A DNA stretch of 64,000 nucleotides from Bacteroidaceae bacterium (lineage in GTDB: Bacteria; Bacteroidota; Bacteroidia; Bacteroidales; Bacteroidaceae). A program made the translations under genes and the position numbers. The notes under the pieces are model-generated. The model searched no databases. It had not been told where the DNA came from and saw only the letters and a program-made list of their open reading frames with translations. Shown here piece by piece: positions 1 to 64,000 of the stretch; the first letter of the stretch is position 1, and each line of letters starts with the position of its first letter. The stretch covers positions 36,977 to 100,976 of the forward strand of contig JAFUFK010000024.1 in the NCBI GenBank assembly GCA_017469925.1, written 5' to 3'.

Positions 1-170
1 ACCGTCGCGAAGCCATCCGCACGGCATGCACCCTGGCCCAGCCGGGCGACGTCATCCTCGTGGCCGGCAAGGGACACGAAGACTACCAAATCATACAAGG
101 CGTGAAGCACCACTTCGACGACCATGAGGTCATCCGCGAGTGCTTTGGCCTCAGCGAAACAACGGAATAA
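1..170 (+). CDS. murE: MurE, UDP-MurNAc-tripeptide synthetase (C-terminal end only)
   Basis: This is the last 55 codons of a gene entering from the left, in frame from base 3. The tail contains [15 protein letters not shown], the conserved C-terminal ligase-domain motif of MurE, which adds the third amino acid (usually a diamino acid) to UDP-MurNAc-L-Ala-D-Glu in the cytoplasm. The stop is 21 bases before mraY, which fits the dcw operon order. The ATP-binding and substrate domains lie outside the window, so the added amino acid cannot be judged. Confidence 0.93.
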
Positions 171-191
171 CGTCATAACGATATAACACCC

Positions 192-1454
192 ATGCTATAC
201 TACCTGTTCAGATATCTCGGCAACTTCGGCATCCCAGGTGCACACCTGTGGTCGTACATCTCTTTCCGCGCCATCCTGACACTGGTGCTCTCACTGGTCA
301 TCTCGATTTGGTTCGGCGAATACTTCATCAAGTGGATGAAACGTCACAACGCCAGCGAGGCACAGCGCGACGTAAGCATCGACCCCTATGGCGTGGAGAA
401 GAAAGGCGTGCCCACGATGGGCGGCATCATCATCATCATTGCCACGGTCGTGCCCTGCCTGCTGTTGGGTCGCCTGCGCAACATCTACATGTTGCTGATG
501 ATTGTCACCACGCTGTGGCTCGGAGCCATCGGCTTCATCGACGACTACATCAAGATGAAGATTTCGAAGGACGGACTTCGCCCCATCTACAAGTTGGCCG
601 GGCAGGCCCTGCTCGGACTGGGCGTGGGACTGACGCTGTGGCTCAGCCCCGATGCCGTGATTCGCGAGAATGTGCAGATGACGAACGAGAACGGGACGGA
701 AATCGTCTATAAGAGCGAACCCGTGAAGAGCACCATCACGACGATTCCCTTCGTCAAGAACAACAACCTTAGCTATAGCGAGGCTTTCGGCTGGCTGGGC
801 AAGTACAAGTCGGCCGCCGGCTGGGTGCTGTTTGTGTTCGTGACGACTTTCGTGGTCATGGCCGTCAGCAACGGGTCGAACCTCAACGACGGCATGGACG
901 GCATGTGTGCGGGGAACTCCGCCATCATTGTCTTTGCCCTGGCCATATTGGCCTATGTGAGCAGCCACATAGGAATGGCCTCGTACCTGAACATCATGTA
1001 TGTGCCCGGTAGCGAAGAACTGGTTATCTTCCTGCTGGCCTTCATGGGCGGACTGGTAGGTTTCCTCTGGTACAACGCCTACCCTGCCCAGGTCTTCATG
1101 GGCGACACGGGCAGCCTGGCCATCGGCGGCATCATTGCCGTGACGGCCGTCATCATCCACAAGGAACTGCTCATCCCCGTGCTGTGCTTCGTATTCCTGT
1201 GCGAGAGCGTCAGCGTACTCTTGCAGACCAACTATGCCAAGATGGGCAACAAGCGCGGCCAGAAGTGGAGAGTGTTTAAGCGCGCCCCCATCCACGATGC
1301 ATTCCGCATCAAGCCCGGGCAGTTGGGCAGCGACCTGAAGATTCTGTGGAACTGGCCTTCGGGCTGTTGGCTGGAGTCGAAGATTACGACCCGCTTCTGG
1401 ATTATCACCATCATTACGTCGGCATTGGCCATCATCACTTTGAAGATTAGATAA
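192..1454 (+). CDS. mraY: MraY, phospho-MurNAc-pentapeptide translocase
   Basis: Integral membrane enzyme that moves phospho-MurNAc-pentapeptide from UDP onto undecaprenyl phosphate, forming lipid I. The 420-residue protein is longer than the usual 360. Visible motifs are GVPTMGG near residue 73, the catalytic-region IDDYIKM near 117, NDGMDGM near 233 and FMGDTGSLA near 303, among about ten hydrophobic segments. Two features differ from the E. coli type. There is an extra hydrophilic stretch around residues 155-205. The cytosolic loop that normally reads PxHHH reads PIHDAFR, followed by an added stretch before the conserved ESKITTRFWI. The TAA stop shares one base with the murD ATG, so translation is probably coupled. 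I am sure of the family; the effect of the altered loop is unknown. Confidence 0.96.
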   Translation: MLYYLFRYLGNFGIPGAHLWSYISFRAILTLVLSLVISIWFGEYFIKWMKRHNASEAQRDVSIDPYGVEKKGVPTMGGIIIIIATVVPCLLLGRLRNIYMLLMIVTTLWLGAIGFIDDYIKMKISKDGLRPIYKLAGQALLGLGVGLTLWLSPDAVIRENVQMTNENGTEIVYKSEPVKSTITTIPFVKNNNLSYSEAFGWLGKYKSAAGWVLFVFVTTFVVMAVSNGSNLNDGMDGMCAGNSAIIVFALAILAYVSSHIGMASYLNIMYVPGSEELVIFLLAFMGGLVGFLWYNAYPAQVFMGDTGSLAIGGIIAVTAVIIHKELLIPVLCFVFLCESVSVLLQTNYAKMGNKRGQKWRVFKRAPIHDAFRIKPGQLGSDLKILWNWPSGCWLESKITTRFWIITIITSALAIITLKIR

Positions 1455-2782
1455 TGAAACGAATCGCTATACTTGGAGCCGCAGAGAGCGGAATCGGAAC
1501 AGCCATCCTGGCACAAAAGGAGGGTTGGGACGTATTCGTGAGCGACATGGGCTCCATCAAGGATAAATACAAACAACAGCTGGAGGCACACCACATCCGG
1601 TGGGAGGAGGGCGGACATACCGAAAGCCTCATCCTTCAGGCCGACGAGGTGGTGAAGAGTCCCGGCATCCCCGACACAGCACCCATCGTCAGGAAACTCA
1701 TCCAACAGGGAACACCCATACTGAGCGAACTGGAGTTTGCCCAGCCATACAGTCGCGGCAAGGTCATTGCCATCACAGGCTCGAACGGAAAGACGACGAC
1801 CACCACCCTTATCTACTACATCATGCAGCAGTGGGGCGTGGATGTAGGCCTTGCCGGTAACATCGGACGCTCTTTTGCCCTGCAAGTGGCCGAAGGCGAC
1901 CACGACTGGTATGTCCTGGAAATCAGTTCATTCCAGTTAGACAACATGTACGCGTTCCATCCTCATGTGGCCGTGCTCATGAACATCACTCCCGACCATC
2001 TCGACCGCTACGACTTCGAGATGCAGCACTATGTCGATTCGAAGATGCGCATCGTGCAGAACATGACGAAGGACGACCTTTTCATCTACTGGAAGGGCGA
2101 CGCATGCGTACAGCACGAGACCGAGAAACGCAAGGGCGGATACATCGCGCCAGCCACAACGCCCTCGTCCCGGCCCGCAGTCCCGGGCAATCCACAGATA
2201 TGTGCCTTCGAGGACACGGACTTTGAGCAACTGAGTCTGGATTTCTCACTCATGGGCCAACACAACAAGCGCAACGCACTGGCCGCCTACATGGCTACGA
2301 AACGGGCCGGAGCACCCGAGGAGGTGGTCCGCCAGTCGTTGCGGACCTTCCCTGGTGTGGAGCACCGGCTGGAACGTGTAGCCGAAAAGGGCGGCGTGCT
2401 CTTCATCAACGACTCAAAGGCCACCAACGTCGATGCCTGCTACGTAGCCCTGCAAGCCATGGAACGCCCGACCATCCTCATCGTGGGCGGACGCGACAAA
2501 GGCAACGACTACTCCACCCTCTTCGACCTGATACGCGAGAAGTGTGTCGGACTGGTCTATCTGGGTGCCGACAACAAGAAGTTGCACGACTCGTTCGACC
2601 AGTTGGGCCTGCCTGTCAGCGACACGCATAGCATGGAGGACTGCGTCCAGGCCTGCATCCAGATGGCACGCCCCAGCGACACGGTACTGTTGAGCCCGTG
2701 CTGCGCCAGCTTCGACCTTTTCAAGAACATGGAAGACCGTGGCGAGCAGTTCAAGGCCCTCGTGCACGCGTATAATATATAA
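1454..2782 (+). CDS. murD: MurD, UDP-MurNAc-L-alanine:D-glutamate ligase
   Basis: Cytoplasmic ATP-dependent ligase adding D-glutamate to UDP-MurNAc-L-Ala. At 442 residues it has normal family length. The N-terminal nucleotide-fold reads IAILGAAESGIGTA. The Mur-ligase P-loop GSNGKTTTT lies near residues 109-117. The central domain carries ISSFQLDN and NITPDHLDRY, and the C-terminal domain carries EHRLE and NDSKATN. The start overlaps the mraY stop by one base; ftsW follows after 15 bases, so it belongs to the same dcw transcript. Confidence 0.97.
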   Translation: MKRIAILGAAESGIGTAILAQKEGWDVFVSDMGSIKDKYKQQLEAHHIRWEEGGHTESLILQADEVVKSPGIPDTAPIVRKLIQQGTPILSELEFAQPYSRGKVIAITGSNGKTTTTTLIYYIMQQWGVDVGLAGNIGRSFALQVAEGDHDWYVLEISSFQLDNMYAFHPHVAVLMNITPDHLDRYDFEMQHYVDSKMRIVQNMTKDDLFIYWKGDACVQHETEKRKGGYIAPATTPSSRPAVPGNPQICAFEDTDFEQLSLDFSLMGQHNKRNALAAYMATKRAGAPEEVVRQSLRTFPGVEHRLERVAEKGGVLFINDSKATNVDACYVALQAMERPTILIVGGRDKGNDYSTLFDLIREKCVGLVYLGADNKKLHDSFDQLGLPVSDTHSMEDCVQACIQMARPSDTVLLSPCCASFDLFKNMEDRGEQFKALVHAYNI

Positions 2783-2797
2783 TGGTATAAGAAGAAG

Positions 2798-4009
2798 ATG
2801 AAACTCTCTGACATAAAGATACAGAAAGAAGGGTTCCTGCACGGCGACTACGTGGTATGGATGATTATGCTGGCCCTGTGCATGATATCCGTCGTCGAGG
2901 TCTATAGCGCATCGAGCCGAATGACCTATTCTTCGGGTCACTATTGGGGACCCGTCGTGGAGCATACCTCCTATGTGCTTATTGGTCTGTTTATCACATG
3001 GCTCGTACATAAGATGCCCTGTACCTCGTTCAAGTTCCTGAGCGTACTGGGACTCCTGCTTTCGTTCATCCTGCTCATTGTCGTACTCGGTATGGGTAAA
3101 ATCAATGGTGCTGCCCGTTGGATTCGCATTGCCGGCATCACCATCCAGCCCTCCGAGTTTGCCAAGATATCGCTGGTAGGCACTGTAGCCATGCTGTTGG
3201 CCACCTTCCGCGACAAGTCCACGGGCGGTGCTTCGATGCTTGCCCTGAAGTGGGTGGCCGGACTGACAGCCGTCTTCTGCATGCTCATCGTGACCGAGAA
3301 CTTCTCTACGGCAGGCATCATCTTCATGGTCATGCTCATGATGACATGGTATGCCCAGGCCCCGAAGAAGTGGCTGGGTATCATCGTGGGCAGCGTAGTA
3401 CTTGTGGGAGCCATCGGCTTCGGCACCTTACGCTTTGTACCCGACACCCTGGCCGAGAAGATAAGTACCGAGACACCGCTCCATCGCTTCAACACCTGGC
3501 ACAACCGCGTGAAGAGCGGCAGCGACCTTCCCGCCGACCCCAAAGACTATAACATCCACGACAACATACAGGTGACCCACGCCCGCATTGCCGTTGCCAC
3601 GTGCAACGTCGTCGGCAAAGGTCCGGGCCAGAGTGTCGAACGCGACTTCTTGCCTCATGCCGTCAGCGATTTCATCTATGCCATCATCATCGAGGAGGCC
3701 GGTATCGAGGGCGGAGTACTGGTCATGTTCCTCTACCTGCTCCTGCTCTATCGTGCCATGCGCATAGCCGAGAAGTGCAAAAACCGTTTCCCGGCCTATC
3801 TGGTCATGGGGCTGTCGCTGATGCTCGTCATACAAGCCATGATTAACATGGCCGTAAGCGTCGGGGCCTTCCCTGTTACGGGACAGCCGCTGCCCCTGGT
3901 GTCGAAGGGCGGAACCTCGACCTTCATCACCTGTGCCTATATCGGCATGATACTGAGCGTGAGCCATACTGCCAAACAAATAGAAGAACCTATCAAGCAA
4001 ACCACATAA
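2798..4009 (+). CDS. ftsW: FtsW, SEDS-family septal peptidoglycan glycosyltransferase
   Basis: Polytopic SEDS protein (403 residues, about ten membrane segments) that polymerises lipid II at the division septum with its cognate class B PBP. The N-terminal region is hydrophobic and rich in serine (VEVYSASSR), and the large extracytoplasmic loop lies around residues 205-280. The family C-terminal motif is GQPLPLVSKGGTS, and the conserved IIEEAGIEGG precedes it. Position between murD and murG identifies it as FtsW rather than RodA. It starts 15 bases after murD and ends 6 bases before murG. Confidence 0.96.
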   Translation: MKLSDIKIQKEGFLHGDYVVWMIMLALCMISVVEVYSASSRMTYSSGHYWGPVVEHTSYVLIGLFITWLVHKMPCTSFKFLSVLGLLLSFILLIVVLGMGKINGAARWIRIAGITIQPSEFAKISLVGTVAMLLATFRDKSTGGASMLALKWVAGLTAVFCMLIVTENFSTAGIIFMVMLMMTWYAQAPKKWLGIIVGSVVLVGAIGFGTLRFVPDTLAEKISTETPLHRFNTWHNRVKSGSDLPADPKDYNIHDNIQVTHARIAVATCNVVGKGPGQSVERDFLPHAVSDFIYAIIIEEAGIEGGVLVMFLYLLLLYRAMRIAEKCKNRFPAYLVMGLSLMLVIQAMINMAVSVGAFPVTGQPLPLVSKGGTSTFITCAYIGMILSVSHTAKQIEEPIKQTT

Positions 4010-4015
4010 AGAAAA

Positions 4016-5134
4016 ATGAGTGAACTGAGAATCATCATAAGTGGAGGCGGAACGGGAGGACACATCTTCCCCGCCGTAAGCATAGCCAATGCCATAAGGG
4101 AATTGCAACCCGGTTGTAAGATACTCTTCGTCGGTGCAGAGGGACGCATGGAGATGCAGCGCGTGCCTGCCGCAGGTTACGAAATCGTAGGCCTGCCCAT
4201 CCGCGGTCTGTACCGCCCTCTGTGGAAACCTGCCAACATCGGCGTAGCCCTCGACTTCCTGAAGAGCAAGCGCCTGGCAAAGAAGACCCTGCGCGACTTT
4301 CGTCCCGACGTGGCTGTGGGCGTAGGAGGCTATGCCAGCAGTGCCACACTGAATGCGGCCTACGAGTTGGGCATTCCCTGCCTCATACAGGAGCAGAACA
4401 GCTATGCCGGGCTGACCAACAAGACGCTGGCCAAGAAGGCACAGAAGATATGCGTAGCCTACGAAGGCATGGAACGCTTCTTCCCCAAGGAGCGCATCAT
4501 CCTTACAGGTAATCCCGTGCGCCAGGGACTGCTCGACCCCACCCTGACAAAGACTGAGTCGAGTGCCATCTTCGGACTGGAGCCCGACCTGCCCACCGTG
4601 CTTATCATCGGTGGCAGTCTGGGAGCACGCACCATGAACGAGAGCGTGCTGGAGAACCTCGACACGCTGCGTAAGTCACACGTCCAGTTCATCTGGCAGA
4701 CGGGTGGCTATTACTTTAAGGAGATACAGGAGGCTTTGGAACAGAAAGGCAAGCCCGAGAACCTTTACGTCACCGACTTCATTGCCCGCATGGACCAGGC
4801 CTATAAGGCTGCCGACCTCGTCATCTCGCGTGCCGGCGCCAGCAGCATCAGCGAACTGTGTCTGTTGGGAAAGCCCTCCATCCTCGTGCCCTCACCCAAC
4901 GTGGCCGAAGACCACCAGACGTGCAACGCCATGGCCCTTGTCAAGAAGGACGCTGCCCTGATGGTGCGCGATGCCGATGCCCGTAAGCAACTCATCCCGC
5001 AGGCCTTGGAACTCGTCATCGACAAGGACCGCCTGAAGACACTTAGCGAGAATGCCTACAAGATGGCCTACAAGGACTCGGCACGCATCATTGCCCAGGA
5101 AGTCATCAAACTGGCAGGAAAAGTTGGAAATTGA
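4016..5134 (+). CDS. murG: MurG, lipid II GlcNAc transferase
   Basis: Peripheral membrane GT28 glycosyltransferase that transfers GlcNAc from UDP-GlcNAc to lipid I, forming lipid II. It has 372 residues. The N-terminal glycine loop GGGTGGHIFPA is near residue 10, and a second glycine loop (GGSLGA) is near residue 200. The UDP-GlcNAc-binding region RAGASSISELCLLGKPSILVP is around residues 272-292, followed by EDHQ. Start spacing of 6 bases from ftsW fits a tightly packed operon. Confidence 0.97.
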   Translation: MSELRIIISGGGTGGHIFPAVSIANAIRELQPGCKILFVGAEGRMEMQRVPAAGYEIVGLPIRGLYRPLWKPANIGVALDFLKSKRLAKKTLRDFRPDVAVGVGGYASSATLNAAYELGIPCLIQEQNSYAGLTNKTLAKKAQKICVAYEGMERFFPKERIILTGNPVRQGLLDPTLTKTESSAIFGLEPDLPTVLIIGGSLGARTMNESVLENLDTLRKSHVQFIWQTGGYYFKEIQEALEQKGKPENLYVTDFIARMDQAYKAADLVISRAGASSISELCLLGKPSILVPSPNVAEDHQTCNAMALVKKDAALMVRDADARKQLIPQALELVIDKDRLKTLSENAYKMAYKDSARIIAQEVIKLAGKVGN

Positions 5135-5149
5135 TAGTTGAAAGTTAAT

Positions 5150-6529
5150 ATGGACGTAACACAGATAAAAGCTGTATATTTCGTGGGCATCGGCGGTATT
5201 GGCATGAGCGCCATTGCCCGCTACTTCCTCCACCGCGGTCTGGTTGTCGGTGGTTATGACAGAGTGCCCAGCGAACTGACCCAACGCTTGGCCGAAGAAG
5301 GGGCACAGATACACTACGAAGAGAACATCGGGCTGATACCACAGGAATGTCTCAACCCCGACGCCTGCCTTGTAGTATATACGCCAGCCATCCCCCACGA
5401 GCACGCCGAGTTGCAATACTTCCAGCGTAACGGATTCGAACTGCAAAAGCGCGCACAAGTGCTTGGCACACTTACCCATGCCCTCAAGGGACTTTGCGTG
5501 GCAGGCACGCACGGCAAGACCACAACCTCTTCGATGGCCGCCCATCTGCTCCACCAAAGTCATGTCGATTGCAACGCCTTCCTCGGAGGCATCACCAAGA
5601 ACTACGGCACCAACTACATCCTGAGCGAAAAGAGCCCCTATGTAGTCATCGAGGCCGACGAGTTCGACCGCTCGTTCCACTGGCTCTCGCCCTGGGCCAC
5701 GGTAGTCACCTCGACCGATGCCGACCACCTCGATATCTATGGTACCGAAGAGGCTTACCTCGAGAGTTTCCGCCACTACACCAGCCTCATCCAACCCGGC
5801 GGCTACCTCATCCTGCATACGGGACTGAAGCTCGAACCCGACACCCGCGCTGGTGTCGTAACCTACACCTATAGTCAGCAGGAAGGCGATTTCCACGCCG
5901 AGAACGTACGCATTGGCAATGGCGAGATCACCTTCGACCTCGTATCGCCCCTTGGCAACGTCACGGGCATCAATCTCGGTGTGCCCGTCACTGTGAACAT
6001 CGAGAATGGCATCGCCGCCATGGCACTGGCGCAGTTGGCAGGAGCTACGGCCGACGAAATCCGCCAAGGCATGGCCTCGTTCAGCGGAGTTGACCGCCGT
6101 TTCGACTTCCACGTGCGTCGCCCCGACATGGTCTATCTGAGCGACTATGCCCACCATCCTGAGGAGATTCGCCAGAGTGTGCTCAGTGTGAAGCAACTCT
6201 ACGAAGGCCGTCGTGTGAAGGCCATTTTCCAGCCCCACCTCTACAGTCGCACCCGCGACTTCTACCAGGAGTTTGCCGACGCCCTGTCGATGCTCGACGA
6301 CGTGACCATTGTCGATATCTACCCCGCCCGCGAACAACCCATACCCGGCATAACCAGCCAACTCATCTACGACCGCCTGCGCCCGGGCATCAAGAAGCAA
6401 CTTATCCATAAGGAGGAGATTCCCGACGTGGTGCGCGAGGGTGGGTTCGACGTCCTCATGACACTCGGAGCCGGCGACATCGATGACTATGCTGGTCAGA
6501 TAACACAAATACTAAGCGACAAGGCATGA
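5150..6529 (+). CDS. murC: MurC, UDP-MurNAc:L-alanine ligase
   Basis: Cytoplasmic ligase that adds L-alanine to UDP-MurNAc, the first peptide step. I chose ATG 5150, giving 459 residues beginning MDVTQIKAVYFVGIGGIGMS, because the dinucleotide-like loop GIGGIGMS then sits at the normal distance from the N terminus. An upstream in-frame TTG at 5138 would add four residues and is less likely. The P-loop GTHGKTTT is near residues 119-126. The central and C-terminal domains show EADEFDRS, DHLDIY, DRRFD and YAHHPEE. Its stop overlaps the ftsQ start by four bases (ATGA). Confidence 0.96.
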   Translation: MDVTQIKAVYFVGIGGIGMSAIARYFLHRGLVVGGYDRVPSELTQRLAEEGAQIHYEENIGLIPQECLNPDACLVVYTPAIPHEHAELQYFQRNGFELQKRAQVLGTLTHALKGLCVAGTHGKTTTSSMAAHLLHQSHVDCNAFLGGITKNYGTNYILSEKSPYVVIEADEFDRSFHWLSPWATVVTSTDADHLDIYGTEEAYLESFRHYTSLIQPGGYLILHTGLKLEPDTRAGVVTYTYSQQEGDFHAENVRIGNGEITFDLVSPLGNVTGINLGVPVTVNIENGIAAMALAQLAGATADEIRQGMASFSGVDRRFDFHVRRPDMVYLSDYAHHPEEIRQSVLSVKQLYEGRRVKAIFQPHLYSRTRDFYQEFADALSMLDDVTIVDIYPAREQPIPGITSQLIYDRLRPGIKKQLIHKEEIPDVVREGGFDVLMTLGAGDIDDYAGQITQILSDKA

Positions 6530-7257
6530 TAAAGACCCTACTGAAGACACTGCTCTTGCTGGCAGCCCTGGGCTACCTCGCGTTTGCCCTGATTAAGGTG
6601 AGCCGTCCCCCACAGGAGATGGTGTGCACGGGCGTGGAATATCAGTTCCTCGACTCCACCGAGACGCGCCTCATCGACCAGCAGATGGTGAGCAACCAGT
6701 TGGCACAGCACAAGATATCGCCCAAGGGAAAGACACTGGCCGACATCGACATCAAGGGTATCGAGAAACTCTTGTCGGCCAATCCCTACATCGACACCGT
6801 CACCTGCTACCACACGGCCTCGGGCAAGTTGTGCATTCGCATCAAGCCCCTCCACCCCATCATGCACGTCTTTGCCGAGGACGGCGACGAGTTCTACCTT
6901 GATAGGCAAGGCCACGTCATGCCGGCAGGCGGGCTCGGCACCAACCTGCCCGTCGTCACGGGCCACGCTACCCGCAAGTATGCCAGCACCAAGCTCATCC
7001 CCCTGGCCACACTGCTCAAGGACGACCCCTACTGGAGCCGGATGGCACAGCAAGTCAACATCGACAGCAAGGGACATGTAGAGATAATTCCACGCATCAG
7101 CGAACAGAAGATACGACTCGGCGAACCCAAGAACTTTGCCGAGAAACTGCAACACGTACGCCTCTTCTACGAGAAGGGCATGCCCAAGACGGGCTGGAAC
7201 AAGTACAACGTGGTCAACGCCGCCTACCGTAACCAAATCATTTGCACGAAAGAATAA
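6526..7257 (+). CDS. ftsQ: FtsQ, cell division protein
   Basis: Bitopic inner-membrane divisome protein (243 residues). A short cytoplasmic end precedes one transmembrane segment (about residues 8-23, LLLLAALGYLAFALI). The rest is a periplasmic POTRA-like and beta domain, ending without a hydrophobic tail. Sequence identity across FtsQ is low; the call rests on topology, size and position between murC and ftsA. It overlaps murC by four bases, suggesting coupled translation. Confidence 0.88.
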   Translation: MIKTLLKTLLLLAALGYLAFALIKVSRPPQEMVCTGVEYQFLDSTETRLIDQQMVSNQLAQHKISPKGKTLADIDIKGIEKLLSANPYIDTVTCYHTASGKLCIRIKPLHPIMHVFAEDGDEFYLDRQGHVMPAGGLGTNLPVVTGHATRKYASTKLIPLATLLKDDPYWSRMAQQVNIDSKGHVEIIPRISEQKIRLGEPKNFAEKLQHVRLFYEKGMPKTGWNKYNVVNAAYRNQIICTKE

Positions 7258-7279
7258 TAACACAAAAACAGATACAGCT

Positions 7280-8641
7280 ATGGGAGCAGACAAAGAGATT
7301 ATCGTAGCTCTGGAGTTCGGAACGTCCGCCATCCGAGGCATCGCCGGCAAGAAGAAGCCCGACGGGACGATTCAGATTCTCGACATTGAGCAAGAGAGAA
7401 CCACCGACGCCATCCAACGCGGCGTTATCTACAACATCGACAAGACGACGCAGGCCATCACCAACATCGTGGAGCGCCTGAACACGAACCTGAACATCAA
7501 GATCTACCGCGCCTATGTCGGCATCAGCGGCCAATCGCTGCACTCTGCCGGCAACTACATCTCGCGCGGACTGGAGATGAAGGTGAAGATTACCCCCGAA
7601 CTTGTCGATAACCTGATGGACAACAACCGTAACACCCAGTACAGCGACTCGCAGATTCTCGACGTCGTGCCACAGGAATACGTTGTCGGCAACCGCACCA
7701 TCGCCGACCCGGTTGGCATCCAGAGCGACCAGATCGAGGCCCGCTTCGTCAACATCGTGGCCAAGAACACCTTGGTCGATAACATCCACAAGTGCATGCG
7801 CATGGCCGACATCGAGATTGCCGACCTCTTCATCTCGCCCATGGCCCTGGCCGACGTACTGCTGAGCGACAGCGAGAAGCGTTCCGGTTGCGCCATGGTT
7901 GACTTCGGTGCCGGTACTACCACGGTATCCGTCTATAACGGCAACCTGCTGCGCCACCTCGTAGTCATCCCCCTCGGTGGCAACAACATCACGAACGACA
8001 TTGCCACAGCCCACCAGATGGAGTTCGAGGAGGCCGAAAGCCTGAAGCGCAAGTACGGCATCGCCTACGTGGCCGCCGAGAGCGACACCCCTCAGCAACT
8101 GGCCATCAGCAACGACCGCACCCTCTCGGAGAACGAGTTGCAGAACATCATCGGCGCCCGTCAGGAGGAAATCATCCTCAACGTATGGCACCAAATCGAG
8201 AATCTCAGCAGCCGCCTGCTTTCGGGCATCGTCATCACCGGCGGTGCTGCCCAACTGAAGGACATGCCCGAGGCCATCAAGCACTTCACCCAGTTCCAGA
8301 AGGTGAAGCTCGCCAAGTCCCTCATCACCACCACCGACGTGGGAGCCGGTGTCACCACGCCCCAGGGCAACAGCATCGACACACTCATCGCCCTGCTCAT
8401 GCACGGCGAGAACAACTGCATCCGCGAAGCAACCGACCGGGAGGAAACCCCTGAGGCCGAGCCCGCCGACGTAGAGGAGAAGAAAGCCGAAGAGCCCGCA
8501 CCGGCCGAAGAGAAGAAGCCCGCCGACGCAGAAGAAAAGAAGGAGAAGCCCAAGAAACCAAAGGGCCCCAGCCTCGGCGAGCGCATCAGCAAATGGGGCA
8601 AGGCCTGGGCCAACATCTTCACCGAACCCGACGAAGACTAA
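7280..8641 (+). CDS. ftsA: FtsA, actin-like cell division protein
   Basis: Actin/Hsp70-fold ATPase that tethers FtsZ to the membrane. The start at ATG 7280 (MGADKEIIVALEFGTSAIRG) puts the phosphate-1 motif at the N terminus, giving 453 residues. Other signs are the SHS2 1C insertion (YVGISGQS), the phosphate-2 region VDFGAGTTTVS near residue 210, and the adenosine motif GIVITGGAAQLKDM. After about residue 385 there is a charged Pro/Glu/Lys spacer of roughly 45 residues, then GERISKWGKAWANIF, a plausible amphipathic membrane-targeting helix. It lies 22 bases after ftsQ and 31 before ftsZ. Confidence 0.95.
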   Translation: MGADKEIIVALEFGTSAIRGIAGKKKPDGTIQILDIEQERTTDAIQRGVIYNIDKTTQAITNIVERLNTNLNIKIYRAYVGISGQSLHSAGNYISRGLEMKVKITPELVDNLMDNNRNTQYSDSQILDVVPQEYVVGNRTIADPVGIQSDQIEARFVNIVAKNTLVDNIHKCMRMADIEIADLFISPMALADVLLSDSEKRSGCAMVDFGAGTTTVSVYNGNLLRHLVVIPLGGNNITNDIATAHQMEFEEAESLKRKYGIAYVAAESDTPQQLAISNDRTLSENELQNIIGARQEEIILNVWHQIENLSSRLLSGIVITGGAAQLKDMPEAIKHFTQFQKVKLAKSLITTTDVGAGVTTPQGNSIDTLIALLMHGENNCIREATDREETPEAEPADVEEKKAEEPAPAEEKKPADAEEKKEKPKKPKGPSLGERISKWGKAWANIFTEPDED

Positions 8642-8672
8642 TTATTAACCACGAAATCACTGCATAGAGAAT

Positions 8673-10040
8673 ATGGACGAACAGAAGTTTACATTTGGAA
8701 CTGACGACGGAATCCAGTTTACCGGATTCCATGTCAACAATCCCAGCATCATCAAGGTGATTGGCGTGGGAGGCGGTGGCGGCAATGCCGTCAACCACAT
8801 GTTCAACGAAGGCATACACGACGTTACCTACGTCTTGTGCAACACCGATAAGAAGGCACTCGAGGACAGCCCCGTCCCCACCATCCTGCAACTTGGCCGG
8901 GAAGGTCTGGGAGCCGGCAACCGCCCCGAGCGCGCCCGTGAGGCTGCCCAGGAAAGCATCGACGACATCAACAACATGCTCGACGACGGCACCAAGATGG
9001 TCTTCATCACGGCCGGCATGGGCGGTGGCACCGGAACGGGCGCCGCACCCATCATTGCCCAGTGCGCCAAGGCCAAGGGCATACTGACCGTGGGCATCGT
9101 CACCATCCCCTTCCTCTTCGAAGGCAACAAGAAGATCGACCAGGCCCTGGAGGGTGTGGAGGAAATCAAAAAACACGTCGATGCCCTGCTGGTCATCAAC
9201 AACGAACGCCTGCGCGAAATCTATCCCGAACTGACCGTTATCAACGCCTTTGCCCGTGCCGACGACACCCTGACCGTGGCCGCACGCTCCATTGCCGAAA
9301 TCATCACCATGCGCGGCCGCATCAACCTCGACTTCCAGGACGTGAAGACCGTGCTCAAGGACGGAGGCGTAGCCCTGATGTCAACGGGATTCGGCGAAGG
9401 CGAAAACCGCGTAAGCAACGCCATCGACGAGGCCATCAAGTCGCCCCTGCTCAACAACAACGACATCTTCAACTCCAAGAAGGTGCTGCTGAACATCACC
9501 TTCAGCGACGCCGAAGAGAGTCAGCAGTTCACCATGGAAGAGATGAACGAGGTCCACAACTTCATGAGCAAGTTCTCGAAGGACGTAGAGACCAAGTGGG
9601 GCATGGCCACCGACCCCAGCCTGGGCAACCGCATCAAGATTACCCTCCTGGCCACCGGCTTCGGCCTGCAGAACGTGCCCGGCATGCAGAGCATGCTCGA
9701 GCGCAACGCCCAGCAACTCTCGGAAGACGAGCGCGAGGAACAGGAGAAGAAGGACACCCTGCGCGAGCAGTACTACCCCGAAGGCGGGCGACCCACGACG
9801 CGTCGCCGTCCCTACACCTTCATCTTCCGTGCCGACGAACTCGACAACGAAGACATCATCTCACGCGTGGAGACCACTCCCACCTATCGCCGTACCAAGG
9901 AGGAACTCAACCAAATCCGCAACCGCCAGGGCGACGTCGTGGAGGAGACACCCGAAGAGACTCCCGCAACCGAGGAACCTCAGCCGACACCGGCAGCCGA
10001 ACCCGAGACGGGCTTCGTAGGCTTCCAGATAGAGGCCTGA
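8673..10040 (+). CDS. ftsZ: FtsZ, tubulin-like division GTPase
   Basis: GTPase that forms the Z ring. The GTP-binding signature GGGTGTGAAP lies at residues 117-126, with the GVGGGGGNAV loop near 32-40 and the T7 loop NLDFQDVKTV near 216. The globular part ends near residue 340. A linker of about 60 residues follows, then an ISRVETTPTYRRTKEEL segment and a Pro/Glu/Thr-rich tail ending FVGFQIEA. The usual conserved C-terminal peptide is therefore either internal (around PTYRR) or highly diverged. It is the last gene of the dcw operon here and converges on recO with 8 bases between the stops. Confidence 0.97.
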   Translation: MDEQKFTFGTDDGIQFTGFHVNNPSIIKVIGVGGGGGNAVNHMFNEGIHDVTYVLCNTDKKALEDSPVPTILQLGREGLGAGNRPERAREAAQESIDDINNMLDDGTKMVFITAGMGGGTGTGAAPIIAQCAKAKGILTVGIVTIPFLFEGNKKIDQALEGVEEIKKHVDALLVINNERLREIYPELTVINAFARADDTLTVAARSIAEIITMRGRINLDFQDVKTVLKDGGVALMSTGFGEGENRVSNAIDEAIKSPLLNNNDIFNSKKVLLNITFSDAEESQQFTMEEMNEVHNFMSKFSKDVETKWGMATDPSLGNRIKITLLATGFGLQNVPGMQSMLERNAQQLSEDEREEQEKKDTLREQYYPEGGRPTTRRRPYTFIFRADELDNEDIISRVETTPTYRRTKEELNQIRNRQGDVVEETPEETPATEEPQPTPAAEPETGFVGFQIEA

Positions 10041-10048
10041 GTTCCCCC

Positions 10049-10714
10049 TCAGCTCAAGACCTCACGCAGGATAGCCATCGAGCGCAGTTCCGGAAAGTGG
10101 GGTACGTGTAGGCGATAGTAATCATTGAGCACCTCCATGAGTCGCGTCCGCTGCTCCCGCGTGAAGCGAAAGAGGTGCATCGTCCCAAAGTCCATACGCA
10201 GTATCAGAGGCACGTAGGCTTCTTCCCCTTGGCGGAGAATCCTACGTGCTTCCTCATTGTCGGGCCAGAAGCCCAGGAAGCGCGACAACCTAATCAGGAA
10301 CGTCAGAGGGAAGTTGGCAAACCGTTCCGTACGCACGTCGAGCCACATCAGCGAATGCTCCAGATAGGCATAAAGTTCGGGATTCGTCTGCTCCTCGCGC
10401 AGGCTGTAGTACAGAAACTCCGAGAGGAACAGGGCAATCGTCTGCTTCATCGGATTATAGGGAAGCGACTGGTAAGGCACATCTACGCGCACGTCCACCA
10501 GCCGCTGCAGCCTCGCCTGCTCCTGGTAATCGAAGTCCACCTCGAGCAGGCTCAACGGCGACAGCAACACATTCTGCACCACCGACTTCCGGCTCCTCGG
10601 CACACGCACCATAAACGACACAGCGCCATGCCGCTCGGTAAACATCGTCACAATCACCTTCTGGTCGGCATACCGCAACGTGTGCAAGACAATTCCTCGG
10701 GTCTTCTCTAACAT
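10049..10714 (-). CDS. recO: RecO, recombination mediator
   Basis: Loads RecA onto SSB-coated gaps with RecR. The 221-residue protein starts LEKTRGIVLHTLRYADQKVIVTMFT, the typical OB-fold of RecO, followed by a helical C-terminal domain (FLSEFLYYSLREEQTNPELY). It is slightly shorter than the E. coli protein (242). No zinc-binding cysteines are visible. No clear promoter box lies upstream; the nearest candidate is a weak TACCTTCG on the minus strand at 10724-10731. Confidence 0.9.
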   Translation of the reverse strand: MLEKTRGIVLHTLRYADQKVIVTMFTERHGAVSFMVRVPRSRKSVVQNVLLSPLSLLEVDFDYQEQARLQRLVDVRVDVPYQSLPYNPMKQTIALFLSEFLYYSLREEQTNPELYAYLEHSLMWLDVRTERFANFPLTFLIRLSRFLGFWPDNEEARRILRQGEEAYVPLILRMDFGTMHLFRFTREQRTRLMEVLNDYYRLHVPHFPELRSMAILREVLS

Positions 10715-10792
10715 AATCAGGTGCGAAGGTACAAATAAAAGTTTAAAAGTTTAACCGTTTAACGGGTTAAATTGAAAAAATACCCGAAATCT

Positions 10793-10823
10793 TTTGTCAG
10801 TTCGGGGAAAAGTCGTAACTTTG
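10793..10823 (+). promoter_or_regulatory. Promoter of tRNA-Glu/rpsT
   Basis: TTTG at 10793-10796 and TAACTTTG at 10816-10823 are separated by 19 nt, matching the Bacteroidetes primary sigma consensus (-33 TTTG, -7 TAnnTTTG). The start of transcription would be about 40 bases before the tRNA. The preceding 10741-10771 is rich in GTTTAA-type repeats. Confidence 0.8.
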
Positions 10824-10867
10824 CACCCGCAATTGACGCTCCCCGGAGCGGAAAGGCTAACACAGGC

Positions 10868-10939
10868 GGTCCCTTCGTCTATCGGTTAGGACGAGAGATT
10901 TTCATTCTCTAAAGAGGAGTTCGACTCTCCTAGGGACTA
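10868..10939 (+). tRNA. tRNA-Glu (TTC anticodon)
   Basis: A 72-nt cloverleaf without encoded CCA. The acceptor GGTCCCT pairs with AGGGACT (first pair G-T). The anticodon stem AGAGA/TCTCT holds loop TTTTCAT with anticodon TTC. The T arm AGGAG/CTCCT holds the TTCGACT loop. It lies 35 bases before rpsT and is probably cotranscribed with it. Confidence 0.95.
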
Positions 10940-10974
10940 CACAGAAAGATAAAAATTAAAAGATAAAAGTTAAA

Positions 10975-11229
10975 ATGGCAAACCACAAATCGTCTCTGAA
11001 GAGAATCCGTCAGGAGCAAAAGCGTCGCCTGCACAACAGATACTACGCTAAGACCATGCGCAACGCTGTACGCAAGCTGCGTGCCACTACCGACAAGGCC
11101 GAGGCTCTGGCTCAGTACCCCAGCGTACAGAAGACTCTCGACAAGCTGGCCAAGATCAACGTCATCCACAAGAACAAGGCCTCTAACCTGAAGTCGAAGC
11201 TCGCCCGCTACATCCAGAAGTTGGGCTAA
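10975..11229 (+). CDS. rpsT: Ribosomal protein bS20
   Basis: An 84-residue, lysine/arginine-rich primary 16S rRNA-binding protein of the 30S subunit. It begins [21 protein letters not shown] and has the typical helical layout ([15 protein letters not shown], then a [14 protein letters not shown] end). A strong terminator follows at 11257-11295. In many Bacteroidetes gyrB is near rpsT; here about 6 kb of accessory DNA separates them. Confidence 0.97.
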
Positions 11230-11256
11230 CCGGTCTTCCTGACGTCAACCCATGCG

Positions 11257-11295
11257 ACGGCCGTCCCCTATCCCGGGGGGCGGCCGTTCTTTTTT
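11257..11295 (+). terminator. Rho-independent terminator after rpsT
   Basis: Arms ACGGCCG...CCCC (11257-11268) and GGGG...CGGCCGT (ending 11287) form a GC-rich hairpin, followed by TCTTTTTT. It closes the tRNA-Glu-rpsT transcript. Confidence 0.88.
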
Positions 11296-11318
11296 AGGGC
11301 CACCAATACATCCTGCAT

Positions 11319-11404
11319 AAGAATTCCCATAATTATGAACGCACATTCCAAAGTTCGGGACGTGCGTTCATAAGTTTGGTACGTACGTTCCAAACTTATG
11401 AACA
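11319..11404. repeat. Phased palindromic repeat, 21-bp period (site I)
   Basis: Four units begin at 11319, 11340, 11361 and 11382, exactly 21 bp apart; neighbouring units agree at about 13-14 of 21 positions. They form alternative perfect inverted repeats: TTATGAACGCAC (from 11333) with GTGCGTTCATAA, and TTCATAAGTTTGG with CCAAACTTATGAA. The middle arm can pair with only one partner at a time. The site follows the rpsT terminator directly. See the other sites at 14771, 32240, 46606, 57711 and 63939. Confidence 0.75.
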
Positions 11405-11546
11405 CAGCAAGCATCCTTATCTTAACATCTTTGCACCTCCTGGCTAAGCCTTTTCCACCTGGGTGTTCCGCCTTTTACTTGTGCGAAACAATTATCCCAC
11501 CATGAAAAAATTAACCGGCAACCGTTAAACATTAAACTTTTATTCG

Positions 11547-11554
11547 TATCTTTG
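11547..11554 (+). promoter_or_regulatory. -7 box for structured RNA
   Basis: TATCTTTG matches TAnnTTTG. The region 19-21 nt upstream has no clean TTTG, so the -33 element is weak. The predicted RNA start is around 11558-11561, just where the outermost predicted helix begins. Confidence 0.7.
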
Positions 11555-11557
11555 CAG

Positions 11558-11875
11558 CATCCCTGCGCCGATAACGCGTATGCGTTGGGACGAAAGCGGT
11601 GGCCAGCGGGCCCCGTTTGTCGTGGGGATAACATATATGGAAAGGCGTTTCTCTACGCTTTGTGCTTGACACTCCGGAATCTGGCAGTTCCAATATAACA
11701 AGTCAAAAAGCAAAGCAACAAAGAACGTCCATTAGGGGTATATTTACAACACGAGTGTGTTGTATCTATACTATCCGCGTGGGCTTCGGCGTTGTTCATT
11801 ACTGACTTGTTAGGCGATGCCAGAGCCTCGGAGTGTGGGATGAGCAACGAGATCTGAACTCCCACGCTCTTTTTT
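11558..11875 (+). ncRNA. Orphan structured RNA, about 318 nt
   Basis: Preceded by a -7 box and ended by a hairpin with a T run, and with no convincing reading frame. Nested long-range helices are visible: CATCCC (11558) with GGGATG (11837), ACACTCCG (11669) with CGGAGTGT (11829), CTGGCA (11681) with TGCCAG (11818), and AACAAGTCA (11697) with TGACTTGTT (11803). The apex is a hairpin of TACAACAC/GTGTTGTA (11745-11764) extended by GTATA/TATAC. The 5' part has small hairpins such as AACGC-GTAT-GCGTT. I see no tmRNA, RNase P, SRP or common riboswitch core sequences. It could be a Bacteroidales-specific RNA (6S or Bacteroidales-1 type should be tested) or a leader of the DUF2971 gene 62 bases downstream. 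Confidence 0.65.
11831..11875 (+). terminator. Terminator of the structured RNA
   Basis: GAGTGTGGGA (11831-11840) pairs with TCCCACGCTC (11860-11869), followed by six T. Its 5' arm overlaps the 3' arms of two long-range helices of the same RNA (CGGAGTGT and GGGATG), so terminator and long-range fold exclude each other in part. Confidence 0.8.
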
Positions 11876-11936
11876 GTATAAATCAGCAATTTTTATAGAA
11901 TCCACTTAAGGGAGGCTCGTGGATATAAGTAACTAT

Positions 11937-12845
11937 ATGGAGCTTGCCTGTCATTATACCACATTAGAAGCATTCTATGGAATGTTGAAAAGTATTGATT
12001 GGGACAAAAAGGCAGAAGAACAAACTCTGACTTTTTGGGGGAGTAGTATATATTCCATGAATGACCCGCAAGAGTTTATTTATGGCTATAAACTACTTCT
12101 ATCATCCGCTCTCCCTGATATTGAGAAAAATTTGAGAATAGAGGATGATAGGTTTAAACTATCAAAAATTGTGAATATATTGGGAAATGGTGACATAGAG
12201 GAGGCTAATCGTATACTGATCGATTACATTTATAGAGAGCACAATGTCCCCTTCATCATTTCTTTTACGAGAAACAGAGATTACCTACCTATGTGGAACA
12301 TGTATTCCAATAATAGTACAGGTGTATGTCTGTGCTTTAGCAACAATGAATACGTTGTAAGGAATGTGAACGATATAGATATTGATATAGATATAATCCA
12401 TCGTCTTCATGCAATGGACGTGTCATATGGAGTTATTAGTGAAACTATCAATAATACCCTGCATAAGCAATACAAGAGATTTTACGAAGAGTACCGAAAT
12501 AAGAAAGGCGAGGAGCTAAAGCGAAAGATGCTGAATTATTTTACAACTCTTGTGCTTACGCTTAGCCCTTATCATAAGCATAAGGCCTATAAATTTGAAG
12601 ACGAAATAAGGTTGGTACAATTTAAAGAGAATGATAGCGATATCAAATATAGAATCAGCAAAAAAGGTAACCTTATTCCTTATATTGAAATTCCAGTAAA
12701 ACTAAAATATTTGGAGAGAGTCATCGTGGGACCTTGTGCAGACTCTCCTTCAATTATAAGGGAACTCCAGCATATTTTAAGAAAATACAAAGGAAATGAG
12801 AAGAATTTCATTATACCATCAGAGATTCCCTACAGAGAAATCTAA
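11937..12845 (+). CDS. DUF2971 family protein
   Basis: A cytoplasmic protein of 302 residues with the DUF2971 layout. The N-terminal CHYTTLEAFYGML is followed by SIYSMNDPQEFIYGY, then a central PFIISFTRNRDYLPMWNMYS and GVCLCF, and a C-terminal HKAYKFEDEIRLVQF. The molecular function of this family is not established; members occur often in accessory and defence-rich regions. I start at ATG 11937 because the domain begins immediately. An in-frame GTG at 11919 lies 3 bases after AGGGAGG and would add six residues. The gene is strongly AT-rich compared with rpsT and gyrB, suggesting acquisition. No TAnnTTTG box lies between it and the RNA upstream. Confidence 0.82.
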   Translation: MELACHYTTLEAFYGMLKSIDWDKKAEEQTLTFWGSSIYSMNDPQEFIYGYKLLLSSALPDIEKNLRIEDDRFKLSKIVNILGNGDIEEANRILIDYIYREHNVPFIISFTRNRDYLPMWNMYSNNSTGVCLCFSNNEYVVRNVNDIDIDIDIIHRLHAMDVSYGVISETINNTLHKQYKRFYEEYRNKKGEELKRKMLNYFTTLVLTLSPYHKHKAYKFEDEIRLVQFKENDSDIKYRISKKGNLIPYIEIPVKLKYLERVIVGPCADSPSIIRELQHILRKYKGNEKNFIIPSEIPYREI

Positions 12846-12872
12846 TTGTTTAATTTCAAAATACTTAAAGTT

Positions 12873-14555
12873 ATGAAGAAGATTTGTCTTTTATGTTTGA
12901 TGCTCAGCATCAGTTTATGGGCCAATGCACAAGCAACAAGCCTAACCGTCGACAACCAAACGCCAGGATGGCTATCGAGTAAGATTAATTATGGTGACCA
13001 ACAGACGGTGAAAAACTTGAAGGTCACGGGGTATATCAATAAGACAGATTTGAAGTTTATAGGTACATTAATAAGTTCTGGGAGCCTTGATGGAGAAATA
13101 GACTTGTCTAATGCAAATATCTTAAGTGAAACTTCTGGTGGAGAAGATAGTGTGTTGGTAGGATTTGGATTGAGCAAAATGGATTCAATTAGAGTTTATC
13201 GTATTCCTCAAAGTGCATCATCTGTTGTAAATTGTATTAATAATCTGTATGTTGATACTATGTATTTTGATTGCGAAATGACATATGTAGATAAGAATTG
13301 TTTAAGTGGTAAACAAACTCAAATAGGATATCTATTTATAGGTGAAAATACAGATTCCATTCCCGAGATGGCTTTTAATGGTCCAGTAACACAATATGGA
13401 GAACCCCAAAAAGATGTATTCAATGTTGAAACGGTACATTTCCCGACGACAATAAGATACATTGGTGACCAAGCCTTCCCAACAATATCTTCATGTAATT
13501 TTAATGATTTGAAACAACTTGAATATTTAGGGATGAATGCATTCTCACATTATGAATTTATAAAGAATTTAGTAGGATGTTATTATCCAGACACACTTGT
13601 AATCTCTCAAAAATTGAATAACCCTCTCTATCTTTTTGCTTTTGCATATAAAGACGGACAGCATATTTTTATTGGGGATAATATAACAGAAGTTAGTGGC
13701 TATTCACAATTATGGGGAAAGCCCGGAGACTATAGCACAAGTGCAAAACTTCATTTTCATATAAATAGTATGATTCCTCCATCAATTGTTCATTATAAAT
13801 TCAGTAATTCCGACGTTGATTTGACCACATCATATGTATATGTACCCAAGGGAGCTAAAGAGGCCTATCTTAAATCTTCATGGAAGAACGCAACTATAAT
13901 AGAAGCAAATCCCATAGAAACGATTACGTTAAATAAGCATGAAGTAACAATTAATAAAGGCACGAAAGAACTTTTGTCAACTACTATTAGCCCCATAGAT
14001 GCAGATAACAAAACTATTATATGGAATTCCTCTAATGAAATAGTTGCTACCGTCAATGAGAAAGGACTTGTAACAGCATTACAGGCTGGAGAGGCATGGA
14101 TAAAAGTAGTTTCAACGGATAATCCCGAAGCAAAAGATTCATGTAAAGTTACTGTCATCCAGCCTGTTACTGGTATTTCACTCAGTCAAGAGGGCTATAC
14201 GCTTGATCGAATTGGAGCAAGCTACCAATTGAAAGCTTTTGTTGAGCCAAAAGATGCTTCTAACAAAGAAATTGCGTGGAAAAGTTACAATGAATCTGTA
14301 TGTATTGTGAATAACGGATTGGTTATTGCTACTGGATATGGGACCACTATTGTAACAGCCACAACAGATGATGGCGGTTTTATGGACTATTGCACCATTA
14401 TTGTGGAGGACAACACTCCCGTCAGTGGCATCGATGCTGATGGGCAGGCCTACAAGGTGTTTGACATGAAGGGCATCCTGCGCAGTCGCCTCGTAAAGGG
14501 CCTGAACATCATCCGCTTCTCAGATGGGACGATGAAGAAGGTTGTGATTAAGTAA
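12873..14555 (+). CDS. Secreted BspA-like/Ig-like surface protein with C-terminal sorting tail
   Basis: The start at ATG 12873 gives a signal peptide (KKICLLCLMLSISLWANAQ) and 560 residues. About residues 100-310 resemble degenerate BspA-type leucine-rich repeats (for example VHFPTTIRYIGDQAF and LEYLGMNAF). Two Big_2-like Ig domains follow (about 355-440 and 440-522), each with the xWxSxNxxVxxVxxxGxVxAxxxG pattern. The last 44 residues (YKVFDMKGILRSRL...KKVVIK) resemble the C-terminal sorting tails of Bacteroidetes exported proteins. Codons change sharply at about 14401: the body is AT-rich, the tail GC-rich like the host. Likely surface adhesion or matrix function; ligand unknown. Confidence 0.8.
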   Translation: MKKICLLCLMLSISLWANAQATSLTVDNQTPGWLSSKINYGDQQTVKNLKVTGYINKTDLKFIGTLISSGSLDGEIDLSNANILSETSGGEDSVLVGFGLSKMDSIRVYRIPQSASSVVNCINNLYVDTMYFDCEMTYVDKNCLSGKQTQIGYLFIGENTDSIPEMAFNGPVTQYGEPQKDVFNVETVHFPTTIRYIGDQAFPTISSCNFNDLKQLEYLGMNAFSHYEFIKNLVGCYYPDTLVISQKLNNPLYLFAFAYKDGQHIFIGDNITEVSGYSQLWGKPGDYSTSAKLHFHINSMIPPSIVHYKFSNSDVDLTTSYVYVPKGAKEAYLKSSWKNATIIEANPIETITLNKHEVTINKGTKELLSTTISPIDADNKTIIWNSSNEIVATVNEKGLVTALQAGEAWIKVVSTDNPEAKDSCKVTVIQPVTGISLSQEGYTLDRIGASYQLKAFVEPKDASNKEIAWKSYNESVCIVNNGLVIATGYGTTIVTATTDDGGFMDYCTIIVEDNTPVSGIDADGQAYKVFDMKGILRSRLVKGLNIIRFSDGTMKKVVIK

Positions 14556-14582
14556 GGGCATAGCATAACCTATCTCTAACAG

Positions 14583-14669
14583 ACGTAATGCTGCAACCAC
14601 GGCACCCTGTATCGTGGTTGCAGCATTCGTTTGAGATGGAGTCATGTACTTTACAAAATCCTACCATAG
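14583..14669. repeat. Direct repeat block A, copy 1
   Basis: An 87-bp block nearly identical to 16688-16773. It contains a perfect 14-bp inverted repeat (14587-14600 with 14614-14627). The hairpin lacks a following T run, so it is not an obvious intrinsic terminator, although it lies 28 bases after a gene end. Confidence 0.85.
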
Positions 14670-14770
14670 GATATCGGCAAAAAAACGCGATTTGACGTGT
14701 AAAAAAAGCGCCATTTTCGTGATGTCAGAACTCCCTGTTGTGGACAATGAGGCGACTGGATTACCAGCCC

Positions 14771-14876
14771 ATTACCTAAGGTGGTAATCGGATTACCTGT
14801 CAGAGGTAAAATGATTTTCCTTACATGTAATGCGATTTTCTCTATGGTGTAATGCCATTTCCTTACGGGCAGGGAC
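14771..14876. repeat. Phased palindromic repeat, 21-22 bp period (site II)
   Basis: Units begin at 14771, 14792, 14813, 14834 and 14856 (spacings 21, 21, 21, 22). Unit 1 has ATTACC...GGTAAT, unit 2 TTACCT...AGGTAA, unit 3 the perfect palindrome TTACATGTAA; units 4 and 5 are degenerate. The unit sequence differs from that of every other phased site in the window. The corresponding interval before gyrB keeps only the first unit. Confidence 0.65.
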
Positions 14877-15012
14877 GCTTGCAGAGCGAAGCAGGGCAAG
14901 AAATGCTCAAAATAATTTGACCTTCGGTCTTATTTTGTCGCGACTCAGCAAAGACTATGCAAGCATTCTTTGCATTCGCTGCTCCAAAATTTGGTATTTC
15001 GCTCGCTTTTTC
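14873..15012 (+). repeat. D element, copy 1
   Basis: A 140-bp block differing from 17058-17197 at only two bases. It carries three palindromes in a row: GACC-TTC-GGTC, a TCGCGA core, and GCAAAG...ATGC-AA-GCAT...CTTTGC. Diverged copies lie at 36927-36996 (same strand) and 63754-63800 (opposite strand). It ends TTTCGCTCGCTTTTTC. Confidence 0.88.
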
Positions 15013-15134
15013 TATAGATATGCGACTTTTGCGATTCTTTCTTCATCGTTAGCTGTTGAAGATTGTTTTAGGCGAAATTTGCTTAAATTATTCGCGAAAC
15101 GATGATTTTATGCCGACTTCTCAATAAAAATGCG

Positions 15135-15142
15135 TATCTTTG
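15135..15142 (+). promoter_or_regulatory. -7 box of the AlbA_2 gene
   Basis: TATCTTTG, 18 bases before the chosen ATG, implying a leader of about 12 nt. TGCCGACTT occurs at 15111-15119 and again at 15143-15151, a direct repeat straddling the box that could be an operator. No clear -33 TTTG is present. Confidence 0.65.
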
Positions 15143-15160
15143 TGCCGACTTTTTAAGCGA

Positions 15161-16657
15161 ATGACCAATATGACGATAGAGGACATACAGACGTTGATAC
15201 ATGGTGATGAGACTCGCACGTTGGAACTAAAGAAAACAACGGGCGAGTTGAAGGATGGAATACGTTCTGTTTGTGCTTTCCTCAATACTGCTGGCGGTTG
15301 GCTGTTCTTCGGCATTGCACCAACAACCTTGAAGATTCTTGGTCAGGAAGTGACCGACAATACACGGAAGGAGATTGCTCGTGAGATTGCTAAATTGGAA
15401 CCACTGATAGACTTGCCAGTAGAATACATTGATGTATCAGATCGTCCGGGTTGTCAAGTTATAGCTATCCATGTGGATGCTGTAAGTTATTGGGAGGATC
15501 CGTACACCTATGACAGCAAACCATATATTCGAATGGAGAGTACTACCATTGTCATGCCTCGTGACATGTATTGGGATAGACTGATGCGGAGCAAGGGCAA
15601 CCGCTACAAATGGGAAGACCAAGTTTGTGAAGGTATCACCTTTGCAGACTTGGAGGAACAGCGTATTCGTGGCGGAGTGCGTTTAGGTGTTGAACGTGGT
15701 CGCATGCCAGCATCTTCTTTGATGGAAACAACGGAAAGCCTTGTTGAGAAACTGAAACTTACGACTTCCGACGGGAAATTGAAGAATGCTGCTGCCGCCT
15801 TGTTCCTTCATGACACCAGCCAGTTCCCCCAGTTCCTGCTTCGCATGGCTCGTTTCCGGGGTACCGACAAGAATGAGTTTATCGACAACCAACGTGCCTA
15901 CGGAAACTTCTTCACTCTCCTGGATGCTGGCATGGCATTCTTCTTCAAGCACCTCTCTATTAGCGGAAAGATTGTTGGTTTTACGAGAGAGGAGAAACTG
16001 GAAGTTCATGCTGAAGCCCTACGTGAAGCCTTGACGAATGCGCTCTGCCATCGGTTTTTCCACAATACAAGTAGTTCTGTGGGCATCGCCATCTATGATG
16101 ACCGTATTGAGATTGAGAACTCTGGTCATCTGCCAGAGGAGTTAACCACAGAGACCATTAAGCAGTCACATCATTCCTTCCCACAGAACCCAACCATTGC
16201 CGACGTGCTCTTCAAAACCACATTTTTGGAGAATTGGGGCAGCGGTGTCGGTCGCATCATGGATGCCTGTAGAGAGGCGAACCTTCCCGAACCAGAATAC
16301 AACCAAAACGCGTCTTTTGTGTGGGTGACATTCAAAAGGAACACCATACAACCGTACGACCATACAAGTTCACCACACAACCATACAACCATACAAGTTC
16401 ACCATACGACCTCTATGCACCCTTCTAAGGCTAAACGCCTAAAGAAGTTCTTGTCGGTAGTTGGCGAAAAAGGTGCGAACCTGAAGACTTTGATGGAGGA
16501 AATGAATTTGCGCAATAGGTCAAGCTTTGTTAATGCTTACATAACCCCAAACTTGGCAGAAGGGTATATTGCGATGCTATACCCTGAATCTCCCAATCAT
16601 CCAATGCAGTCATACTTCTTGACGAACAAGGGCCGAGAATTTTTAGAACGACTTTAA
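15161..16657 (+). CDS. AlbA_2/Schlafen-type domain protein with RecG-like ATP-binding domain
   Basis: A 498-residue cytoplasmic protein. Residues 1-130 form an AlbA_2 (Schlafen AlbA-like) DNA-binding domain with ETRTLELKKT and FLNTAGGWLFFGI. Residues about 280-395 match the GHKL-like HATPase_c_4 region of these proteins, with EALREALTNALCH, YDDRIEIENSG and GSGVGRIM. After a His/Thr-rich linker (about 395-420), residues 425-498 look like a winged helix ending FLTNKGREFLERL. Family members are putative transcription regulators or defence-associated; the target is unknown. I chose ATG 15161; ATG 15170 is possible. Codon use is intermediate between the AT-rich genes upstream and the GC-rich host. 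Near-identical direct repeats flank the gene. Confidence 0.85.
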   Translation: MTNMTIEDIQTLIHGDETRTLELKKTTGELKDGIRSVCAFLNTAGGWLFFGIAPTTLKILGQEVTDNTRKEIAREIAKLEPLIDLPVEYIDVSDRPGCQVIAIHVDAVSYWEDPYTYDSKPYIRMESTTIVMPRDMYWDRLMRSKGNRYKWEDQVCEGITFADLEEQRIRGGVRLGVERGRMPASSLMETTESLVEKLKLTTSDGKLKNAAAALFLHDTSQFPQFLLRMARFRGTDKNEFIDNQRAYGNFFTLLDAGMAFFFKHLSISGKIVGFTREEKLEVHAEALREALTNALCHRFFHNTSSSVGIAIYDDRIEIENSGHLPEELTTETIKQSHHSFPQNPTIADVLFKTTFLENWGSGVGRIMDACREANLPEPEYNQNASFVWVTFKRNTIQPYDHTSSPHNHTTIQVHHTTSMHPSKAKRLKKFLSVVGEKGANLKTLMEEMNLRNRSSFVNAYITPNLAEGYIAMLYPESPNHPMQSYFLTNKGREFLERL

Positions 16658-16687
16658 TTGCCGAAATCGTTGTCTATTTTCAGATAA

Positions 16688-16773
16688 ACGTAATGCTGCA
16701 ACCACCTCACCCTGTATCGTGGTTGCAGCATTCGTTTGAGATAGGGCATGTACTTTACAAAATCCTACCATAG
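16688..16773. repeat. Direct repeat block A, copy 2
   Basis: Near-identical to 14583-14669, including the 14-bp hairpin around the ATCG turn. It begins 30 bases after the AlbA_2 gene, just as copy 1 begins 27 bases after the surface-protein gene. Confidence 0.85.
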
Positions 16774-17057
16774 ATTGTCAACATCCCTCACATCTGTCAC
16801 CAGCCCAGTGTTTATCGAACCTCGGCGGTGTGAGGGATGTGTGAGGAATGTGAGGGATATTGGGCAAAAATGCGATTTGACGTGTAAAAAAGCGCCTTTT
16901 TCGTGATGTCAGAACTCCAAGTTGCGAGCGATGGCGCGACGTATTGTCGGGGTCGCCGCAAGGCGATTACCAGCCATTACCTAAGGAGGTAATTTCGCTC
17001 GTTTTTTCGTACCTCTGACTATCGTCGAAGATACTTGCGCTCGGCGCTCGGCCCTCA

Positions 17058-17197
17058 GGACGCTTGCAGAGCGAAACGGGGCAAGAAATGCTCAAAATAA
17101 TTTGACCTTCGGTCTTATTTTGTCGCGACTCAGCAAAGACTATGCAAGCATTCTTTGCATTCGCTGCTCCAAAATTTGGTATTTCGCTCGCTTTTTC
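17058..17197 (+). repeat. D element, copy 2
   Basis: Two mismatches in 140 bases with copy 1 (14873-15012). The TTTG of its AAAATTTGG (17175-17178) lies exactly 20 nt before the gyrB -7 box, so the repeat supplies the -33 element. In copy 1 the corresponding downstream sequence is TATAGATA, with no -7 box. Confidence 0.88.
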
Positions 17198-17206
17198 GTA
17201 TCTTTG
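17175..17206 (+). promoter_or_regulatory. gyrB promoter
   Basis: TTTG 17175-17178, 20-nt spacer, TATCTTTG 17199-17206. Transcription would start near 17213, just before a 31-nt alternating purine-pyrimidine tract. Confidence 0.85.
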
Positions 17207-17217
17207 CACGTTGAATA

Positions 17218-17248
17218 GCGTGTGCGCGCGTGCGTGCGCGTATATATA
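17218..17248. other. Alternating purine-pyrimidine tract in the gyrB leader
   Basis: 31 bases alternate purine and pyrimidine without a break: GC/GT/CG steps, then a TATATATA end. Such tracts can adopt left-handed or melted structures under negative supercoiling. It lies between the gyrB promoter and the gyrB ATG. Confidence 0.7.
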
Positions 17249-17256
17249 AAGGAATT

Positions 17257-19248
17257 ATGGAAGAATATCAGCACATAACGGAACAAGAGCAGGCCCAGTA
17301 TTCGGCCGCGAACATCCAGGTCCTGGAAGGACTGGAGGCTGTGCGCAAGCGCCCGGCCATGTACATCGGAGACATCTCGGAGAAGGGTCTCCACCATCTG
17401 GTTTACGAAACGGTGGACAACAGTATCGACGAGGCCTTGGCCGGATACTGTACGCACATCGAGGTCACCATCAACGAGGACAACTCCATCACGGTGCAGG
17501 ACAACGGTCGAGGTATTCCCGTGGATATGCACGAAAAGGAGCACAAGAGCGCCCTAGAGGTCGTGATGACGGTGCTGCACGCCGGTGGTAAGTTCGACAA
17601 GGGGTCGTACAAGGTCTCGGGCGGACTGCACGGCGTCGGTGTCAGCTGCGTCAATGCCCTGTCGTCGAAGATGGTCAGCACGGTCTATCGCGAGGGAAAG
17701 ATTTATCAGCAGGAGTACTCGAAGGGTAAGCCCCTGACGGGTGTGGAGACCATCGGCGAGACGGAACTGCGCGGTACGCGCCAGCAGTTCTGGCCCGACA
17801 AGAGCATCTTCACCACGACGACGTACAAGTACGACATCCTGGCCAACCGCATGCGCGAACTGGCTTACCTGAATGCCGGCATCACCATCACCCTGACCGA
17901 CAAGCGTCTGGAGGAGAACGAGAAGGTGGGCATCGAGGGCGAGCGCAAGGAAGTGTTCTACAGCGAGGGTGGCCTGCGCGACTTCGTGCGCTACATCGAC
18001 TCGAGCCGTACACCGCTGACGGGCGACGTCATCTACCTGAACACCGAGAAGCAGAACACCCCCATCGAGGTGGCCATCATGTACAACACGGCCTACTCGG
18101 AGAACCTGCACTCGTACGTCAACAACATCAACACCATAGAGGGCGGAACGCATGTAGCCGGTTTCCGCGCTGCCCTGACGCGTACGCTGAAGTCGTATGC
18201 CGAGCAACAGTGCTCGAAGGAACTGGAGAAGTTGGCCAAGAACCACGTTGAAATCAGCGGTGAGGACTTCCGCGAGGGTCTGACCGCCGTCATCAGCGTG
18301 AAGGTGGCCGAGCCACAGTTCGAGGGCCAGACAAAGACGAAGTTGGGTAACTCGGAGGTATCGGGTTACGTACAGCAGGCCGTGGGCGAGGCGCTGGCCA
18401 ACTACCTGGAGGAGCATCCCCAGGAGGCCAAACTCATCGTCGATAAGGTGTTGCTGGCCGCTACGGCACGCGTGGCCGCTCGTAAGGCTCGCGAGAACGT
18501 GCAGCGCAAGTCGCCCATGGGCGGCGGCGGTCTGCCTGGCAAGTTGGCCGACTGCTCCGACAAGGACCCTGCCAACTGCGAGATGTTCATCGTCGAGGGA
18601 GACTCCGCCGGCGGCTCGGCCAAGCAAGGCCGCTCGCGCCAGTTCCAGGCCATCCTGCCCATCCGCGGTAAGATATTCAACGTCGAGCGCGTGATGTGGC
18701 ACAAGGCCTTCGAGCACGAGGAGGTGAACAACATCATCCAGGCCCTGGGCGTACGCTTCGGACTGGGCGAGGACTCGAAGGAGGCCAACTACGAGAAACT
18801 GCGCTACTACAAGGTCATCATCATGACCGATGCCGACGTCGATGGTTCGCACATCGACACCCTGCTGATGACCCTCTTCTTCCGCTACATGCCCGAACTC
18901 ATCCAGAAGGGCCACCTCTACATCGCCACGCCGCCCCTCTACCGTTGCCGCATCGGCAAGAACGAGGAGTATTGCTATACGGAGGCCGACCGCCTGCGCT
19001 TCATGGAGAAGTACAACGGCGGACGCGAGGACGGCATCACCACCCAGCGCTACAAAGGTCTGGGTGAGATGAATCCCGAGCAGTTGTGGGAGACGACCAT
19101 GAATCCCGAGACGCGCCTGCTGAAGCAGGTGACCATCGAGGACGCTGCCGGTGCCGACTACGTCTTCTCCATGCTCATGGGCGAGGACGTGGGTCCGCGT
19201 CGCGAATTCATCGAGAAGAATGCAACCTTTGCTAACATCGACGCATAA
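17257..19248 (+). CDS. gyrB: DNA gyrase subunit B
   Basis: The ATPase subunit of the type IIA topoisomerase that introduces negative supercoils. 663 residues from ATG 17257; an in-frame GTG at 17230 within the leader is less likely. The GHKL ATPase domain shows [17 protein letters not shown] and DNGRGIPV; the ATP lid [15 protein letters not shown] follows. The TOPRIM domain has [23 protein letters not shown] and DADVDGSHI. The C-terminal [15 protein letters not shown] is typical of GyrB, and ParE is less likely given length and context. Its TAA stop overlaps the bcp ATG by one base. Confidence 0.96.
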
Positions 19249-19697
19249 TGAAAGTAGGTGACAAGGCCCCCGAGATTCTGGGACGCGACGAGAACGGACA
19301 GGAGATTCGCCTGTCGGACTATGCGGGTCGCAAGTTGGTGCTCTACTTCTACCCCAAAGACATGACCTCGGGCTGCACGGCCCAGGCCTGCTCGCTGCGC
19401 GACGGTTATTCGGAACTGCGCAAGCAGGGCTACGAAGTGCTGGGTGTAAGCGTCCAGGACGAACGGAGCCACCAGAAGTTCATCGAGAAGAACCAGTTGC
19501 CCTTCCACCTCATTGCCGACACCGAGCAAACGCTTAGTCAGGCGTTCGGCACATGGGGCGAGAAGTCGATGTACGGACGTAAGTACATGGGCATGCTGCG
19601 CACAACCTTCATCATCAACGAGGAAGGCATCGTGGAGCGCATCATGCTGCCCAAGGAGATAAAGACCAAGGACCACGCCAGTCAGATAATGAATTAG
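19248..19697 (+). CDS. bcp: Thioredoxin-dependent peroxiredoxin (Bcp/PrxQ type)
   Basis: A cytoplasmic peroxidase of 149 residues. The motif DMTSGCTAQACSLRD contains peroxidatic Cys43 and resolving Cys48 five residues later, the PrxQ spacing. Conserved YFYPKD precedes it and LGVSVQDERSHQKF follows. Overlap of one base with gyrB implies coupled expression. Confidence 0.94.
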   Translation: MKVGDKAPEILGRDENGQEIRLSDYAGRKLVLYFYPKDMTSGCTAQACSLRDGYSELRKQGYEVLGVSVQDERSHQKFIEKNQLPFHLIADTEQTLSQAFGTWGEKSMYGRKYMGMLRTTFIINEEGIVERIMLPKEIKTKDHASQIMN

Positions 19698-19721
19698 AAA
19701 CGTCAGAAACCATACTAAAAG

Positions 19722-19934
19722 ATGAAGAAAAATATCTTTTCCAATCTGAGGGCACTGGGTATTGTACTCTTCCTCTGCCGTCGTTGGTTCAAGGTGCTCT
19801 ATTGGCCCAGCCTCATCCTCATCATCCTGGCCTCCATCGGCCTGCTCTTCTATTGGAAGGAGAACAGCCGTTCCAACAACATCTGGAACTTCATCATCCT
19901 TGTCGCCGCCCTCCTTGTTGCGGCAGGATTCTGA
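19722..19934 (+). CDS. Small two-helix membrane protein, unknown function
   Basis: 70 residues beginning KKNIFSNLRALGIVLF. Two hydrophobic segments (about 24-43, VLYWPSLILIILASIGLLFY, and 54-70, WNFIILVAALLVAAGF) are separated by a short polar loop KENSRSNNI. It follows bcp by 24 bases and is followed 10 bases later by a terminator, so it is probably the last gene of the gyrB operon. I do not recognise a family. Confidence 0.72.
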   Translation: MKKNIFSNLRALGIVLFLCRRWFKVLYWPSLILIILASIGLLFYWKENSRSNNIWNFIILVAALLVAAGF

Positions 19935-19944
19935 TAAAAAAAGC

Positions 19945-19976
19945 GGGGTGCTCAATCGAGCATCCCACTTTTTTTA
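19945..19976. terminator. Bidirectional terminator
   Basis: GGGGTGCTC (19945-19953) pairs with GAGCATCCC (19958-19966), flanked by A and T runs on both sides, so it can work on either strand. It lies between convergent operons; the minus-strand DUF3109 gene ends inside it, at 19952. Confidence 0.88.
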
Positions 19977-20614
19977 AGTTCTCCGACCATCGTTTCGAGC
20001 TCCTCATACCACGCCTTGCCGAAACGGCGGACAAGCGGTTCGCGGAGGAACTGATAGAGGCGGATATGCTCCCGCCTTCCTTTCTCCACTGCATCTCGGC
20101 AAATCTCCCACCGATGGTAGTTGAGCCCCGTAAGGCTGCCCAACTGCTTCTCGCGAATGGGATAGAGATGGCAACTGATGGGCCGCTGACGAAGCAGACA
20201 TCCACAAGGACCACGGAAGGCACAGTCGCGACCGTTGACAATGCACGTCACCAGTTCGCCCTCGGGGTCGGGATATGCCACGCCTGTCCTTTCTATTTCC
20301 GACTGAGCCGAAGCAGAGAGCCGTGGCCACAGGTCGTCCAGTTGGTCTTCGATGTCGGCAATCTCGTCCATCGTCACGGGTGCTCCGGCATCGCCCTCTT
20401 CACAACAACGACCGCCACACTTCGCAATGTCGCAGGCAAAATATTCCGTCACGATGTCGGGCGAAAGCAACACATCGCCCACCTGAAGAATGGGCGGAAG
20501 AACAGACCCTCTCCCTAAATCCCTCCCCCCTAATGGGGAGGGACTTGGGTTACTTTGGCTGACTGCAGCTCCCTCCCCATTAGGGGGGAGGGCTGGGGAG
20601 AGGGTCCTTACCAT
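19952..20614 (-). CDS. DUF3109 (YkgJ-like cysteine cluster) protein
   Basis: The recognisable domain begins at about residue 42 (ILQVGDVLLSPDI). The cysteine pattern CDIAKCGGRCCEEGD, then CIVNGRDCAFRGPCGC and PISCHLYPIR, marks the DUF3109/CxxCxxCC-type putative metal-binding family of unknown role. The only ATG is at 20614, overlapping the end of ung by 7 bases, and the first 40 residues (PSPSPLGGRDLGRG and similar) are translated repeat element. Either the protein carries this extension or translation starts at a rarer codon near 20490. Probably cotranscribed after ung. Confidence 0.8.
   Translation of the reverse strand: MVRTLSPALPPNGEGAAVSQSNPSPSPLGGRDLGRGSVLPPILQVGDVLLSPDIVTEYFACDIAKCGGRCCEEGDAGAPVTMDEIADIEDQLDDLWPRLSASAQSEIERTGVAYPDPEGELVTCIVNGRDCAFRGPCGCLLRQRPISCHLYPIREKQLGSLTGLNYHRWEICRDAVEKGRREHIRLYQFLREPLVRRFGKAWYEELETMVGELKKSGMLD
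20505..20606. repeat. Paired GC palindrome element R1
   Basis: Bounded by GACCCTCTCCC and GGGAGAGGGTC, with two inner palindromes (TCCCTCCCCxCTAATGGGGAGGGA type) in opposite orientation around a 25-base centre. Related pairs are at 42970-43087, 45211-45337 and 60832-60966, and related singles at 35027-35065 and 62466-62523. R1 occupies the 5' end of the DUF3109 frame. Confidence 0.82.
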
Positions 20615-21273
20615 ATAATCGGTTGTTTCCCGTGCTCCTGCAAGTAGGCATTGCAGCGGCTAAACTGGTGCTGGCCGAACCACCCGCCGCGGTTGGCACT
20701 CAGCGGCGAGGGATGCACACTCTCGAGCACAAGATTTTTCGTCTTATCTATCATCCACGCCTTGCCGCGGGCAAAACCGCCCCAGAGCATATAGACAATG
20801 CCCTCGCGCCCTGTGGCCAGAGCATGGATGGCCGCATCGGTGAACTGTTGCCAGCCGAGCGTAGCATGGCTGTTGGCCATGTGGGCCCGGACGGTAAGCG
20901 TTGCGTTCAGCAGGAGCACGCCCTGCTCGGCCCATCGCGTAAGGTTGCCCGAGGGAGGGATGGGCGCACCGAGGTCGTCGTGTATCTCCTTGAAAATATT
21001 CTGAAGCGAAGGGGGAAACTGCACCCCATCCTGCACCGAGAAACTCAGTCCGTGGGCCTGATCAGGTTCGTGGTAAGGGTCTTGGCCGAGGATGACCACC
21101 TTTACGCGGTCGAATGGCGTCTGGTTAAATGCATTAAAAATCAGTGGCCCAGGCGGATAGCATACCCCATTGGCATACTCCCGATGTATCGAACCGACCA
21201 ACTGCTGAAAATAAGGTTTGTCGAACTCCTGTTGCAGTTTCTCCTTCCACGAAGATTCTATCTTTACATCCAT
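20608..21273 (-). CDS. ung: Uracil-DNA glycosylase, family 1
   Basis: Removes uracil from DNA. 221 residues with motif A GQDPYHEPDQAHGLSFSV (catalytic Asp65), NIFKEI, GVLLLNATLTVR, and the motif B loop HPSPLSANRG. Length is normal. It starts 14 nt after a predicted transcription start and heads a two-gene unit with DUF3109. Confidence 0.97.
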   Translation of the reverse strand: MDVKIESSWKEKLQQEFDKPYFQQLVGSIHREYANGVCYPPGPLIFNAFNQTPFDRVKVVILGQDPYHEPDQAHGLSFSVQDGVQFPPSLQNIFKEIHDDLGAPIPPSGNLTRWAEQGVLLLNATLTVRAHMANSHATLGWQQFTDAAIHALATGREGIVYMLWGGFARGKAWMIDKTKNLVLESVHPSPLSANRGGWFGQHQFSRCNAYLQEHGKQPIIW

Positions 21274-21293
21274 GTTTTTCCTTATTATATAGG

Positions 21294-21301
21294 CAAAGTT
21301 A
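21294..21301 (-). promoter_or_regulatory. -7 box of ung
   Basis: TAACTTTG on the minus strand, 21 bases before the ung ATG. No clear TTTG at -33. Confidence 0.65.
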
Positions 21302-21345
21302 CGGATTTATTATGAATTATGAATTGTGAATTGTGAATTAATTTG

Positions 21346-21353
21346 TACTTTTG
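21346..21353 (+). promoter_or_regulatory. -7 box of the alanine symporter gene
   Basis: TACTTTTG, 20 bases before the chosen ATG. The upstream 21313-21340 is a TGAATTrTGAATT repeat of about 9 bp. Confidence 0.65.
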
Positions 21354-21373
21354 CAAACAAACAACCACTTAAT

Positions 21374-22726
21374 ATGGAGACCATTAACGATTTTTTCTCA
21401 ATACTGAGTTCCTTCCTGTGGGGCTGGCCCATGATTGTCCTGCTGCTCGGCACACATGTGTTCCTGACCATTCGCCTGCGCGTTCCGCAACGTAAGTTGC
21501 TGACGGGCATACGTCTGTCGGTGCAGAAGGATAAGGACGCACCGGGCGAGGTCAGTCAGTTCGGTGCTTTGGCTACCGCCCTGGCTGCGACTATCGGGAC
21601 GGGAAATATCGTGGGAGTGGCTACGGCCGTTGCACTGGGCGGACCGGGTGCTGTGCTGTGGTGCTGGCTGACAGGCCTCTTCGGCATGGCCACGAAATAT
21701 GCCGAAGGACTTTTGGCTGTGAAGTATCGTGTACGGGACGAAGACGGCCGTACCTACGGCGGACCCATGTATGCACTGGAGCGCGGACTGGGACTGAAGT
21801 GGCTGGCCCTCATGTTTGCCATCTTCACGGCACTGGCTTCGTTCGGCATCGGCTGTATGGTGCAGGCCAATAGCATAGCCCTTCTGGCCAACGAGACTTT
21901 TGGCATCCCCATTTCGCTCATCGGCCTGCTTGTCTGCATCCTGACGGCCTCCGTCATCCTGGGCGGTGTGCGCTCCATCGCCCGTGTCTGCACTTTCCTC
22001 GTGCCCTTCATGGCCCTGCTCTATGTGCTGGGATGCATCTTCATCCTTTGTGTCAATGGGAACTATGTTTGGCCCGCAATCCAACTGATTGTGGAGTCGG
22101 CCTTCAACCCGTCTGCCGCCGGAGGTGGCTTTGCGGGTGCTACGGTGATGATGGCCGCACGCTATGGTATAGCCCGCGGCCTGTTCTCGAACGAGAGTGG
22201 TATGGGGTCGGCACCCATCGTAGCCGCCGCTGCCCAGACGCGCAATCCCGTTCGCCAAGCCCTGGTCTCGAGCACAGGCACCTTCTGGGATACGGTGGTC
22301 ATCTGTGCCCTGACGGGATTGGTCTTGGTATCGAGCATTCTGGCCTATCCTGACATCTCGTACGCCGACGGGGCAGCACTGACCAAGGTGGCCTTCTCAA
22401 AGATACCCTACGTCGGCGCCCCACTGCTGACCTTCGGTATCCTGACCTTCGCTTTCAGCACCATCCTCGGCTGGAGCTACTATGGCGAGAGTGCCGTCAA
22501 CTACATCGAGCACCGCCACGGTAACCGTTTCTATCGCATACTCTATATCGTGGCCCTCTTCTTCGGCAGCATCATCAGTCTCGACATTATCTGGAACATC
22601 GCCGACTGCATGAATGCCCTTATGGCCATCCCCAACCTTATCGCCTTGTTGCTATTAAGCAAAGTGGCGGCCCAGGAGACAAATAAATATCTCTGGGCCG
22701 ACCGCTTAGATGAGGATATGGAATAG
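21374..22726 (+). CDS. Sodium:alanine (glycine) symporter, AGCS family
   Basis: An inner-membrane Na+-coupled amino-acid importer of 450 residues, starting METINDFFSILSSFLWG. Family features are ATIGTGNIVGVATAVALGGPGA near residues 72-93, GGPMYALERGLG near 131, and the signature SNESGMGSAPIVAAAAQTRNPVRQ near 276. About ten membrane helices. I chose ATG 21374 because an upstream in-frame ATG at 21326 would lie ahead of the promoter box. The substrate (alanine or glycine) is inferred from family. It converges on gpmI. Confidence 0.93.
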   Translation: METINDFFSILSSFLWGWPMIVLLLGTHVFLTIRLRVPQRKLLTGIRLSVQKDKDAPGEVSQFGALATALAATIGTGNIVGVATAVALGGPGAVLWCWLTGLFGMATKYAEGLLAVKYRVRDEDGRTYGGPMYALERGLGLKWLALMFAIFTALASFGIGCMVQANSIALLANETFGIPISLIGLLVCILTASVILGGVRSIARVCTFLVPFMALLYVLGCIFILCVNGNYVWPAIQLIVESAFNPSAAGGGFAGATVMMAARYGIARGLFSNESGMGSAPIVAAAAQTRNPVRQALVSSTGTFWDTVVICALTGLVLVSSILAYPDISYADGAALTKVAFSKIPYVGAPLLTFGILTFAFSTILGWSYYGESAVNYIEHRHGNRFYRILYIVALFFGSIISLDIIWNIADCMNALMAIPNLIALLLLSKVAAQETNKYLWADRLDEDME

Positions 22727-22734
22727 ACCCTCTT

Positions 22735-24249
22735 TTACTTTATCAGGCACTTGCCCGTCATGTCGGCAGGCTGAACCAGTCCCATGATGTGCAGGATAGA
22801 GGGAGCCACATCGGCCAGTACTCCATCCTCGACCTTTGCCTCCCGGTTCTCCGTGATATAGATGAAGGGCACGGGATTCAGCGAATGAGCCGTATTGGCA
22901 GTACCGTCGGGGTTGATGGCATTGTCGGCATTACCGTGGTCGGCTATGATGATGGTCTCGTAGTCCGTAGCCAAGGCAGCCTCAACCACCTCGCCTACAC
23001 ACTGGTCAACGGCCTTAACAGCCTGTTCGATGGCTTCGTAGATGCCCGTATGGCCCACCATGTCGCCATTGGCGAAGTTCACGACGATGAAGTCGTACTT
23101 ATTCTCCTTGATAGCAGCCACCAGTTTGTCCTTCACCTCGAAGGCCGACATCTCGGGCTTCAGGTCATAGGTCTGCACCTTCGGGCTGGCCACCAGTATG
23201 CGATCCTCGCCTTCGTACGGCATTTCACGGCCACCGTTGAAGAAGAAGGTCACGTGGGCATACTTCTCGGTCTCGGCCGTGTGCAACTGCTTCAGTCCCT
23301 TTGATGCGATGTACTCGCCCAAGGTGTTCGTCACGTTCTCCTTCGGGAACAGGATGTGCACGCCCTTGAACGAAGCATCGTACGGCGTCATGCAGTAGTA
23401 CTGGAGGCCGGGGATGGTCTTCATACCCTGCTCCTCCATGTCCTGCTGCGTCAGGACTATGGTCAGTTCCTTAGCGCGGTCGTTGCGGTAGTTGAAGAAG
23501 ATGACCACGTCGCCTTCCTTGATGGTGCCGTTGACCGTCGTGTTGTTGATGGGCTTGATGAACTCGTCCGTTACACCCTCGTCGTACGACTCCTGCATGG
23601 CCTCTACCATATCGGTAGCCTGCTTGCCCTCGCCCTGGATGAGCAGGTCGTAGGCCACCTTCACACGGTCCCAACGCTTATCGCGGTCCATGGCATAGAA
23701 ACGGCCGATGATGCTCGCGATGTGGGCGTTGCGCCCTTTCAGGTGGTCGGTCAACTGCTGGATAAAGGTGATGCCGCTGTGGGGGTCGGTGTCACGACCG
23801 TCCATGAAACAGTGGACGTAAGTCTCCTTGATGCCGTACTGCTCAGAGATGTCTGTGAGCGTAAACAGATGCTCCAGCGAGGAGTGTACGCCGCCGTTCG
23901 AGGTCAGGCCCATCATGTGCACGGCCTTACCGTTGGCCTTGGCATACTCATAGGCACTGACAATTTCGGGGTTCTTCAGTATCGACCCGTCCTTGCAGGC
24001 GCGGTTTATCTTCACCAAGTCCTGATAGACGATGCGTCCGGCGCCGATGTTGAGGTGACCCACTTCCGAGTTACCCATCTGTCCGTCGGGCAGCCCTACG
24101 TTCTCGCCACTGGCCAGCAACTGGCTGTGGGGATAAGTTGCGTTAATCTTGTCGAGATTGGGCGTAGGTGTCTGGTAGATGACGTCACCCTTACCCTTGT
24201 TACCGATACCCCATCCGTCGAGTATCATCAAAAGTGCTTTCTTTGCCAT
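22735..24249 (-). CDS. gpmI: 2,3-bisphosphoglycerate-independent phosphoglycerate mutase
   Basis: The Mn-dependent glycolytic enzyme interconverting 3- and 2-phosphoglycerate. 504 residues. Metal site LMILDGWG is at the N terminus. The phosphorylated serine is Ser61 in [16 protein letters not shown]. Later motifs are [11 protein letters not shown] and [10 protein letters not shown]. Length is normal for the family (about 510). Its promoter lies back to back with that of the GH2 gene. Confidence 0.97.
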
Positions 24250-24280
24250 AATATCTTGTTCTTTTTAGGTTTTCCACGTG

Positions 24281-24312
24281 CAAAGGTACGAATAAGCACG
24301 CGAAAATGCAAA
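24281..24312 (-). promoter_or_regulatory. gpmI promoter
   Basis: On the minus strand, TTTG (24312-24309), 20-nt spacer, TACCTTTG (24288-24281); the ATG follows 32 bases after the -7 box. Confidence 0.82.
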
Positions 24313-24321
24313 TAAATTTAT

Positions 24322-24329
24322 TATCTTTG
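24322..24329 (+). promoter_or_regulatory. -7 box of the GH2 gene
   Basis: TATCTTTG, 27 bases before the ATG. It is divergent from, and interleaved with, the gpmI promoter, so the two may interfere. Confidence 0.7.
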
Positions 24330-24355
24330 CCCCTGTAACCAAATATTACCACAAG

Positions 24356-26698
24356 ATGAAACGCTTTGCTTTTTTGATTTCCACATTCTTTATCGGCATG
24401 AATGTCTTCGGACAAAGGGTATTGTTGGACGACGGGTGGCAGTTCCGCCTCGACGGGCAGGACGAGTGGCGCGCCGTAACCCTTCCTCACGACTGGAGCA
24501 TCGAAGGCTCCTTCTCCGAGCAGGCACCAAGTGGCAACGACGGTGGCTACCTGCCTACGGGACTGGGTTGGTACCGACGTATCCTGCAGAAGGACAAGTC
24601 GCGGCACATGCGGCTCCACTTCGAGGGCGTGTATATGAACAGCGAGGTGCGCCTCAACGGTCAGCGCGTAGGCGGTCACCCCTATGGCTATGTGCCTTTC
24701 GTCACGCAGGACCTCGTGCCCTTGATGAAGGAAGGCGAAAACCTGTTGGAGGTGCGCGTGGACAACAGCCAGCAGAAGAACTGCCGCTGGTACTCCGGTT
24801 CGGGCATTTACCGCCATGTCTGGCTCGAACGCTACGACGACCTGCATCTGGTACCCTTTGGCATTGGCATCACGACGGCTGAGGTATCAATGGGACACGC
24901 CACGGTCAGGGCCGATATCGAGTTGGAGAACATCAGTTCCACACCAAAGGAGGGTGTGCTACGCATGCGTTTCGATGAAGTCGATGGTACGGTCAACTGC
25001 AAGGTGAACCTGCCTGCCCATGGAAAAATGACGGCACCCCTGACGCTCTCGATGAGCGACGTCGAAATGTGGAACCCCGAACATCCCAACCTCTACCATG
25101 CCACCATCGAACTGGTGGTTGACGGACATATAGTAGAGACAAGCAGACAGCAATTTGGCATCCGCACCATATCGTACTCTGCCGAGGAAGGTTTCCTGCT
25201 CAACGACAAGCCTGTACTCTTCAACGGGGCCTGTCTCCACCACGACAACGGCCCGCTGGGGGCGGCCGCACTGGATGCAGCCGAGATCCATCGTGTCCGA
25301 CTGATGAAGGAAGCCGGATTCAATGCCGTACGCACGAGTCACAACCCATCCTCCGAAGCCTTTCTTGCAGCCTGCGACAGCATAGGCTTGATGGTCATCG
25401 ACGAAGCCTTCGATGGTTGGCGCGACCAAAAGAATCCCTACGACTACCACTTGCTCTTCGACGAATGGTCGGCTCAGGATGCCACCACGATGGTGCGCCG
25501 CGACCGCAACCACCCCAGCGTAGTAGCCTGGAGCATTGGTAACGAAATTATCGAGCGTAAGTCGGAGGGAGCCGTGCGCGATGCCCACCGTCTGGCCGAG
25601 GCCATCCGCGCTACCGACCCCTCACGCCCCATCACGCAAGCCCTTGCCGCCTGGGACAGCGACTGGGATATCTACGACCCGTTGGCAGCCGAACACGACA
25701 TCGTGGGCTATAACTACATGCTCCACAAGCACGAGGGCGACCACCAGCGCGTACCCAACCGCGTCATCTGGCAGACGGAGTCGTACCCGCGCGATGCCTT
25801 TAAGAACTGGGCCACGGTGCAGGACCATCCCTACGTCATCGGCGACTTCGTATGGACAGGCCTCGACTACATCGGCGAGAGCGGTATCGGACGATACTAT
25901 TATGACGGGCAAACCCCAGGCGAGCACTACCAACGCAACCAATGGCCCTACCACGGAGCCTACTGTGGCGACGTAGATATCACGGGCTGGCGCAAGCCCA
26001 TCTCCCACTATCGGTCGATGCTATGGAATCCCGAGGGCGAACACCTCTACATGGCAGTACGCGAGCCCAACGGCTATAAGGGCCGCATCCGCGAAACGTC
26101 GTGGAGCGTATGGCCCACCTGGGAGAGTTGGAACTGGCCCGGATGGGAAGGGCGTGAAATCGAAGTAGAGGTGACGAGCCACCAACCCGTAGTGCGTCTC
26201 TACCTCAATTTCTTCCTCGTGGGCGAACAGCGCGTAAGTCGCGAGACGGGCTTCCAAGCCGTGTTCCGCATCCCTTATAAACCAGGCATACTGAAGGCAG
26301 AAAGTGTCGATGAAATGGGCAATATTTGCGAATCGCGTACAATGACTACGGCAGGCGAGCCCTATGCCATCCGAGCCACGGCCGACCGCACCCACCTGAA
26401 GGCCGACGGACAGGACCTGGCTTTCGTCACGCTGGAGGTGGTGGATAATGCCGGGCGTCCCTGTCCTTGGGCCGACAACCTCCTAACGGTCAGCACGAAG
26501 GGCGGTGCCACACTGGAAGCCCTATGCAATGCCGACTGGCGCGACCTCGACTCGATGCGCGACGCCGAGCACCACACCTGGAAAGGGCGTGCCATGGCCA
26601 TCGTACGCGCAGGCAAGAAAAAAGGGAAGGCAACCCTCGTGGTCTCCTCCCCTGGACTTAAGAAAACTTCCCTCCTTATCTATCTTCAGGATAACTGA
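24356..26698 (+). CDS. Secreted glycoside hydrolase family 2 (beta-galactosidase-like)
   Basis: 780 residues with signal peptide KRFAFLISTFFIGMNVFG. The N-terminal jelly-roll domain has LPHDWSIEGSF and GWYRR; an Ig-like domain follows. The TIM barrel contains the acid/base in NHPSVVAWSIGNE (Glu397) and the nucleophile in IWQTESYPRD (Glu475). The C-terminal WNWPGWEGREIEVEV region matches the domain often found after GH2 barrels in Bacteroidetes, with an Ig-like end. Exported, so probably periplasmic or surface; the substrate (beta-galactoside or related) cannot be fixed by reading. It is not beside a SusC/SusD pair. Its 3' end overlaps the convergent gene by 23 bp. Confidence 0.9.
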   Translation: MKRFAFLISTFFIGMNVFGQRVLLDDGWQFRLDGQDEWRAVTLPHDWSIEGSFSEQAPSGNDGGYLPTGLGWYRRILQKDKSRHMRLHFEGVYMNSEVRLNGQRVGGHPYGYVPFVTQDLVPLMKEGENLLEVRVDNSQQKNCRWYSGSGIYRHVWLERYDDLHLVPFGIGITTAEVSMGHATVRADIELENISSTPKEGVLRMRFDEVDGTVNCKVNLPAHGKMTAPLTLSMSDVEMWNPEHPNLYHATIELVVDGHIVETSRQQFGIRTISYSAEEGFLLNDKPVLFNGACLHHDNGPLGAAALDAAEIHRVRLMKEAGFNAVRTSHNPSSEAFLAACDSIGLMVIDEAFDGWRDQKNPYDYHLLFDEWSAQDATTMVRRDRNHPSVVAWSIGNEIIERKSEGAVRDAHRLAEAIRATDPSRPITQALAAWDSDWDIYDPLAAEHDIVGYNYMLHKHEGDHQRVPNRVIWQTESYPRDAFKNWATVQDHPYVIGDFVWTGLDYIGESGIGRYYYDGQTPGEHYQRNQWPYHGAYCGDVDITGWRKPISHYRSMLWNPEGEHLYMAVREPNGYKGRIRETSWSVWPTWESWNWPGWEGREIEVEVTSHQPVVRLYLNFFLVGEQRVSRETGFQAVFRIPYKPGILKAESVDEMGNICESRTMTTAGEPYAIRATADRTHLKADGQDLAFVTLEVVDNAGRPCPWADNLLTVSTKGGATLEALCNADWRDLDSMRDAEHHTWKGRAMAIVRAGKKKGKATLVVSSPGLKKTSLLIYLQDN

Positions 26699-29531
26699 TG
26701 CCAGTCAGGGGCTGGCCTGTCGGGGTCATGCCTTCGGCTGAGACGGTCAAGCGGGTCGGGCGACTGTTGTTATAGAACTGCAACGTTGCCCGACCTTCTG
26801 CGTCCAGTTGTACGTCGGGGTTCCAGTAGAGCGTGCGGCGATAGTCGGTAGGCTCGGAGGGTTTCTGCTTCGAATAGTCGGGCTGGTAGAAGTCCTCACA
26901 AACGGCAAAACCCGTGAGCACCAGGCGACGGTCGCGCCAGGTCATGCGCTGGCCCTCGTCCTCAAAGCGGCGCAGGTCTATGGTCACCGTGGGCTGGTTG
27001 GAGCTCTCGTAGCGGGCATCGCCCTCCCGACGCGGCGCATAGTCGGTATAGACATAGACCATATCGAGGTTGGGCAAATGGTCGTACTTATCCTTCACGT
27101 CCATGGATATAAAGGGAGCATTCTTAGCCATCGCCCTCACTTGGTCCTTACGCGGGTCCGCGCTGGACGTTGACATTAAGTCCGCCTCACTCAACAATTC
27201 AACATTAGCACCGGTGATTTTGGAGTTGATGCGAGTCTCCACGGCGTAGGCGCGCTCTAAACCCATGTCGCCCACAAAGGTGCGAGCCACGTCATCGACA
27301 AAGCGGCGGGCACCCGTGTAATAGCCTGGGCAGAGACCCGCATCGATGGTCTGATTGTAGGCATCAATCGCATCAAGGACAAAGGCTGGCTTGGTGGGGT
27401 CGAACTTGCGCATGAGAGTGCGATTGGTGCGGACGGTCAGCTCATCCATGACCACCACGTCGGAAAATTGCAGCCGCTTGGTGGGCCGAGCTTGTGGGAC
27501 GGCTGTCTGATAGAAAGAGTAGGGTTTGGGGAACCGGGGATGAATCTGGCGCAGACGGACATAGAACTCGGGATAGTTGAGCCTACCCTTCTCATCCTCG
27601 TTCACCTCCACCCAATTGTGCTGCTTGCCAGGTTTCCAGCGCGTGGTATCAGAAGCAGAAAGGAAGAAGTGGCAAGCCTCGTAGAAGTGAGGAGCCTCGA
27701 TTTTGAACCGACCGCCAGAGAAGGTTTGCATGTCGCCCTCCACAATGCCATTCTCGGCCCCGGGCTGCAGGAATTCGGCATGCAGCAACACCTCATTTTT
27801 CAGCTTTCCGCCATCTTCCGCCGTCAGGCGCCCATAAAGCGCAGTATTGTTCATTTCGTGGCGCTGGCCCCAGAAACTCATCAATGCAGTTGTGGCTTCG
27901 TGAGAGTCTGAGATAAGTCCCACTACATTCTTCTCGGCCAGTGTCCGCAAACCGGAGTCCATAACGCGATCAATAACAGCCAAATCCGGTTCCTCAAGTA
28001 AGTATGAAATGTAGGAAGACCGGGAAATCAGGTCCTCCTGCTCCTCAGCCTGATAGGGCATCACCTGCCCCGTGAGCACCTCAGTGCGCTCATAGGGTTC
28101 GCTGAGCATGAAGGCACCGGGCGTAGCCATCTCGGTCCACTTGTAGCGACGCCAACCCTGCACCATAAGCAGGAGGTCGAGGGCCTGGCGACGGGTCTGA
28201 TCGTCCTCTTCGAAGAAGTATTGCGGCTGCTCGACGAATCCCCGTATCTGACTGGCCAGGAGCATCTCGGTCATGATGTTGCCAGAGTCGAAGGTGTAGT
28301 CGGAGTGGGCTGCATCGCGCACGGCGAGAGAGATAGCCCCCTGCCCTACGCCAGACATCTCGCATTGGACATCAAGATTTACCCGTTCATAAGGCTCGTA
28401 CTTGCTCTTCAGTCCGGAGAAGGATATGTTCTGGGCCTGGAAGCCGGGATGGCGGAAGAAGACGAGGCGGTCGGCATAGATGCGGCCCGCAGCATTGAAG
28501 ACGGTCAGTTGGATGACGCCCGTCGAAAGCCTTTCCTGTGGCACGACGAGTTCGTCGCCGTCGATGGTCTGGAAGTCCTGCTGCACACCGTGGCACGAAG
28601 CGGTCAGTCCGAGAGGTTCCGCAGCAGCCGTACCGGCACGATGCAGGCGCACGTGGATACCGTCGTCCTCGACCGAGGCCTGCATGGCCACACCGTCGGC
28701 AACCGCCTTCGGAAGGTTGACCGATGCACTGCCGCCCTCCCACTCGAAGACAGCCTTCATGGCCGTGCCGTCGGTCTCGAACACACCACGTCCGCGGCTC
28801 ACGGTCTCGACCGTCTGGTTGCCCACCTTGAGGTGGCCCGTCAGGTGGCGTCCCTCCTGGTCACGGGCCTCAAAGGCCACGCGGTTTGTCACGCCACCGA
28901 CCAAGTCGCCGCCCTCGGGGTAGAAGGTCACCATGGCACGGGGTTTCTCCTCCGTTTGGCCCACCTGGCGTTGCAGGGGGCGCATGGTCATCTCCTGAGC
29001 ATAGTCGCCCGCCTCGCGCGGATGGTCATAGACGGGGAAGACGCGCGAGTAGAGTTTCTCGTAGTCGCGATAATAGTCGCGTGCCAGTTCGGGCGAGAAG
29101 AACCACTTCTCGGCGTACGACGAATGTTTGTGCTCCGTCTGTCCCCAGTTGAGTTGCCAGCGCGTGTAGGCCCGTAACTCATAGTAACCGCCGTAGAGTG
29201 TGTCGGCCAGGCAGAACGAGCCGTAGCCCTGTCCCTGCTTCAGTTCTATCTTCTGGCGCTCCACGAGGTAACCGTCGTGGTTCCACAACTCGGCGTAGAG
29301 CAACTGGCTCAACGACGAAGGTCGCCCGCTGGACAGGCGCACGTAGGCCTTGAAGTAGATGGTATCGCCCAGGTAGTAGCAGGAGTTGTCCATGTGGACG
29401 AACACCTCCTCCTGCGGCACCTTCTCGCCGAAGAGTTTCAGGCGTTCGGCCCAGCCGTCGAGGGTCGTGGGGTTCTGCGCAAAGGCATACAGGGGGAGAA
29501 GAAGGAGTATCAGACGGATTGCGTGTCTCAT
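26676..29531 (-). CDS. Macroglobulin-like (MG) secreted/surface protein, paralog A
   Basis: 951 residues with signal peptide RHAIRLILLLLPLYAFA. The N-terminal MG-type region contains PQEEVFVHMDNSCYYLGDTIYFKAY and YELRAYTRWQLNWGQTEH. The middle shows TVFNAAGRIYADRLVF and SLAVRDAAHSDYTFDSGNI. A plug-like stretch (VVVMDELTVR) and a C-terminal beta domain (LYWNPDVQLDAEGRATLQFYNNS) follow. Such Bacteroidetes proteins are usually annotated as TonB/carboxypeptidase-regulatory or A2M-like of unknown role; there is no beta barrel. Collinear with residues about 425-1412 of the 32622-36860 protein. The start follows a -7 box at 29564-29571. Confidence 0.75.
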   Translation of the reverse strand: MRHAIRLILLLLPLYAFAQNPTTLDGWAERLKLFGEKVPQEEVFVHMDNSCYYLGDTIYFKAYVRLSSGRPSSLSQLLYAELWNHDGYLVERQKIELKQGQGYGSFCLADTLYGGYYELRAYTRWQLNWGQTEHKHSSYAEKWFFSPELARDYYRDYEKLYSRVFPVYDHPREAGDYAQEMTMRPLQRQVGQTEEKPRAMVTFYPEGGDLVGGVTNRVAFEARDQEGRHLTGHLKVGNQTVETVSRGRGVFETDGTAMKAVFEWEGGSASVNLPKAVADGVAMQASVEDDGIHVRLHRAGTAAAEPLGLTASCHGVQQDFQTIDGDELVVPQERLSTGVIQLTVFNAAGRIYADRLVFFRHPGFQAQNISFSGLKSKYEPYERVNLDVQCEMSGVGQGAISLAVRDAAHSDYTFDSGNIMTEMLLASQIRGFVEQPQYFFEEDDQTRRQALDLLLMVQGWRRYKWTEMATPGAFMLSEPYERTEVLTGQVMPYQAEEQEDLISRSSYISYLLEEPDLAVIDRVMDSGLRTLAEKNVVGLISDSHEATTALMSFWGQRHEMNNTALYGRLTAEDGGKLKNEVLLHAEFLQPGAENGIVEGDMQTFSGGRFKIEAPHFYEACHFFLSASDTTRWKPGKQHNWVEVNEDEKGRLNYPEFYVRLRQIHPRFPKPYSFYQTAVPQARPTKRLQFSDVVVMDELTVRTNRTLMRKFDPTKPAFVLDAIDAYNQTIDAGLCPGYYTGARRFVDDVARTFVGDMGLERAYAVETRINSKITGANVELLSEADLMSTSSADPRKDQVRAMAKNAPFISMDVKDKYDHLPNLDMVYVYTDYAPRREGDARYESSNQPTVTIDLRRFEDEGQRMTWRDRRLVLTGFAVCEDFYQPDYSKQKPSEPTDYRRTLYWNPDVQLDAEGRATLQFYNNSRPTRLTVSAEGMTPTGQPLTGISYPEDR

Positions 29532-29563
29532 CTTTTATTCGCTGATTTTCAGGTTTGTGCCTG

Positions 29564-29571
29564 CAAAGATA
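29564..29571 (-). promoter_or_regulatory. -7 box of MG paralog A
   Basis: TATCTTTG on the minus strand, 32 bases before the ATG, divergent from the BNR gene box at 29616-29623. Confidence 0.68.
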
Positions 29572-29615
29572 GCAAAAAACGCGCATTTACGCGCACGCCT
29601 GTGCTTTTCTTTTTG

Positions 29616-29623
29616 TATATTTG
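29616..29623 (+). promoter_or_regulatory. -7 box of the BNR-repeat gene
   Basis: TATATTTG, 27 bases before the ATG; no clear -33 TTTG. Confidence 0.65.
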
Positions 29624-29650
29624 TAGCGAAAAACCTAATTATCTGATACG

Positions 29651-32185
29651 ATGAGAAGACTTTTCCTAAGCCTGATGCTGGCCGCCATTTCGATTGGTGC
29701 GTCGGCCCAAGAGAGTTTCAAGAGCAGTATAGTAGCCGAGGAGGGCGCATGGTGTTGGTTTGCCGACCCACGCGCCCTTCACTATGAAAACGCCGCCGGT
29801 ACCATCAACGCATCGTACCTGGGCTACATCGACGTCCACGGCAACGTCCGGGCCACGCAGTACGACTGGCTGACGGGACGGAAGACCGACGTGCTGGTGC
29901 GCTCGTACTTCCAGCCCGACGACCACAACAACCCCACCTTCCTCGTCCTGCCCGACGAGCGTGTGATGATATTCTACACGCGCCACACCGACGAGGCCAA
30001 GATATGGTACCGCATCAGCCGCCGGCCCGGCGACATCACGGCCCTGGGCGACGAGAAGTACCTGGCGACGGCCAACAACACGACATACCCTTCGCCCTTC
30101 ATCCTCACGGACGACCCCGAGCACATCTACCTCTGCTGGCGCGGCATCAACTGGCACCCCACCCTGGCCCGCCTGACTATGCCCGACGAGAATGACAATT
30201 GCAAATTCGACTTCGGTCCGAAGCAAATCGTGCAATCGACCGGCGCACGGCCCTACGCCAAGTACCAGTCGAACGGCAAGGACAAGATATACCTGGCCTA
30301 CACCACCGGCCACCCCGACAACGAGCAGCCCGACTGGCTCTACTTCAACGTCATCGATATCAATAAAGGCCAAGGCCCCATCCTGTGCGACCTGAACGGA
30401 ACGGAACTGAAGAAGGTGGCCGACGGTGTCTTCAACGTCAACAAGCAATCCAGCTACGCCACCTCATACCCTGCCACCGTCGTCGATAACACGAGCGGCA
30501 TCCGCAACTGGGTGTGGCAGATTGCACTGGACGAGCAGGAGCGGCCCGTCATCGCCTATCCCCACATCGACGACGCCAAGACCTCGCACGTCTATTGGTA
30601 CGCCCGCTGGACGGGCACGGAGTGGCGCCGCACCTGGGTGCAGTACGGCGGACACGCCTTCCACCAGAACTGGAACCAGACCGAGCGCTGCTACTCCGGC
30701 GGCATGGCCTTGGACCCCGACAACATTAATGACTTGTATCTGTCTATCCCCACCAAGGACGGCAAGTACAACAAGGACGGCGTCTATGAGATATGGCGCT
30801 ACACCATCGACGACGAGGGCAAGGTGGCCCAGAGCCAACAAATCACGATGAATTCGCCGAAAAACAACGCTCGCCCCTTCATCCTGCCGGGTTCGAAGAA
30901 CTCGCGGATGCGCCTCCTCTGGATGCAGGGCGACTACTACTACTGGATGGTGAACAAGAACTATCCCCTGGGCTACCCGACCAGTGTCCTGTGCGACTAT
31001 GAGTGGGAGGAACCGCTGACCCAGGAGGATTCGGGAACCGAACGCCCCACATGCGAATGTTTCTATCCAGGCGAGACGCTGCTGCTGGGTTTCCTGCTGA
31101 ATCAGGAGAAATACGAGGGCACGCTGTTCCGCCTGTCGAACGGACTGGAATACCGCATCAACGCCACCACGAAGCGCCCTGAAGTGGTCTATGACGGCAC
31201 CGTATTCGCCAGCACAAACGCCCTCTACACGAGCGACGACTGGGCCAACGGCTCCAGCGGCACCAACGGCGACAACCACCCGACGAAACTGAAGAAACTG
31301 GTGGTGGGCATGACCTACGACGGCCATCGGCTCATCATCTACCGCAACGGACTCGTGGACCAGGTTATCGACATCGAGGACATGGTGGGCAGCACCGTAG
31401 AGGCTTGGGACGAGAGCTTCAACCACACCTGCGCCACCGTTGTGTCCTACTACGCCGTGGCCTCGCCATTGACTGTACAGGCCCTGACGAAAGGGCTGAA
31501 AATCAGTAACCCCAACCTGCCCACGGCCCTCCAGAACGGCGACTTCGAGGGCGCGTACTCCGTGCAGGAGGGCAGCGGCGTCTCCAGCGACCGCGCCATC
31601 TACGTGCCCGAGGGCTGGACAGTGGAGCGCACGGGCGGCAACGAGAACGACCTGACGGCCCTGAAGGCGGGTGACCTATACTTCAGCCAGTTCTTCGGCT
31701 CACTGGCCAAGCCCTCCAACGACAGCCAACAGACCTACTGGATTCGCCAGAACTGGGGCACGCCGACGCTGACCCTCTCGCAGGAGATGCGACTGCCTGA
31801 GGGACAATACACGCTGGACGCAGACCTCTGGAAGTCGGGCCTGGGCGGCGATGCCACCATCTCCGTACAGACCGAGGACGGCCCCACCGTAAGCACTCCC
31901 TCGCTGGAGAATAAGACCCAGTGGCAACACGTACAACTGGAGTTCGGGAGCGACGGACAGGCCTCGACGACCATCCGCCTGACGGCCATGCACAACTCGT
32001 CGGGCTCGGAGAAGATTATCGGTTTCGACAACGTCGTCATCACCCGGAAGGAGGGCGACGGCATCGGCGAAATACGAGGTACGGAACCTAAAGCCCAAAG
32101 CCTCGCCTACGACCTCACGGGACGGCGCATCGGCCCTCGCCAGCGGGGCATCCGCATCCAGCGGGGGCGCAAGGTAGTCCGGTAG
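29651..32185 (+). CDS. Secreted BNR-repeat (BNR_4-like) protein, putative polysaccharide-active
   Basis: 844 residues with signal peptide RRLFLSLMLAAISIGASA. Residues about 25-480 match the BNR_4-type beta-propeller seen in exported Bacteroidetes carbohydrate enzymes, with EEGAWCWFADPRALHY, QPDDHNNPTFLVLPDERV and WHPTLARL. A middle region (about 490-610) resembles a concanavalin-like fold, and residues 625-790 a carbohydrate-binding-like domain (IYVPEGWTVER). The tail YDLTGRRIGPRQRG...KVVR resembles a C-terminal sorting signal. Enzyme activity (lyase, sialidase-like or binding only) is not decidable here. It sits between two MG paralogs and about 3 kb from the GH2 gene. Confidence 0.75.
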   Translation: MRRLFLSLMLAAISIGASAQESFKSSIVAEEGAWCWFADPRALHYENAAGTINASYLGYIDVHGNVRATQYDWLTGRKTDVLVRSYFQPDDHNNPTFLVLPDERVMIFYTRHTDEAKIWYRISRRPGDITALGDEKYLATANNTTYPSPFILTDDPEHIYLCWRGINWHPTLARLTMPDENDNCKFDFGPKQIVQSTGARPYAKYQSNGKDKIYLAYTTGHPDNEQPDWLYFNVIDINKGQGPILCDLNGTELKKVADGVFNVNKQSSYATSYPATVVDNTSGIRNWVWQIALDEQERPVIAYPHIDDAKTSHVYWYARWTGTEWRRTWVQYGGHAFHQNWNQTERCYSGGMALDPDNINDLYLSIPTKDGKYNKDGVYEIWRYTIDDEGKVAQSQQITMNSPKNNARPFILPGSKNSRMRLLWMQGDYYYWMVNKNYPLGYPTSVLCDYEWEEPLTQEDSGTERPTCECFYPGETLLLGFLLNQEKYEGTLFRLSNGLEYRINATTKRPEVVYDGTVFASTNALYTSDDWANGSSGTNGDNHPTKLKKLVVGMTYDGHRLIIYRNGLVDQVIDIEDMVGSTVEAWDESFNHTCATVVSYYAVASPLTVQALTKGLKISNPNLPTALQNGDFEGAYSVQEGSGVSSDRAIYVPEGWTVERTGGNENDLTALKAGDLYFSQFFGSLAKPSNDSQQTYWIRQNWGTPTLTLSQEMRLPEGQYTLDADLWKSGLGGDATISVQTEDGPTVSTPSLENKTQWQHVQLEFGSDGQASTTIRLTAMHNSSGSEKIIGFDNVVITRKEGDGIGEIRGTEPKAQSLAYDLTGRRIGPRQRGIRIQRGRKVVR

Positions 32186-32227
32186 CCTTTGTAAACATTT
32201 TTCACACATCTCGACGGAAGGTCAAGA

Positions 32228-32335
32228 ACCCTCGCCTGAAGGTTATGTTAACCTACGCCCGTAGGTTAACATAACTCATCGCGACAGGTTAATATAACGG
32301 GGGGCCATAGGTTAATATAACTTTCAGGCGAGGGT
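32228..32335. repeat. Phased repeat, 23-bp period, in 13-bp inverted ends (site III)
   Basis: Perfect terminal inverted repeats ACCCTCGCCTGAA (32228-32240) and TTCAGGCGAGGGT (32323-32335) enclose four units beginning at 32240, 32263, 32286 and 32309, exactly 23 bp apart. Units 2-4 read AGGTTAAyATAAC. Unit 1 is inverted relative to unit 2, giving a perfect 15-bp stem (32242-32256 with 32261-32275). It lies 42 bases after the BNR gene. Confidence 0.82.
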
Positions 32336-32567
32336 CAGTCGGTTTACAGCCGAAAGATGCGGAATTGTAAGCCAATTTATCTGCTTCCCGCTGAAATACA
32401 ACGGGTTACATGCATCGATTACCTCCCGATAGCGAAAAACATCGTGGCGGGCCGAGTCTGACGCACGAGACGAGGACACACACCGGCACGGCCCGAGGCG
32501 GAGGTGCAAAGTGTAAACATTTTTCACCGCAACAGGGGAATTTTCCCCGAAGAAATAGGGAATTCCC

Positions 32568-32600
32568 TTTGGGAACGACGCGGAAAAATGCGTAACTTTA
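32568..32600 (+). promoter_or_regulatory. Promoter of MG paralog B
   Basis: TTTG (32568-32571), 21-nt spacer, TAACTTTA (32593-32600; last base off consensus). The -33 box is the loop of the palindrome TTCCCTTTGGGAA, so a dimeric regulator bound there would block it. Confidence 0.6.
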
Positions 32601-32621
32601 CGGCAAACAACACGCACGACC

Positions 32622-35600
32622 ATGAGAAAGACGATGCTGCTCCTGCTGCTCGTGATAGCGCAGACAGCCTACTGCCAAATCCCCTACACCGCCCGCGTAG
32701 TGGATGCCGAGGACGGCGAACCACTGCCCATGGTGGGTGTTTACCTGTCCGCCGACCATACCACGCTGACGAACTTCGACGGCGAATTCAGCATCGAGGC
32801 CCAGCCCGGCGACACGTTGCGACTGACCTGCGCCGGACGCCGCACGATGCGGCTGAGGTGTGCCGACCTGCCCGACACGATACGCATGGAGATGCTGCCG
32901 GGCGTGATGAGCGAAGTGACGGCGAAGGCCTTCGAGGGCATCCTGCTGCAAATCTCGCGACAGATGGAGAAAGCCTTCGACCGGCACCGGAAGAAGACGG
33001 CACAGTACTTCTACCGCCAGACGTCGGTCATGGCCCAGCGCCAGAACATCGTAGAGGCATTCGTCGATGCCCGCTCGGCCGTCAACCTGCGCGACTTGCA
33101 GTTCGTCACCGGCCGCCACGGCAGGCTGACGCAACAGCACTGGAACAATCCCATAGTCTTCGGCAGCATGAACCTGCACCACGTGCTCGAACTCGGTGCC
33201 ATGACGCGTGAGGCCCCCTTCTGGCAACGACTGCTGACGCCGCTCGTCGGCAAGGAGGTCAACAACTACGTCGCCCTCCTCGAGAACCGCCGTACGCAGA
33301 AGACGGGCCAGCAACGGCTCATGGGCTACACCTATTACCAGATGCTCTACGACATCGACATCCGGGAACTCGACGACGAGGGACGGCGCATCTATCGCAT
33401 CGACCTCTCCACGCGCGAGGGCCTCAAGGTCGAACAACCCATCATGGTGGGCACACTCTACGTCGATAAGAAGACCCTCGACGTGATGGCCTTCGACGGA
33501 CGGGTGGAACACATGCTCATAGAGTTCCGGCGGTCGGAACTCGAGAGCCCGCTGCGCGTGCCCGTCAACCTCGACTTCCACATCGACTACCGCCACGACC
33601 GCAAGTATCCCGAAGTGGCCGACCTGGGCATGCAAATCAGGTTCGACCGGTTCCAGACGCGCACGATGGTCTTCAACGTCGAGGGCCAGAAGATGGCCTA
33701 TAAGAAAAAGGAACGCGCGCAGGCACGCGAGAACATGCTCGCGAGCATCGACGAGGCGGGCTACGACTCGACGTTCTGGGCCAACAACGAAGTCATCAAG
33801 CGCACGGCCGAGGAACAGCGCATCGCCGAGGGCACCATCGAGCAGGACCTGGCCAAACTGGACTCGGTGCGCAACATGCGGGCCGCCATGCCCCCACTGG
33901 AACGGCTGGCCGACCGACTGCAACGCTTCGGCGACGCCGTGCCGCAGGAGAAGGTCTATCTGCACATGGACAACCGCAGCTACTTCCTGGGCGACACCAT
34001 CTGGTTTGCCGCCTACACCCGAAAGACCAACACCGACACACCCAGCCGCATGAGCCGCGTACTGTATGCCGAACTGTGGAACCACGACGGCTACCTCGTA
34101 GAGCGCAAACTCGTGGAGATGAAGGACGGACGGGGCAGCGGGTTCTTTGCCCTGCCCGATACGCTGTACTCGGGATTCTTCGAACTGCGGGCCTACACGC
34201 GCTGGCAACTCAACTGGGGACAGACGGAGCACTACCACGTGTGGTCCACCGAATACTGGTTCTACGACAAGGCGATGGCGAAGGACTTCTTCCGCGACTA
34301 CGACAAACTCTACTCGCGCGTCTTCCCCGTCTATGACAAGCCGCGCGAGGCGGGCGACTTCGCGCAGGACATGACGCTCAGACCCCTCCGCCGCTACTTC
34401 CGCAGCGACCCGAAACCCGTCGAGATGCGCCTGAGCCTATTCCCCGAAGGTGGCAATCTGGTGGCCGGAGCCGAGTGCCGGACGGCCTTCGAGGCGGCTA
34501 CGAGCGAGGGTGAGGTCGTAGAAGGGCGGCTCGAGGTGCGCGACTCGCACTCGCAGGTCGTGGCCAAGGGCCATACGCTGAACCGCGGTCGGGGCACGTT
34601 CGTCTTTACTCCCCAGGAAGGAGAGAAGTACGAGGCCCACTTCACCGCCGACGACGGACGCACCGTCAGCCAGAAGATAAGCGCCGTCAAGGCCGAGGGC
34701 GTCAGCCTGCAAGTACGCCGCGAGGGCGACACGTGGCAGTTCCACATCCGGCCGCAGGGCGAGGCCTCTCGCATCCCGCTCGGGCTGACCATCATGCACG
34801 AGGGCATGGTCCAGCGCTTTGAGACGCTGGACGGCTCGACGCTCAACATACAAAATTCGGAACTACCGGTCGGCATCAACCAGGTGACGGTGTTCGACAG
34901 CATCGGCCACATCTACGCCGACCGCCTCTTCTTCGTCACCCGTCCCGAACTGGCCAGGCCCACACTCGCCGTATCAGGCCAGAAGGAGGAGTACAGCCCC
35001 TTCGAGAAGATTGAGTTAGACATAAAGACCCTCCCCATTATGGGGAAGGGGGTGGAGAGAGGGTCCCTCTCCCTGGCTGTCCGCGACGCCGTACACTCGG
35101 ACAACACCTTCGACTCGGGCAACATCATGACCGAGATGCTCCTGGCCAGCGAAATCAAGGGATTCGTACCGCAACCGGAATGGTTCTTCGAACAGGACGA
35201 CGAGGTACATCGCCAAGGGCTCGACCTGCTAATGATGACCCAGGGATGGCGAAGATTCTCGTGGCAGGATATGGCCATCACCGGCGCATGGGAACTGACC
35301 CACCCCGCCGAACACACGCAGATAGTGACGGGAACCGTCAATCGCTACTGGGTGTCGGAGGACGAGGCCAAAGACCCCTTCACCAGCGAGGAGGAGGAAC
35401 ACGAAGAGTTCCTGCTCGAGAACGGGATGACGGAGACCGACTTCTTCAACCTACAGACCGAGCGCATGGAGAACCGCTTCGAATGGAACAACCCCACGAT
35501 GGCCGGCACGGCGTCGAACCTCAACGCCCTCGACGGGACGCCCAGCAACTTCCGTCCTCACCTGAACGGACTGGGCAACGTCAACATGGCCTGGAACATG

Positions 35601-36860
35601 CGCAACGTCTATGAAAACCGCGAACGCATCGGCGCCATTGCCGACACACGAGGCGGGGTCTATAGCATGCAGGGCCGCTCGTGGCAACAGACCGACTACA
35701 ATGTGCTCTCCTTCAAGCAAGGACGCGAACACAGCAAAGGCATGAAACAACGCGAGTTCCTCGCCATGCGCCGCTACCTGGAACAGGGCAACCTGAAGGG
35801 GGAGGCGCGCGTACACGCCGAGTTCGTCAACCTGTACAAACCCAACGACGGCCTTGCGGGCGAAGTGGATACGGAGAAGGGTAAGTTCAAGATCGACCTG
35901 CCCCGCTTCTATGGCGACTACGTGTTCCACCTTGCGGCCAGCGACACCACGAAGTGGAACCGAGGCCTACTGAAGAAAAAGAAGAAGAACCGACCGAACT
36001 ACACCCACACGTGGATTGCCCTCGACACGCAGACCCCTTACGACAAGATGGCTGGCCGACTGCCCGTACTGCCCGAATACTACGTCCGGCTGAATTTCCC
36101 CTACCCCCGTTGGGTGAAACCATATACCTACTACCAGGTGCACAATGCCCCTCTGAAGGAGACCAACGACGCCAGCCTGCTGACCGACGGCACTCAACTG
36201 CTCGACCAGGTGACCATCCGCGCCCGCCGTGGGGGACTGCGCCGTCTCGACTACTCGAAACCGGCCTACGTGCTCGATGCCTACGATGCCTATAACCTGG
36301 CCATGGACGCGGGCCTGATAGACCACACCACAGGAATGGGGAATGCTGCCGTAGGGGCCGCAGCCTCGCTCATCGGCGACATGGGTATGTACCGCCACTA
36401 CGACGTGGAAATGAGTCAGGATAGCCAATATGGCAAGGAACTTGGCCCTATCGAGGGCATGCGCTACGACATGCTGACCTACATCGACAAGATTTACATC
36501 TATACCGACTACTCGCCCCGCCGCGAGGGCGACGAGCGCTATCAGCAGTCGAACCAACCCTCCGTGCGCATCGACCTGCGCAAGTACCCCGACAACCACC
36601 AGCGCGTCAACTATCGCGACCGTCGCTACATCATGCACGGCTTTGCCTTCCAAGAGGACTTCTACCATCCCGACTATCAGCGCAACCCACCGAAGGAAGG
36701 CCAGAAGGACTATCGCCGCACCCTCTACTGGAATCCCGACCTCCAACTCGACGAACAGGGCGAAGCCCGCATCACCCTCTTCAACAACAGCCAGCGTACC
36801 CGCATCGCCGTAGAGGCCGAAGGCCAGACTCCCGACGGCACCCTCCTCTACAACCAATAG
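32622..36860 (+). CDS. CarboxypepD_reg/MG surface protein, paralog B
   Basis: 1412 residues with signal peptide RKTMLLLLLVIAQTAYC. Residues 20-105 form a carboxypeptidase-regulatory-like domain (ARVVDAEDGEPLPMVGVYL, TNFDGEFSIEA). Residues about 105-420 are an extra domain shared with other Bacteroidetes proteins of this type. From residue 425 (PQEKVYLHMDNRSYFLGDTIW) it is collinear with paralog A, including ELRAYTRWQLNWGQTEH, a plug-like LLDQVTIRARR near 1195, and a beta tail ending LYWNPDLQLDEQGEARITLFNNS. Exported and probably outer-membrane associated; role unknown. Near residues 803-814 translated repeat element R5 replaces sequence found in paralog A. Confidence 0.75.
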   Translation: MRKTMLLLLLVIAQTAYCQIPYTARVVDAEDGEPLPMVGVYLSADHTTLTNFDGEFSIEAQPGDTLRLTCAGRRTMRLRCADLPDTIRMEMLPGVMSEVTAKAFEGILLQISRQMEKAFDRHRKKTAQYFYRQTSVMAQRQNIVEAFVDARSAVNLRDLQFVTGRHGRLTQQHWNNPIVFGSMNLHHVLELGAMTREAPFWQRLLTPLVGKEVNNYVALLENRRTQKTGQQRLMGYTYYQMLYDIDIRELDDEGRRIYRIDLSTREGLKVEQPIMVGTLYVDKKTLDVMAFDGRVEHMLIEFRRSELESPLRVPVNLDFHIDYRHDRKYPEVADLGMQIRFDRFQTRTMVFNVEGQKMAYKKKERAQARENMLASIDEAGYDSTFWANNEVIKRTAEEQRIAEGTIEQDLAKLDSVRNMRAAMPPLERLADRLQRFGDAVPQEKVYLHMDNRSYFLGDTIWFAAYTRKTNTDTPSRMSRVLYAELWNHDGYLVERKLVEMKDGRGSGFFALPDTLYSGFFELRAYTRWQLNWGQTEHYHVWSTEYWFYDKAMAKDFFRDYDKLYSRVFPVYDKPREAGDFAQDMTLRPLRRYFRSDPKPVEMRLSLFPEGGNLVAGAECRTAFEAATSEGEVVEGRLEVRDSHSQVVAKGHTLNRGRGTFVFTPQEGEKYEAHFTADDGRTVSQKISAVKAEGVSLQVRREGDTWQFHIRPQGEASRIPLGLTIMHEGMVQRFETLDGSTLNIQNSELPVGINQVTVFDSIGHIYADRLFFVTRPELARPTLAVSGQKEEYSPFEKIELDIKTLPIMGKGVERGSLSLAVRDAVHSDNTFDSGNIMTEMLLASEIKGFVPQPEWFFEQDDEVHRQGLDLLMMTQGWRRFSWQDMAITGAWELTHPAEHTQIVTGTVNRYWVSEDEAKDPFTSEEEEHEEFLLENGMTETDFFNLQTERMENRFEWNNPTMAGTASNLNALDGTPSNFRPHLNGLGNVNMAWNMRNVYENRERIGAIADTRGGVYSMQGRSWQQTDYNVLSFKQGREHSKGMKQREFLAMRRYLEQGNLKGEARVHAEFVNLYKPNDGLAGEVDTEKGKFKIDLPRFYGDYVFHLAASDTTKWNRGLLKKKKKNRPNYTHTWIALDTQTPYDKMAGRLPVLPEYYVRLNFPYPRWVKPYTYYQVHNAPLKETNDASLLTDGTQLLDQVTIRARRGGLRRLDYSKPAYVLDAYDAYNLAMDAGLIDHTTGMGNAAVGAAASLIGDMGMYRHYDVEMSQDSQYGKELGPIEGMRYDMLTYIDKIYIYTDYSPRREGDERYQQSNQPSVRIDLRKYPDNHQRVNYRDRRYIMHGFAFQEDFYHPDYQRNPPKEGQKDYRRTLYWNPDLQLDEQGEARITLFNNSQRTRIAVEAEGQTPDGTLLYNQ
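35027..35065. repeat. GC palindrome element R5 inside a gene
   Basis: GACCCTCCCC...GGGG...GAGAGGGTC, a single short form of the R element, lies in frame within MG paralog B and is translated as TLPIMGKGVERGS. The matching position in paralog A has unrelated sequence (CEMSGVGQG). Confidence 0.75.
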
Positions 36861-36865
36861 CAAAA

Positions 36866-36905
36866 GTAAGGCGGAACACCCAAATGAGTGCTCCGCCTTA
36901 CTTTA
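36866..36905 (+). terminator. Terminator of MG paralog B
   Basis: GTAAGGCGGA (36866-36875) pairs perfectly with TCCGCCTTAC (36892-36901), followed by TTTAT. The T run is short, so strength is moderate; A-rich sequence on the other side may let it serve mutB as well. Confidence 0.72.
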
Positions 36906-36926
36906 TCAGAGACTGAGGATTACTCC

Positions 36927-36996
36927 TTGACCTTCGGTCGAGTTCTGTCACGACTCGGCAGAATTGATGCAAGCATCTTTCTACCCTCGCTGCTCC
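36927..36996 (+). repeat. D element, copy 3 (diverged)
   Basis: Shares TTGACCTTCGGTC, the CGACTC segment, ATGCAAGCAT and CGCTGCTCC with copies 1 and 2, with substitutions between. It ends two bases before the mutB stop codon, between convergent genes. Confidence 0.75.
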
Positions 36997-36997
36997 A

Positions 36998-39160
36998 TCA
37001 CTTATCCAACAGGATGTTCATGATTTCGCAAGCAGCCTTGGCCACGGAGGTGCCGGGACCGAAGACGGCGGCCACGCCGGCCTTGTAGAGGAAGTCGTAG
37101 TCCTGAGCGGGGATGACACCGCCGGCGATGACCATGATGTCCTCGCGACCGAGTTTCTTCAACTCCTCGATGAGTTGCGGGATGAGGGTCTTGTGACCGG
37201 CAGCCAGTGACGATGCACCCACCACGTTCACGTCGTTCTCCACAGCCTCACGAGCAGCCTCGGCGGGCGTCTGGAACAAGGGGCCCATATCTACGTCGAA
37301 ACCACAGTCGGCATAGCCAGTGGCTACCACCTTGGCACCGCGGTCGTGACCGTCCTGGCCCATTTTGGCCACCATGATACGGGGCCGACGGCCCTCCTTC
37401 TTTGCAAACTCTTCGGTCAGGGCGCAGGCTTTCTCAAAGTCTGCGTCGTTCTTGCTTTCACTTGAGTACACGCCTGAAATAGTTCTGATTACTGCCTTGT
37501 AACGTCCTACGACAGCCTCGCAAGCGTCACTGATTTCTCCCAATGTGGCACGGTGGCCGGCGGCCGTGACGGCCAGGTCGAGCAGGTTGTTCTCCGACTT
37601 CTTGCCGTCGGCAAACTCCTGAACGCACTTGGTGATGGCCTCGAGGTCCTTCTTCACCTGCTCGTTGTCGCGGTTGGCACGGAGTTGCTTCAGGCTCTCT
37701 TCCTGCTGCAAGCGCACGGCGGTGTTGTCGATTTCCAGAATGTCGATGGGATCCTCATGGTCGAGGCGGTACTTGTTCACACCGACGATGGTCTGCACAC
37801 CGCAGTCGATGCGAGCCTGCGTGCGGGCAGCGGCCTCCTCGATGCGCATCTTGGGCAGACCCGTCTCGATGGCCTTGGCCATACCGCCGAGTTTCTCGAT
37901 TTCCTGGATGTGCTCCCATGCCTTGTGATACAGCTCGTAGGTCAGTTTCTCTACGTAGTACGAACCAGCCCACGGGTCGATGTGCTTGCAGACCTGCGTC
38001 TCGTTCTGGATGTAAATCTGCGTGTTACGAGCGATACGAGCCGAGAAATCAGTGGGCAGGGCGATGGCCTCGTCCAGGGCGTTGGTGTGCAGCGACTGGG
38101 TGTGACCCAGCACGGCAGCCATAGCCTCGATGCAGGTACGACCAACGTTGTTGAAGGGGTCCTGCTCGGTGAGCGACCAACCTGAGGTCTGCGAGTGGGT
38201 ACGCAGGGCCATGGACTTCGGATTCTTGGCACCGAAGGACTTCACAATCTTGGCCCAGAGCAGACGACCGGCACGCATCTTGGCGATTTCCATGAAGTGG
38301 TTAACACCTATGGCCCAGAAGAACGAGAGACGGGGTGCGAAGGCATCTACGTCGATGCCGGCATTGATACCAGCGCGCAGGTAGTCCATACCGTCAGCCA
38401 GCGTGTAGGCCAACTCGATGTCGGCGGTGGCACCAGCCTCCTGCATGTGATAACCAGAAATGGATATGCTGTTGAACTTCGGCATCTTCTGCGAGGTGAA
38501 CTCGAAGATGTCGGCGATAATCTTCATGGAGAATGCGGGCGGGTAGATGTAGGTGTTGCGCACCATGAACTCCTTCAGAATGTCGTTCTGGATGGTACCA
38601 GCCATCTCCTCGAGTTTGGCGCCCTGCTCCAGACCGGCGTTGATGTAGAAGGCCAGCACGGGCAGCACACCGCCGTTCATGGTCATGGAGACGGACATTT
38701 TGTTCAAGGGGATGCCGGCGAACAGCACCTTCATGTTCTCCAGCGAGCAGATGCTCACACCAGCCTTACCGACGTCACCCACGACGCGGGCGTTGTCGGG
38801 GTCGTAGCCACGGTGCGTGGGCAGGTCGAAGGCTACGGACAGACCCTTCTGACCAGCAGCCAGGTTGCGGCGATAGAAGGCGTTCGACTCCTCGGCCGTA
38901 GAGAAACCGGCATACTGACGGATAGTCCACGGGCGGAAGGGGTACATCATACTATACGGGCCACGGAGGAAGGGAGGAATACCGGCGGCAAAGTCCAGAT
39001 GCTCCATGCCTTCGAGGTCTTCTTTCGTGTAAACGGGCTGAATGTCAATCTGCTCGGGAGTCTTCCAGTTGGCAGAGATACCATTCTCCTTTTGCCAGTC
39101 CAGGCCATTCTTGGCTTCAATCCCGGCAAAGATATCGATGTCTTTGAAATTCTTTTTCAT
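36998..39160 (-). CDS. mutB: Methylmalonyl-CoA mutase, large (alpha) subunit
   Basis: The adenosylcobalamin-dependent catalytic subunit interconverting succinyl-CoA and methylmalonyl-CoA, used by many Bacteroidales to make propionate. 720 residues. The TIM barrel begins near [12 protein letters not shown] and contains [19 protein letters not shown]. The C-terminal B12 domain (about residues 590-720) has the base-off motif [11 protein letters not shown] (Asp-x-His-x-x-Gly) and [16 protein letters not shown]. It follows mutA after two bases, so the two are cotranscribed. Confidence 0.97.
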
Positions 39161-39162
39161 GA

Positions 39163-41016
39163 TTAAATACCAAGTTTAGCGTTATACTCTTGCAGTGTCT
39201 TCAGCTGATCGACACGTACGTGGATGAAGTTCTCGATACCGGCAGCCTTCAGGTCCTCCGAGCAAGCGGGAGCACCGGCCACTACGAACATGGCGCGGCC
39301 GTCCAGATACTTGAAGGCGGGGATGGCGTACTCGGCATACTCGTCGTCGCTGGAGCACAGCACCACGATGTCGGCACCTGCCTTCAGGGCTGCGTCAACA
39401 CCCTCCTCTACGGTGGGGAAACCGAGGTTGTCGATAACCTGGTAACCGGCAGCAGCGAGGAAGTTGCACGAGAACTGAGCACGAGCCTGACGCATGGCCA
39501 GGTTGCCGATGGTCAGCATGAAGGCAACGGGCACCTTCTTGGCCTTCTCGGTCGTGAGGCGCAGGGTCTCGAAGTCGCTGGCCAGACGGCTGGTCTTCAG
39601 GGCGGGCACGTCGGCATCGCCGGAGTGCTTGCAAGCGCAGTTGGGGGCCAGAGGCTCCTTTCCTTCGCTCTTCTCGGTGAAGTTGGGGAACTGGTTGGTA
39701 CCGAGCAGGAACTCCTTACGCTTGCCAGCATTGGCGTGACGAGCCTTGTCGGTGTCGTTGATGGCCTGCTGAATGGTACCGGCCTTGACGGCAGCCAGGA
39801 AACCACCCTCCTCCTCAACGGCGAGGAACAGTTTCCAGCCTTCCTTGGCGATGGCGGTGGTCAGTTCTTCTACGAAATAGGAACCGCCACTGACGTCAAC
39901 AATCTTGTCGAAGTGGCACTCCTCCTTCAGCAGCAACTGCTGGTTGCGGGCGATACGCTCGGCGAAGTCGGTGGGCACCTCATAAGGCGTGTCGAACGGA
40001 GTAACGACCATCGAGTGGATGCCAGCCAGGGCGGCCGACATGGCCTCGGTCTGCGAACGCAGCATGTTCACGTAGGAGTCGAACACGGTTTGATTGTACG
40101 TCGTCGTCGTAGCATTGATGCACATCTGGCAAGCGCAGTCGCACTTGGGCTCGTACTGCTTCACAATCTGTGCCCACAGCATACGGGCGGCGCGGAACTT
40201 GGCAATCTCCATGAAGTAGTTGCCGCCGATGCCCATATAGAACTTAATCTTCTTGGCAGCCAGGTCGACGGGCACGCCAGCCTCCACCATCTCGTCCAGG
40301 TACTCCTTACCCCAGGCCAGGGCATAGCCCAGTTCCTGGTAAACGTAAGCACCCGAGTTGCAGAGCAGGTCGGAGTGCACCATCACGCAGCGCAGGCCGG
40401 GATAGTCCTTCAACTTCTCTACGAGTACGGGCATCTGGGGCAGCAGCATGGTCGTATCCTTGCCCTTCATGAGCATACGCTCGATGGGGTCGAAGCCGAT
40501 GCCGCCGACAATCTTATCCTTCGCGTAGCCCTTCTCCTCGAAGTAGGCCAGCAGGATGTCGGTTAGCTCCAGCACGTGGCGCTGGCAGGTGCGGAAACTT
40601 ACCTCCACGCAGTCCAGCAGGATGCCGTCGAGCAGGTCGGCGATGAACTCCTTGCTCACCTTCTCGCCCGGGATACGGAAGCCCAGCGAGTCGATGCCGC
40701 GGTTCAGGATGTCCAGCGCCTTCGCGTTAGCAGCCTTGGCATCGTCAGCGACAATGTTCTGGCGCACGTACCACTGGTTGTCCTGCTTCTTGTTGCCTCT
40801 GACGAACGGGAACTCTCCCGGCAGGGCGTTGACCAGGGGCAACTTGTCAACGTCCTCCTTGCGGTAGAAGGGTTCCATGGAGAAACCTTCGTTGGTTCTC
40901 CACACCATCTTCTTCTGATAGTCGGCACCCTTGAGGTCAACCTCAATCTTGTCACGCCATTCCTGACGCGAGGGCGCAGTAAAGTCAGAGAAGAGTTTTT
41001 CTTTCTGTTCTTTCAT
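39163..41016 (-). CDS. mutA: Methylmalonyl-CoA mutase, small (beta) subunit
   Basis: The non-catalytic partner of MutB, 617 residues. It keeps the barrel-like fold ([34 protein letters not shown]) and a C-terminal B12-like domain, but the latter lacks the Asp-x-His-x-x-Gly motif, as expected for the small subunit. It is the first gene of the mutA-mutB unit and has a canonical promoter at 41073-41104. Confidence 0.95.
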
Positions 41017-41072
41017 TTTTCTCTCTATCTATAATGTATAAATAATAATGTGTGTCTTTCCGTAAGGCAAGG

Positions 41073-41104
41073 CAAAATTACATATTTCTCACGGCATAGG
41101 CAAA
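41073..41104 (-). promoter_or_regulatory. mutA promoter
   Basis: On the minus strand, TTTG (41104-41101), 20-nt spacer, TAATTTTG (41080-41073). The ATG is 56 bases after the -7 box, giving a leader of about 50 nt. Confidence 0.82.
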
Positions 41105-41143
41105 TTTTTCAACTTTCAATTTCCAACTTTCAACTTTTTGCAC

Positions 41144-41151
41144 TATCTTTG
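41144..41151 (+). promoter_or_regulatory. -7 box of tRNA-Gln
   Basis: TATCTTTG, 41 bases before the tRNA. Upstream 41105-41140 is a CAACTTTCAA-type repeat without a well-spaced TTTG. Confidence 0.68.
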
Positions 41152-41192
41152 CACCCGAAAACCTCGCTGCAGGTCACACGCAGCCACCGGAT

Positions 41193-41266
41193 TGGGCTAT
41201 GGTGTAATGGTAGCACAAGACATTTTGGTCGTCTTAGTTCTGGTTCGAAACCGGATAGCCCAACCA
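41193..41266 (+). tRNA. tRNA-Gln (TTG anticodon), CCA encoded
   Basis: Acceptor TGGGCTA pairs with TAGCCCA; the discriminator A is at 41263 and CCA at 41264-41266. Anticodon loop TTTTGGT carries TTG. The stem AGACA/CGTCT has an A-C mismatch at the loop-closing pair. T arm CTGG/CCGG holds TTCGAAA. Unlike the tRNA-Glu here, it encodes CCA. Confidence 0.93.
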
Positions 41267-41268
41267 AG

Positions 41269-41305
41269 AAAAAACGTGGATAGTTTGATACATCCACGTT
41301 TTTTT
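41269..41305 (+). terminator. Terminator of tRNA-Gln
   Basis: AAAAACGTGGAT pairs with ATCCACGTTTTT across a short loop, followed by more T. The loop contains the TTTG that serves as the -33 box of the next gene. Confidence 0.85.
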
Positions 41306-41315
41306 CTTATATTTG
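41284..41315 (+). promoter_or_regulatory. Promoter of the SDR gene
   Basis: TTTG 41284-41287, 20-nt spacer, TATATTTG 41308-41315; the ATG is 37 bases after the box. It is nested in the tRNA-Gln terminator. Confidence 0.82.
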
Positions 41316-41351
41316 CAGCAATTATACCTTATTCTATTAAAAATAACAGAC

Positions 41352-42152
41352 ATGAACAATCCTTTTTCACTCGAAGGTAAGAACGCCTGGATTACCGGCG
41401 CATCTTACGGCATCGGATTCAACATCGCCAAGGCATTCGTCGGGGCAGGTATCAAAACCATCATCTTCAACGACATCAACGAGGCAGCCCTCGAGCGCGG
41501 TCTGGCCAACTACAAGGAGGCAGGCATTGAGAACGTGAAGGGCTACGTATGTGACGTGACGGACGAAGTGGCCGTGAAGGCTCTCGTAGAGAAGATTCAC
41601 GCCGAGGTGGGTCAGATCGACATCCTGGTGAACAACGCCGGCATCATCAAGCGCATTCCCATGCACGAAATGAAGCGTCAGGAGTTCCAGCAGGTCATCG
41701 ACGTGGACCTCGTGGCTCCCTACATCGTCAGCGCAGCCGTCATTCCCGAGATGATGGAGCGCCGCGAAGGCAAAATCATCAACATCTGCTCCATGATGAG
41801 CGAACTGGGCCGCGAGACCGTCTCGGCCTACGCTGCTGCTAAGGGCGGCCTGAAGATGCTCACCCGCAACATCTGCTCCGAGTACGGCGAGTACAACATC
41901 CAGTGCAACGGCATCGGCCCGGGCTACATCGCTACGCCCCAGACCGCTCCCCTGCGCGAGCGTCAGCCGGACGGCAGTCGCCACCCCTTCGACTCCTTCA
42001 TCTGTGCCAAGACCCCCGCAGGCCGCTGGCTCAATCCCGAGGAACTGGGCGGTCCCGCCGTGTTCCTGGCCAGCCACGCTTCTGATGCCGTGAACGGCCA
42101 CGTGCTCTACGTCGATGGCGGCATCCTCGCCTACATCGGCAAGCAACCCTAA
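41352..42152 (+). CDS. SDR oxidoreductase, gluconate 5-dehydrogenase-like
   Basis: A cytoplasmic NAD(P)-dependent short-chain dehydrogenase of 266 residues, starting NNPFSLEGKNAWITGASYGIGF. The cofactor loop is GASYGIG, followed by NNAGI, the catalytic Ser in INICSMMSELG, and Tyr-x3-Lys in SAYAAAKGG. The stretch IQCNGIGPGYIATPQTAPLR and the end HVLYVDGGILAYIGKQP are characteristic of the gluconate 5-dehydrogenase (IdnO/KduD-like) branch. Probable step: 5-keto-D-gluconate to gluconate or a related uronate reaction. Its end overlaps the convergent kinase gene by four bases. Confidence 0.88.
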   Translation: MNNPFSLEGKNAWITGASYGIGFNIAKAFVGAGIKTIIFNDINEAALERGLANYKEAGIENVKGYVCDVTDEVAVKALVEKIHAEVGQIDILVNNAGIIKRIPMHEMKRQEFQQVIDVDLVAPYIVSAAVIPEMMERREGKIINICSMMSELGRETVSAYAAAKGGLKMLTRNICSEYGEYNIQCNGIGPGYIATPQTAPLRERQPDGSRHPFDSFICAKTPAGRWLNPEELGGPAVFLASHASDAVNGHVLYVDGGILAYIGKQP

Positions 42153-43042
42153 AAAGTAAGCAGGAAGGTGGTCTGCGGGTCGTCCGTCAGTTCCAAGTCA
42201 CCACCTTGAATGGTCATAATTCGGCGGCTTAGGGAAAGTCCAATCCCTGAGCCGCCTTTTTTCGTTGTAAAGAACGGCACGAAGATGGAGGAACGGGCTT
42301 CGGCAGGGATGGGTGCCCCGTCGTTCGAGACCAGAAGTCCAATGGCAGCCCCCTCCGATTTTTCTTTTACTGCCATCCGCCTTGCCCCCGCCTCCACGGC
42401 GTTCTTCGTCAGGTTTATCAGCACTTGGCGCAGGAGGCCCGGGTCGGTATGCACCACGACATCGTCGGCGATGGTCACGTCCCATTGCAGGTCGGGGTAC
42501 AGCCCCTGCACCGCCGCTACGACGTCCGCCAGCCTCATGTCCTCGGGCATGGGCTGTTGCAGTTGCGAGAACTTGCGGTACGAGTCCACGAACGTCCCCA
42601 GATGCGTAGCGGCCGTATGGATGGCACGCACGCCCTCCTCCAAGGGTGTGTCCTTCACGTCCTCGCGCCCCAGCATCGACTGACTGATGCTGGCTATCGG
42701 TGCCGTCGCGTTCATAATCTCGTGAGTCAGCACGCGGGTCAGCCATTCCCACGACTCCACCTCGCTCCTTCGGGTCTGCTGGCGTATCACGTCGCCCAAC
42801 TGGTTCAGCGTCTCCTGCATGGCCCGTTCGCCCGGCAGCAGTCCGTCGGTCGGCAGCCGGAACTGGAAGTCGCGGTTCCTGATGGCCTCACGCATCAAGT
42901 GTGCCCGCTGGCGCAGTCGCCGCTGATGGCGTACTGCGAAGAAAACCGTGGTCAAGAGCAATACGAGCAGACCCACACCTAACCCCTCCCTGTGAGGGAG
43001 GGGAATAGATAGCATTACCATATATAAAAGCTTCATAGGCAA
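42149..43042 (-). CDS. Sensor histidine kinase without a visible sensor domain
   Basis: 297 residues. A hydrophobic N terminus (MKLLYMVML and LLVLLLTTVFFAV) is interrupted by repeat-derived SIPLPHREGLGVG. A short linker leads to the phosphoacceptor region WEWLTRVLTHEIMNA (His107). The ATPase core has NLTKNAVEAG (N box), VSNDGAPIP (G1), FVPFFTTKKGGSGIGLSLSRRI (F/G2) and FLLTF at the end. There is no periplasmic domain, so the signal may be sensed in the membrane or through partners. It lies downstream of, and is probably cotranscribed with, the response regulator, opposite the export operon. Confidence 0.87.
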   Translation of the reverse strand: MPMKLLYMVMLSIPLPHREGLGVGLLVLLLTTVFFAVRHQRRLRQRAHLMREAIRNRDFQFRLPTDGLLPGERAMQETLNQLGDVIRQQTRRSEVESWEWLTRVLTHEIMNATAPIASISQSMLGREDVKDTPLEEGVRAIHTAATHLGTFVDSYRKFSQLQQPMPEDMRLADVVAAVQGLYPDLQWDVTIADDVVVHTDPGLLRQVLINLTKNAVEAGARRMAVKEKSEGAAIGLLVSNDGAPIPAEARSSIFVPFFTTKKGGSGIGLSLSRRIMTIQGGDLELTDDPQTTFLLTF

Positions 43043-43087
43043 AGGATTATATTCCCCTCCCTCACAGGGAGGGGTTAGGGGTGGGTC
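42970..43087. repeat. Paired GC palindrome element R2
   Basis: GACCC...CTAACCCCTCCCTGTGAGGGAGGGG and its exact inverse, ending GGGTC, are separated by about 50 AT-rich bases. It spans the response-regulator/kinase junction: the left half encodes PLPHREGLGVG near the kinase start and the right half encodes the last residues (PTPNPSL) of the regulator. Confidence 0.85.
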
Positions 43088-43613
43088 TGTTATTCTTCAG
43101 TTTCTTGTACAGCGTGGGGCGGCTGATGCCGAGCAGGTCGGCGGCCTTCGACATATTCCCGTGACTCACGTCCACGGCCCGACGGATGTGTTCGCTCTCC
43201 AGGGCGTCCAGCGTCGGCATGTTGGCATGCTGTTCCAGCACGTCGCGCAGTTTGCGCTTCAGTTCGTCGTTGTCCCAGGGCTTCACGATGAAATCCGCCG
43301 CCCCCGCTTTCAGTCCCCGCACGGCGAGGCTCACGTCGGCGTAGGCCGTCAGCAGCACGACGGGCACCGAGGGAAAGCGCTTACGCAGGGCACGCAGCCA
43401 GAACAGGCCCTCGCTGCCCGAGTTCACACCCAGCGAGAAGTTCATGTCCAGCAAGACCAGGTCCACTTCCTCTCCCTCCATCGTCTTCACCAACAGGTCG
43501 GGTGTATTGAGTGTCTTCACCCGCATGAACATTGGCTCCAGGGCCATGCGCAGGGCCGTCAGCACCGTCTCGTTGTCATCTACGACCACCAGGGTTCCGT
43601 ATTTCGTCATCAT
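43062..43613 (-). CDS. Response regulator: receiver plus Fis-type HTH, no AAA+ domain
   Basis: 183 residues. The receiver has VVDDN acidic residues, phosphoacceptor Asp56 (LVLLDMNF), Thr89 and Lys111 (IVKPWDN). After a linker of about 15 residues, a Fis-type helix-turn-helix reads HIRRAVDVSHGNMSKAADLLGISRPTLYKKLK. NtrC-type regulators carry a sigma-54 AAA+ domain between these parts; it is absent here, as in RegA/ActR. It probably controls the divergent export operon. The C-terminal PTPNPSL is translated repeat R2. Confidence 0.9.
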   Translation of the reverse strand: MMTKYGTLVVVDDNETVLTALRMALEPMFMRVKTLNTPDLLVKTMEGEEVDLVLLDMNFSLGVNSGSEGLFWLRALRKRFPSVPVVLLTAYADVSLAVRGLKAGAADFIVKPWDNDELKRKLRDVLEQHANMPTLDALESEHIRRAVDVSHGNMSKAADLLGISRPTLYKKLKNNRPTPNPSL

Positions 43614-43905
43614 CTTCCTTTTTATTATTTATGTTGCAAAGATAGAAACTTTTCGCGAAAGGCCTTGCTTCGCAGCGTCGGAAAGTGCGAGGTGTAAAGA
43701 AATAATACACTTTTGTGTTAAATAACTTTACATTCATCGTTTTTCGGCGAAAAACGTTTGCCGCCCCACGCCGAACGCCCTACCTTTGCAGTGTTAAACA
43801 ACTTTCTCATTGAATGCGAAGACTGCTTTTCGTTCAAAGCAGGTTAATTAGTTAAACAATCATCCCCTGCCACCTGCGACAGGCCGCAGGGTTTCTTAAA
43901 AAACT
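43614..43905. promoter_or_regulatory. Divergent control region of the two-component and export operons
   Basis: Minus -7 box TATCTTTG at 43644-43637 serves the regulator. The plus promoter is TTTG 43757-43760, 20-nt spacer, TACCTTTG 43781-43788. Between them, TGTAAAG (43693-43699)...ACAC-TTTT-GTGT...CTTTACA (43726-43732) is an interrupted inverted repeat. CGTTTTTC-ggc-GAAAAACG (43738-43756) is a perfect 8-bp inverted repeat abutting the -33 box. GTGTTAAAyAACTTT occurs at 43715 and 43791. A leader of about 110 nt precedes the tolC ATG. Confidence 0.75.
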
Positions 43906-45294
43906 ATGAAGAAGACCATCATCATAACCCTCTGCTCCGTATGCTGCAACTGGATTGCAGCCCAGGAGCCGCAACCCATGACCGCCGACGAGTGCATGGC
44001 CTATGCCGTGGCACACAACCGCGACGTGCGGAAGGCGGCGCTCACGCTCGATAACTACGAGGCCAACCGCCTCGGGGCCATCGGCGACTTCCTGCCAACC
44101 ATTTCAGCCAGCGCTTCGGCGCAGTACAACTTCGGTCGAGGCATCGACCCCGAGACCAACACCTACACCAACGTGACGACCTTCTATCAGGGCTTCGGCA
44201 CGTCGGCCTCGCTGCCCGTGTTCGACGGACTGGCCCGCCTCCATGCCCTGCGTGCCGCACGGGCGGACGTGCTCATGGGCAAGTCGGCCCTCGAGAGTCA
44301 GCAGGGCCAAGTCGCCCTCCAGACCCTTCAGGCGTTCGTCGATGTGCAGTACTACCAAGGCACCGTGGCGATGGCCGAGGAGAAACTCCGGGAGAGCGAG
44401 GGCCTGCTACGCCAGACGCGCACGATGGAGGAGGTAGGTCGCAAGTCGCCCGCCGACGTGGCGCAGATGGAGGCCCAGCAGGCCCAGGCCAGCGTGGAGG
44501 TCGTAAGGCAGCGCAACCGCCTGGAGCAGGCCATGCTGACGCTGAAGCAGGTGATGAACTGGCCCTCCGCCGATAGCCTCATACTTGCCCCAATCGCCCA
44601 CTCTACCCAGGATGCCCATTCCGCCCATGACGGAGACAATGGCCCATTGGGGCTGAATGGGGCGATGGAAGAGGAGCGCCAAGCCTTCTTCGCCATGGAA
44701 TCGGCCCGCCATGCCCTGCGTCGCGCGAAGGCCAACCTCTGGCCCAGCATCTCGCTTTCGGCAGGTTGGAGCACAACATACTACAAGACACTGGACGCAC
44801 CGGCGAGCACCTCGTGGCGCCAGCAGATGCGCAACAACCGAGGCGAGTGGGTGGCCGCCAGCCTTTCGTTCCCCCTCTTCGGACGGCTCTCGGCGGTGAC
44901 CGCCATCCGTCGCGCGCGTAATAATTATAGGTATGCCCAGGAGGCCTACGAGCAGAAGCGGGAGGAACTGGACAAACTGCGCCGCGAGGCCGTGATGGAT
45001 GCCGAGGCGTACCATCGCGAGGCCGAGGGAATGCAGAAGAAGGTGGAGGCGGACAGCCTGGCCTACCAACTGACGCGCCGCCAGTGGGAGGAGGGCCTCT
45101 CGACTGCCATCGACGTGACGAACACCTCCGCCACCCTCCTCAACAGCCGTGCCTCGGCCTTGCAAGCAAGGCTGATGGCTATATTGAAACAAAGATTAGC
45201 ACAATACTACGACCCCACCCCCTCACCCCTCCCGAGGGAGGGGAGTATGATGGGGTACGAGGGTCATAAGAAGATAACAACAATTAATAATTAA
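43906..45294 (+). CDS. TolC-family outer-membrane efflux protein
   Basis: 462 residues with signal peptide KKTIIITLCSVCCNWIAA. It shows the tandem coiled-coil TolC (OEP) layout: MTADECMAYAVAHNRDVRKAALTLDNYEANRLGAIGDFLPTIS in the first half and FFAMESARHALRRAKANLWPSISLSAGW in the second, each with long helices. It forms the outer-membrane exit duct for the HlyD-ABC system encoded next. The C-terminal PTPSPLPREGS is translated repeat R3, beyond the conserved domain. First gene of a six-gene operon with a canonical promoter. Confidence 0.9.
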   Translation: MKKTIIITLCSVCCNWIAAQEPQPMTADECMAYAVAHNRDVRKAALTLDNYEANRLGAIGDFLPTISASASAQYNFGRGIDPETNTYTNVTTFYQGFGTSASLPVFDGLARLHALRAARADVLMGKSALESQQGQVALQTLQAFVDVQYYQGTVAMAEEKLRESEGLLRQTRTMEEVGRKSPADVAQMEAQQAQASVEVVRQRNRLEQAMLTLKQVMNWPSADSLILAPIAHSTQDAHSAHDGDNGPLGLNGAMEEERQAFFAMESARHALRRAKANLWPSISLSAGWSTTYYKTLDAPASTSWRQQMRNNRGEWVAASLSFPLFGRLSAVTAIRRARNNYRYAQEAYEQKREELDKLRREAVMDAEAYHREAEGMQKKVEADSLAYQLTRRQWEEGLSTAIDVTNTSATLLNSRASALQARLMAILKQRLAQYYDPTPSPLPREGSMMGYEGHKKITTINN

Positions 45295-45337
45295 ACGTAA
45301 CCACTCCCTCCCCTCGGGGAGGGTTGGGGTAGGGGTC
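45211..45337. repeat. Paired GC palindrome element R3
   Basis: Starts GACCCCACCCCC and ends GTAGGGGTC, with palindromes CCCTCCCGAGGGAGGGG and CTCCCTCCCCTCGGGGAGGG around an AT-rich centre. It covers the tolC 3' end and the whole tolC-hlyD spacer, six bases before the hlyD ATG. Confidence 0.82.
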
Positions 45338-45342
45338 AAATT

Positions 45343-46596
45343 ATGGACAGGAAAATAGAACGAACACGCGCAGACAAACTGCGCAAGCACTGGCCCTGGT
45401 TGGCAGGGGCAGCGGTGATGGTGGCGATGCTGCTGTGGCTCGCCGCAGGCAACCACAGCGCCACGCTACGAGTAGCGGAGGACGAAGTGACTGTGAGCAC
45501 GGTCAGCCGGGGCGAGTTCAAGGACTACGTCCGCACCTCGGGGCAGGTGATGCCCATCCAGGTCGTGCAGATAGCACCCGAGGAGGGCGGCATCGTCATG
45601 GAGAAGGTAGTGGAAGAGGGCACGAGTGTCCACCGGGGCGACGTCATCGTGCGCCTGGCGAATGCCAACCTCGACCTGCAAATCCTGAACGCCGAGGCCG
45701 AACTGGCCGAGAAACAGAACATGTTGCGCAACACGCAGGTGGCGATGGAGCAGGACCGCCTCTCGAACATGACCGAGGAGGCTCAACTCATGATGGACAC
45801 GGAGCGCAAGCGCCGCACCAAGGAACAGAACGAACGCCTCTACGGCGAACGCCTCATCAGCAAGGAGGACTACGTGCAGAGCCGCGAGGACTGGGAACTG
45901 GCGGAGCGCAAGAAAAGCCTCGTGAAATCGCGCCTGAAGCAGGACAGCATCTACCGCTCCGTGCAGATGGACCAGATGGAGGACAACCTGGCCGCCATGC
46001 GCCGCAATGTGGTCCTCGTGCGCCAGCGCAAGGAGAAACTGGAGGTGCGCGCCACGATAGACGGCGAACTGGGCCTCTTGGACGTGGAACTGGGGCAGAG
46101 CATCCAGCCGGGCATGAAGATAGGGCAGATAAACGACCTGCGCGACTTCAAGGTGCAGGCGCTCGTCGACGAGCACTACATCGAACGCCTGCGCCAGGGC
46201 CTGCGCGCCACCACGGAGCGTGAGGGGCAGCGTTACGCCCTGCGCGTCCGCAAGGTCTATCCCGAAGTGCGCGAGGGCAAGTTCCGCGTCGATTTCGTCT
46301 TCGACGACGTGCGACCCGCACAGATGCGCTCTGGCCAGACACTCTACCTCAACGTCGAACTCGGGCAGAGCGAGGAGGCTGTGCTCATACCGCGCGGCAC
46401 GTTCTTCCAGACGACGGGCGGGCAGTGGATATTCGTACTCGACAAGAGTGGCTCGAAAGCCTATCGGCGCAACATTCGCATCGGTCGCCAGAATCCCCAG
46501 TACTACGAAGTCCTCGAGGGACTGGAGCCGGGCGAGCGCGTCATTACCTCGGGCTATGAGGCCTACAAAGACTACGAAGTGTTGGAGATGAAATGA
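45343..46596 (+). CDS. HlyD-family periplasmic adaptor (membrane fusion protein)
   Basis: 417 residues. A basic N terminus (DRKIERTRADKLRKHWPW) precedes one membrane segment (LAGAAVMVAMLLWLAAG). The first half-lipoyl region is GQVMPIQVVQIAPEEGGIV and KVVEEGTSVHRGDVIVRLAN, followed by a long coiled-coil hairpin (about residues 105-235). The second half-lipoyl part is LEVRATIDGELGLLDVELGQ, then a beta-barrel and a membrane-proximal end (GLEPGERVITSGYEAY). It bridges the ABC permeases and TolC, as in MacA. Confidence 0.92.
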   Translation: MDRKIERTRADKLRKHWPWLAGAAVMVAMLLWLAAGNHSATLRVAEDEVTVSTVSRGEFKDYVRTSGQVMPIQVVQIAPEEGGIVMEKVVEEGTSVHRGDVIVRLANANLDLQILNAEAELAEKQNMLRNTQVAMEQDRLSNMTEEAQLMMDTERKRRTKEQNERLYGERLISKEDYVQSREDWELAERKKSLVKSRLKQDSIYRSVQMDQMEDNLAAMRRNVVLVRQRKEKLEVRATIDGELGLLDVELGQSIQPGMKIGQINDLRDFKVQALVDEHYIERLRQGLRATTEREGQRYALRVRKVYPEVREGKFRVDFVFDDVRPAQMRSGQTLYLNVELGQSEEAVLIPRGTFFQTTGGQWIFVLDKSGSKAYRRNIRIGRQNPQYYEVLEGLEPGERVITSGYEAYKDYEVLEMK

Positions 46597-46605
46597 AGCG
46601 TATGA

Positions 46606-46693
46606 TGAAGCGATACGTGGCTTCACGCCCTGCCATATAGTGGCAGAAGACCCTGCCATACTGTGGCAGAGATTCCTGCCATACTGTGGCAGA
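46606..46693. repeat. Phased palindromic repeat, 23-bp period (site IV)
   Basis: CCTGCCATAnwGTGGCAGA begins at 46629, 46652 and 46675, exactly 23 bp apart; copies 2 and 3 are identical over 19 bases. Each has arms CTGCCA/TGGCAG. A degenerate unit in phase at 46606 has TGAAGC/GCTTCA. It fills the only long gap inside the export operon, between hlyD and the first permease. Confidence 0.85.
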
Positions 46694-46738
46694 CGGAGAA
46701 AGAATACGAAGATAAAAAACAAACGATACGAATAGAAT

Positions 46739-49120
46739 ATGGACACACTACGAAACCTTTATTACATGGCCCGGCGCTTCCGGGTGGCCACGGTGCTGAA
46801 CGCCGTGGGACTCACGGTGGCGCTGGTGGCCTTCTACCTGTTCATGACGCAGGTGGTGTATAATCACGAGTACAACCGCGCCCTGACACACTCGGAACGG
46901 CTCTACCGACTGGAGTTCCAGTCGATGTGGGACGACCACGACTGGCAACCCAACGCCAACCGCATGTTTGCGGAATGCGTGGAACGACTGCCGCAGGTGG
47001 AGAGCCTGGGCTTCGTGCAGATGTGGGAGGGCGGATTCCGCTTCGTTAAAGAGGGTACGGAGATGGAAATGCCCGCGAAGGGCTGTTCCGACGGCTTCGT
47101 CCGCACGATGGCTCCCCTCTGCCTCAGCGGCGAACTGGATTGGAAGGAGGACGACCGCCACGGCATCATCCTGCCGCGCAGCATGGCCCTCCAGTATTTC
47201 GGCGAGGTGGACGTGGCCGGGCGCAGAATGATGCGTGACAACGGCGACAGCGTGCTCGTCCGTGGTGTCTATGAGGACTTCCCTGCAAACACGCTGGCCA
47301 AGAACATGGCGTACTGGAACATCGGCGACGAGAACAAGGACAACTTCTCGAACTTCAACTACCAGTGCTACGTGCGGCTGCGCGCCGAGGTAGATACCGT
47401 AGGGCTGGACGAGACGATAAGCCACGGCTGCTACGACGTGATGAAGCAGACCGCCATCGCCCAGGGCATGGGCGACGAGTTGGAGGAAGAGGAGAAGAAC
47501 GAGGATTTCCAAATCAACCTGCACTTGCGCCCTTTGCGCGAGACTTACTTCTCGGGCATCGACCCCGCCACCGACCGAGGCAACCGCTCCGTCGACCTCA
47601 TCTTGCGACTGGCCTGCGTGATGGTCATCGTCGTGGGCAGCATCAACTTCCTCAACTTCATGCTGGCGGAGGCTCCCATGCGTGTGCGAAGTGTCAATAC
47701 CCGTCGCATCTTGGGCAGCCCTCTATGGCAACTGCGACTGAGCCTCGTCGGCGAGGCCCTGCTGGTGGGCGTGGGCGTGTTTGTGCTGGCTATGGCGGTG
47801 ATGCATCTGCTCTCGGAGTGGCCTTACCTGCGCGAACTGGCCGCAGGCAGCATCGCCCTGAAAGACCATCTCTGGCTCATGGGAGCGACGTTGGCGGTAG
47901 CCCTCCTGATGGGCCTCGTGGCCGGTGTGTATCCGGCTTGGTACGTCACCTCCTTCCAGCCCGCACTGGCACTGCAAGGCTCCTTCGGCCTGACACCCCG
48001 AGGCAAGCGACTCCGCACGGGCCTCATCGCCCTGCAACTCGTCATCGCCTGCGTCATGGTCGTCTATCTGGGCATCCTGGGCCTGCAGAGCCGCCTCATC
48101 TACAGATCGGACTACGGTTTCGAGAAGGACGAGGTGCTGTATTGCGCCATCTGGGACATACTGGACAAGAAGGAGGCTCTGCGCTCCGAGGTGCTGAAAC
48201 TGACGGGTGTGGAGGAGGTGAGTTTCTCCGAATTCGTCATCGGCACGCAGGACACCTACATGGGTTGGGGGCGCGGCGACGGCGAACATCAGGTGTCGTT
48301 CGTCTGTATGCCCTGCGACTGGCGCTACCTGCGCACGATGGGCATCGAGGTGGAGGAGGGACGCGACTTCCAGGAGCACGACCAGGATGTCTATATCATC
48401 AACCGCCGCATGAAGGAAGCCTGCGACTGGGTGGAACTGGATAAACCCCTCTTGAAGGACGAAGGTCCCGTCGTCGGCGTGTGCTCGAACGTGCGCTATG
48501 CCTCGGTACGTGTGGACCGTGGGGCGACCGACCTCGCCTTCTACATCATGGGGCCGAAGTTCGCCGAATGGGGCGATCAACTGAACAAGATGAATATCCG
48601 CGTGGGCAAGAACATCGATAAGATTGCCGTGATGCGCCAGGTGAAGGCCCTCGCCGACAGCATGAACGAGGGCAAGGAGCACGATGTCTATTTCCTCGAC
48701 CAACTGCTGCAACGAACCTACGAAGACGAGTTCCGCTTCATGCGCCAGGTGTTGCTGTTCTCCTTCCTGACGCTCGTCGTCACCCTCATCGGTATCTTCT
48801 GCCTCACGCTCTTCGAGACGGAGTATCGCCGCAAGGAAATTGGCATCCGCAAGATTATGGGCTCCACCACCGCCCAGGTATTGCGTCTGTTCCTCGGTCG
48901 CTATGCTGCCATTACGGCGTGCGCCTTCCTCGTGGCCGCGCCGCTGGCCTACCTCATCGGCTCGCGCTGGCTCCAGAACTTTGCCGAGCGCACGTCCATC
49001 CACTGGTGGCTCTTCCCCTTGGCCCTCGCTGCCGTTAGTCTCGTCACCCTCGGCACCGTTGCCCTGCAAAGCCTCCGCGCGGCGAACGAGAATCCGATAA
49101 ATAGCATTAAGAATGAATAA
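46739..49120 (+). CDS. ABC transporter permease, FtsX/MacB type (first of three)
   Basis: 793 residues in the double-FtsX layout. An N-terminal membrane helix (FRVATVLNAVGLTVALVAFYLF) and a periplasmic MacB-like domain (about 40-280) are followed by three helices (LACVMVIVVGSINFLNFMLA near 287). A second periplasmic domain and three C-terminal helices follow, with YRRKEIGIRKIMGSTTAQVLRLFL. The conserved R-x-KEI-x-IRK-hinge is the ATPase contact. Substrate unknown. It follows the repeat array by 45 bases and precedes the ATPase by 31. Confidence 0.88.
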   Translation: MDTLRNLYYMARRFRVATVLNAVGLTVALVAFYLFMTQVVYNHEYNRALTHSERLYRLEFQSMWDDHDWQPNANRMFAECVERLPQVESLGFVQMWEGGFRFVKEGTEMEMPAKGCSDGFVRTMAPLCLSGELDWKEDDRHGIILPRSMALQYFGEVDVAGRRMMRDNGDSVLVRGVYEDFPANTLAKNMAYWNIGDENKDNFSNFNYQCYVRLRAEVDTVGLDETISHGCYDVMKQTAIAQGMGDELEEEEKNEDFQINLHLRPLRETYFSGIDPATDRGNRSVDLILRLACVMVIVVGSINFLNFMLAEAPMRVRSVNTRRILGSPLWQLRLSLVGEALLVGVGVFVLAMAVMHLLSEWPYLRELAAGSIALKDHLWLMGATLAVALLMGLVAGVYPAWYVTSFQPALALQGSFGLTPRGKRLRTGLIALQLVIACVMVVYLGILGLQSRLIYRSDYGFEKDEVLYCAIWDILDKKEALRSEVLKLTGVEEVSFSEFVIGTQDTYMGWGRGDGEHQVSFVCMPCDWRYLRTMGIEVEEGRDFQEHDQDVYIINRRMKEACDWVELDKPLLKDEGPVVGVCSNVRYASVRVDRGATDLAFYIMGPKFAEWGDQLNKMNIRVGKNIDKIAVMRQVKALADSMNEGKEHDVYFLDQLLQRTYEDEFRFMRQVLLFSFLTLVVTLIGIFCLTLFETEYRRKEIGIRKIMGSTTAQVLRLFLGRYAAITACAFLVAAPLAYLIGSRWLQNFAERTSIHWWLFPLALAAVSLVTLGTVALQSLRAANENPINSIKNE

Positions 49121-49151
49121 TCGTTAAATCATAAAATCTTTAATTCAAGTC

Positions 49152-49811
49152 ATGTTACAATTAACCGACATTACCAAGGTGTTCCGCACCGAAGAGATTG
49201 AAACTGTCGCCCTGGGCGGCGTGTCATTAACCGTAAAGCCCGGCGAGTTCGTGGCTGTCATGGGCCCCTCGGGCTGTGGCAAATCGACGTTGCTCAACGT
49301 CCTGGGCCTGCTCGACAACCCCACCAGCGGGCGCTATGTGCTCGACGGCGAGGAGGTGGGCACCCTGAAGGAGCGCCAGCGCACCCGCGTCCGCAAGGGC
49401 AAGATTGGCTTCGTGTTCCAGTCGTTCAACCTCATCGAGGAACTGAACGTGGAGCAGAACGTGGAGTTGCCCCTGCGCTACCTCGGTGTGCCTGCCCGCG
49501 AACGCAAGCAGCGCGTGACCGAAATCCTGCAACGCATGGCCATCAGCCACCGCGCCAAGCACTTCCCCAACCAACTCTCCGGCGGTCAGCAGCAGCGCGT
49601 GGCCATCGCTCGCGCCGTGGTCAGCAACCCCAAACTCATCTTGGCCGACGAGCCCACGGGTAACCTCGACTCGAAGAACGGCCTGGAGGTGATGCAACTG
49701 CTGACCCAACTGAATCAGGAGGGCACCACCATCGTCATGGTCACCCACTCGCAGCGCGACGCGCAGTTCGCCAGCCGCATCGTCGAGATGCTGGACGGTA
49801 AGATGGTGTGA
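49152..49811 (+). CDS. ABC transporter ATPase, MacB/LolD type
   Basis: 219 residues. Walker [11 protein letters not shown] (about 38-47), Q loop [12 protein letters not shown], signature [14 protein letters not shown], Walker [14 protein letters not shown], and the switch His in VMVTHS. It is the only ATPase gene in the operon and presumably energises all three neighbouring permeases, which lack nucleotide-binding domains of their own. MacB-type systems transmit force to the periplasm rather than moving substrate through the membrane. Confidence 0.95.
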
Positions 49812-49830
49812 AAGTTGAAGATATATAGAG

Positions 49831-52194
49831 ATGACAAGTTACCTTCATTTCCTATCGAGAAACAAACTGTACACGTGCATCGAGGCCTTCGGCATGGCCT
49901 TTGCGCTGGGATTCGTCATCCTGCTCGTGGCGTATGCCAAGACGGAGTTCGACGTGGGCAAGAACATCAAGAATGCCCGGGAGATATATGTCCTGGGCAC
50001 CGGCGACATGTCTGGCATGACGCTGGACACGCCTGTAGAGTTCTTCCCGCAGGTGCCCGAAATCGACACATGGACACGCATCGCGAACGGTGTGGAGCAG
50101 GATGTCATGGTCGGGGACGAATACTTCAACGTCAAGTCGGTGTTCATCGACTCCACCTTCTTCCAGTTCTTCGACTATCGCCTGACGGGCTGCAATCGCG
50201 AGCGGGTGCTGACGAGCGAGGACGAGGTCATCGTGGCGGAGTCCTTTGCCCGCAAGGCATTCGGCACCGAGGAAGCCGTGGGCAAGCAGTTGCGGGTGGG
50301 CGACAAGGTCTTCACCATCAGCGGCGTAGTGCAAGACTTCGGGCGCAAGGACCTCTTCCAGCCCACCGACCTGTTCTTCAGCATCAAGCGGGCCTACGAC
50401 TACTACCAGCGCATGGACAACTTCGGCAACACGCTCACATTCCTCACCCTGAAGGCTGGTGCGGACAGCCAGACCGTGGCTCGGAAACTGCTGAAGAAAT
50501 ACACGGAATACTGGCGGGAGTTCTATGCCGAGGACAATAGTTCGGGCAAGATGCTATGGGGCTCCACGCTCACGCGCTTCGACGAGGTCTATTTTTCATC
50601 GCTCAAAAGTTATACCGTCATTAAGAAAGGCAACCGCAACCTCGTGGAAGTCCTGTTGCTCGTGGCCTTCGTGCTACTGGTTTCGGCCTGCTTCAACTAC
50701 ATCAACCTCTCTGTGGCCCTCACCAGCAAGCGTGCTAAGGAGATGACGATGCGCCGCGTGCTGGGTGCCCAGCGGTGGGCCATCGTGTTGCGCTACATTG
50801 GCGAGGCCTTCGTCTTCACTGCGGGCTGCTTCCTGCTGGGTTACCTTGTGGCCCACCTGCTCCATCCGCTCCTGGAGGAATGGCTCACTACGACCATCCC
50901 CCTCTGGCCAGACTGGCCGACCCTCCTCGCCGGTCTCTCCGTTCTGCTGTTGCTCTCCGTCGTGTCCAGTCTGCTGCCCGCCACGCTCGTGCTGCAGTTC
51001 CGACCGTTGGACGTGGTGAAGGGCACGTTCCAAGTGAAGAACAAAATGGTGTTCAGCCGAGTGTTCATCGTCGTGCAGAACGTCATCAGCACGACCCTGA
51101 TTGCCGTAGCCCTGACCATGACCCTGCAGATGCACCACCTCCTGACGCTGCCCACTGGTTACGAGACCGACAGCCTCATATACGTCGAAGCCTGGGACAT
51201 CGGCTATAAGCCCGAGCGGCAGGAGATTCTCCGCCAGCGCCTGCTTTCGCTTCCCCAGGTGGAGGCCGTGGGGCGAACGGGCAGTATGCCGTTCAATGCC
51301 AGTTACAACGGTTTGCAGGATGCAGAAGGCAACACATCGTGGATATGCTTTTCGAGCATGGACACCATTGCCTTCCGCCTTCTGGGCTTCCGCATCGTGG
51401 AGCAGTTCTGCGCCCCTGCGGACAGCCTCTGCTGGATAGGCCGCGACACCCAGCAACGCTATCAGGTCAGTGCGGCCCATCCCACCATCGACGGCGACGC
51501 AGGGGGAACGACGGGCGTCATCTCCATGCAACCCCGGTACACGGTGTGCGGCATCGTCGAGAACTATCGCGCTGGCATGGCCAACTATACTCCCAATCTT
51601 GAGGACGCTCACAACGTGATCAGGCTCCTCGCTCCCGGCGATTGGTCGTGGTGCTTCGTTGTCAAGGTCCGCGGTGACCGCACCGAAGCACTCTCTGCCA
51701 TTCGTAAGACCTGCACTGAGGTGGCTCTGGAGGCGACCGGCTACCCGAAAGAACTCAGTTGCACCTACCTCGACGACCTGCTGCGCGACGCCCTCGCCCA
51801 GGAGCGCCACACCATGCAACTCGTCCTGTGCTTCATGTTCATCTCCATCCTCATCTCCGCCCTCGGTCTCTTCGCCATGTCGCTCAACTACTGCGAGCAG
51901 CACAGCCGCGCGATAGCCCTCCGCAAGATTATGGGCGCCACCGTCCGCGAGTCGGCTTGGAAACTCTCCTGGCCGTTCATCGCCCTCTCGCTGATGGCCG
52001 TGGCCCTGGCCGTGCCGCTGTGCGTGAAGGTCATGCACCGCTACTTGCAGGACTTCTACTACCAGATACCCTTCCCCTGGCCGGTCATCCCCGTGGCTGC
52101 GCTCATAGCCATCGCCGTCGTCGCCCTGTCCGTCCTGGGTCAGACCTTGCGGATAGCCACAAGGAACCCCATAGAAGGAATAAAAACGGAATAA
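49831..52194 (+). CDS. ABC transporter permease, FtsX/MacB type (second)
   Basis: 787 residues, again with one N-terminal helix (IEAFGMAFALGFVILLVAYAK), a periplasmic domain, a helix group (LVEVLLLVAFVLLVSACFNYINLSVALTSKRAKEMTMRRVLGA), a second periplasmic domain and three C-terminal helices (SRAIALRKIMGATVRESAW). It starts 19 bases after the ATPase. It is collinear with the other two permeases but clearly diverged, so not a recent duplicate. Confidence 0.88.
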   Translation: MTSYLHFLSRNKLYTCIEAFGMAFALGFVILLVAYAKTEFDVGKNIKNAREIYVLGTGDMSGMTLDTPVEFFPQVPEIDTWTRIANGVEQDVMVGDEYFNVKSVFIDSTFFQFFDYRLTGCNRERVLTSEDEVIVAESFARKAFGTEEAVGKQLRVGDKVFTISGVVQDFGRKDLFQPTDLFFSIKRAYDYYQRMDNFGNTLTFLTLKAGADSQTVARKLLKKYTEYWREFYAEDNSSGKMLWGSTLTRFDEVYFSSLKSYTVIKKGNRNLVEVLLLVAFVLLVSACFNYINLSVALTSKRAKEMTMRRVLGAQRWAIVLRYIGEAFVFTAGCFLLGYLVAHLLHPLLEEWLTTTIPLWPDWPTLLAGLSVLLLLSVVSSLLPATLVLQFRPLDVVKGTFQVKNKMVFSRVFIVVQNVISTTLIAVALTMTLQMHHLLTLPTGYETDSLIYVEAWDIGYKPERQEILRQRLLSLPQVEAVGRTGSMPFNASYNGLQDAEGNTSWICFSSMDTIAFRLLGFRIVEQFCAPADSLCWIGRDTQQRYQVSAAHPTIDGDAGGTTGVISMQPRYTVCGIVENYRAGMANYTPNLEDAHNVIRLLAPGDWSWCFVVKVRGDRTEALSAIRKTCTEVALEATGYPKELSCTYLDDLLRDALAQERHTMQLVLCFMFISILISALGLFAMSLNYCEQHSRAIALRKIMGATVRESAWKLSWPFIALSLMAVALAVPLCVKVMHRYLQDFYYQIPFPWPVIPVAALIAIAVVALSVLGQTLRIATRNPIEGIKTE

Positions 52195-52203
52195 GAAAAA
52201 ACT

Positions 52204-54561
52204 ATGAACAATATGATGAACATTCGTGGACAACACAACGGAACAAAGATATTCTGCCTGGCCGTCGGACTGACGGTGGGGCTGGTGCTGCTAGCCAAGG
52301 TGAGGCTGGAGCGGAACTACGACCGCTCGATTGTGGACAGGGAGCACACATACGAGGTGCAGGAAAGTTTCCAAAAGCAAGGACAGGAGGCCCAAGAGTA
52401 CGGGGCCACGCCGGGCGGAGCAATACCGGCCATGTGTCGGTACATCCCTGAAATCGTCGTCGGGACACGCTATACGATGCAGTTCGAGGATGAGAAACTG
52501 GTGCTGGAGGACGGCGGGCGTATGGCCTTCGGGCAGTCGGCATTTGCTGACTCGTGCTTCTTCGACGTCTTCGGGTCGCAGGTACTCGTGGGCAACGAAA
52601 GGGAAATACTCGCCACTCCAGGGCAGTGCCTGATTAGCGAACGGCTCAACGAACGGCTGGGTGGCGACATGGTGGGACGGACGTTTTGCTACGTGGCTGC
52701 GCCCGGTCGGCCAATGACGGTGGGCGGCGTGTTCCGCGACTACGACGAGAACTCGCGCTTCGCCCGGCTCGACATCGTCATGTCCATGCCCTCCATCGGC
52801 ACGTATTCGTACGACGGCACCGGCAACCTGATGGGCAACGACCGCTATCACTCCTACGTGCGCCTGCGGCCCGATGCCGACATGAAGAAGATTCGCGAGG
52901 AGATGAACGTGATGCTCCGGGAACAGATTCCCTGGGAAGAGGTGCATGCGGCGGGCATCGACGACTTCCGCTTCACGCTACACCCCGTCATGGAGGGCCG
53001 TGAGAACAACAAGACCGTCCGCACAACGTGTACCATCCTCTCCGTCGTGGCCGTGGTGATGCTCTTCACAGCGGTGATGAACTACATTCTTGTGGTCATC
53101 AGCCTCCTTGTGGGCCGTGCCCGCCTCGTGGCCCTGCGCAAGGTGTTGGGTGCACCGCGGTGGGAGTTCTACCTGACCACGTTGGGCGAGGCGGCCATCC
53201 ACGTCGTGCTGGCACTCGTCGTCATGGCCCTGCTGCTCTGGCTGGGGCAGGACTGGATTCGCGACCTCATGGGCGTCGGCATCGGGACGCTGTTCTCCGT
53301 ACAGACGTGGTGGGTAATCACAGGGGTATGCCTCTTGGTACTCATCGCCTGCGGCTTGTTGCCGGGCTACATCTACTCTCGCATTCCGCTCTGCTATGCC
53401 TACCGCCTGTTCTCGGAGAGCAAGCGCGTGTGGAAACTCTCGCTCCTGGCTTTCCAACTCACGCTCTCCACGATGCTGCTCGTCTTGCTCGGCACCATCT
53501 ATCGACAGTACGACTACATGCTGAACAAGGACCTCGGCTACGACTACAAGGACGTGGCCTACATAGAGATACCCCACCAGTCCGATTCCACCTATCATCT
53601 GGCCCGTGAACTGGAGCGACTGCCGTGCGTGGCCTCGGCAGCGACGGCCTACAGTCTGTTCTTCGAGAGACAGAGCGGTAACAATGTCATGTTGCCGGGC
53701 GACAAGCGGCAATTCTTCAACTACGCGTGCCTGTACTTCGACGAGGCGAGCATCATCCCCACGATGGGGCTCCAGTTGGTGCAGGGACGGGGACCCAAGC
53801 AGGTGGAGCATCCAGGATGGAATCCCGAAGCGGTCGTGGACGAGGCGTTTGCCAAGAAACTGCGTGAGTTCACGGGCTGGCAGGACGTCGTCGGACAGAG
53901 CATCGTCACCACGGAGTTCGGCGAGAACATGCCCCTCACCATCGTCGGTGTGGTACGGGACTTCACCGTCGGTACGGTGGTGGCTCGTGACGAGCGCCCT
54001 GCGATGATGATAAACGGCAATATCTACGCCAAAGACATCCTCGTTAAACTCAATGGCATGTCGCCCGAAAACCTCACCGCCGTGCAGCAGGTGTACGACC
54101 GCTTCTACCCCGACGATGAACTGGTCGTGAAGCGCTATGCCGACGAACTGACGGAGAGTTACCGCGAGACGCAGCACACGCGCAGCCTGCTCCTCATCGG
54201 TTGCCTGGCCTCGCTGTTCATCACGCTCATCGGGTTGGTGGGCTATGTCCGCGACGAAGTGCAGCGCCGCTCGCGCGAACTGGCCATCCGCAAGGTGCTC
54301 GGTGCCATGGTTCGTGAGTTGCAGGCTCTCTTCCTCCGCAGCCTTGCCTTCATCGCCCTACCCTCCGTCCTTGTGGGCACCGTGGCGGGTTGGTTCTTCA
54401 GTACGATGCTCCTCCAGCAGTTCCCCGACGCGGTGGCGCTCCACTGGTATCTCTTCCTCGTCGATGCCCTGCTGGTCCTCGCCGTCGTTGCCCTCGTCGT
54501 GTTCTTGCAGACGCGCCGCATCGCCCTGACCAATCCGATAGACTACCTGAAGACGGAATAA
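52204..54561 (+). CDS. ABC transporter permease, FtsX/MacB type (third)
   Basis: 785 residues with the same double-FtsX plan: N-terminal helix (GTKIFCLAVGLTVGLVLLAKV), helix group near 275-390 with GRARLVALRKVLGAPRWEF, and C-terminal helices with SRELAIRKVLGAMVREL. It begins nine bases after the second permease and is followed by a strong terminator, so it is the last gene of the operon. Confidence 0.88.
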   Translation: MNNMMNIRGQHNGTKIFCLAVGLTVGLVLLAKVRLERNYDRSIVDREHTYEVQESFQKQGQEAQEYGATPGGAIPAMCRYIPEIVVGTRYTMQFEDEKLVLEDGGRMAFGQSAFADSCFFDVFGSQVLVGNEREILATPGQCLISERLNERLGGDMVGRTFCYVAAPGRPMTVGGVFRDYDENSRFARLDIVMSMPSIGTYSYDGTGNLMGNDRYHSYVRLRPDADMKKIREEMNVMLREQIPWEEVHAAGIDDFRFTLHPVMEGRENNKTVRTTCTILSVVAVVMLFTAVMNYILVVISLLVGRARLVALRKVLGAPRWEFYLTTLGEAAIHVVLALVVMALLLWLGQDWIRDLMGVGIGTLFSVQTWWVITGVCLLVLIACGLLPGYIYSRIPLCYAYRLFSESKRVWKLSLLAFQLTLSTMLLVLLGTIYRQYDYMLNKDLGYDYKDVAYIEIPHQSDSTYHLARELERLPCVASAATAYSLFFERQSGNNVMLPGDKRQFFNYACLYFDEASIIPTMGLQLVQGRGPKQVEHPGWNPEAVVDEAFAKKLREFTGWQDVVGQSIVTTEFGENMPLTIVGVVRDFTVGTVVARDERPAMMINGNIYAKDILVKLNGMSPENLTAVQQVYDRFYPDDELVVKRYADELTESYRETQHTRSLLLIGCLASLFITLIGLVGYVRDEVQRRSRELAIRKVLGAMVRELQALFLRSLAFIALPSVLVGTVAGWFFSTMLLQQFPDAVALHWYLFLVDALLVLAVVALVVFLQTRRIALTNPIDYLKTE

Positions 54562-54565
54562 AAAC

Positions 54566-54611
54566 GGAGTGCCCCGACTCGCTTTACGGTCGGGGCACCT
54601 CACGTTTTCTT
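54566..54611. terminator. Terminator of the export operon
   Basis: GTGCCCCGAC (54569-54578) pairs with GTCGGGGCAC (54589-54598), preceded by AAAA and followed by CTCACGTTTTCTT. Its position between convergent genes suits both strands. Confidence 0.82.
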
Positions 54612-55260
54612 AATAGTCTATCAGTTGCCACTCCTTGAGCAGCGGAAGGACATGGGCGGCCTGTTCGCGCCGTTTCTTCTTATTGACCGACATGTACTCG
54701 GCATAGAATTCGGGACTCGATTGCTCGTAACGCTGCATGTACTCGTCGCCTATCATGCGGGCTTCTACACGGCCCCCCTCGTACTCGCGCCTGACGAGGA
54801 AGCAATAGTGTCCTTCGACGGATGCGGCATAGGCACCTGCCATAATGGCGCCACCAATAGCCCCAAACATGAATCCCATTGAAAAGGCTGCCGGAGCCAA
54901 CGAGGCATCTTTTTCGCGAGGCAGACGGCTGACGAAACAAATCTGGTCGTCGCCGTATATGTAGGCCGGGGCATAGCCTTTGCCGAAGCGCTCGCCCTTA
55001 TAATACATGTGGCCCATGTTCACCAGTAGGGTGTCGTGATAGAGCACGGCAAAGGCCTCGTCTTTGAGGACTTTGTTCAGTGAGTCGTTGTCCGTCTTTA
55101 TCTTGTGGCTCTGTCCGCGGCCTTTCAGTTTCAATGTGTCGAGTTCGGTCCACTGCCCTTCCTGATAATCGGCATAGGACATGCAGTAGTAGATTTGTGC
55201 CTTCAGTCCCGTGAAGGACAGGGTGCACAGCAAGGCCAGAAGAAGAATTCGTTTCGTCAT
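54610..55260 (-). CDS. Secreted or membrane protein of unknown function
   Basis: 216 residues with signal peptide TKRILLLALLCTLSFTGLKA. A mature part with IYYCMSYADYQEGQWTELDTL and FAVLYHDTLLVNMGHMYYKGERF looks like a small beta-rich domain. A glycine/alanine-rich hydrophobic stretch (AAFSMGFMFGAIGGAIMAGAYAA) could be one membrane helix. The C terminus is basic (NKKKRREQAAHVLPLLKEW). I do not recognise the family. It follows tyrS by four bases, so it is the last gene of the ruvB-tyrS transcript. Confidence 0.7.
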   Translation of the reverse strand: MTKRILLLALLCTLSFTGLKAQIYYCMSYADYQEGQWTELDTLKLKGRGQSHKIKTDNDSLNKVLKDEAFAVLYHDTLLVNMGHMYYKGERFGKGYAPAYIYGDDQICFVSRLPREKDASLAPAAFSMGFMFGAIGGAIMAGAYAASVEGHYCFLVRREYEGGRVEARMIGDEYMQRYEQSSPEFYAEYMSVNKKKRREQAAHVLPLLKEWQLIDY

Positions 55261-55264
55261 GGCC

Positions 55265-56566
55265 TTACTTCACAATCAGAAGGTAGTACTTCTTCTTGCC
55301 CTGCTGGACGAGGAGGTACTTGTCGTCTATCAGGTCGGCGGGGGTGACGAGTTGGTCGAACTGGGCGAGTTTCTCCTTGTTCAGGGAGACGCCGCCGCCC
55401 TGGGTCAGTTTGCGCATCTCGCCCTTCGAGGGGAAGCAGGCCGTGTGCTCGGCAAAGAGGTCAACGGCGCGGCATCCCTCGCCGTCCAGCAGCGAGCGGC
55501 TGACCTCGAAGTGGGGCACACCGCTGAAGACGTCGAGCAGGGTGCGCTCGTCGAGTTTTACCAGACTCTCCTTCGTGGCCTTGCCGAAGAGGATGTTGGA
55601 GGCCTCAAGAGCCAGTTCATAGTCCTCGCGACCGTGGACGAGGACGGTGACCTCCTCGGCCAGGCGCTTCTGCAAGACGCGGCGACCGGGGTCCTGGCGG
55701 TGCTCCTCGATGAGGGCGTCGATAGTCGGCTTATCTAATGACGTGAATATCTTGATGTAGCGCTCGGCCTCCTCGTCGCCCACGTTGAGCCAGAACTGGT
55801 AGAACTGGTAAGGCGAGGTGCGGTTGCGGTCGAGCCATACGTTGCCCTGCTCCGTCTTGCCGAACTTCTTGCCGTCGGCCTTGGTGATGAGGGGGCAGGT
55901 GAGGGCGAAGGCCTCGTTCTCCACGCCCAGTTTGCGGCGGATGAGCTCGGTGCCCGTGGTGATGTTGCCCCACTGGTCGGAGCCGCCCATCTGCAGACGG
56001 CAGTTCTTGGTCTCGTAGAGGTGCAGGAAGTCGTAGCCCTGCAGGAGTTGGTAGGTGAACTCCGTGAACGACATGCCCTCCTGGAACTCGCCGTTCAGGC
56101 GGCGCTTCACGCTGTCCTTGGCCATCATGTAGTTGACGGTGATGCACTTGCCGATGTCGCGGGCGAAGTCGAGGAAGGAGAAGTCCTTCATCCAGTCGTA
56201 GTTGTTGACGAGTTCGGCGGCGTTGGGCGCGTCGGACTCGAAGTCGAGGAAGCGCTTCAACTGCTCGCGTATGCAGGCCTGGTTGTGGCGCAGGGTGTCC
56301 TCGCTGAGCAGGTTGCGCTCCTGGCTTTTGCCGCTGGGGTCGCCAATCATGCCCGTGGCGCCGCCCAGCAGGGCGATGGGCTTGTGGCCGCAGCGCTGGA
56401 AGTGGCGCAGCATCATGACGCCGCACAGGTGGCCGATGTGCAGGCTGTCGGCCGTGGGGTCGATGCCCACGTAGGCGGTCTGCATACCCTTACTTAACAT
56501 CTCTTCCGTTCCGGGCATCATGGTGTGTATCATGCCCCTCCATTTCAGTTCTTCTACAAAATTCAT
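55265..56566 (-). CDS. tyrS: Tyrosyl-tRNA synthetase
   Basis: Class I aminoacyl-tRNA synthetase, 433 residues. HIGH motif SLHIGHLCG (43-46), tyrosine-binding [13 protein letters not shown] and [11 protein letters not shown], and the KMSKS-loop equivalent [11 protein letters not shown]. The C-terminal S4-like domain ends the protein ([18 protein letters not shown]). Starts 20 bases after ruvB. Confidence 0.97.
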
Positions 56567-56586
56567 CTCTTTTATTATTTCATTTA

Positions 56587-57627
56587 TTAACTAAACAGGT
56601 CGCCCTGCAACGGGCTGCCACCCATGCGGGTGCCGAGGGTGCGTCCCAGGTGCTCGTAAGCCAACTCCGTGACCTCGCGGCCGCGCGGCGTGCGCTTGAT
56701 GAAGCCCTCCTTGATGAGGAATGGTTCATAGACCTCCTCCACCGTGCCGGCGTCCTCGCCGATGGCCGTGGCGATGGTGTTGATGCCCACGGGCCCGCCC
56801 TTGAACTTGTCGATGATGGTCAAGAGTATCTTGTTGTCTATCTCGTCCAGACCGTGCTTGTCGATGTTCAGGGCCTCGAGGGCAATGCGGGCAATGCGCA
56901 GGTCGATGCTGCCGTCGCCCCTGACCTGGGCAAAGTCGCGGACACGACGCAGGAGGGCGTTGGCTATACGTGGCGTACCGCGACTGCGACTGGCTATCTC
57001 GCCCGCGGCTTCCGACGAGATGGGCACTCCCAGAATGCCGGCCGAGCGCGTGATGATGCGCTTCAGCGTCTGGGCGTCGTAGTACTCCAGGTGCAGGTTG
57101 ATGCCGAAACGGGCCCTGAGGGGGGCCGTCAAGAGGCCGCTGCGGGTCGTTGCGCCCACAAGGGTAAAGGGATTGAGGTCAATCTGTATCGACCGCGCCG
57201 AGGGCCCCTTGTCTATCATGATATCGATGCGATAGTCCTCCATGGCGGAGTACAGGTACTCCTCGACAACGGGCGACAGGCGGTGGATTTCGTCGATGAA
57301 CAGGACGTCGTTCGTCTCCAGCGACGTCAGCAGGCCTGCCAGGTCGCCGGGCTTGTCGAGCACGGGGCCGCTGGTGACCTTGAATCCCACGCCCAGTTCG
57401 TTGGCAATGATGTTCGAGAGCGTCGTCTTGCCCAGTCCCGGGGGGCCGTGCAGGAGGGTGTGGTCAAGCGGCTCGCCACGGTACTTCGCAGCCTCGACGA
57501 AGACCCTGAGGTTCTCCGTCACCTTCGTCTGTCCGCTAAAGTCCTCAAACCGCAGGGGCCGCAGGGCGTTCTCGAAGTCCTTTTCGCCCTGATTGCGTTG
57601 CTCTCTGATGTCGAAATCCTGTTCCAT
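56587..57627 (-). CDS. ruvB: RuvB, Holliday junction branch-migration helicase
   Basis: Hexameric AAA+ motor of RuvAB. I start at ATG 57627 ([15 protein letters not shown]), giving 346 residues, because the next upstream start (57645) lies inside the predicted -7 box. Walker [11 protein letters not shown], Walker [10 protein letters not shown], sensor 1 [10 protein letters not shown] and the arginine-finger region PLRARFGI are visible. The C-terminal winged helix carries [16 protein letters not shown]. First gene of ruvB-tyrS-hypothetical. Confidence 0.96.
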
Positions 57628-57644
57628 TCGGCTTATTTTGCGCA

Positions 57645-57652
57645 CAAAGATA
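57645..57652 (-). promoter_or_regulatory. -7 box of ruvB
   Basis: TATCTTTG on the minus strand; predicted start near 57638, giving a leader of about 11 nt before ATG 57627. Confidence 0.72.
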
Positions 57653-57710
57653 ACGAATAATTGCGACGTACCGAAATCTTCCGACCTATTTTTCCGTTTG
57701 TCCTTCTCGT

Positions 57711-57774
57711 CGTTCCATCACGATTGAACGTTCGTTCGATGGTGATTGAACGTTCGTTCGATGCGCATTGAACG
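57711..57774. repeat. Phased palindromic repeat, 22-bp period (site V)
   Basis: CGTTCsATnnnnATTGAACG begins at 57711, 57733 and 57755, exactly 22 bp apart. Each unit is nearly palindromic (CGTTCrAT against ATyGAACG). It lies between the divergent ruvB promoter and the next gene's promoter. Confidence 0.83.
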
Positions 57775-57839
57775 ACGAAAAGGATACGACCATGAAGAAA
57801 AAACCACACCAACCTCGTCGCTATATCCCGATAATTTTG

Positions 57840-57847
57840 TATCTTTG
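57840..57847 (+). promoter_or_regulatory. -7 box of the OB-fold protein gene
   Basis: TATCTTTG, 48 bases before the ATG. No convincing -33 TTTG. Confidence 0.68.
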
Positions 57848-57895
57848 TGGCCTAAACGATACCAATTAATTCTAATTCACTAAAAACTAACGTTT

Positions 57896-59530
57896 ATGAA
57901 GAAATTTTTACTCACTCTCTTCGCAGTCATGACTGCAAGTTTTGCCTTCGCCGGTGACGGCACGAAGGAGAATCCCTACACCGTGGCCGACGTGCTTGCC
58001 GCGCAAATGGACTCCTCCGAAGTTTACGTAAAGGCCTACATCGTAGGCTCTTGCACCGGTAGCGCCATCAGCAGCGCTGAGTTCGGCGTTTCCGACAAGT
58101 CCTCTGCCTCTAACATTTTGTTGGCTGACGCTCAGGATGAGAAGAGCACCGACAATGTAATCGCAGGCCAGATGCCTAACGCCGTACGTGCCGGTCTGGC
58201 ATTAAAGAATGTTCCTGAGAACTTGGGAAAGACCGTAGTCCTGAAAGGCCAACTCATCAAGTACTTCGGCAAAAACGGTATCAAAAATATTACTGAGTAC
58301 GAACTCTCGGGCGAAGGCATCGACCCGGGCGAAGGCGGCGGCGAAGAGGAGAAGCCCGACTTCTCGGAATACGAGGAACTGAGCGTGGCCAACTTCCTGG
58401 AGAAGAAGGACACCCAGACGAAGTTCAAGCTGACCGGTATCGTGGGCAGCATCAAGAACACTACGTATGGCAACTTTGACCTGATTGACCTCGACAACGA
58501 GGATGTTTCCGTCTATGTCTATGGCCTTGTCGATTACAAGGGCACCACGAAAATCTGGGGCACCATGGACCCGAAGATTGAGGAGAAGGACACCATCACC
58601 GTAGTAGGTTCCTACACTCTCTACAACGGCACGACCGACGAAATCGTGAACGCCATCTACGTCGAGCACAAGAAGTTCACCGGCGAAAAGGTGAGCATCA
58701 AGAACACCCCCGAGACGGCCTACACCGCAGCTAAGGTGAAGGAACTCGTGGACGCTGGCGAGGGCCTGAGCGACGAGGTTTACGTCAAGGGCGTCATCTC
58801 CAGCATCAGCTCTGTAACTCCCGGCGGCTCGGCCACCTACTTCATCAAGGACAACGTGGACGACGAGTTCTCGGTACAGGTCTATAAGGGAAACTTCCTG
58901 GAGAACCACGCCTTCGACACCGCCAACGACATCAAGGAGGGCGACGAAGTCATCATCTATGGCCTCATCACGCTGTACCAGACGACGTACGAAATCAACT
59001 CGGGCAACTACATCTACTCCCTGAACGGTGAGACGAAGTACACCCCGAAGGACCTGAACGACATCACGAACACCCCCGAGACGGCCTACACCGTCAGCCA
59101 GGCTACAGCCCTCATCGCTGAAGGCACGAACGACCTGACCAAGGAGGTTTACGTCAAGGGTATCGTCAGCGAAATCAAGTCGATCGACACCAGCAAGTAC
59201 ACCCGCGCCCAGTACTACATCTCCGAGGACGGTACGACGGAGAACCAGTTCTACATCTACAACGGTCTGTACCTGAAGGGCGAGAACTTCACCTCGGACG
59301 ACCAGCTGAAGGTGGGCGACGAAGTTGTCATCTACGGCCAACTGACCGTCTATAACGGTGCACCCCAGATGGCCCAGAACAACCAACTCTACAGCCTGAA
59401 TGGCATCACGGACGGAATTAGTAACATCGCAGTTACGAAGAGCGCTGGCATCTACGACCTCGCAGGCCGTCGTGTAGAGAAGGCCGTGAAGGGCATCTAC
59501 ATCGTGAATGGCAAGAAGGTTGTGAAGTAA
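57896..59530 (+). CDS. Secreted protein with tandem OB-fold-like (DUF6359-type) domains
   Basis: 544 residues with signal peptide KKFLLTLFAVMTASFAFA. There are four successive domains of about 100-120 residues. Domain 1 begins GTKENPYTVADVLA, domain 2 YEELSVANFLEKKD, and domains 3 and 4 both begin with NTPETAYT and contain the matched EVYVKGVISSISS/EVYVKGIVSEIKS and GDEVIIYG/GDEVVIYG. This is the OB-fold-like pattern of Bacteroidetes DUF6359-type proteins. Domains 1 and 2 are joined by an acidic Gly/Glu linker. The tail AGIYDLAGRRVEK...GKKVVK resembles a C-terminal sorting signal. Function unknown; ligand or nucleic-acid binding cannot be told apart. Confidence 0.78.
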   Translation: MKKFLLTLFAVMTASFAFAGDGTKENPYTVADVLAAQMDSSEVYVKAYIVGSCTGSAISSAEFGVSDKSSASNILLADAQDEKSTDNVIAGQMPNAVRAGLALKNVPENLGKTVVLKGQLIKYFGKNGIKNITEYELSGEGIDPGEGGGEEEKPDFSEYEELSVANFLEKKDTQTKFKLTGIVGSIKNTTYGNFDLIDLDNEDVSVYVYGLVDYKGTTKIWGTMDPKIEEKDTITVVGSYTLYNGTTDEIVNAIYVEHKKFTGEKVSIKNTPETAYTAAKVKELVDAGEGLSDEVYVKGVISSISSVTPGGSATYFIKDNVDDEFSVQVYKGNFLENHAFDTANDIKEGDEVIIYGLITLYQTTYEINSGNYIYSLNGETKYTPKDLNDITNTPETAYTVSQATALIAEGTNDLTKEVYVKGIVSEIKSIDTSKYTRAQYYISEDGTTENQFYIYNGLYLKGENFTSDDQLKVGDEVVIYGQLTVYNGAPQMAQNNQLYSLNGITDGISNIAVTKSAGIYDLAGRRVEKAVKGIYIVNGKKVVK

Positions 59531-59546
59531 AATACCTACTTTGCAT

Positions 59547-59587
59547 AAAAAAGAGGGGGAAGCCAGCATGGTTTTCCCCTCTTTTTT
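59547..59587. terminator. Terminator of the OB-fold protein gene
   Basis: AAAAAAGAGGGG pairs with CCCCTCTTTTTT across a GCCAGCATGG-containing loop. The T run ends two bases before the next promoter box. Confidence 0.88.
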
Positions 59588-59588
59588 G

Positions 59589-59596
59589 TAACTTTG
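59589..59596 (+). promoter_or_regulatory. -7 box directly before the SpmAB-like gene
   Basis: TAACTTTG ends four bases before the ATG at 59601. With normal spacing the transcript would start at or next to the A of the ATG, giving a leaderless mRNA. Confidence 0.6.
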
Positions 59597-59600
59597 CATC

Positions 59601-60830
59601 ATGGTACTCAACTACATTTGGATAGGATTCTTCCTCGTCGCATTCCTGATTGCGACAATACAACTCTGCATGGGCAACACCGAAGTGTTCCCTGCCATCA
59701 TCGACGCCACGTTTGCATCCTCGAAGACCGCCTTCGAAATCAGTCTCGGCCTCACCGGCACGCTAGCCCTCTGGATGGGCATCATGAAAATCGGTGAGCG
59801 AGGGGGCCTCGTCAATGCACTCGCACGTGCACTGAATCCACTCTTCCGACGGCTCTTCCCCGAGATTCCCGAGGGCCATCCCGTCTTTGGCCACATCTTC
59901 ATGAATCTGGGAGCCAACATGCTCGGCCTCGACAACGCCGCCACACCGCTCGGTCTGAAGGCCATGGAGGGGATGCAGGAACTGAACCGGGAGAAGGACA
60001 AGGCCACGAACGCCATGATTATGTTCCTGGTGCTGAATACCAGCGGACTGACGCTCATCCCCGTCTCCATCCTCGTCTATCGCGCCCAACTGGGGGCCGC
60101 ACAGCCCACCGACGTCTTCATTCCCATCCTGCTGGCCACCACCATCGCCACGATGGCCGGCATCATCATTACCGCCCTCTACCAACACATCAACCTCCTG
60201 AACCGTGCCATCCTGGGCACCATGCTGGGTCTGTGCCTCCTGGTGAGCGGCATGGCCTGGGCCGCCTCGCAACTCAGCCGCGACGACCTCAATCTCTATA
60301 GCACCACCGTGGCCAACGTCCTGCTGTTCGGCATCATCGTGGCCTTCATCGTGGCCGGTATGCGCAAGCGGGTGAACGTCTATGAGGCCTTCATCGAGGG
60401 GGCCAAGGGCGGCTTCGAGACGGCCGTGCGCATCATCCCCTACCTGGTGGCCATACTGGTGGCCATCGGCGTGTTCCGCGCCTCGGGAGCGATGGACGTA
60501 ATCATCGATGGAATCGGCCGTTTCTTCACCCTCCTGGGCATCAACGCCGACTTCGTACCCGCCCTGCCCACGGCCCTGATGAAACCCCTCAGCGGAAGCG
60601 GTGCCCGCGGCATGATGGTGGATGCCATGACAGCGTACGGCGCCGACTCCTTCGTGGGTCGCCTCTCCTGTATCTTCCAGGGCGCCACGGACACCACGTT
60701 CTACATTCTGGCCGTCTATTTCGGCTCCGTCGGTGTGCGCAACACGCGCCATGCCGTCATGGCCGGCCTCCTGACCGACCTCGTCGGCGTACTCGCTGCC
60801 ATCGGCGTGGCGTACCTGTTCTTCTACTAA
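59601..60830 (+). CDS. SpmA-SpmB-like fusion, nucleoside-recognition (Gate) domain membrane protein
   Basis: 409 residues. The first half resembles SpmA (MVLNYIWIGFFLVAFLIA, GLTGTLALWMGIMKIGE, NLGANMLGLDNAATPLGLKAM), and the second half, from about residue 215, resembles SpmB (YEAFIEGAKGGFETAVRIIPYLVAILVAIGVFRASGAMD and LPTALMKPLSGSGARGMMVDAM). Each half has a Gate domain. Despite the name, such fusions are common in non-sporulating Bacteroidetes. Transport function is suspected but not established. A repeat element starts two bases after the stop. Confidence 0.87.
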   Translation: MVLNYIWIGFFLVAFLIATIQLCMGNTEVFPAIIDATFASSKTAFEISLGLTGTLALWMGIMKIGERGGLVNALARALNPLFRRLFPEIPEGHPVFGHIFMNLGANMLGLDNAATPLGLKAMEGMQELNREKDKATNAMIMFLVLNTSGLTLIPVSILVYRAQLGAAQPTDVFIPILLATTIATMAGIIITALYQHINLLNRAILGTMLGLCLLVSGMAWAASQLSRDDLNLYSTTVANVLLFGIIVAFIVAGMRKRVNVYEAFIEGAKGGFETAVRIIPYLVAILVAIGVFRASGAMDVIIDGIGRFFTLLGINADFVPALPTALMKPLSGSGARGMMVDAMTAYGADSFVGRLSCIFQGATDTTFYILAVYFGSVGVRNTRHAVMAGLLTDLVGVLAAIGVAYLFFY

Positions 60831-60831
60831 A

Positions 60832-60966
60832 GACCCCCTACCCCTCCCTTATAGGGAGGAGAGTAGATAGTAAAGTAATTTTACAACATAATATGAATAA
60901 ACAAAATATTCAAATTGCAAAAGACACTACTCCCCGCCCTACAAGGGAGGGGCAGGGAGGAGGGTC
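60832..60966. repeat. Paired GC palindrome element R4
   Basis: Begins GACCCCCTACCCC and ends GGAGGAGGGTC, with palindromes CCTCCCTTATAGGGAGG and CCCGCCCTACAAGGGAGGGG around an AT-rich centre. The right half lies inside the flippase N terminus (TPRPTREGQGGGS), so the gene starts within the element. Confidence 0.82.
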
Positions 60967-62374
60967 TGTTTCTCGCCTTTTCAAGGATACGGCCATCTAC
61001 GGCCTGTCGAGCATCATCGGGCGCTTCCTCAACTACCTGCTCGTGCCGCTCTACACGCATTACATGCCCACCGAATCGGGCGACTACGGCATCTCGACCA
61101 ACGTCTATGCCTACACGGCACTCATCCTGGTACTGCTGACCTTCGGCATGGAGACGACGCTCTTCCGCTACGCCAATGACGAGCGCGAACGGCCCGATAC
61201 GGTGTTCTCTACGGGATTTGCACTGATAGGGACGCTGACGGCCCTGTTCCTGGCCCTCATCTTCGGGTTCATCACCCCCATTGCCGACCGCCTGGGCTAC
61301 AGCGAGCACCACGAATACCTGCTGATGATGTCCGCCGTCGTGGCCATGGACGCCCTGCAGGCGCTGCCTTTCTCTTATCTGCGGTTCCAGAAGCGGCCCA
61401 TACGGTTTGCTACGCTGAAGTTGCTGTTCATCTTCCTCAACATCGGGCTCAATCTGCTCTACTTCGTCGTACTGGGCAAGACGAGCGTCTTCTACGTCTT
61501 CTTCATCAACCTCCTGTGTACCAGCCTCATCACGCTCTGCTTCATCCCTGGGATGTTCAAGATTCAGTGGCACTTCGACGGGGCACTCCTGAAGCGTATG
61601 CTCTCCTATTCGTGGCCCATCCTCATCCTGGGCATTGCGGGCATCCTGAACCAGGTGGCCGACAAGATTCTCTTCCCCCTCGTCTATCCCGACAAGGCCG
61701 AGGCCAACGTCCAGTTGGGCATCTACGGCGGTTGCGTCAAGATAGCCATGATCATGGCCATGATTACCCAGGCCTTCCGTTACGCCTACGAGCCCATCGT
61801 CTTTGCCAAGGCCAAGGACCGCGACAGTAAGGAGTACTACGCCGTGGCCATGAAGTACTTCCTCATCTTCACCCTGCTGGCCTTCCTGTGCGTCATGGGC
61901 TACATCGACGTGCTCCAACTCATCCTCGGCCGCGGCTACCGCGAGGGGATGCAGGTGGTGCCCATCGTCATGGTGGCGGAGATAATGATGGGCGTCTATT
62001 TCAACCTCTCGTTCTGGTACAAACTCATCGACCGCACCATCTACGGTGCCGTGTTCTCCCTCCTGGGCTGTGCCGTGCTCTTCCTGGTCAACATCCTCTT
62101 CATCCCCCGCTACAGTTACATGGCCTGCGCCTGGGGCGGTGTGGCCGGCTACGGCACGGCGATGGTGCTCTCCTACATCGTCGGGCAGGTGAAGAACCCC
62201 ATCCCCTACCCCATGCGCAGCATCCTGACGTATGTGGCGATGACGGCCCTCTTCTACTGGCTCATGACCCTCGTGCCCGCGTCGTGGACCGTCGTCCTGC
62301 GCCTCGCCCTGAACACCCTGCTCATCCTCCTCTTCTGCGCCCACATCTACTGGCACGAAATCAGGAAAAAATAA
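60893..62374 (+). CDS. Polysaccharide flippase (Wzx/MATE-like)
   Basis: 493 residues with about 12-14 membrane helices. The N-terminal domain has DTAIYGLSSIIGRFLNYLLVPLYTHYMPTESGDYG, typical of Bacteroidetes polysaccharide-biosynthesis flippases, followed by TFGMETTLFRYA. It probably moves undecaprenyl-linked glycans across the inner membrane. Residues about 12-24 are repeat-derived and precede the conserved start near SRLFKDTAIYG; alternative starts inside the repeat are absent. Part of its 3' end is duplicated at 63808-63876. Confidence 0.9.
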   Translation: MNKQNIQIAKDTTPRPTREGQGGGSVSRLFKDTAIYGLSSIIGRFLNYLLVPLYTHYMPTESGDYGISTNVYAYTALILVLLTFGMETTLFRYANDERERPDTVFSTGFALIGTLTALFLALIFGFITPIADRLGYSEHHEYLLMMSAVVAMDALQALPFSYLRFQKRPIRFATLKLLFIFLNIGLNLLYFVVLGKTSVFYVFFINLLCTSLITLCFIPGMFKIQWHFDGALLKRMLSYSWPILILGIAGILNQVADKILFPLVYPDKAEANVQLGIYGGCVKIAMIMAMITQAFRYAYEPIVFAKAKDRDSKEYYAVAMKYFLIFTLLAFLCVMGYIDVLQLILGRGYREGMQVVPIVMVAEIMMGVYFNLSFWYKLIDRTIYGAVFSLLGCAVLFLVNILFIPRYSYMACAWGGVAGYGTAMVLSYIVGQVKNPIPYPMRSILTYVAMTALFYWLMTLVPASWTVVLRLALNTLLILLFCAHIYWHEIRKK

Positions 62375-62383
62375 CCGCTCAAA

Positions 62384-63742
62384 ATGGACAGAAGAGAATT
62401 CCTGAAGCGCTCTGCCCTGTTATCGGCAGCACTGGCCACAAGCGACATTGCTGAAGCAATAAACCTCACCCCAACCCTCTCCAAAGGGGAGGAAGAGAAT
62501 ACTTCTCCAAGTCAGGAGGGGGCCAGCCTTTTGGCCTCTGCACCCATGCTCCAAAACTATGCCGAGACGTCGATGGGCATTACCTTCGCAGTCAGCGACA
62601 TGGCCAACGGATATGTCATCTATGGCGAAAAGCCCGACCTGAGCGACGGACGAAAGGTCATGTGTGGAGGATATCGGACAACGGACATCGACGACCACAT
62701 CAGTCAGGTTCGCCTCACGGGCCTCCGTCCTTCCACCACCTATTACTACCGCATTGGTGCCGACCGCATCGCCTACAAAGGCGGATACGACATCAGAGTG
62801 ACGGGAAACGAGGAAGACAGGCGCATCTACAGCTTTACCACAGCAGGCAAACAGAGTCGCGCTCACTTCTGCGTCATCAACGATACGCACGTTCAGTGGG
62901 AACCCTTCGGACGAGCCATCGAGAAGATAGCCCAACTGGCTCCCTCCTGCGTCGTGTGGAATGGGGATGCGAGCAACTCGGAGGAAACCATCGAAGCCCA
63001 GACACGCATATTCCTGACACCCGAAATCGCACGCAAGGACTATGCCTGCCAGATTCCCTACCTCCTCTCTCCAGGCAACCACGACCTGCGTGGCTGGGCC
63101 AACCGCCATCTCGAACGCGTGTGGATGTATCGCCAACCCGAAGAGCGCACGAGTCGCAACTGGGACCTTGGGCGCAACTTTGCCGTTCGCATGGGTGACA
63201 TTGCCATGATAGGACTTGACACAGGCGAGGACAAGATGGACACCAATCCCAAGTTTGCAGGCACCTTCAACAGCAAGGCTTACCGGGAGGCTCAGACCGA
63301 GTGGCTTCGCGATGCGCTTCGCCAGCCCGAGATTGCCAAGGCCCCCTTCCTGGTGACCTTCTGTCACATCCCCCTCTTCGACCCTGACCCCAAGCGCAAC
63401 CCTGGCGACGTAAGTCCTGCCGACACCGACCCGCAGTACGACACCGACTATGCCATGTGGCAACGCACTTGTGCACAGTTGTGGACACCCCTGCTCGAGA
63501 AGGCCCGTTGCCAACTCATCATCACCGCCCACCAGCATCGCTATCGCTACGACAAGCCCACGGCCTCACGTCCCTGGGCGCAAATCGTGGGAGGCGGTCC
63601 TAACATGGACATCACCCGAAAGGGCAAGTTCCCCACCGTCATCGAAGGCGAAGTGAAGGACAATCAACTCTGCATCACCATCCACAACCTGCTCTCAGGC
63701 GAGGTGCAGGAGACGATGACCTTCAGTCGGCGTAAAAAGTAG
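62384..63742 (+). CDS. Exported metallophosphatase with Tat-type signal
   Basis: 452 residues. The N terminus DRREFLKRSALLSAALA has the twin-arginine pattern RR-x-FLK followed by a hydrophobic stretch. Residues about 60-140 look like the Fn3-like N-terminal domain of purple acid phosphatases (YRTTDIDDHISQVRLTGLRPSTTYYYRI). The metallophosphoesterase core shows VINDTHVQW, WNGDAS, SPGNHDLRGW, FCHIPLF and ITAHQHRYRY, the five metal-binding blocks. The stretch NLTPTLSKGEEENTSPSQEGAS after the signal is repeat R6. Substrate unknown. Starts nine bases after the flippase stop. Confidence 0.88.
   Translation: MDRREFLKRSALLSAALATSDIAEAINLTPTLSKGEEENTSPSQEGASLLASAPMLQNYAETSMGITFAVSDMANGYVIYGEKPDLSDGRKVMCGGYRTTDIDDHISQVRLTGLRPSTTYYYRIGADRIAYKGGYDIRVTGNEEDRRIYSFTTAGKQSRAHFCVINDTHVQWEPFGRAIEKIAQLAPSCVVWNGDASNSEETIEAQTRIFLTPEIARKDYACQIPYLLSPGNHDLRGWANRHLERVWMYRQPEERTSRNWDLGRNFAVRMGDIAMIGLDTGEDKMDTNPKFAGTFNSKAYREAQTEWLRDALRQPEIAKAPFLVTFCHIPLFDPDPKRNPGDVSPADTDPQYDTDYAMWQRTCAQLWTPLLEKARCQLIITAHQHRYRYDKPTASRPWAQIVGGGPNMDITRKGKFPTVIEGEVKDNQLCITIHNLLSGEVQETMTFSRRKK
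62466..62523. repeat. GC palindrome element R6 (degenerate) inside a gene
   Basis: CACCCCAACCCTCTCCAAAGGGGAGG followed by a partial second half (CTTCTCC...GGAGGGGG). It is translated between the Tat signal and the first domain of the metallophosphatase. Confidence 0.65.
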
Positions 63743-63753
63743 CAACAAATGCA

Positions 63754-63800
63754 AAGATGCTTGCATAGTCTTTGCTGAGTCGTGACCCTGTCCCGACCTT
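63754..63800 (-). repeat. D element, copy 4 (inverted, partial)
   Basis: ATGCAAAGATGCTTGCATAG and TCTTTGCTGAGTCG are the reverse complement of the central D element. It starts 12 bases after the metallophosphatase stop and joins a duplicated flippase tail. Confidence 0.75.
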
Positions 63801-63807
63801 GCGACGT

Positions 63808-63876
63808 AACACTCTGTTCATCCTCCTCTTCTGCAGGCACATCTATTGGCACGAAATCAGGAAGAAATAACCGCTC
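63808..63876 (+). pseudogene. Duplicated 3' end of the flippase gene
   Basis: 69 bases align without gaps to 62312-62380 (seven differences, about 90% identity). They encode NTLFILLFCRHIYWHEIRKK followed by the stop and nine further bases of the original spacer. No start or upstream coding remains. This looks like the remnant of a second flippase copy or of a tandem duplication around the metallophosphatase gene. Confidence 0.85.
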
Positions 63877-63938
63877 TGCCTGCTAAATTTCGTTACACAT
63901 CTCTAATCTATCGTGCGTACGCTCGCACATGCGCGTTG

Positions 63939-64000
63939 GAAACCAGTGACTGGTTAAGCCGAAACCAGTCACTGGTTTCGCCGAAAGGAGTCACTGGTTA
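63939..64000. repeat. Phased palindromic repeat, 22-bp period (site VI, cut by window end)
   Basis: GAAACCAGTsACTGGTT-type units begin at 63939, 63961 and 63983, exactly 22 bp apart. The core AACCAGT-x-ACTGGTT is a perfect 7-bp inverted repeat in units 1 and 2; unit 3 starts GAAAGGAGT. The array may continue beyond the window. 63877-63938 holds nothing else recognisable. Confidence 0.83.

Follow-up and report, generated by a model that had tools for sequence, protein, structure and literature searches.

Lineage-specific arrays of phased pseudo-palindromes in the intergenic DNA of some Prevotella-like Bacteroidales, candidate binding platforms for a DNA-binding factor

Tandem operators and plasmid iterons consist of sites about two helical turns apart, bound cooperatively on one face of the DNA, and each set belongs to one replicon or regulon. 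The intergenic arrays considered here differ from both, as they occupy tens to hundreds of loci with no gene theme and share one architecture among many unrelated sequences. Regularly spaced palindromes of another kind are the REP/BIME elements, presented in passages of two reports as lineage-specific, intergenic and clustered, with a bias towards gene ends and proposed protein binding (PMC2817692; PMC3733652). In the features covered by these passages the arrays resemble REP/BIME, being multi-copy, intergenic, palindromic, lineage-specific, clustered, regularly spaced and biased to gene ends, but they differ in the usual number of four units, the exact pitch and the many unit families per genome. 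REP/BIME is thus the nearest known kind, although neither its tag nor a link to RAYT was found: the GTAG/CGTC tag tetramers occur 5 times across arrays comprising 140 GGTTAACC units, a density of 1.6 per kb vs 16.4 in flanks, and twice in arrays with 54 units of family F. RAYT mobilisation as a general cause was rejected, since searches of G012 and G023 (drafts 86% and 72% complete) with PF01797 yielded nothing at E<=0.01 and the one sub-cut-off match in G000 has no adjoining array, the nearest being ~5 kb away. The BrickBuilt elements of Porphyromonas gingivalis contain one common 23-nt unit in 19 elements of 1 to 22.8 copies, with IS5-type terminal inverted repeats (TIRs), a leader and a tail (PMC4596501). 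The arrays are similar to this MITE as intergenic tandem repeats at about two helical turns, with inverted ends, in Bacteroidales; compared by its description, however, they have many unrelated units, pitches of 21, 22 and 23 bp and usually 3-5 copies. Matches to GAGACCTTTGCA-like BrickBuilt TIRs in the window were 3 with 2 mismatches vs 5.0 expected, none of them at an array. The separation from BrickBuilt on account of its shared unit, made in a preliminary description of this DNA, is therefore upheld. In the open-access literature searched, no description of these arrays was seen.

The window, the whole stretch of 64,000 nucleotides that was analysed, comes from a Prevotellaceae/Bacteroidaceae-type draft genome, of which 781 kb were sampled. 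It had been described as holding six arrays at a pitch of 21-23 bp; this was borne out for five (at 11319, 32240, 46606, 57711 and 63939), whereas the one at 14771 is weak and below threshold. No strand is assigned to the arrays themselves. Array 1 (family J, 11319..11408, pitch 21 bp) is quasi-palindromic and lies within a larger dispersed repeat, of which the 781-kb sample contains four further copies (88-91% over 159-357 bp). Array 2 (14771..14866) is a weak quasi-repeat of 21-22 bp and sits in a 350-bp sequence that is repeated at window 16855-17197 (77%); TRF reports 2.6 copies with 68% matches and 8% indels, and the threshold that recovered the other five window arrays did not recover it. 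Array 3 (family B, 32240..32322, pitch 23) has four AGGTTAAYATAACT-like units, the first inverted, starting at 32240, 32263, 32286 and 32309. It is enclosed by a left outer inverted repeat, ACCCTCGCCTGA (32228..32239, + strand), and a right one, TTTCAGGCGAGGGT (32322..32335, - strand), and BLAST finds its relatives at other loci. Array 4 (family A, 46630..46692, pitch 23) shows three clear CTGCCATAnTGTGGCAG-like units starting at 46630, 46653 and 46676 and a weak fourth near 46606, in a 142-bp gap between same-strand genes that probably form one operon; family A recurs at C12:792, C20:168068 and in the congener G014. Array 5 (family G, 57711..57774, pitch 22), three units of CGTTC-N10-GAACG, lies between ruvB and a divergent gene, with relatives at C10:132610 and C24:33313. 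No counterpart was found at the ruvB place in 22 congener loci (two of them short) at the threshold used, nor by eye in the 11 closest named loci; a few other species carry arrays near ruvB. Array 6 (family C, 63941..63999, pitch 22) has three AACCAGTSACTGGTT units and is truncated by the end of contig C2, which is also the window end; a relative stands at C2:5411 (91% over 89 bp), and comparison with plasmids gave no match. The units had been regarded as private to each site, which fails for five window arrays, all with relatives elsewhere in the genome.

The phenomenon extends far beyond the window. The expected excess of 21-23 bp palindromic repeats over shuffled sequence was confirmed in the 781 kb, where tandem and palindromic intergenic repeats at lags 21, 22 and 23 occur at 1, 12 and 3 places, 16 in all, vs 0 in 20 shuffles. 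In 381 kb, without the requirement for palindromy and intergenic position, the same lags gave 7, 11 and 7 places with controls of at most 0.3 per lag, and lags 13, 17, 19, 20, 25 and 26 gave 0. Eighty loci of related species show the same peak (4, 20 and 6 at lags 21, 22 and 23); the cultured Hoylesella loescheii DSM 19665 and Prevotella ihumii Marseille-P3385 are among the species with arrays at their loci. Samples totalling 319 kb from 16 genomes of the order's other families, and 200 kb of E. coli, contained no such arrays, and the patterns of families F and A had 0 matches each in viral contigs. This genome has about ten unit types, several with 2 to 14 arrays, which supports the earlier view that the arrays are not reducible to a single dispersed repeat; other species carry unit types of their own. 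Family F, with 14 arrays here, exactly four units in 12 of them, has no match in 24 congeners, and the GGTTAACC family, with 270 and 238 unit pairs in the sister species G012 and G023, has 0 or 1 in each of 23 other genomes of the genus and four units in 25 of 35 arrays. The pitch is constant within a family: 22 in 105/105 steps of the GGTTAACC family, 40/40 of F and 9/9 of D, and 23 in 7/7 of A. With a fixed pitch of 21, 22 or 23 bp, the dyads of a family therefore share roughly one face of the helix. Single units are rare, as arrays account for 52 of the 54 exact GGTTAACC sites on the G012 contig and, among the listed forward F sites, for 49 of 50, and unit number is unchanged in 13 of 14 orthologous array pairs. 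Replacement of an array by one of another family was looked for beside a single F array: of 14 loci orthologous to its surroundings, one (G021) carries an array with a different unit, which says little given the high base rate. The families are thus lineage-specific, the spacing being fixed while the palindrome sequence differs by lineage, and this combination points to DNA-binding factors.

The substitution pattern was measured for a single family between two species, in the GGTTAACC arrays of G012 and G023, where 7 of 416 palindrome core sites changed (1.7%) vs 67 of 312 in spacers (21%) and 255 of 1413 in flanks (18%). All 58 core variants are broken palindromes, none compensated. The unit edges of this family are A.A or T.T in 77 and A.T or T.A in 35 of 140 cases, and edges are asymmetric in 39 of 54 F units. 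Because cores are conserved, compensated variants number 0/58 and asymmetric edges are preferred, a protein reading double-stranded DNA is favoured over hairpins. We propose, with a confidence that we would put at about one half, that each family is a binding platform of a putative sequence-specific dimeric DNA-binding factor with a chromosome-structuring or insulating role. The element would comprise about four pseudo-palindromic sites, each roughly 14-20 bp, intergenic and lineage-specific, on which about four dimers might stack cooperatively across some 85 bp, and arrays near gene ends could then act as structuring or insulating sites, much as REP/BIME are thought to work. Both this role and a factor family with lineage-shifting specificity are guesses. 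A wider version, according to which Prevotella-like Bacteroidales have fast-evolving chromosome-organising proteins, each lineage with its own pseudo-palindrome and a stack of about four dimers at ~22 bp pitch, is speculative and on balance unlikely; if true, genomes would be re-marked with new tetrad sites as protein specificity shifts, a nucleoid marking with lineage dialects. Within part of a major bacterial group of the gut, rumen and mouth, the DNA between genes carries modular marks in which geometry is kept and sequence replaced by lineage. If they are read by a protein, it would belong to a family of DNA-binding factors whose specificity changes quickly, and the tetrads would be ready baits for finding it. 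The arrays also matter for assembly, as that ending contig C2 illustrates, for genotyping and for intergenic annotation.

Another possible explanation, to which we give clearly less weight, is that the arrays are selfish, non-autonomous miniature elements of ~85-110 bp that serve no host function and are spread by a putative transposase with affinity for the phased palindromes. It would account for the bursts restricted to lineages, for the sequence shared well past the array limits within families J and B and by two of the three D arrays, and for G001, in which the ruvB/divergent gene pair is kept with a gap ~124 bp shorter and no array. F arrays have partly conserved, common end sequences (e.g., CGTTT..AAACG), and outer inverted repeats are present in a minority of arrays. 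However, the cores of G012 and G023 are conserved beyond their flanks with unit number kept, most F arrays (the C12 and C20 copies excepted) lack the common spacers expected of recent copies, no target duplication was seen by eye, and none of 20 neighbour proteins scanned around F arrays was a transposase.

Quite unlikely, in our view, is a role as RNA or single-stranded hairpins, that is, 3' UTR structures or multi-hairpin terminators. A stop codon faces the array within 60 bp in 54% vs 16% (G012/G023), 45 vs 23% (11 F loci), 38 vs 19% (G000) and 32 vs 25% (other species), and unit polarity follows the gene direction in 16/22. A transcript-level role would explain both, and they count against the protein model, as do the mixed polarity inside 11/27 arrays and the variation of the family G inner cores, which differ yet stay largely palindromic and look compensatory. 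Predicted folding is strong (mean z -5.3 for 21 G012 arrays, -7.0 for 14 F arrays), but any palindrome array would give it. A further point against the protein model is that complementary outer flanks exceed chance in a mixed set, scoring >=7 in 13/60 arrays vs 4.3% of mismatched pairings, though with no excess in the GGTTAACC family. Against hairpins, besides the lack of compensation, the edges are anti-complementary, complementarity of spacers within one array (long hairpin pairing) is not above control, sense-strand wobble is unconvincing (17 G-T vs 11 A-C), and some arrays sit between divergent genes or beyond a clear terminator. For the phased sites, which the preliminary description left to dimeric proteins or RNAs, the evidence thus leans to DNA over RNA, without settling the question. 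That arrays are built or tidied by slippage and template switching at palindromes, with neither selection nor a trans factor, is highly improbable: one spacer is exactly inverted between arrays of the sister species and the differing spacer of two near-identical F arrays matches better inverted, but a given unit turns up at numerous unlinked loci of one species, the pitch does not vary, the cores are under constraint and there is a preference for asymmetric units.

Family F was also considered as a regulon and rejected: 20 of its 28 flanking proteins were scanned, 5 of them without a family, and no common function emerged. A small protein with an RNA_pol_A_CTD domain is encoded 790 bp from one F array.

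Within the 2.87-Mb draft source genome (28 contigs), whose RuvB has its nearest matches, the top one at 92%, in MAGs of rumen-type Bacteroidales and Prevotellaceae, five of the six arrays claimed for the window by the preliminary description have the architecture ascribed to them, namely those at 11319 (family J), 32240 (B), 46606 (A), 57711 beside ruvB (G) and 63939 (C), the last interrupted by the end of the contig. At 14771, a repeat signal is present but weak. An excess of 21–23 bp palindromic spacing over shuffled controls, proposed as a check, is present in the source genome, which was sampled in two stages (381 kb, then 781 kb). By autocorrelation alone, lags 21, 22, and 23 gave 7, 11, and 7 places in 381 kb and lags 13, 17, 19, 20, 25, and 26 gave none; the peaks at other lags were coding repeats. 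A stricter filter, requiring an intergenic position and at least 6 of 7 matching arm pairs, left 1, 12, and 3 places in 781 kb, no more than two at each remaining lag through 40, and seven at lag 44 (2 × 22). These counts (1/12/3) were unchanged when the scan was restricted to intergenic sequence, 20 Markov shuffles of which contained no place at lags 21–23. Eighty loci of other species (1.44 Mb) yielded 4, 20, and 6 places, with zero at these lags in 20 shuffles, and 4 of these 30 places are AT-rich (at least 75% A+T) and may be of low complexity. The 22 loci with at least one place include those of P. denticola, P. ihumii, Hoylesella loescheii, and H. saccharolytica; Palleniella muris was positive only at a laxer threshold. 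Sampled sequence from elsewhere in the order (16 genomes from 16 other families, 319 kb in total, with several samples below 10 kb) contained no place, and neither did 200 kb of E. coli K-12. Four congeners gave one place in 160 kb, thus array abundance differs even inside the genus.

The proposal that each site has private units did not hold, since units of the source genome, sorted by eye into about ten types, include several multi-array families. Family F (unit GTGCCA-YNNR-TGGCAC) comprises 14 arrays, 12 with four units and two with three, at a pitch of 22 bp in all 40 steps. With up to one mismatch allowed, 56 single F units were counted on the forward strand versus 4 with the reversed pattern, and 49 of the 50 forward units listed fall inside the 14 arrays; no match was found in 24 congeners or 16 genomes from other families. 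Family A is present in the source genome and congener G014 and absent from the remaining 39 genomes searched. A stretch of the source genome (C12:1-1482), holding a family A array, matches G014:C13 at 97% with nearly identical spacers, possibly through horizontal transfer. In the congeneric sister species G012 and G023, the dominant family is built on the core GGTTAACC (21 arrays in 175 kb and 14 in 97 kb, respectively); its pitch is 22 in 105/105 steps, 25 of 35 arrays have four units, and 52 of 54 exact cores on the G012 contig lie within arrays. Genome-wide, unit pairs with at most one mismatch number 270 in G012 and 238 in G023, and 0 or 1 in each of 23 other genomes searched, the source genome among them.

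Array maintenance looks selected. G012 and G023 are 85–96% identical in aligned blocks above 500 bp and share 14 orthologous array pairs, of which the 13 with equal unit number were used for counts. Core positions are 94–100% identical and mid-spacer positions 62–72%, with changes at 7/416 core, 67/312 spacer, and 255/1413 flank sites (8–60 bp from arrays), as measured in this single family and species pair. Within-genome homogenisation was rejected as the cause of core conservation, because core variants, e.g., GGTTAAGC or CCTTAACC, are mostly common to both orthologues. Array birth may involve mobile or copying steps, as suggested by three observations. BLAST similarity, confined to the array in families A, F, and G, extends up to ~200 bp in B and over 159–588 bp in J, and 331 bp are common to two of three family D arrays. 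In congener G001, ruvB and a divergent-gene homologue (40% over 137 residues) are both retained, ~126 bp apart versus 250 bp in the source genome, with no array in this gap. Finally, one spacer in the G012:C1 arrays is exactly inverted relative to G023 (ATCGAAAG and CTTTCGAT), which indicates that spacers are able to flip between flanking half-sites.

We favour a mechanism in which each site would be bound by a predicted sequence-specific dimer and about four dimers would stack along one helix face; this would explain the fixed pitch, the usual unit number, the free spacers, and the constrained asymmetric cores. One alternative is that the arrays are read as RNA. Their predicted folding is strong, but any palindrome array yields it. 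Among 140 GGTTAACC cores of G012 and G023, a pair is broken in 58 and no compensating double change occurs. Bases adjoining the core are anti-complementary in 77/140 versus complementary in 35/140 (odds ratio 5.1, p 9e-5, with orthologues counted twice; 41 versus 20 in G012 alone), and family F has asymmetry in the same sense in 39/54 units (p 6e-4). Complementarity between spacers of one array was not found, nor was clear enrichment of sense-strand wobble. Against reading as DNA count the inner cores of family G, variable yet still largely palindromic, the tendency of unit polarity to match gene direction (16 of 22 scorable arrays), and complementary outer flanks, which are commoner than expected by chance across a mixed collection of 60 arrays and show no excess in the GGTTAACC family.

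Arrays of the source genome lie in 13 tandem, 12 convergent, and 8 divergent settings, with one at an edge, against a background of 84, 34, and 43 intergenic regions of at least 120 bp. Sites shortly 3' of a stop codon are favoured: one lies within 60 bp for 54% of G012/G023 arrays versus 16% of control windows, 45% versus 23% at 11 F loci, 38% versus 19% in the source genome, and 32% versus 25% in other species. Gene starts are uncertain because gene calls are plain ORFs. Some arrays sit past a clear terminator (window ~11258-11295; C20 ~213578-213625). Neighbours of F arrays are varied (YgbB, FGGY kinase, GH97, ketopantoate hydroxymethyltransferase, dTDP-sugar isomerase, TonB plug, sulfotransferase, and others).

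REP/BIME (PMC2817692, PMC3733652) is the nearest known kind, although the REP tag is not a feature of the GGTTAACC and F arrays and no RAYT link was found in the source genome or in G012 and G023 (drafts 86% and 72% complete); the arrays also differ from BrickBuilt elements (PMC4596501). No earlier description was found in open-access literature. Array position and the REP/BIME parallel allow us to guess at a structural or insulating role.

Other repeats were also encountered. At C5:91676-91834, an imperfect direct repeat of ~50 bp (GATTACAGGCAAG..GCATGAGCCGAACGTC) adjoins an ORF of 347 aa that weakly matches Y1 transposases (RAYT-like). A dispersed ~190-bp repeat (C20:213858-214054) occurs in many congeners at 72–88%, and a 28-bp motif near it recurs in many of those. 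GTTTAA-type short-period arrays with an 8-bp step occupy other intergenic stretches (C10:8612-8712, C10:47529-47702, C20:11608-11683). In the window, a 29-bp tandem repeat of 2.4 copies (16342-16411) lies within an ORF (15140-16657) with Schlafen AlbA_2, HATPase_c_4, and Fic-like_C domains.
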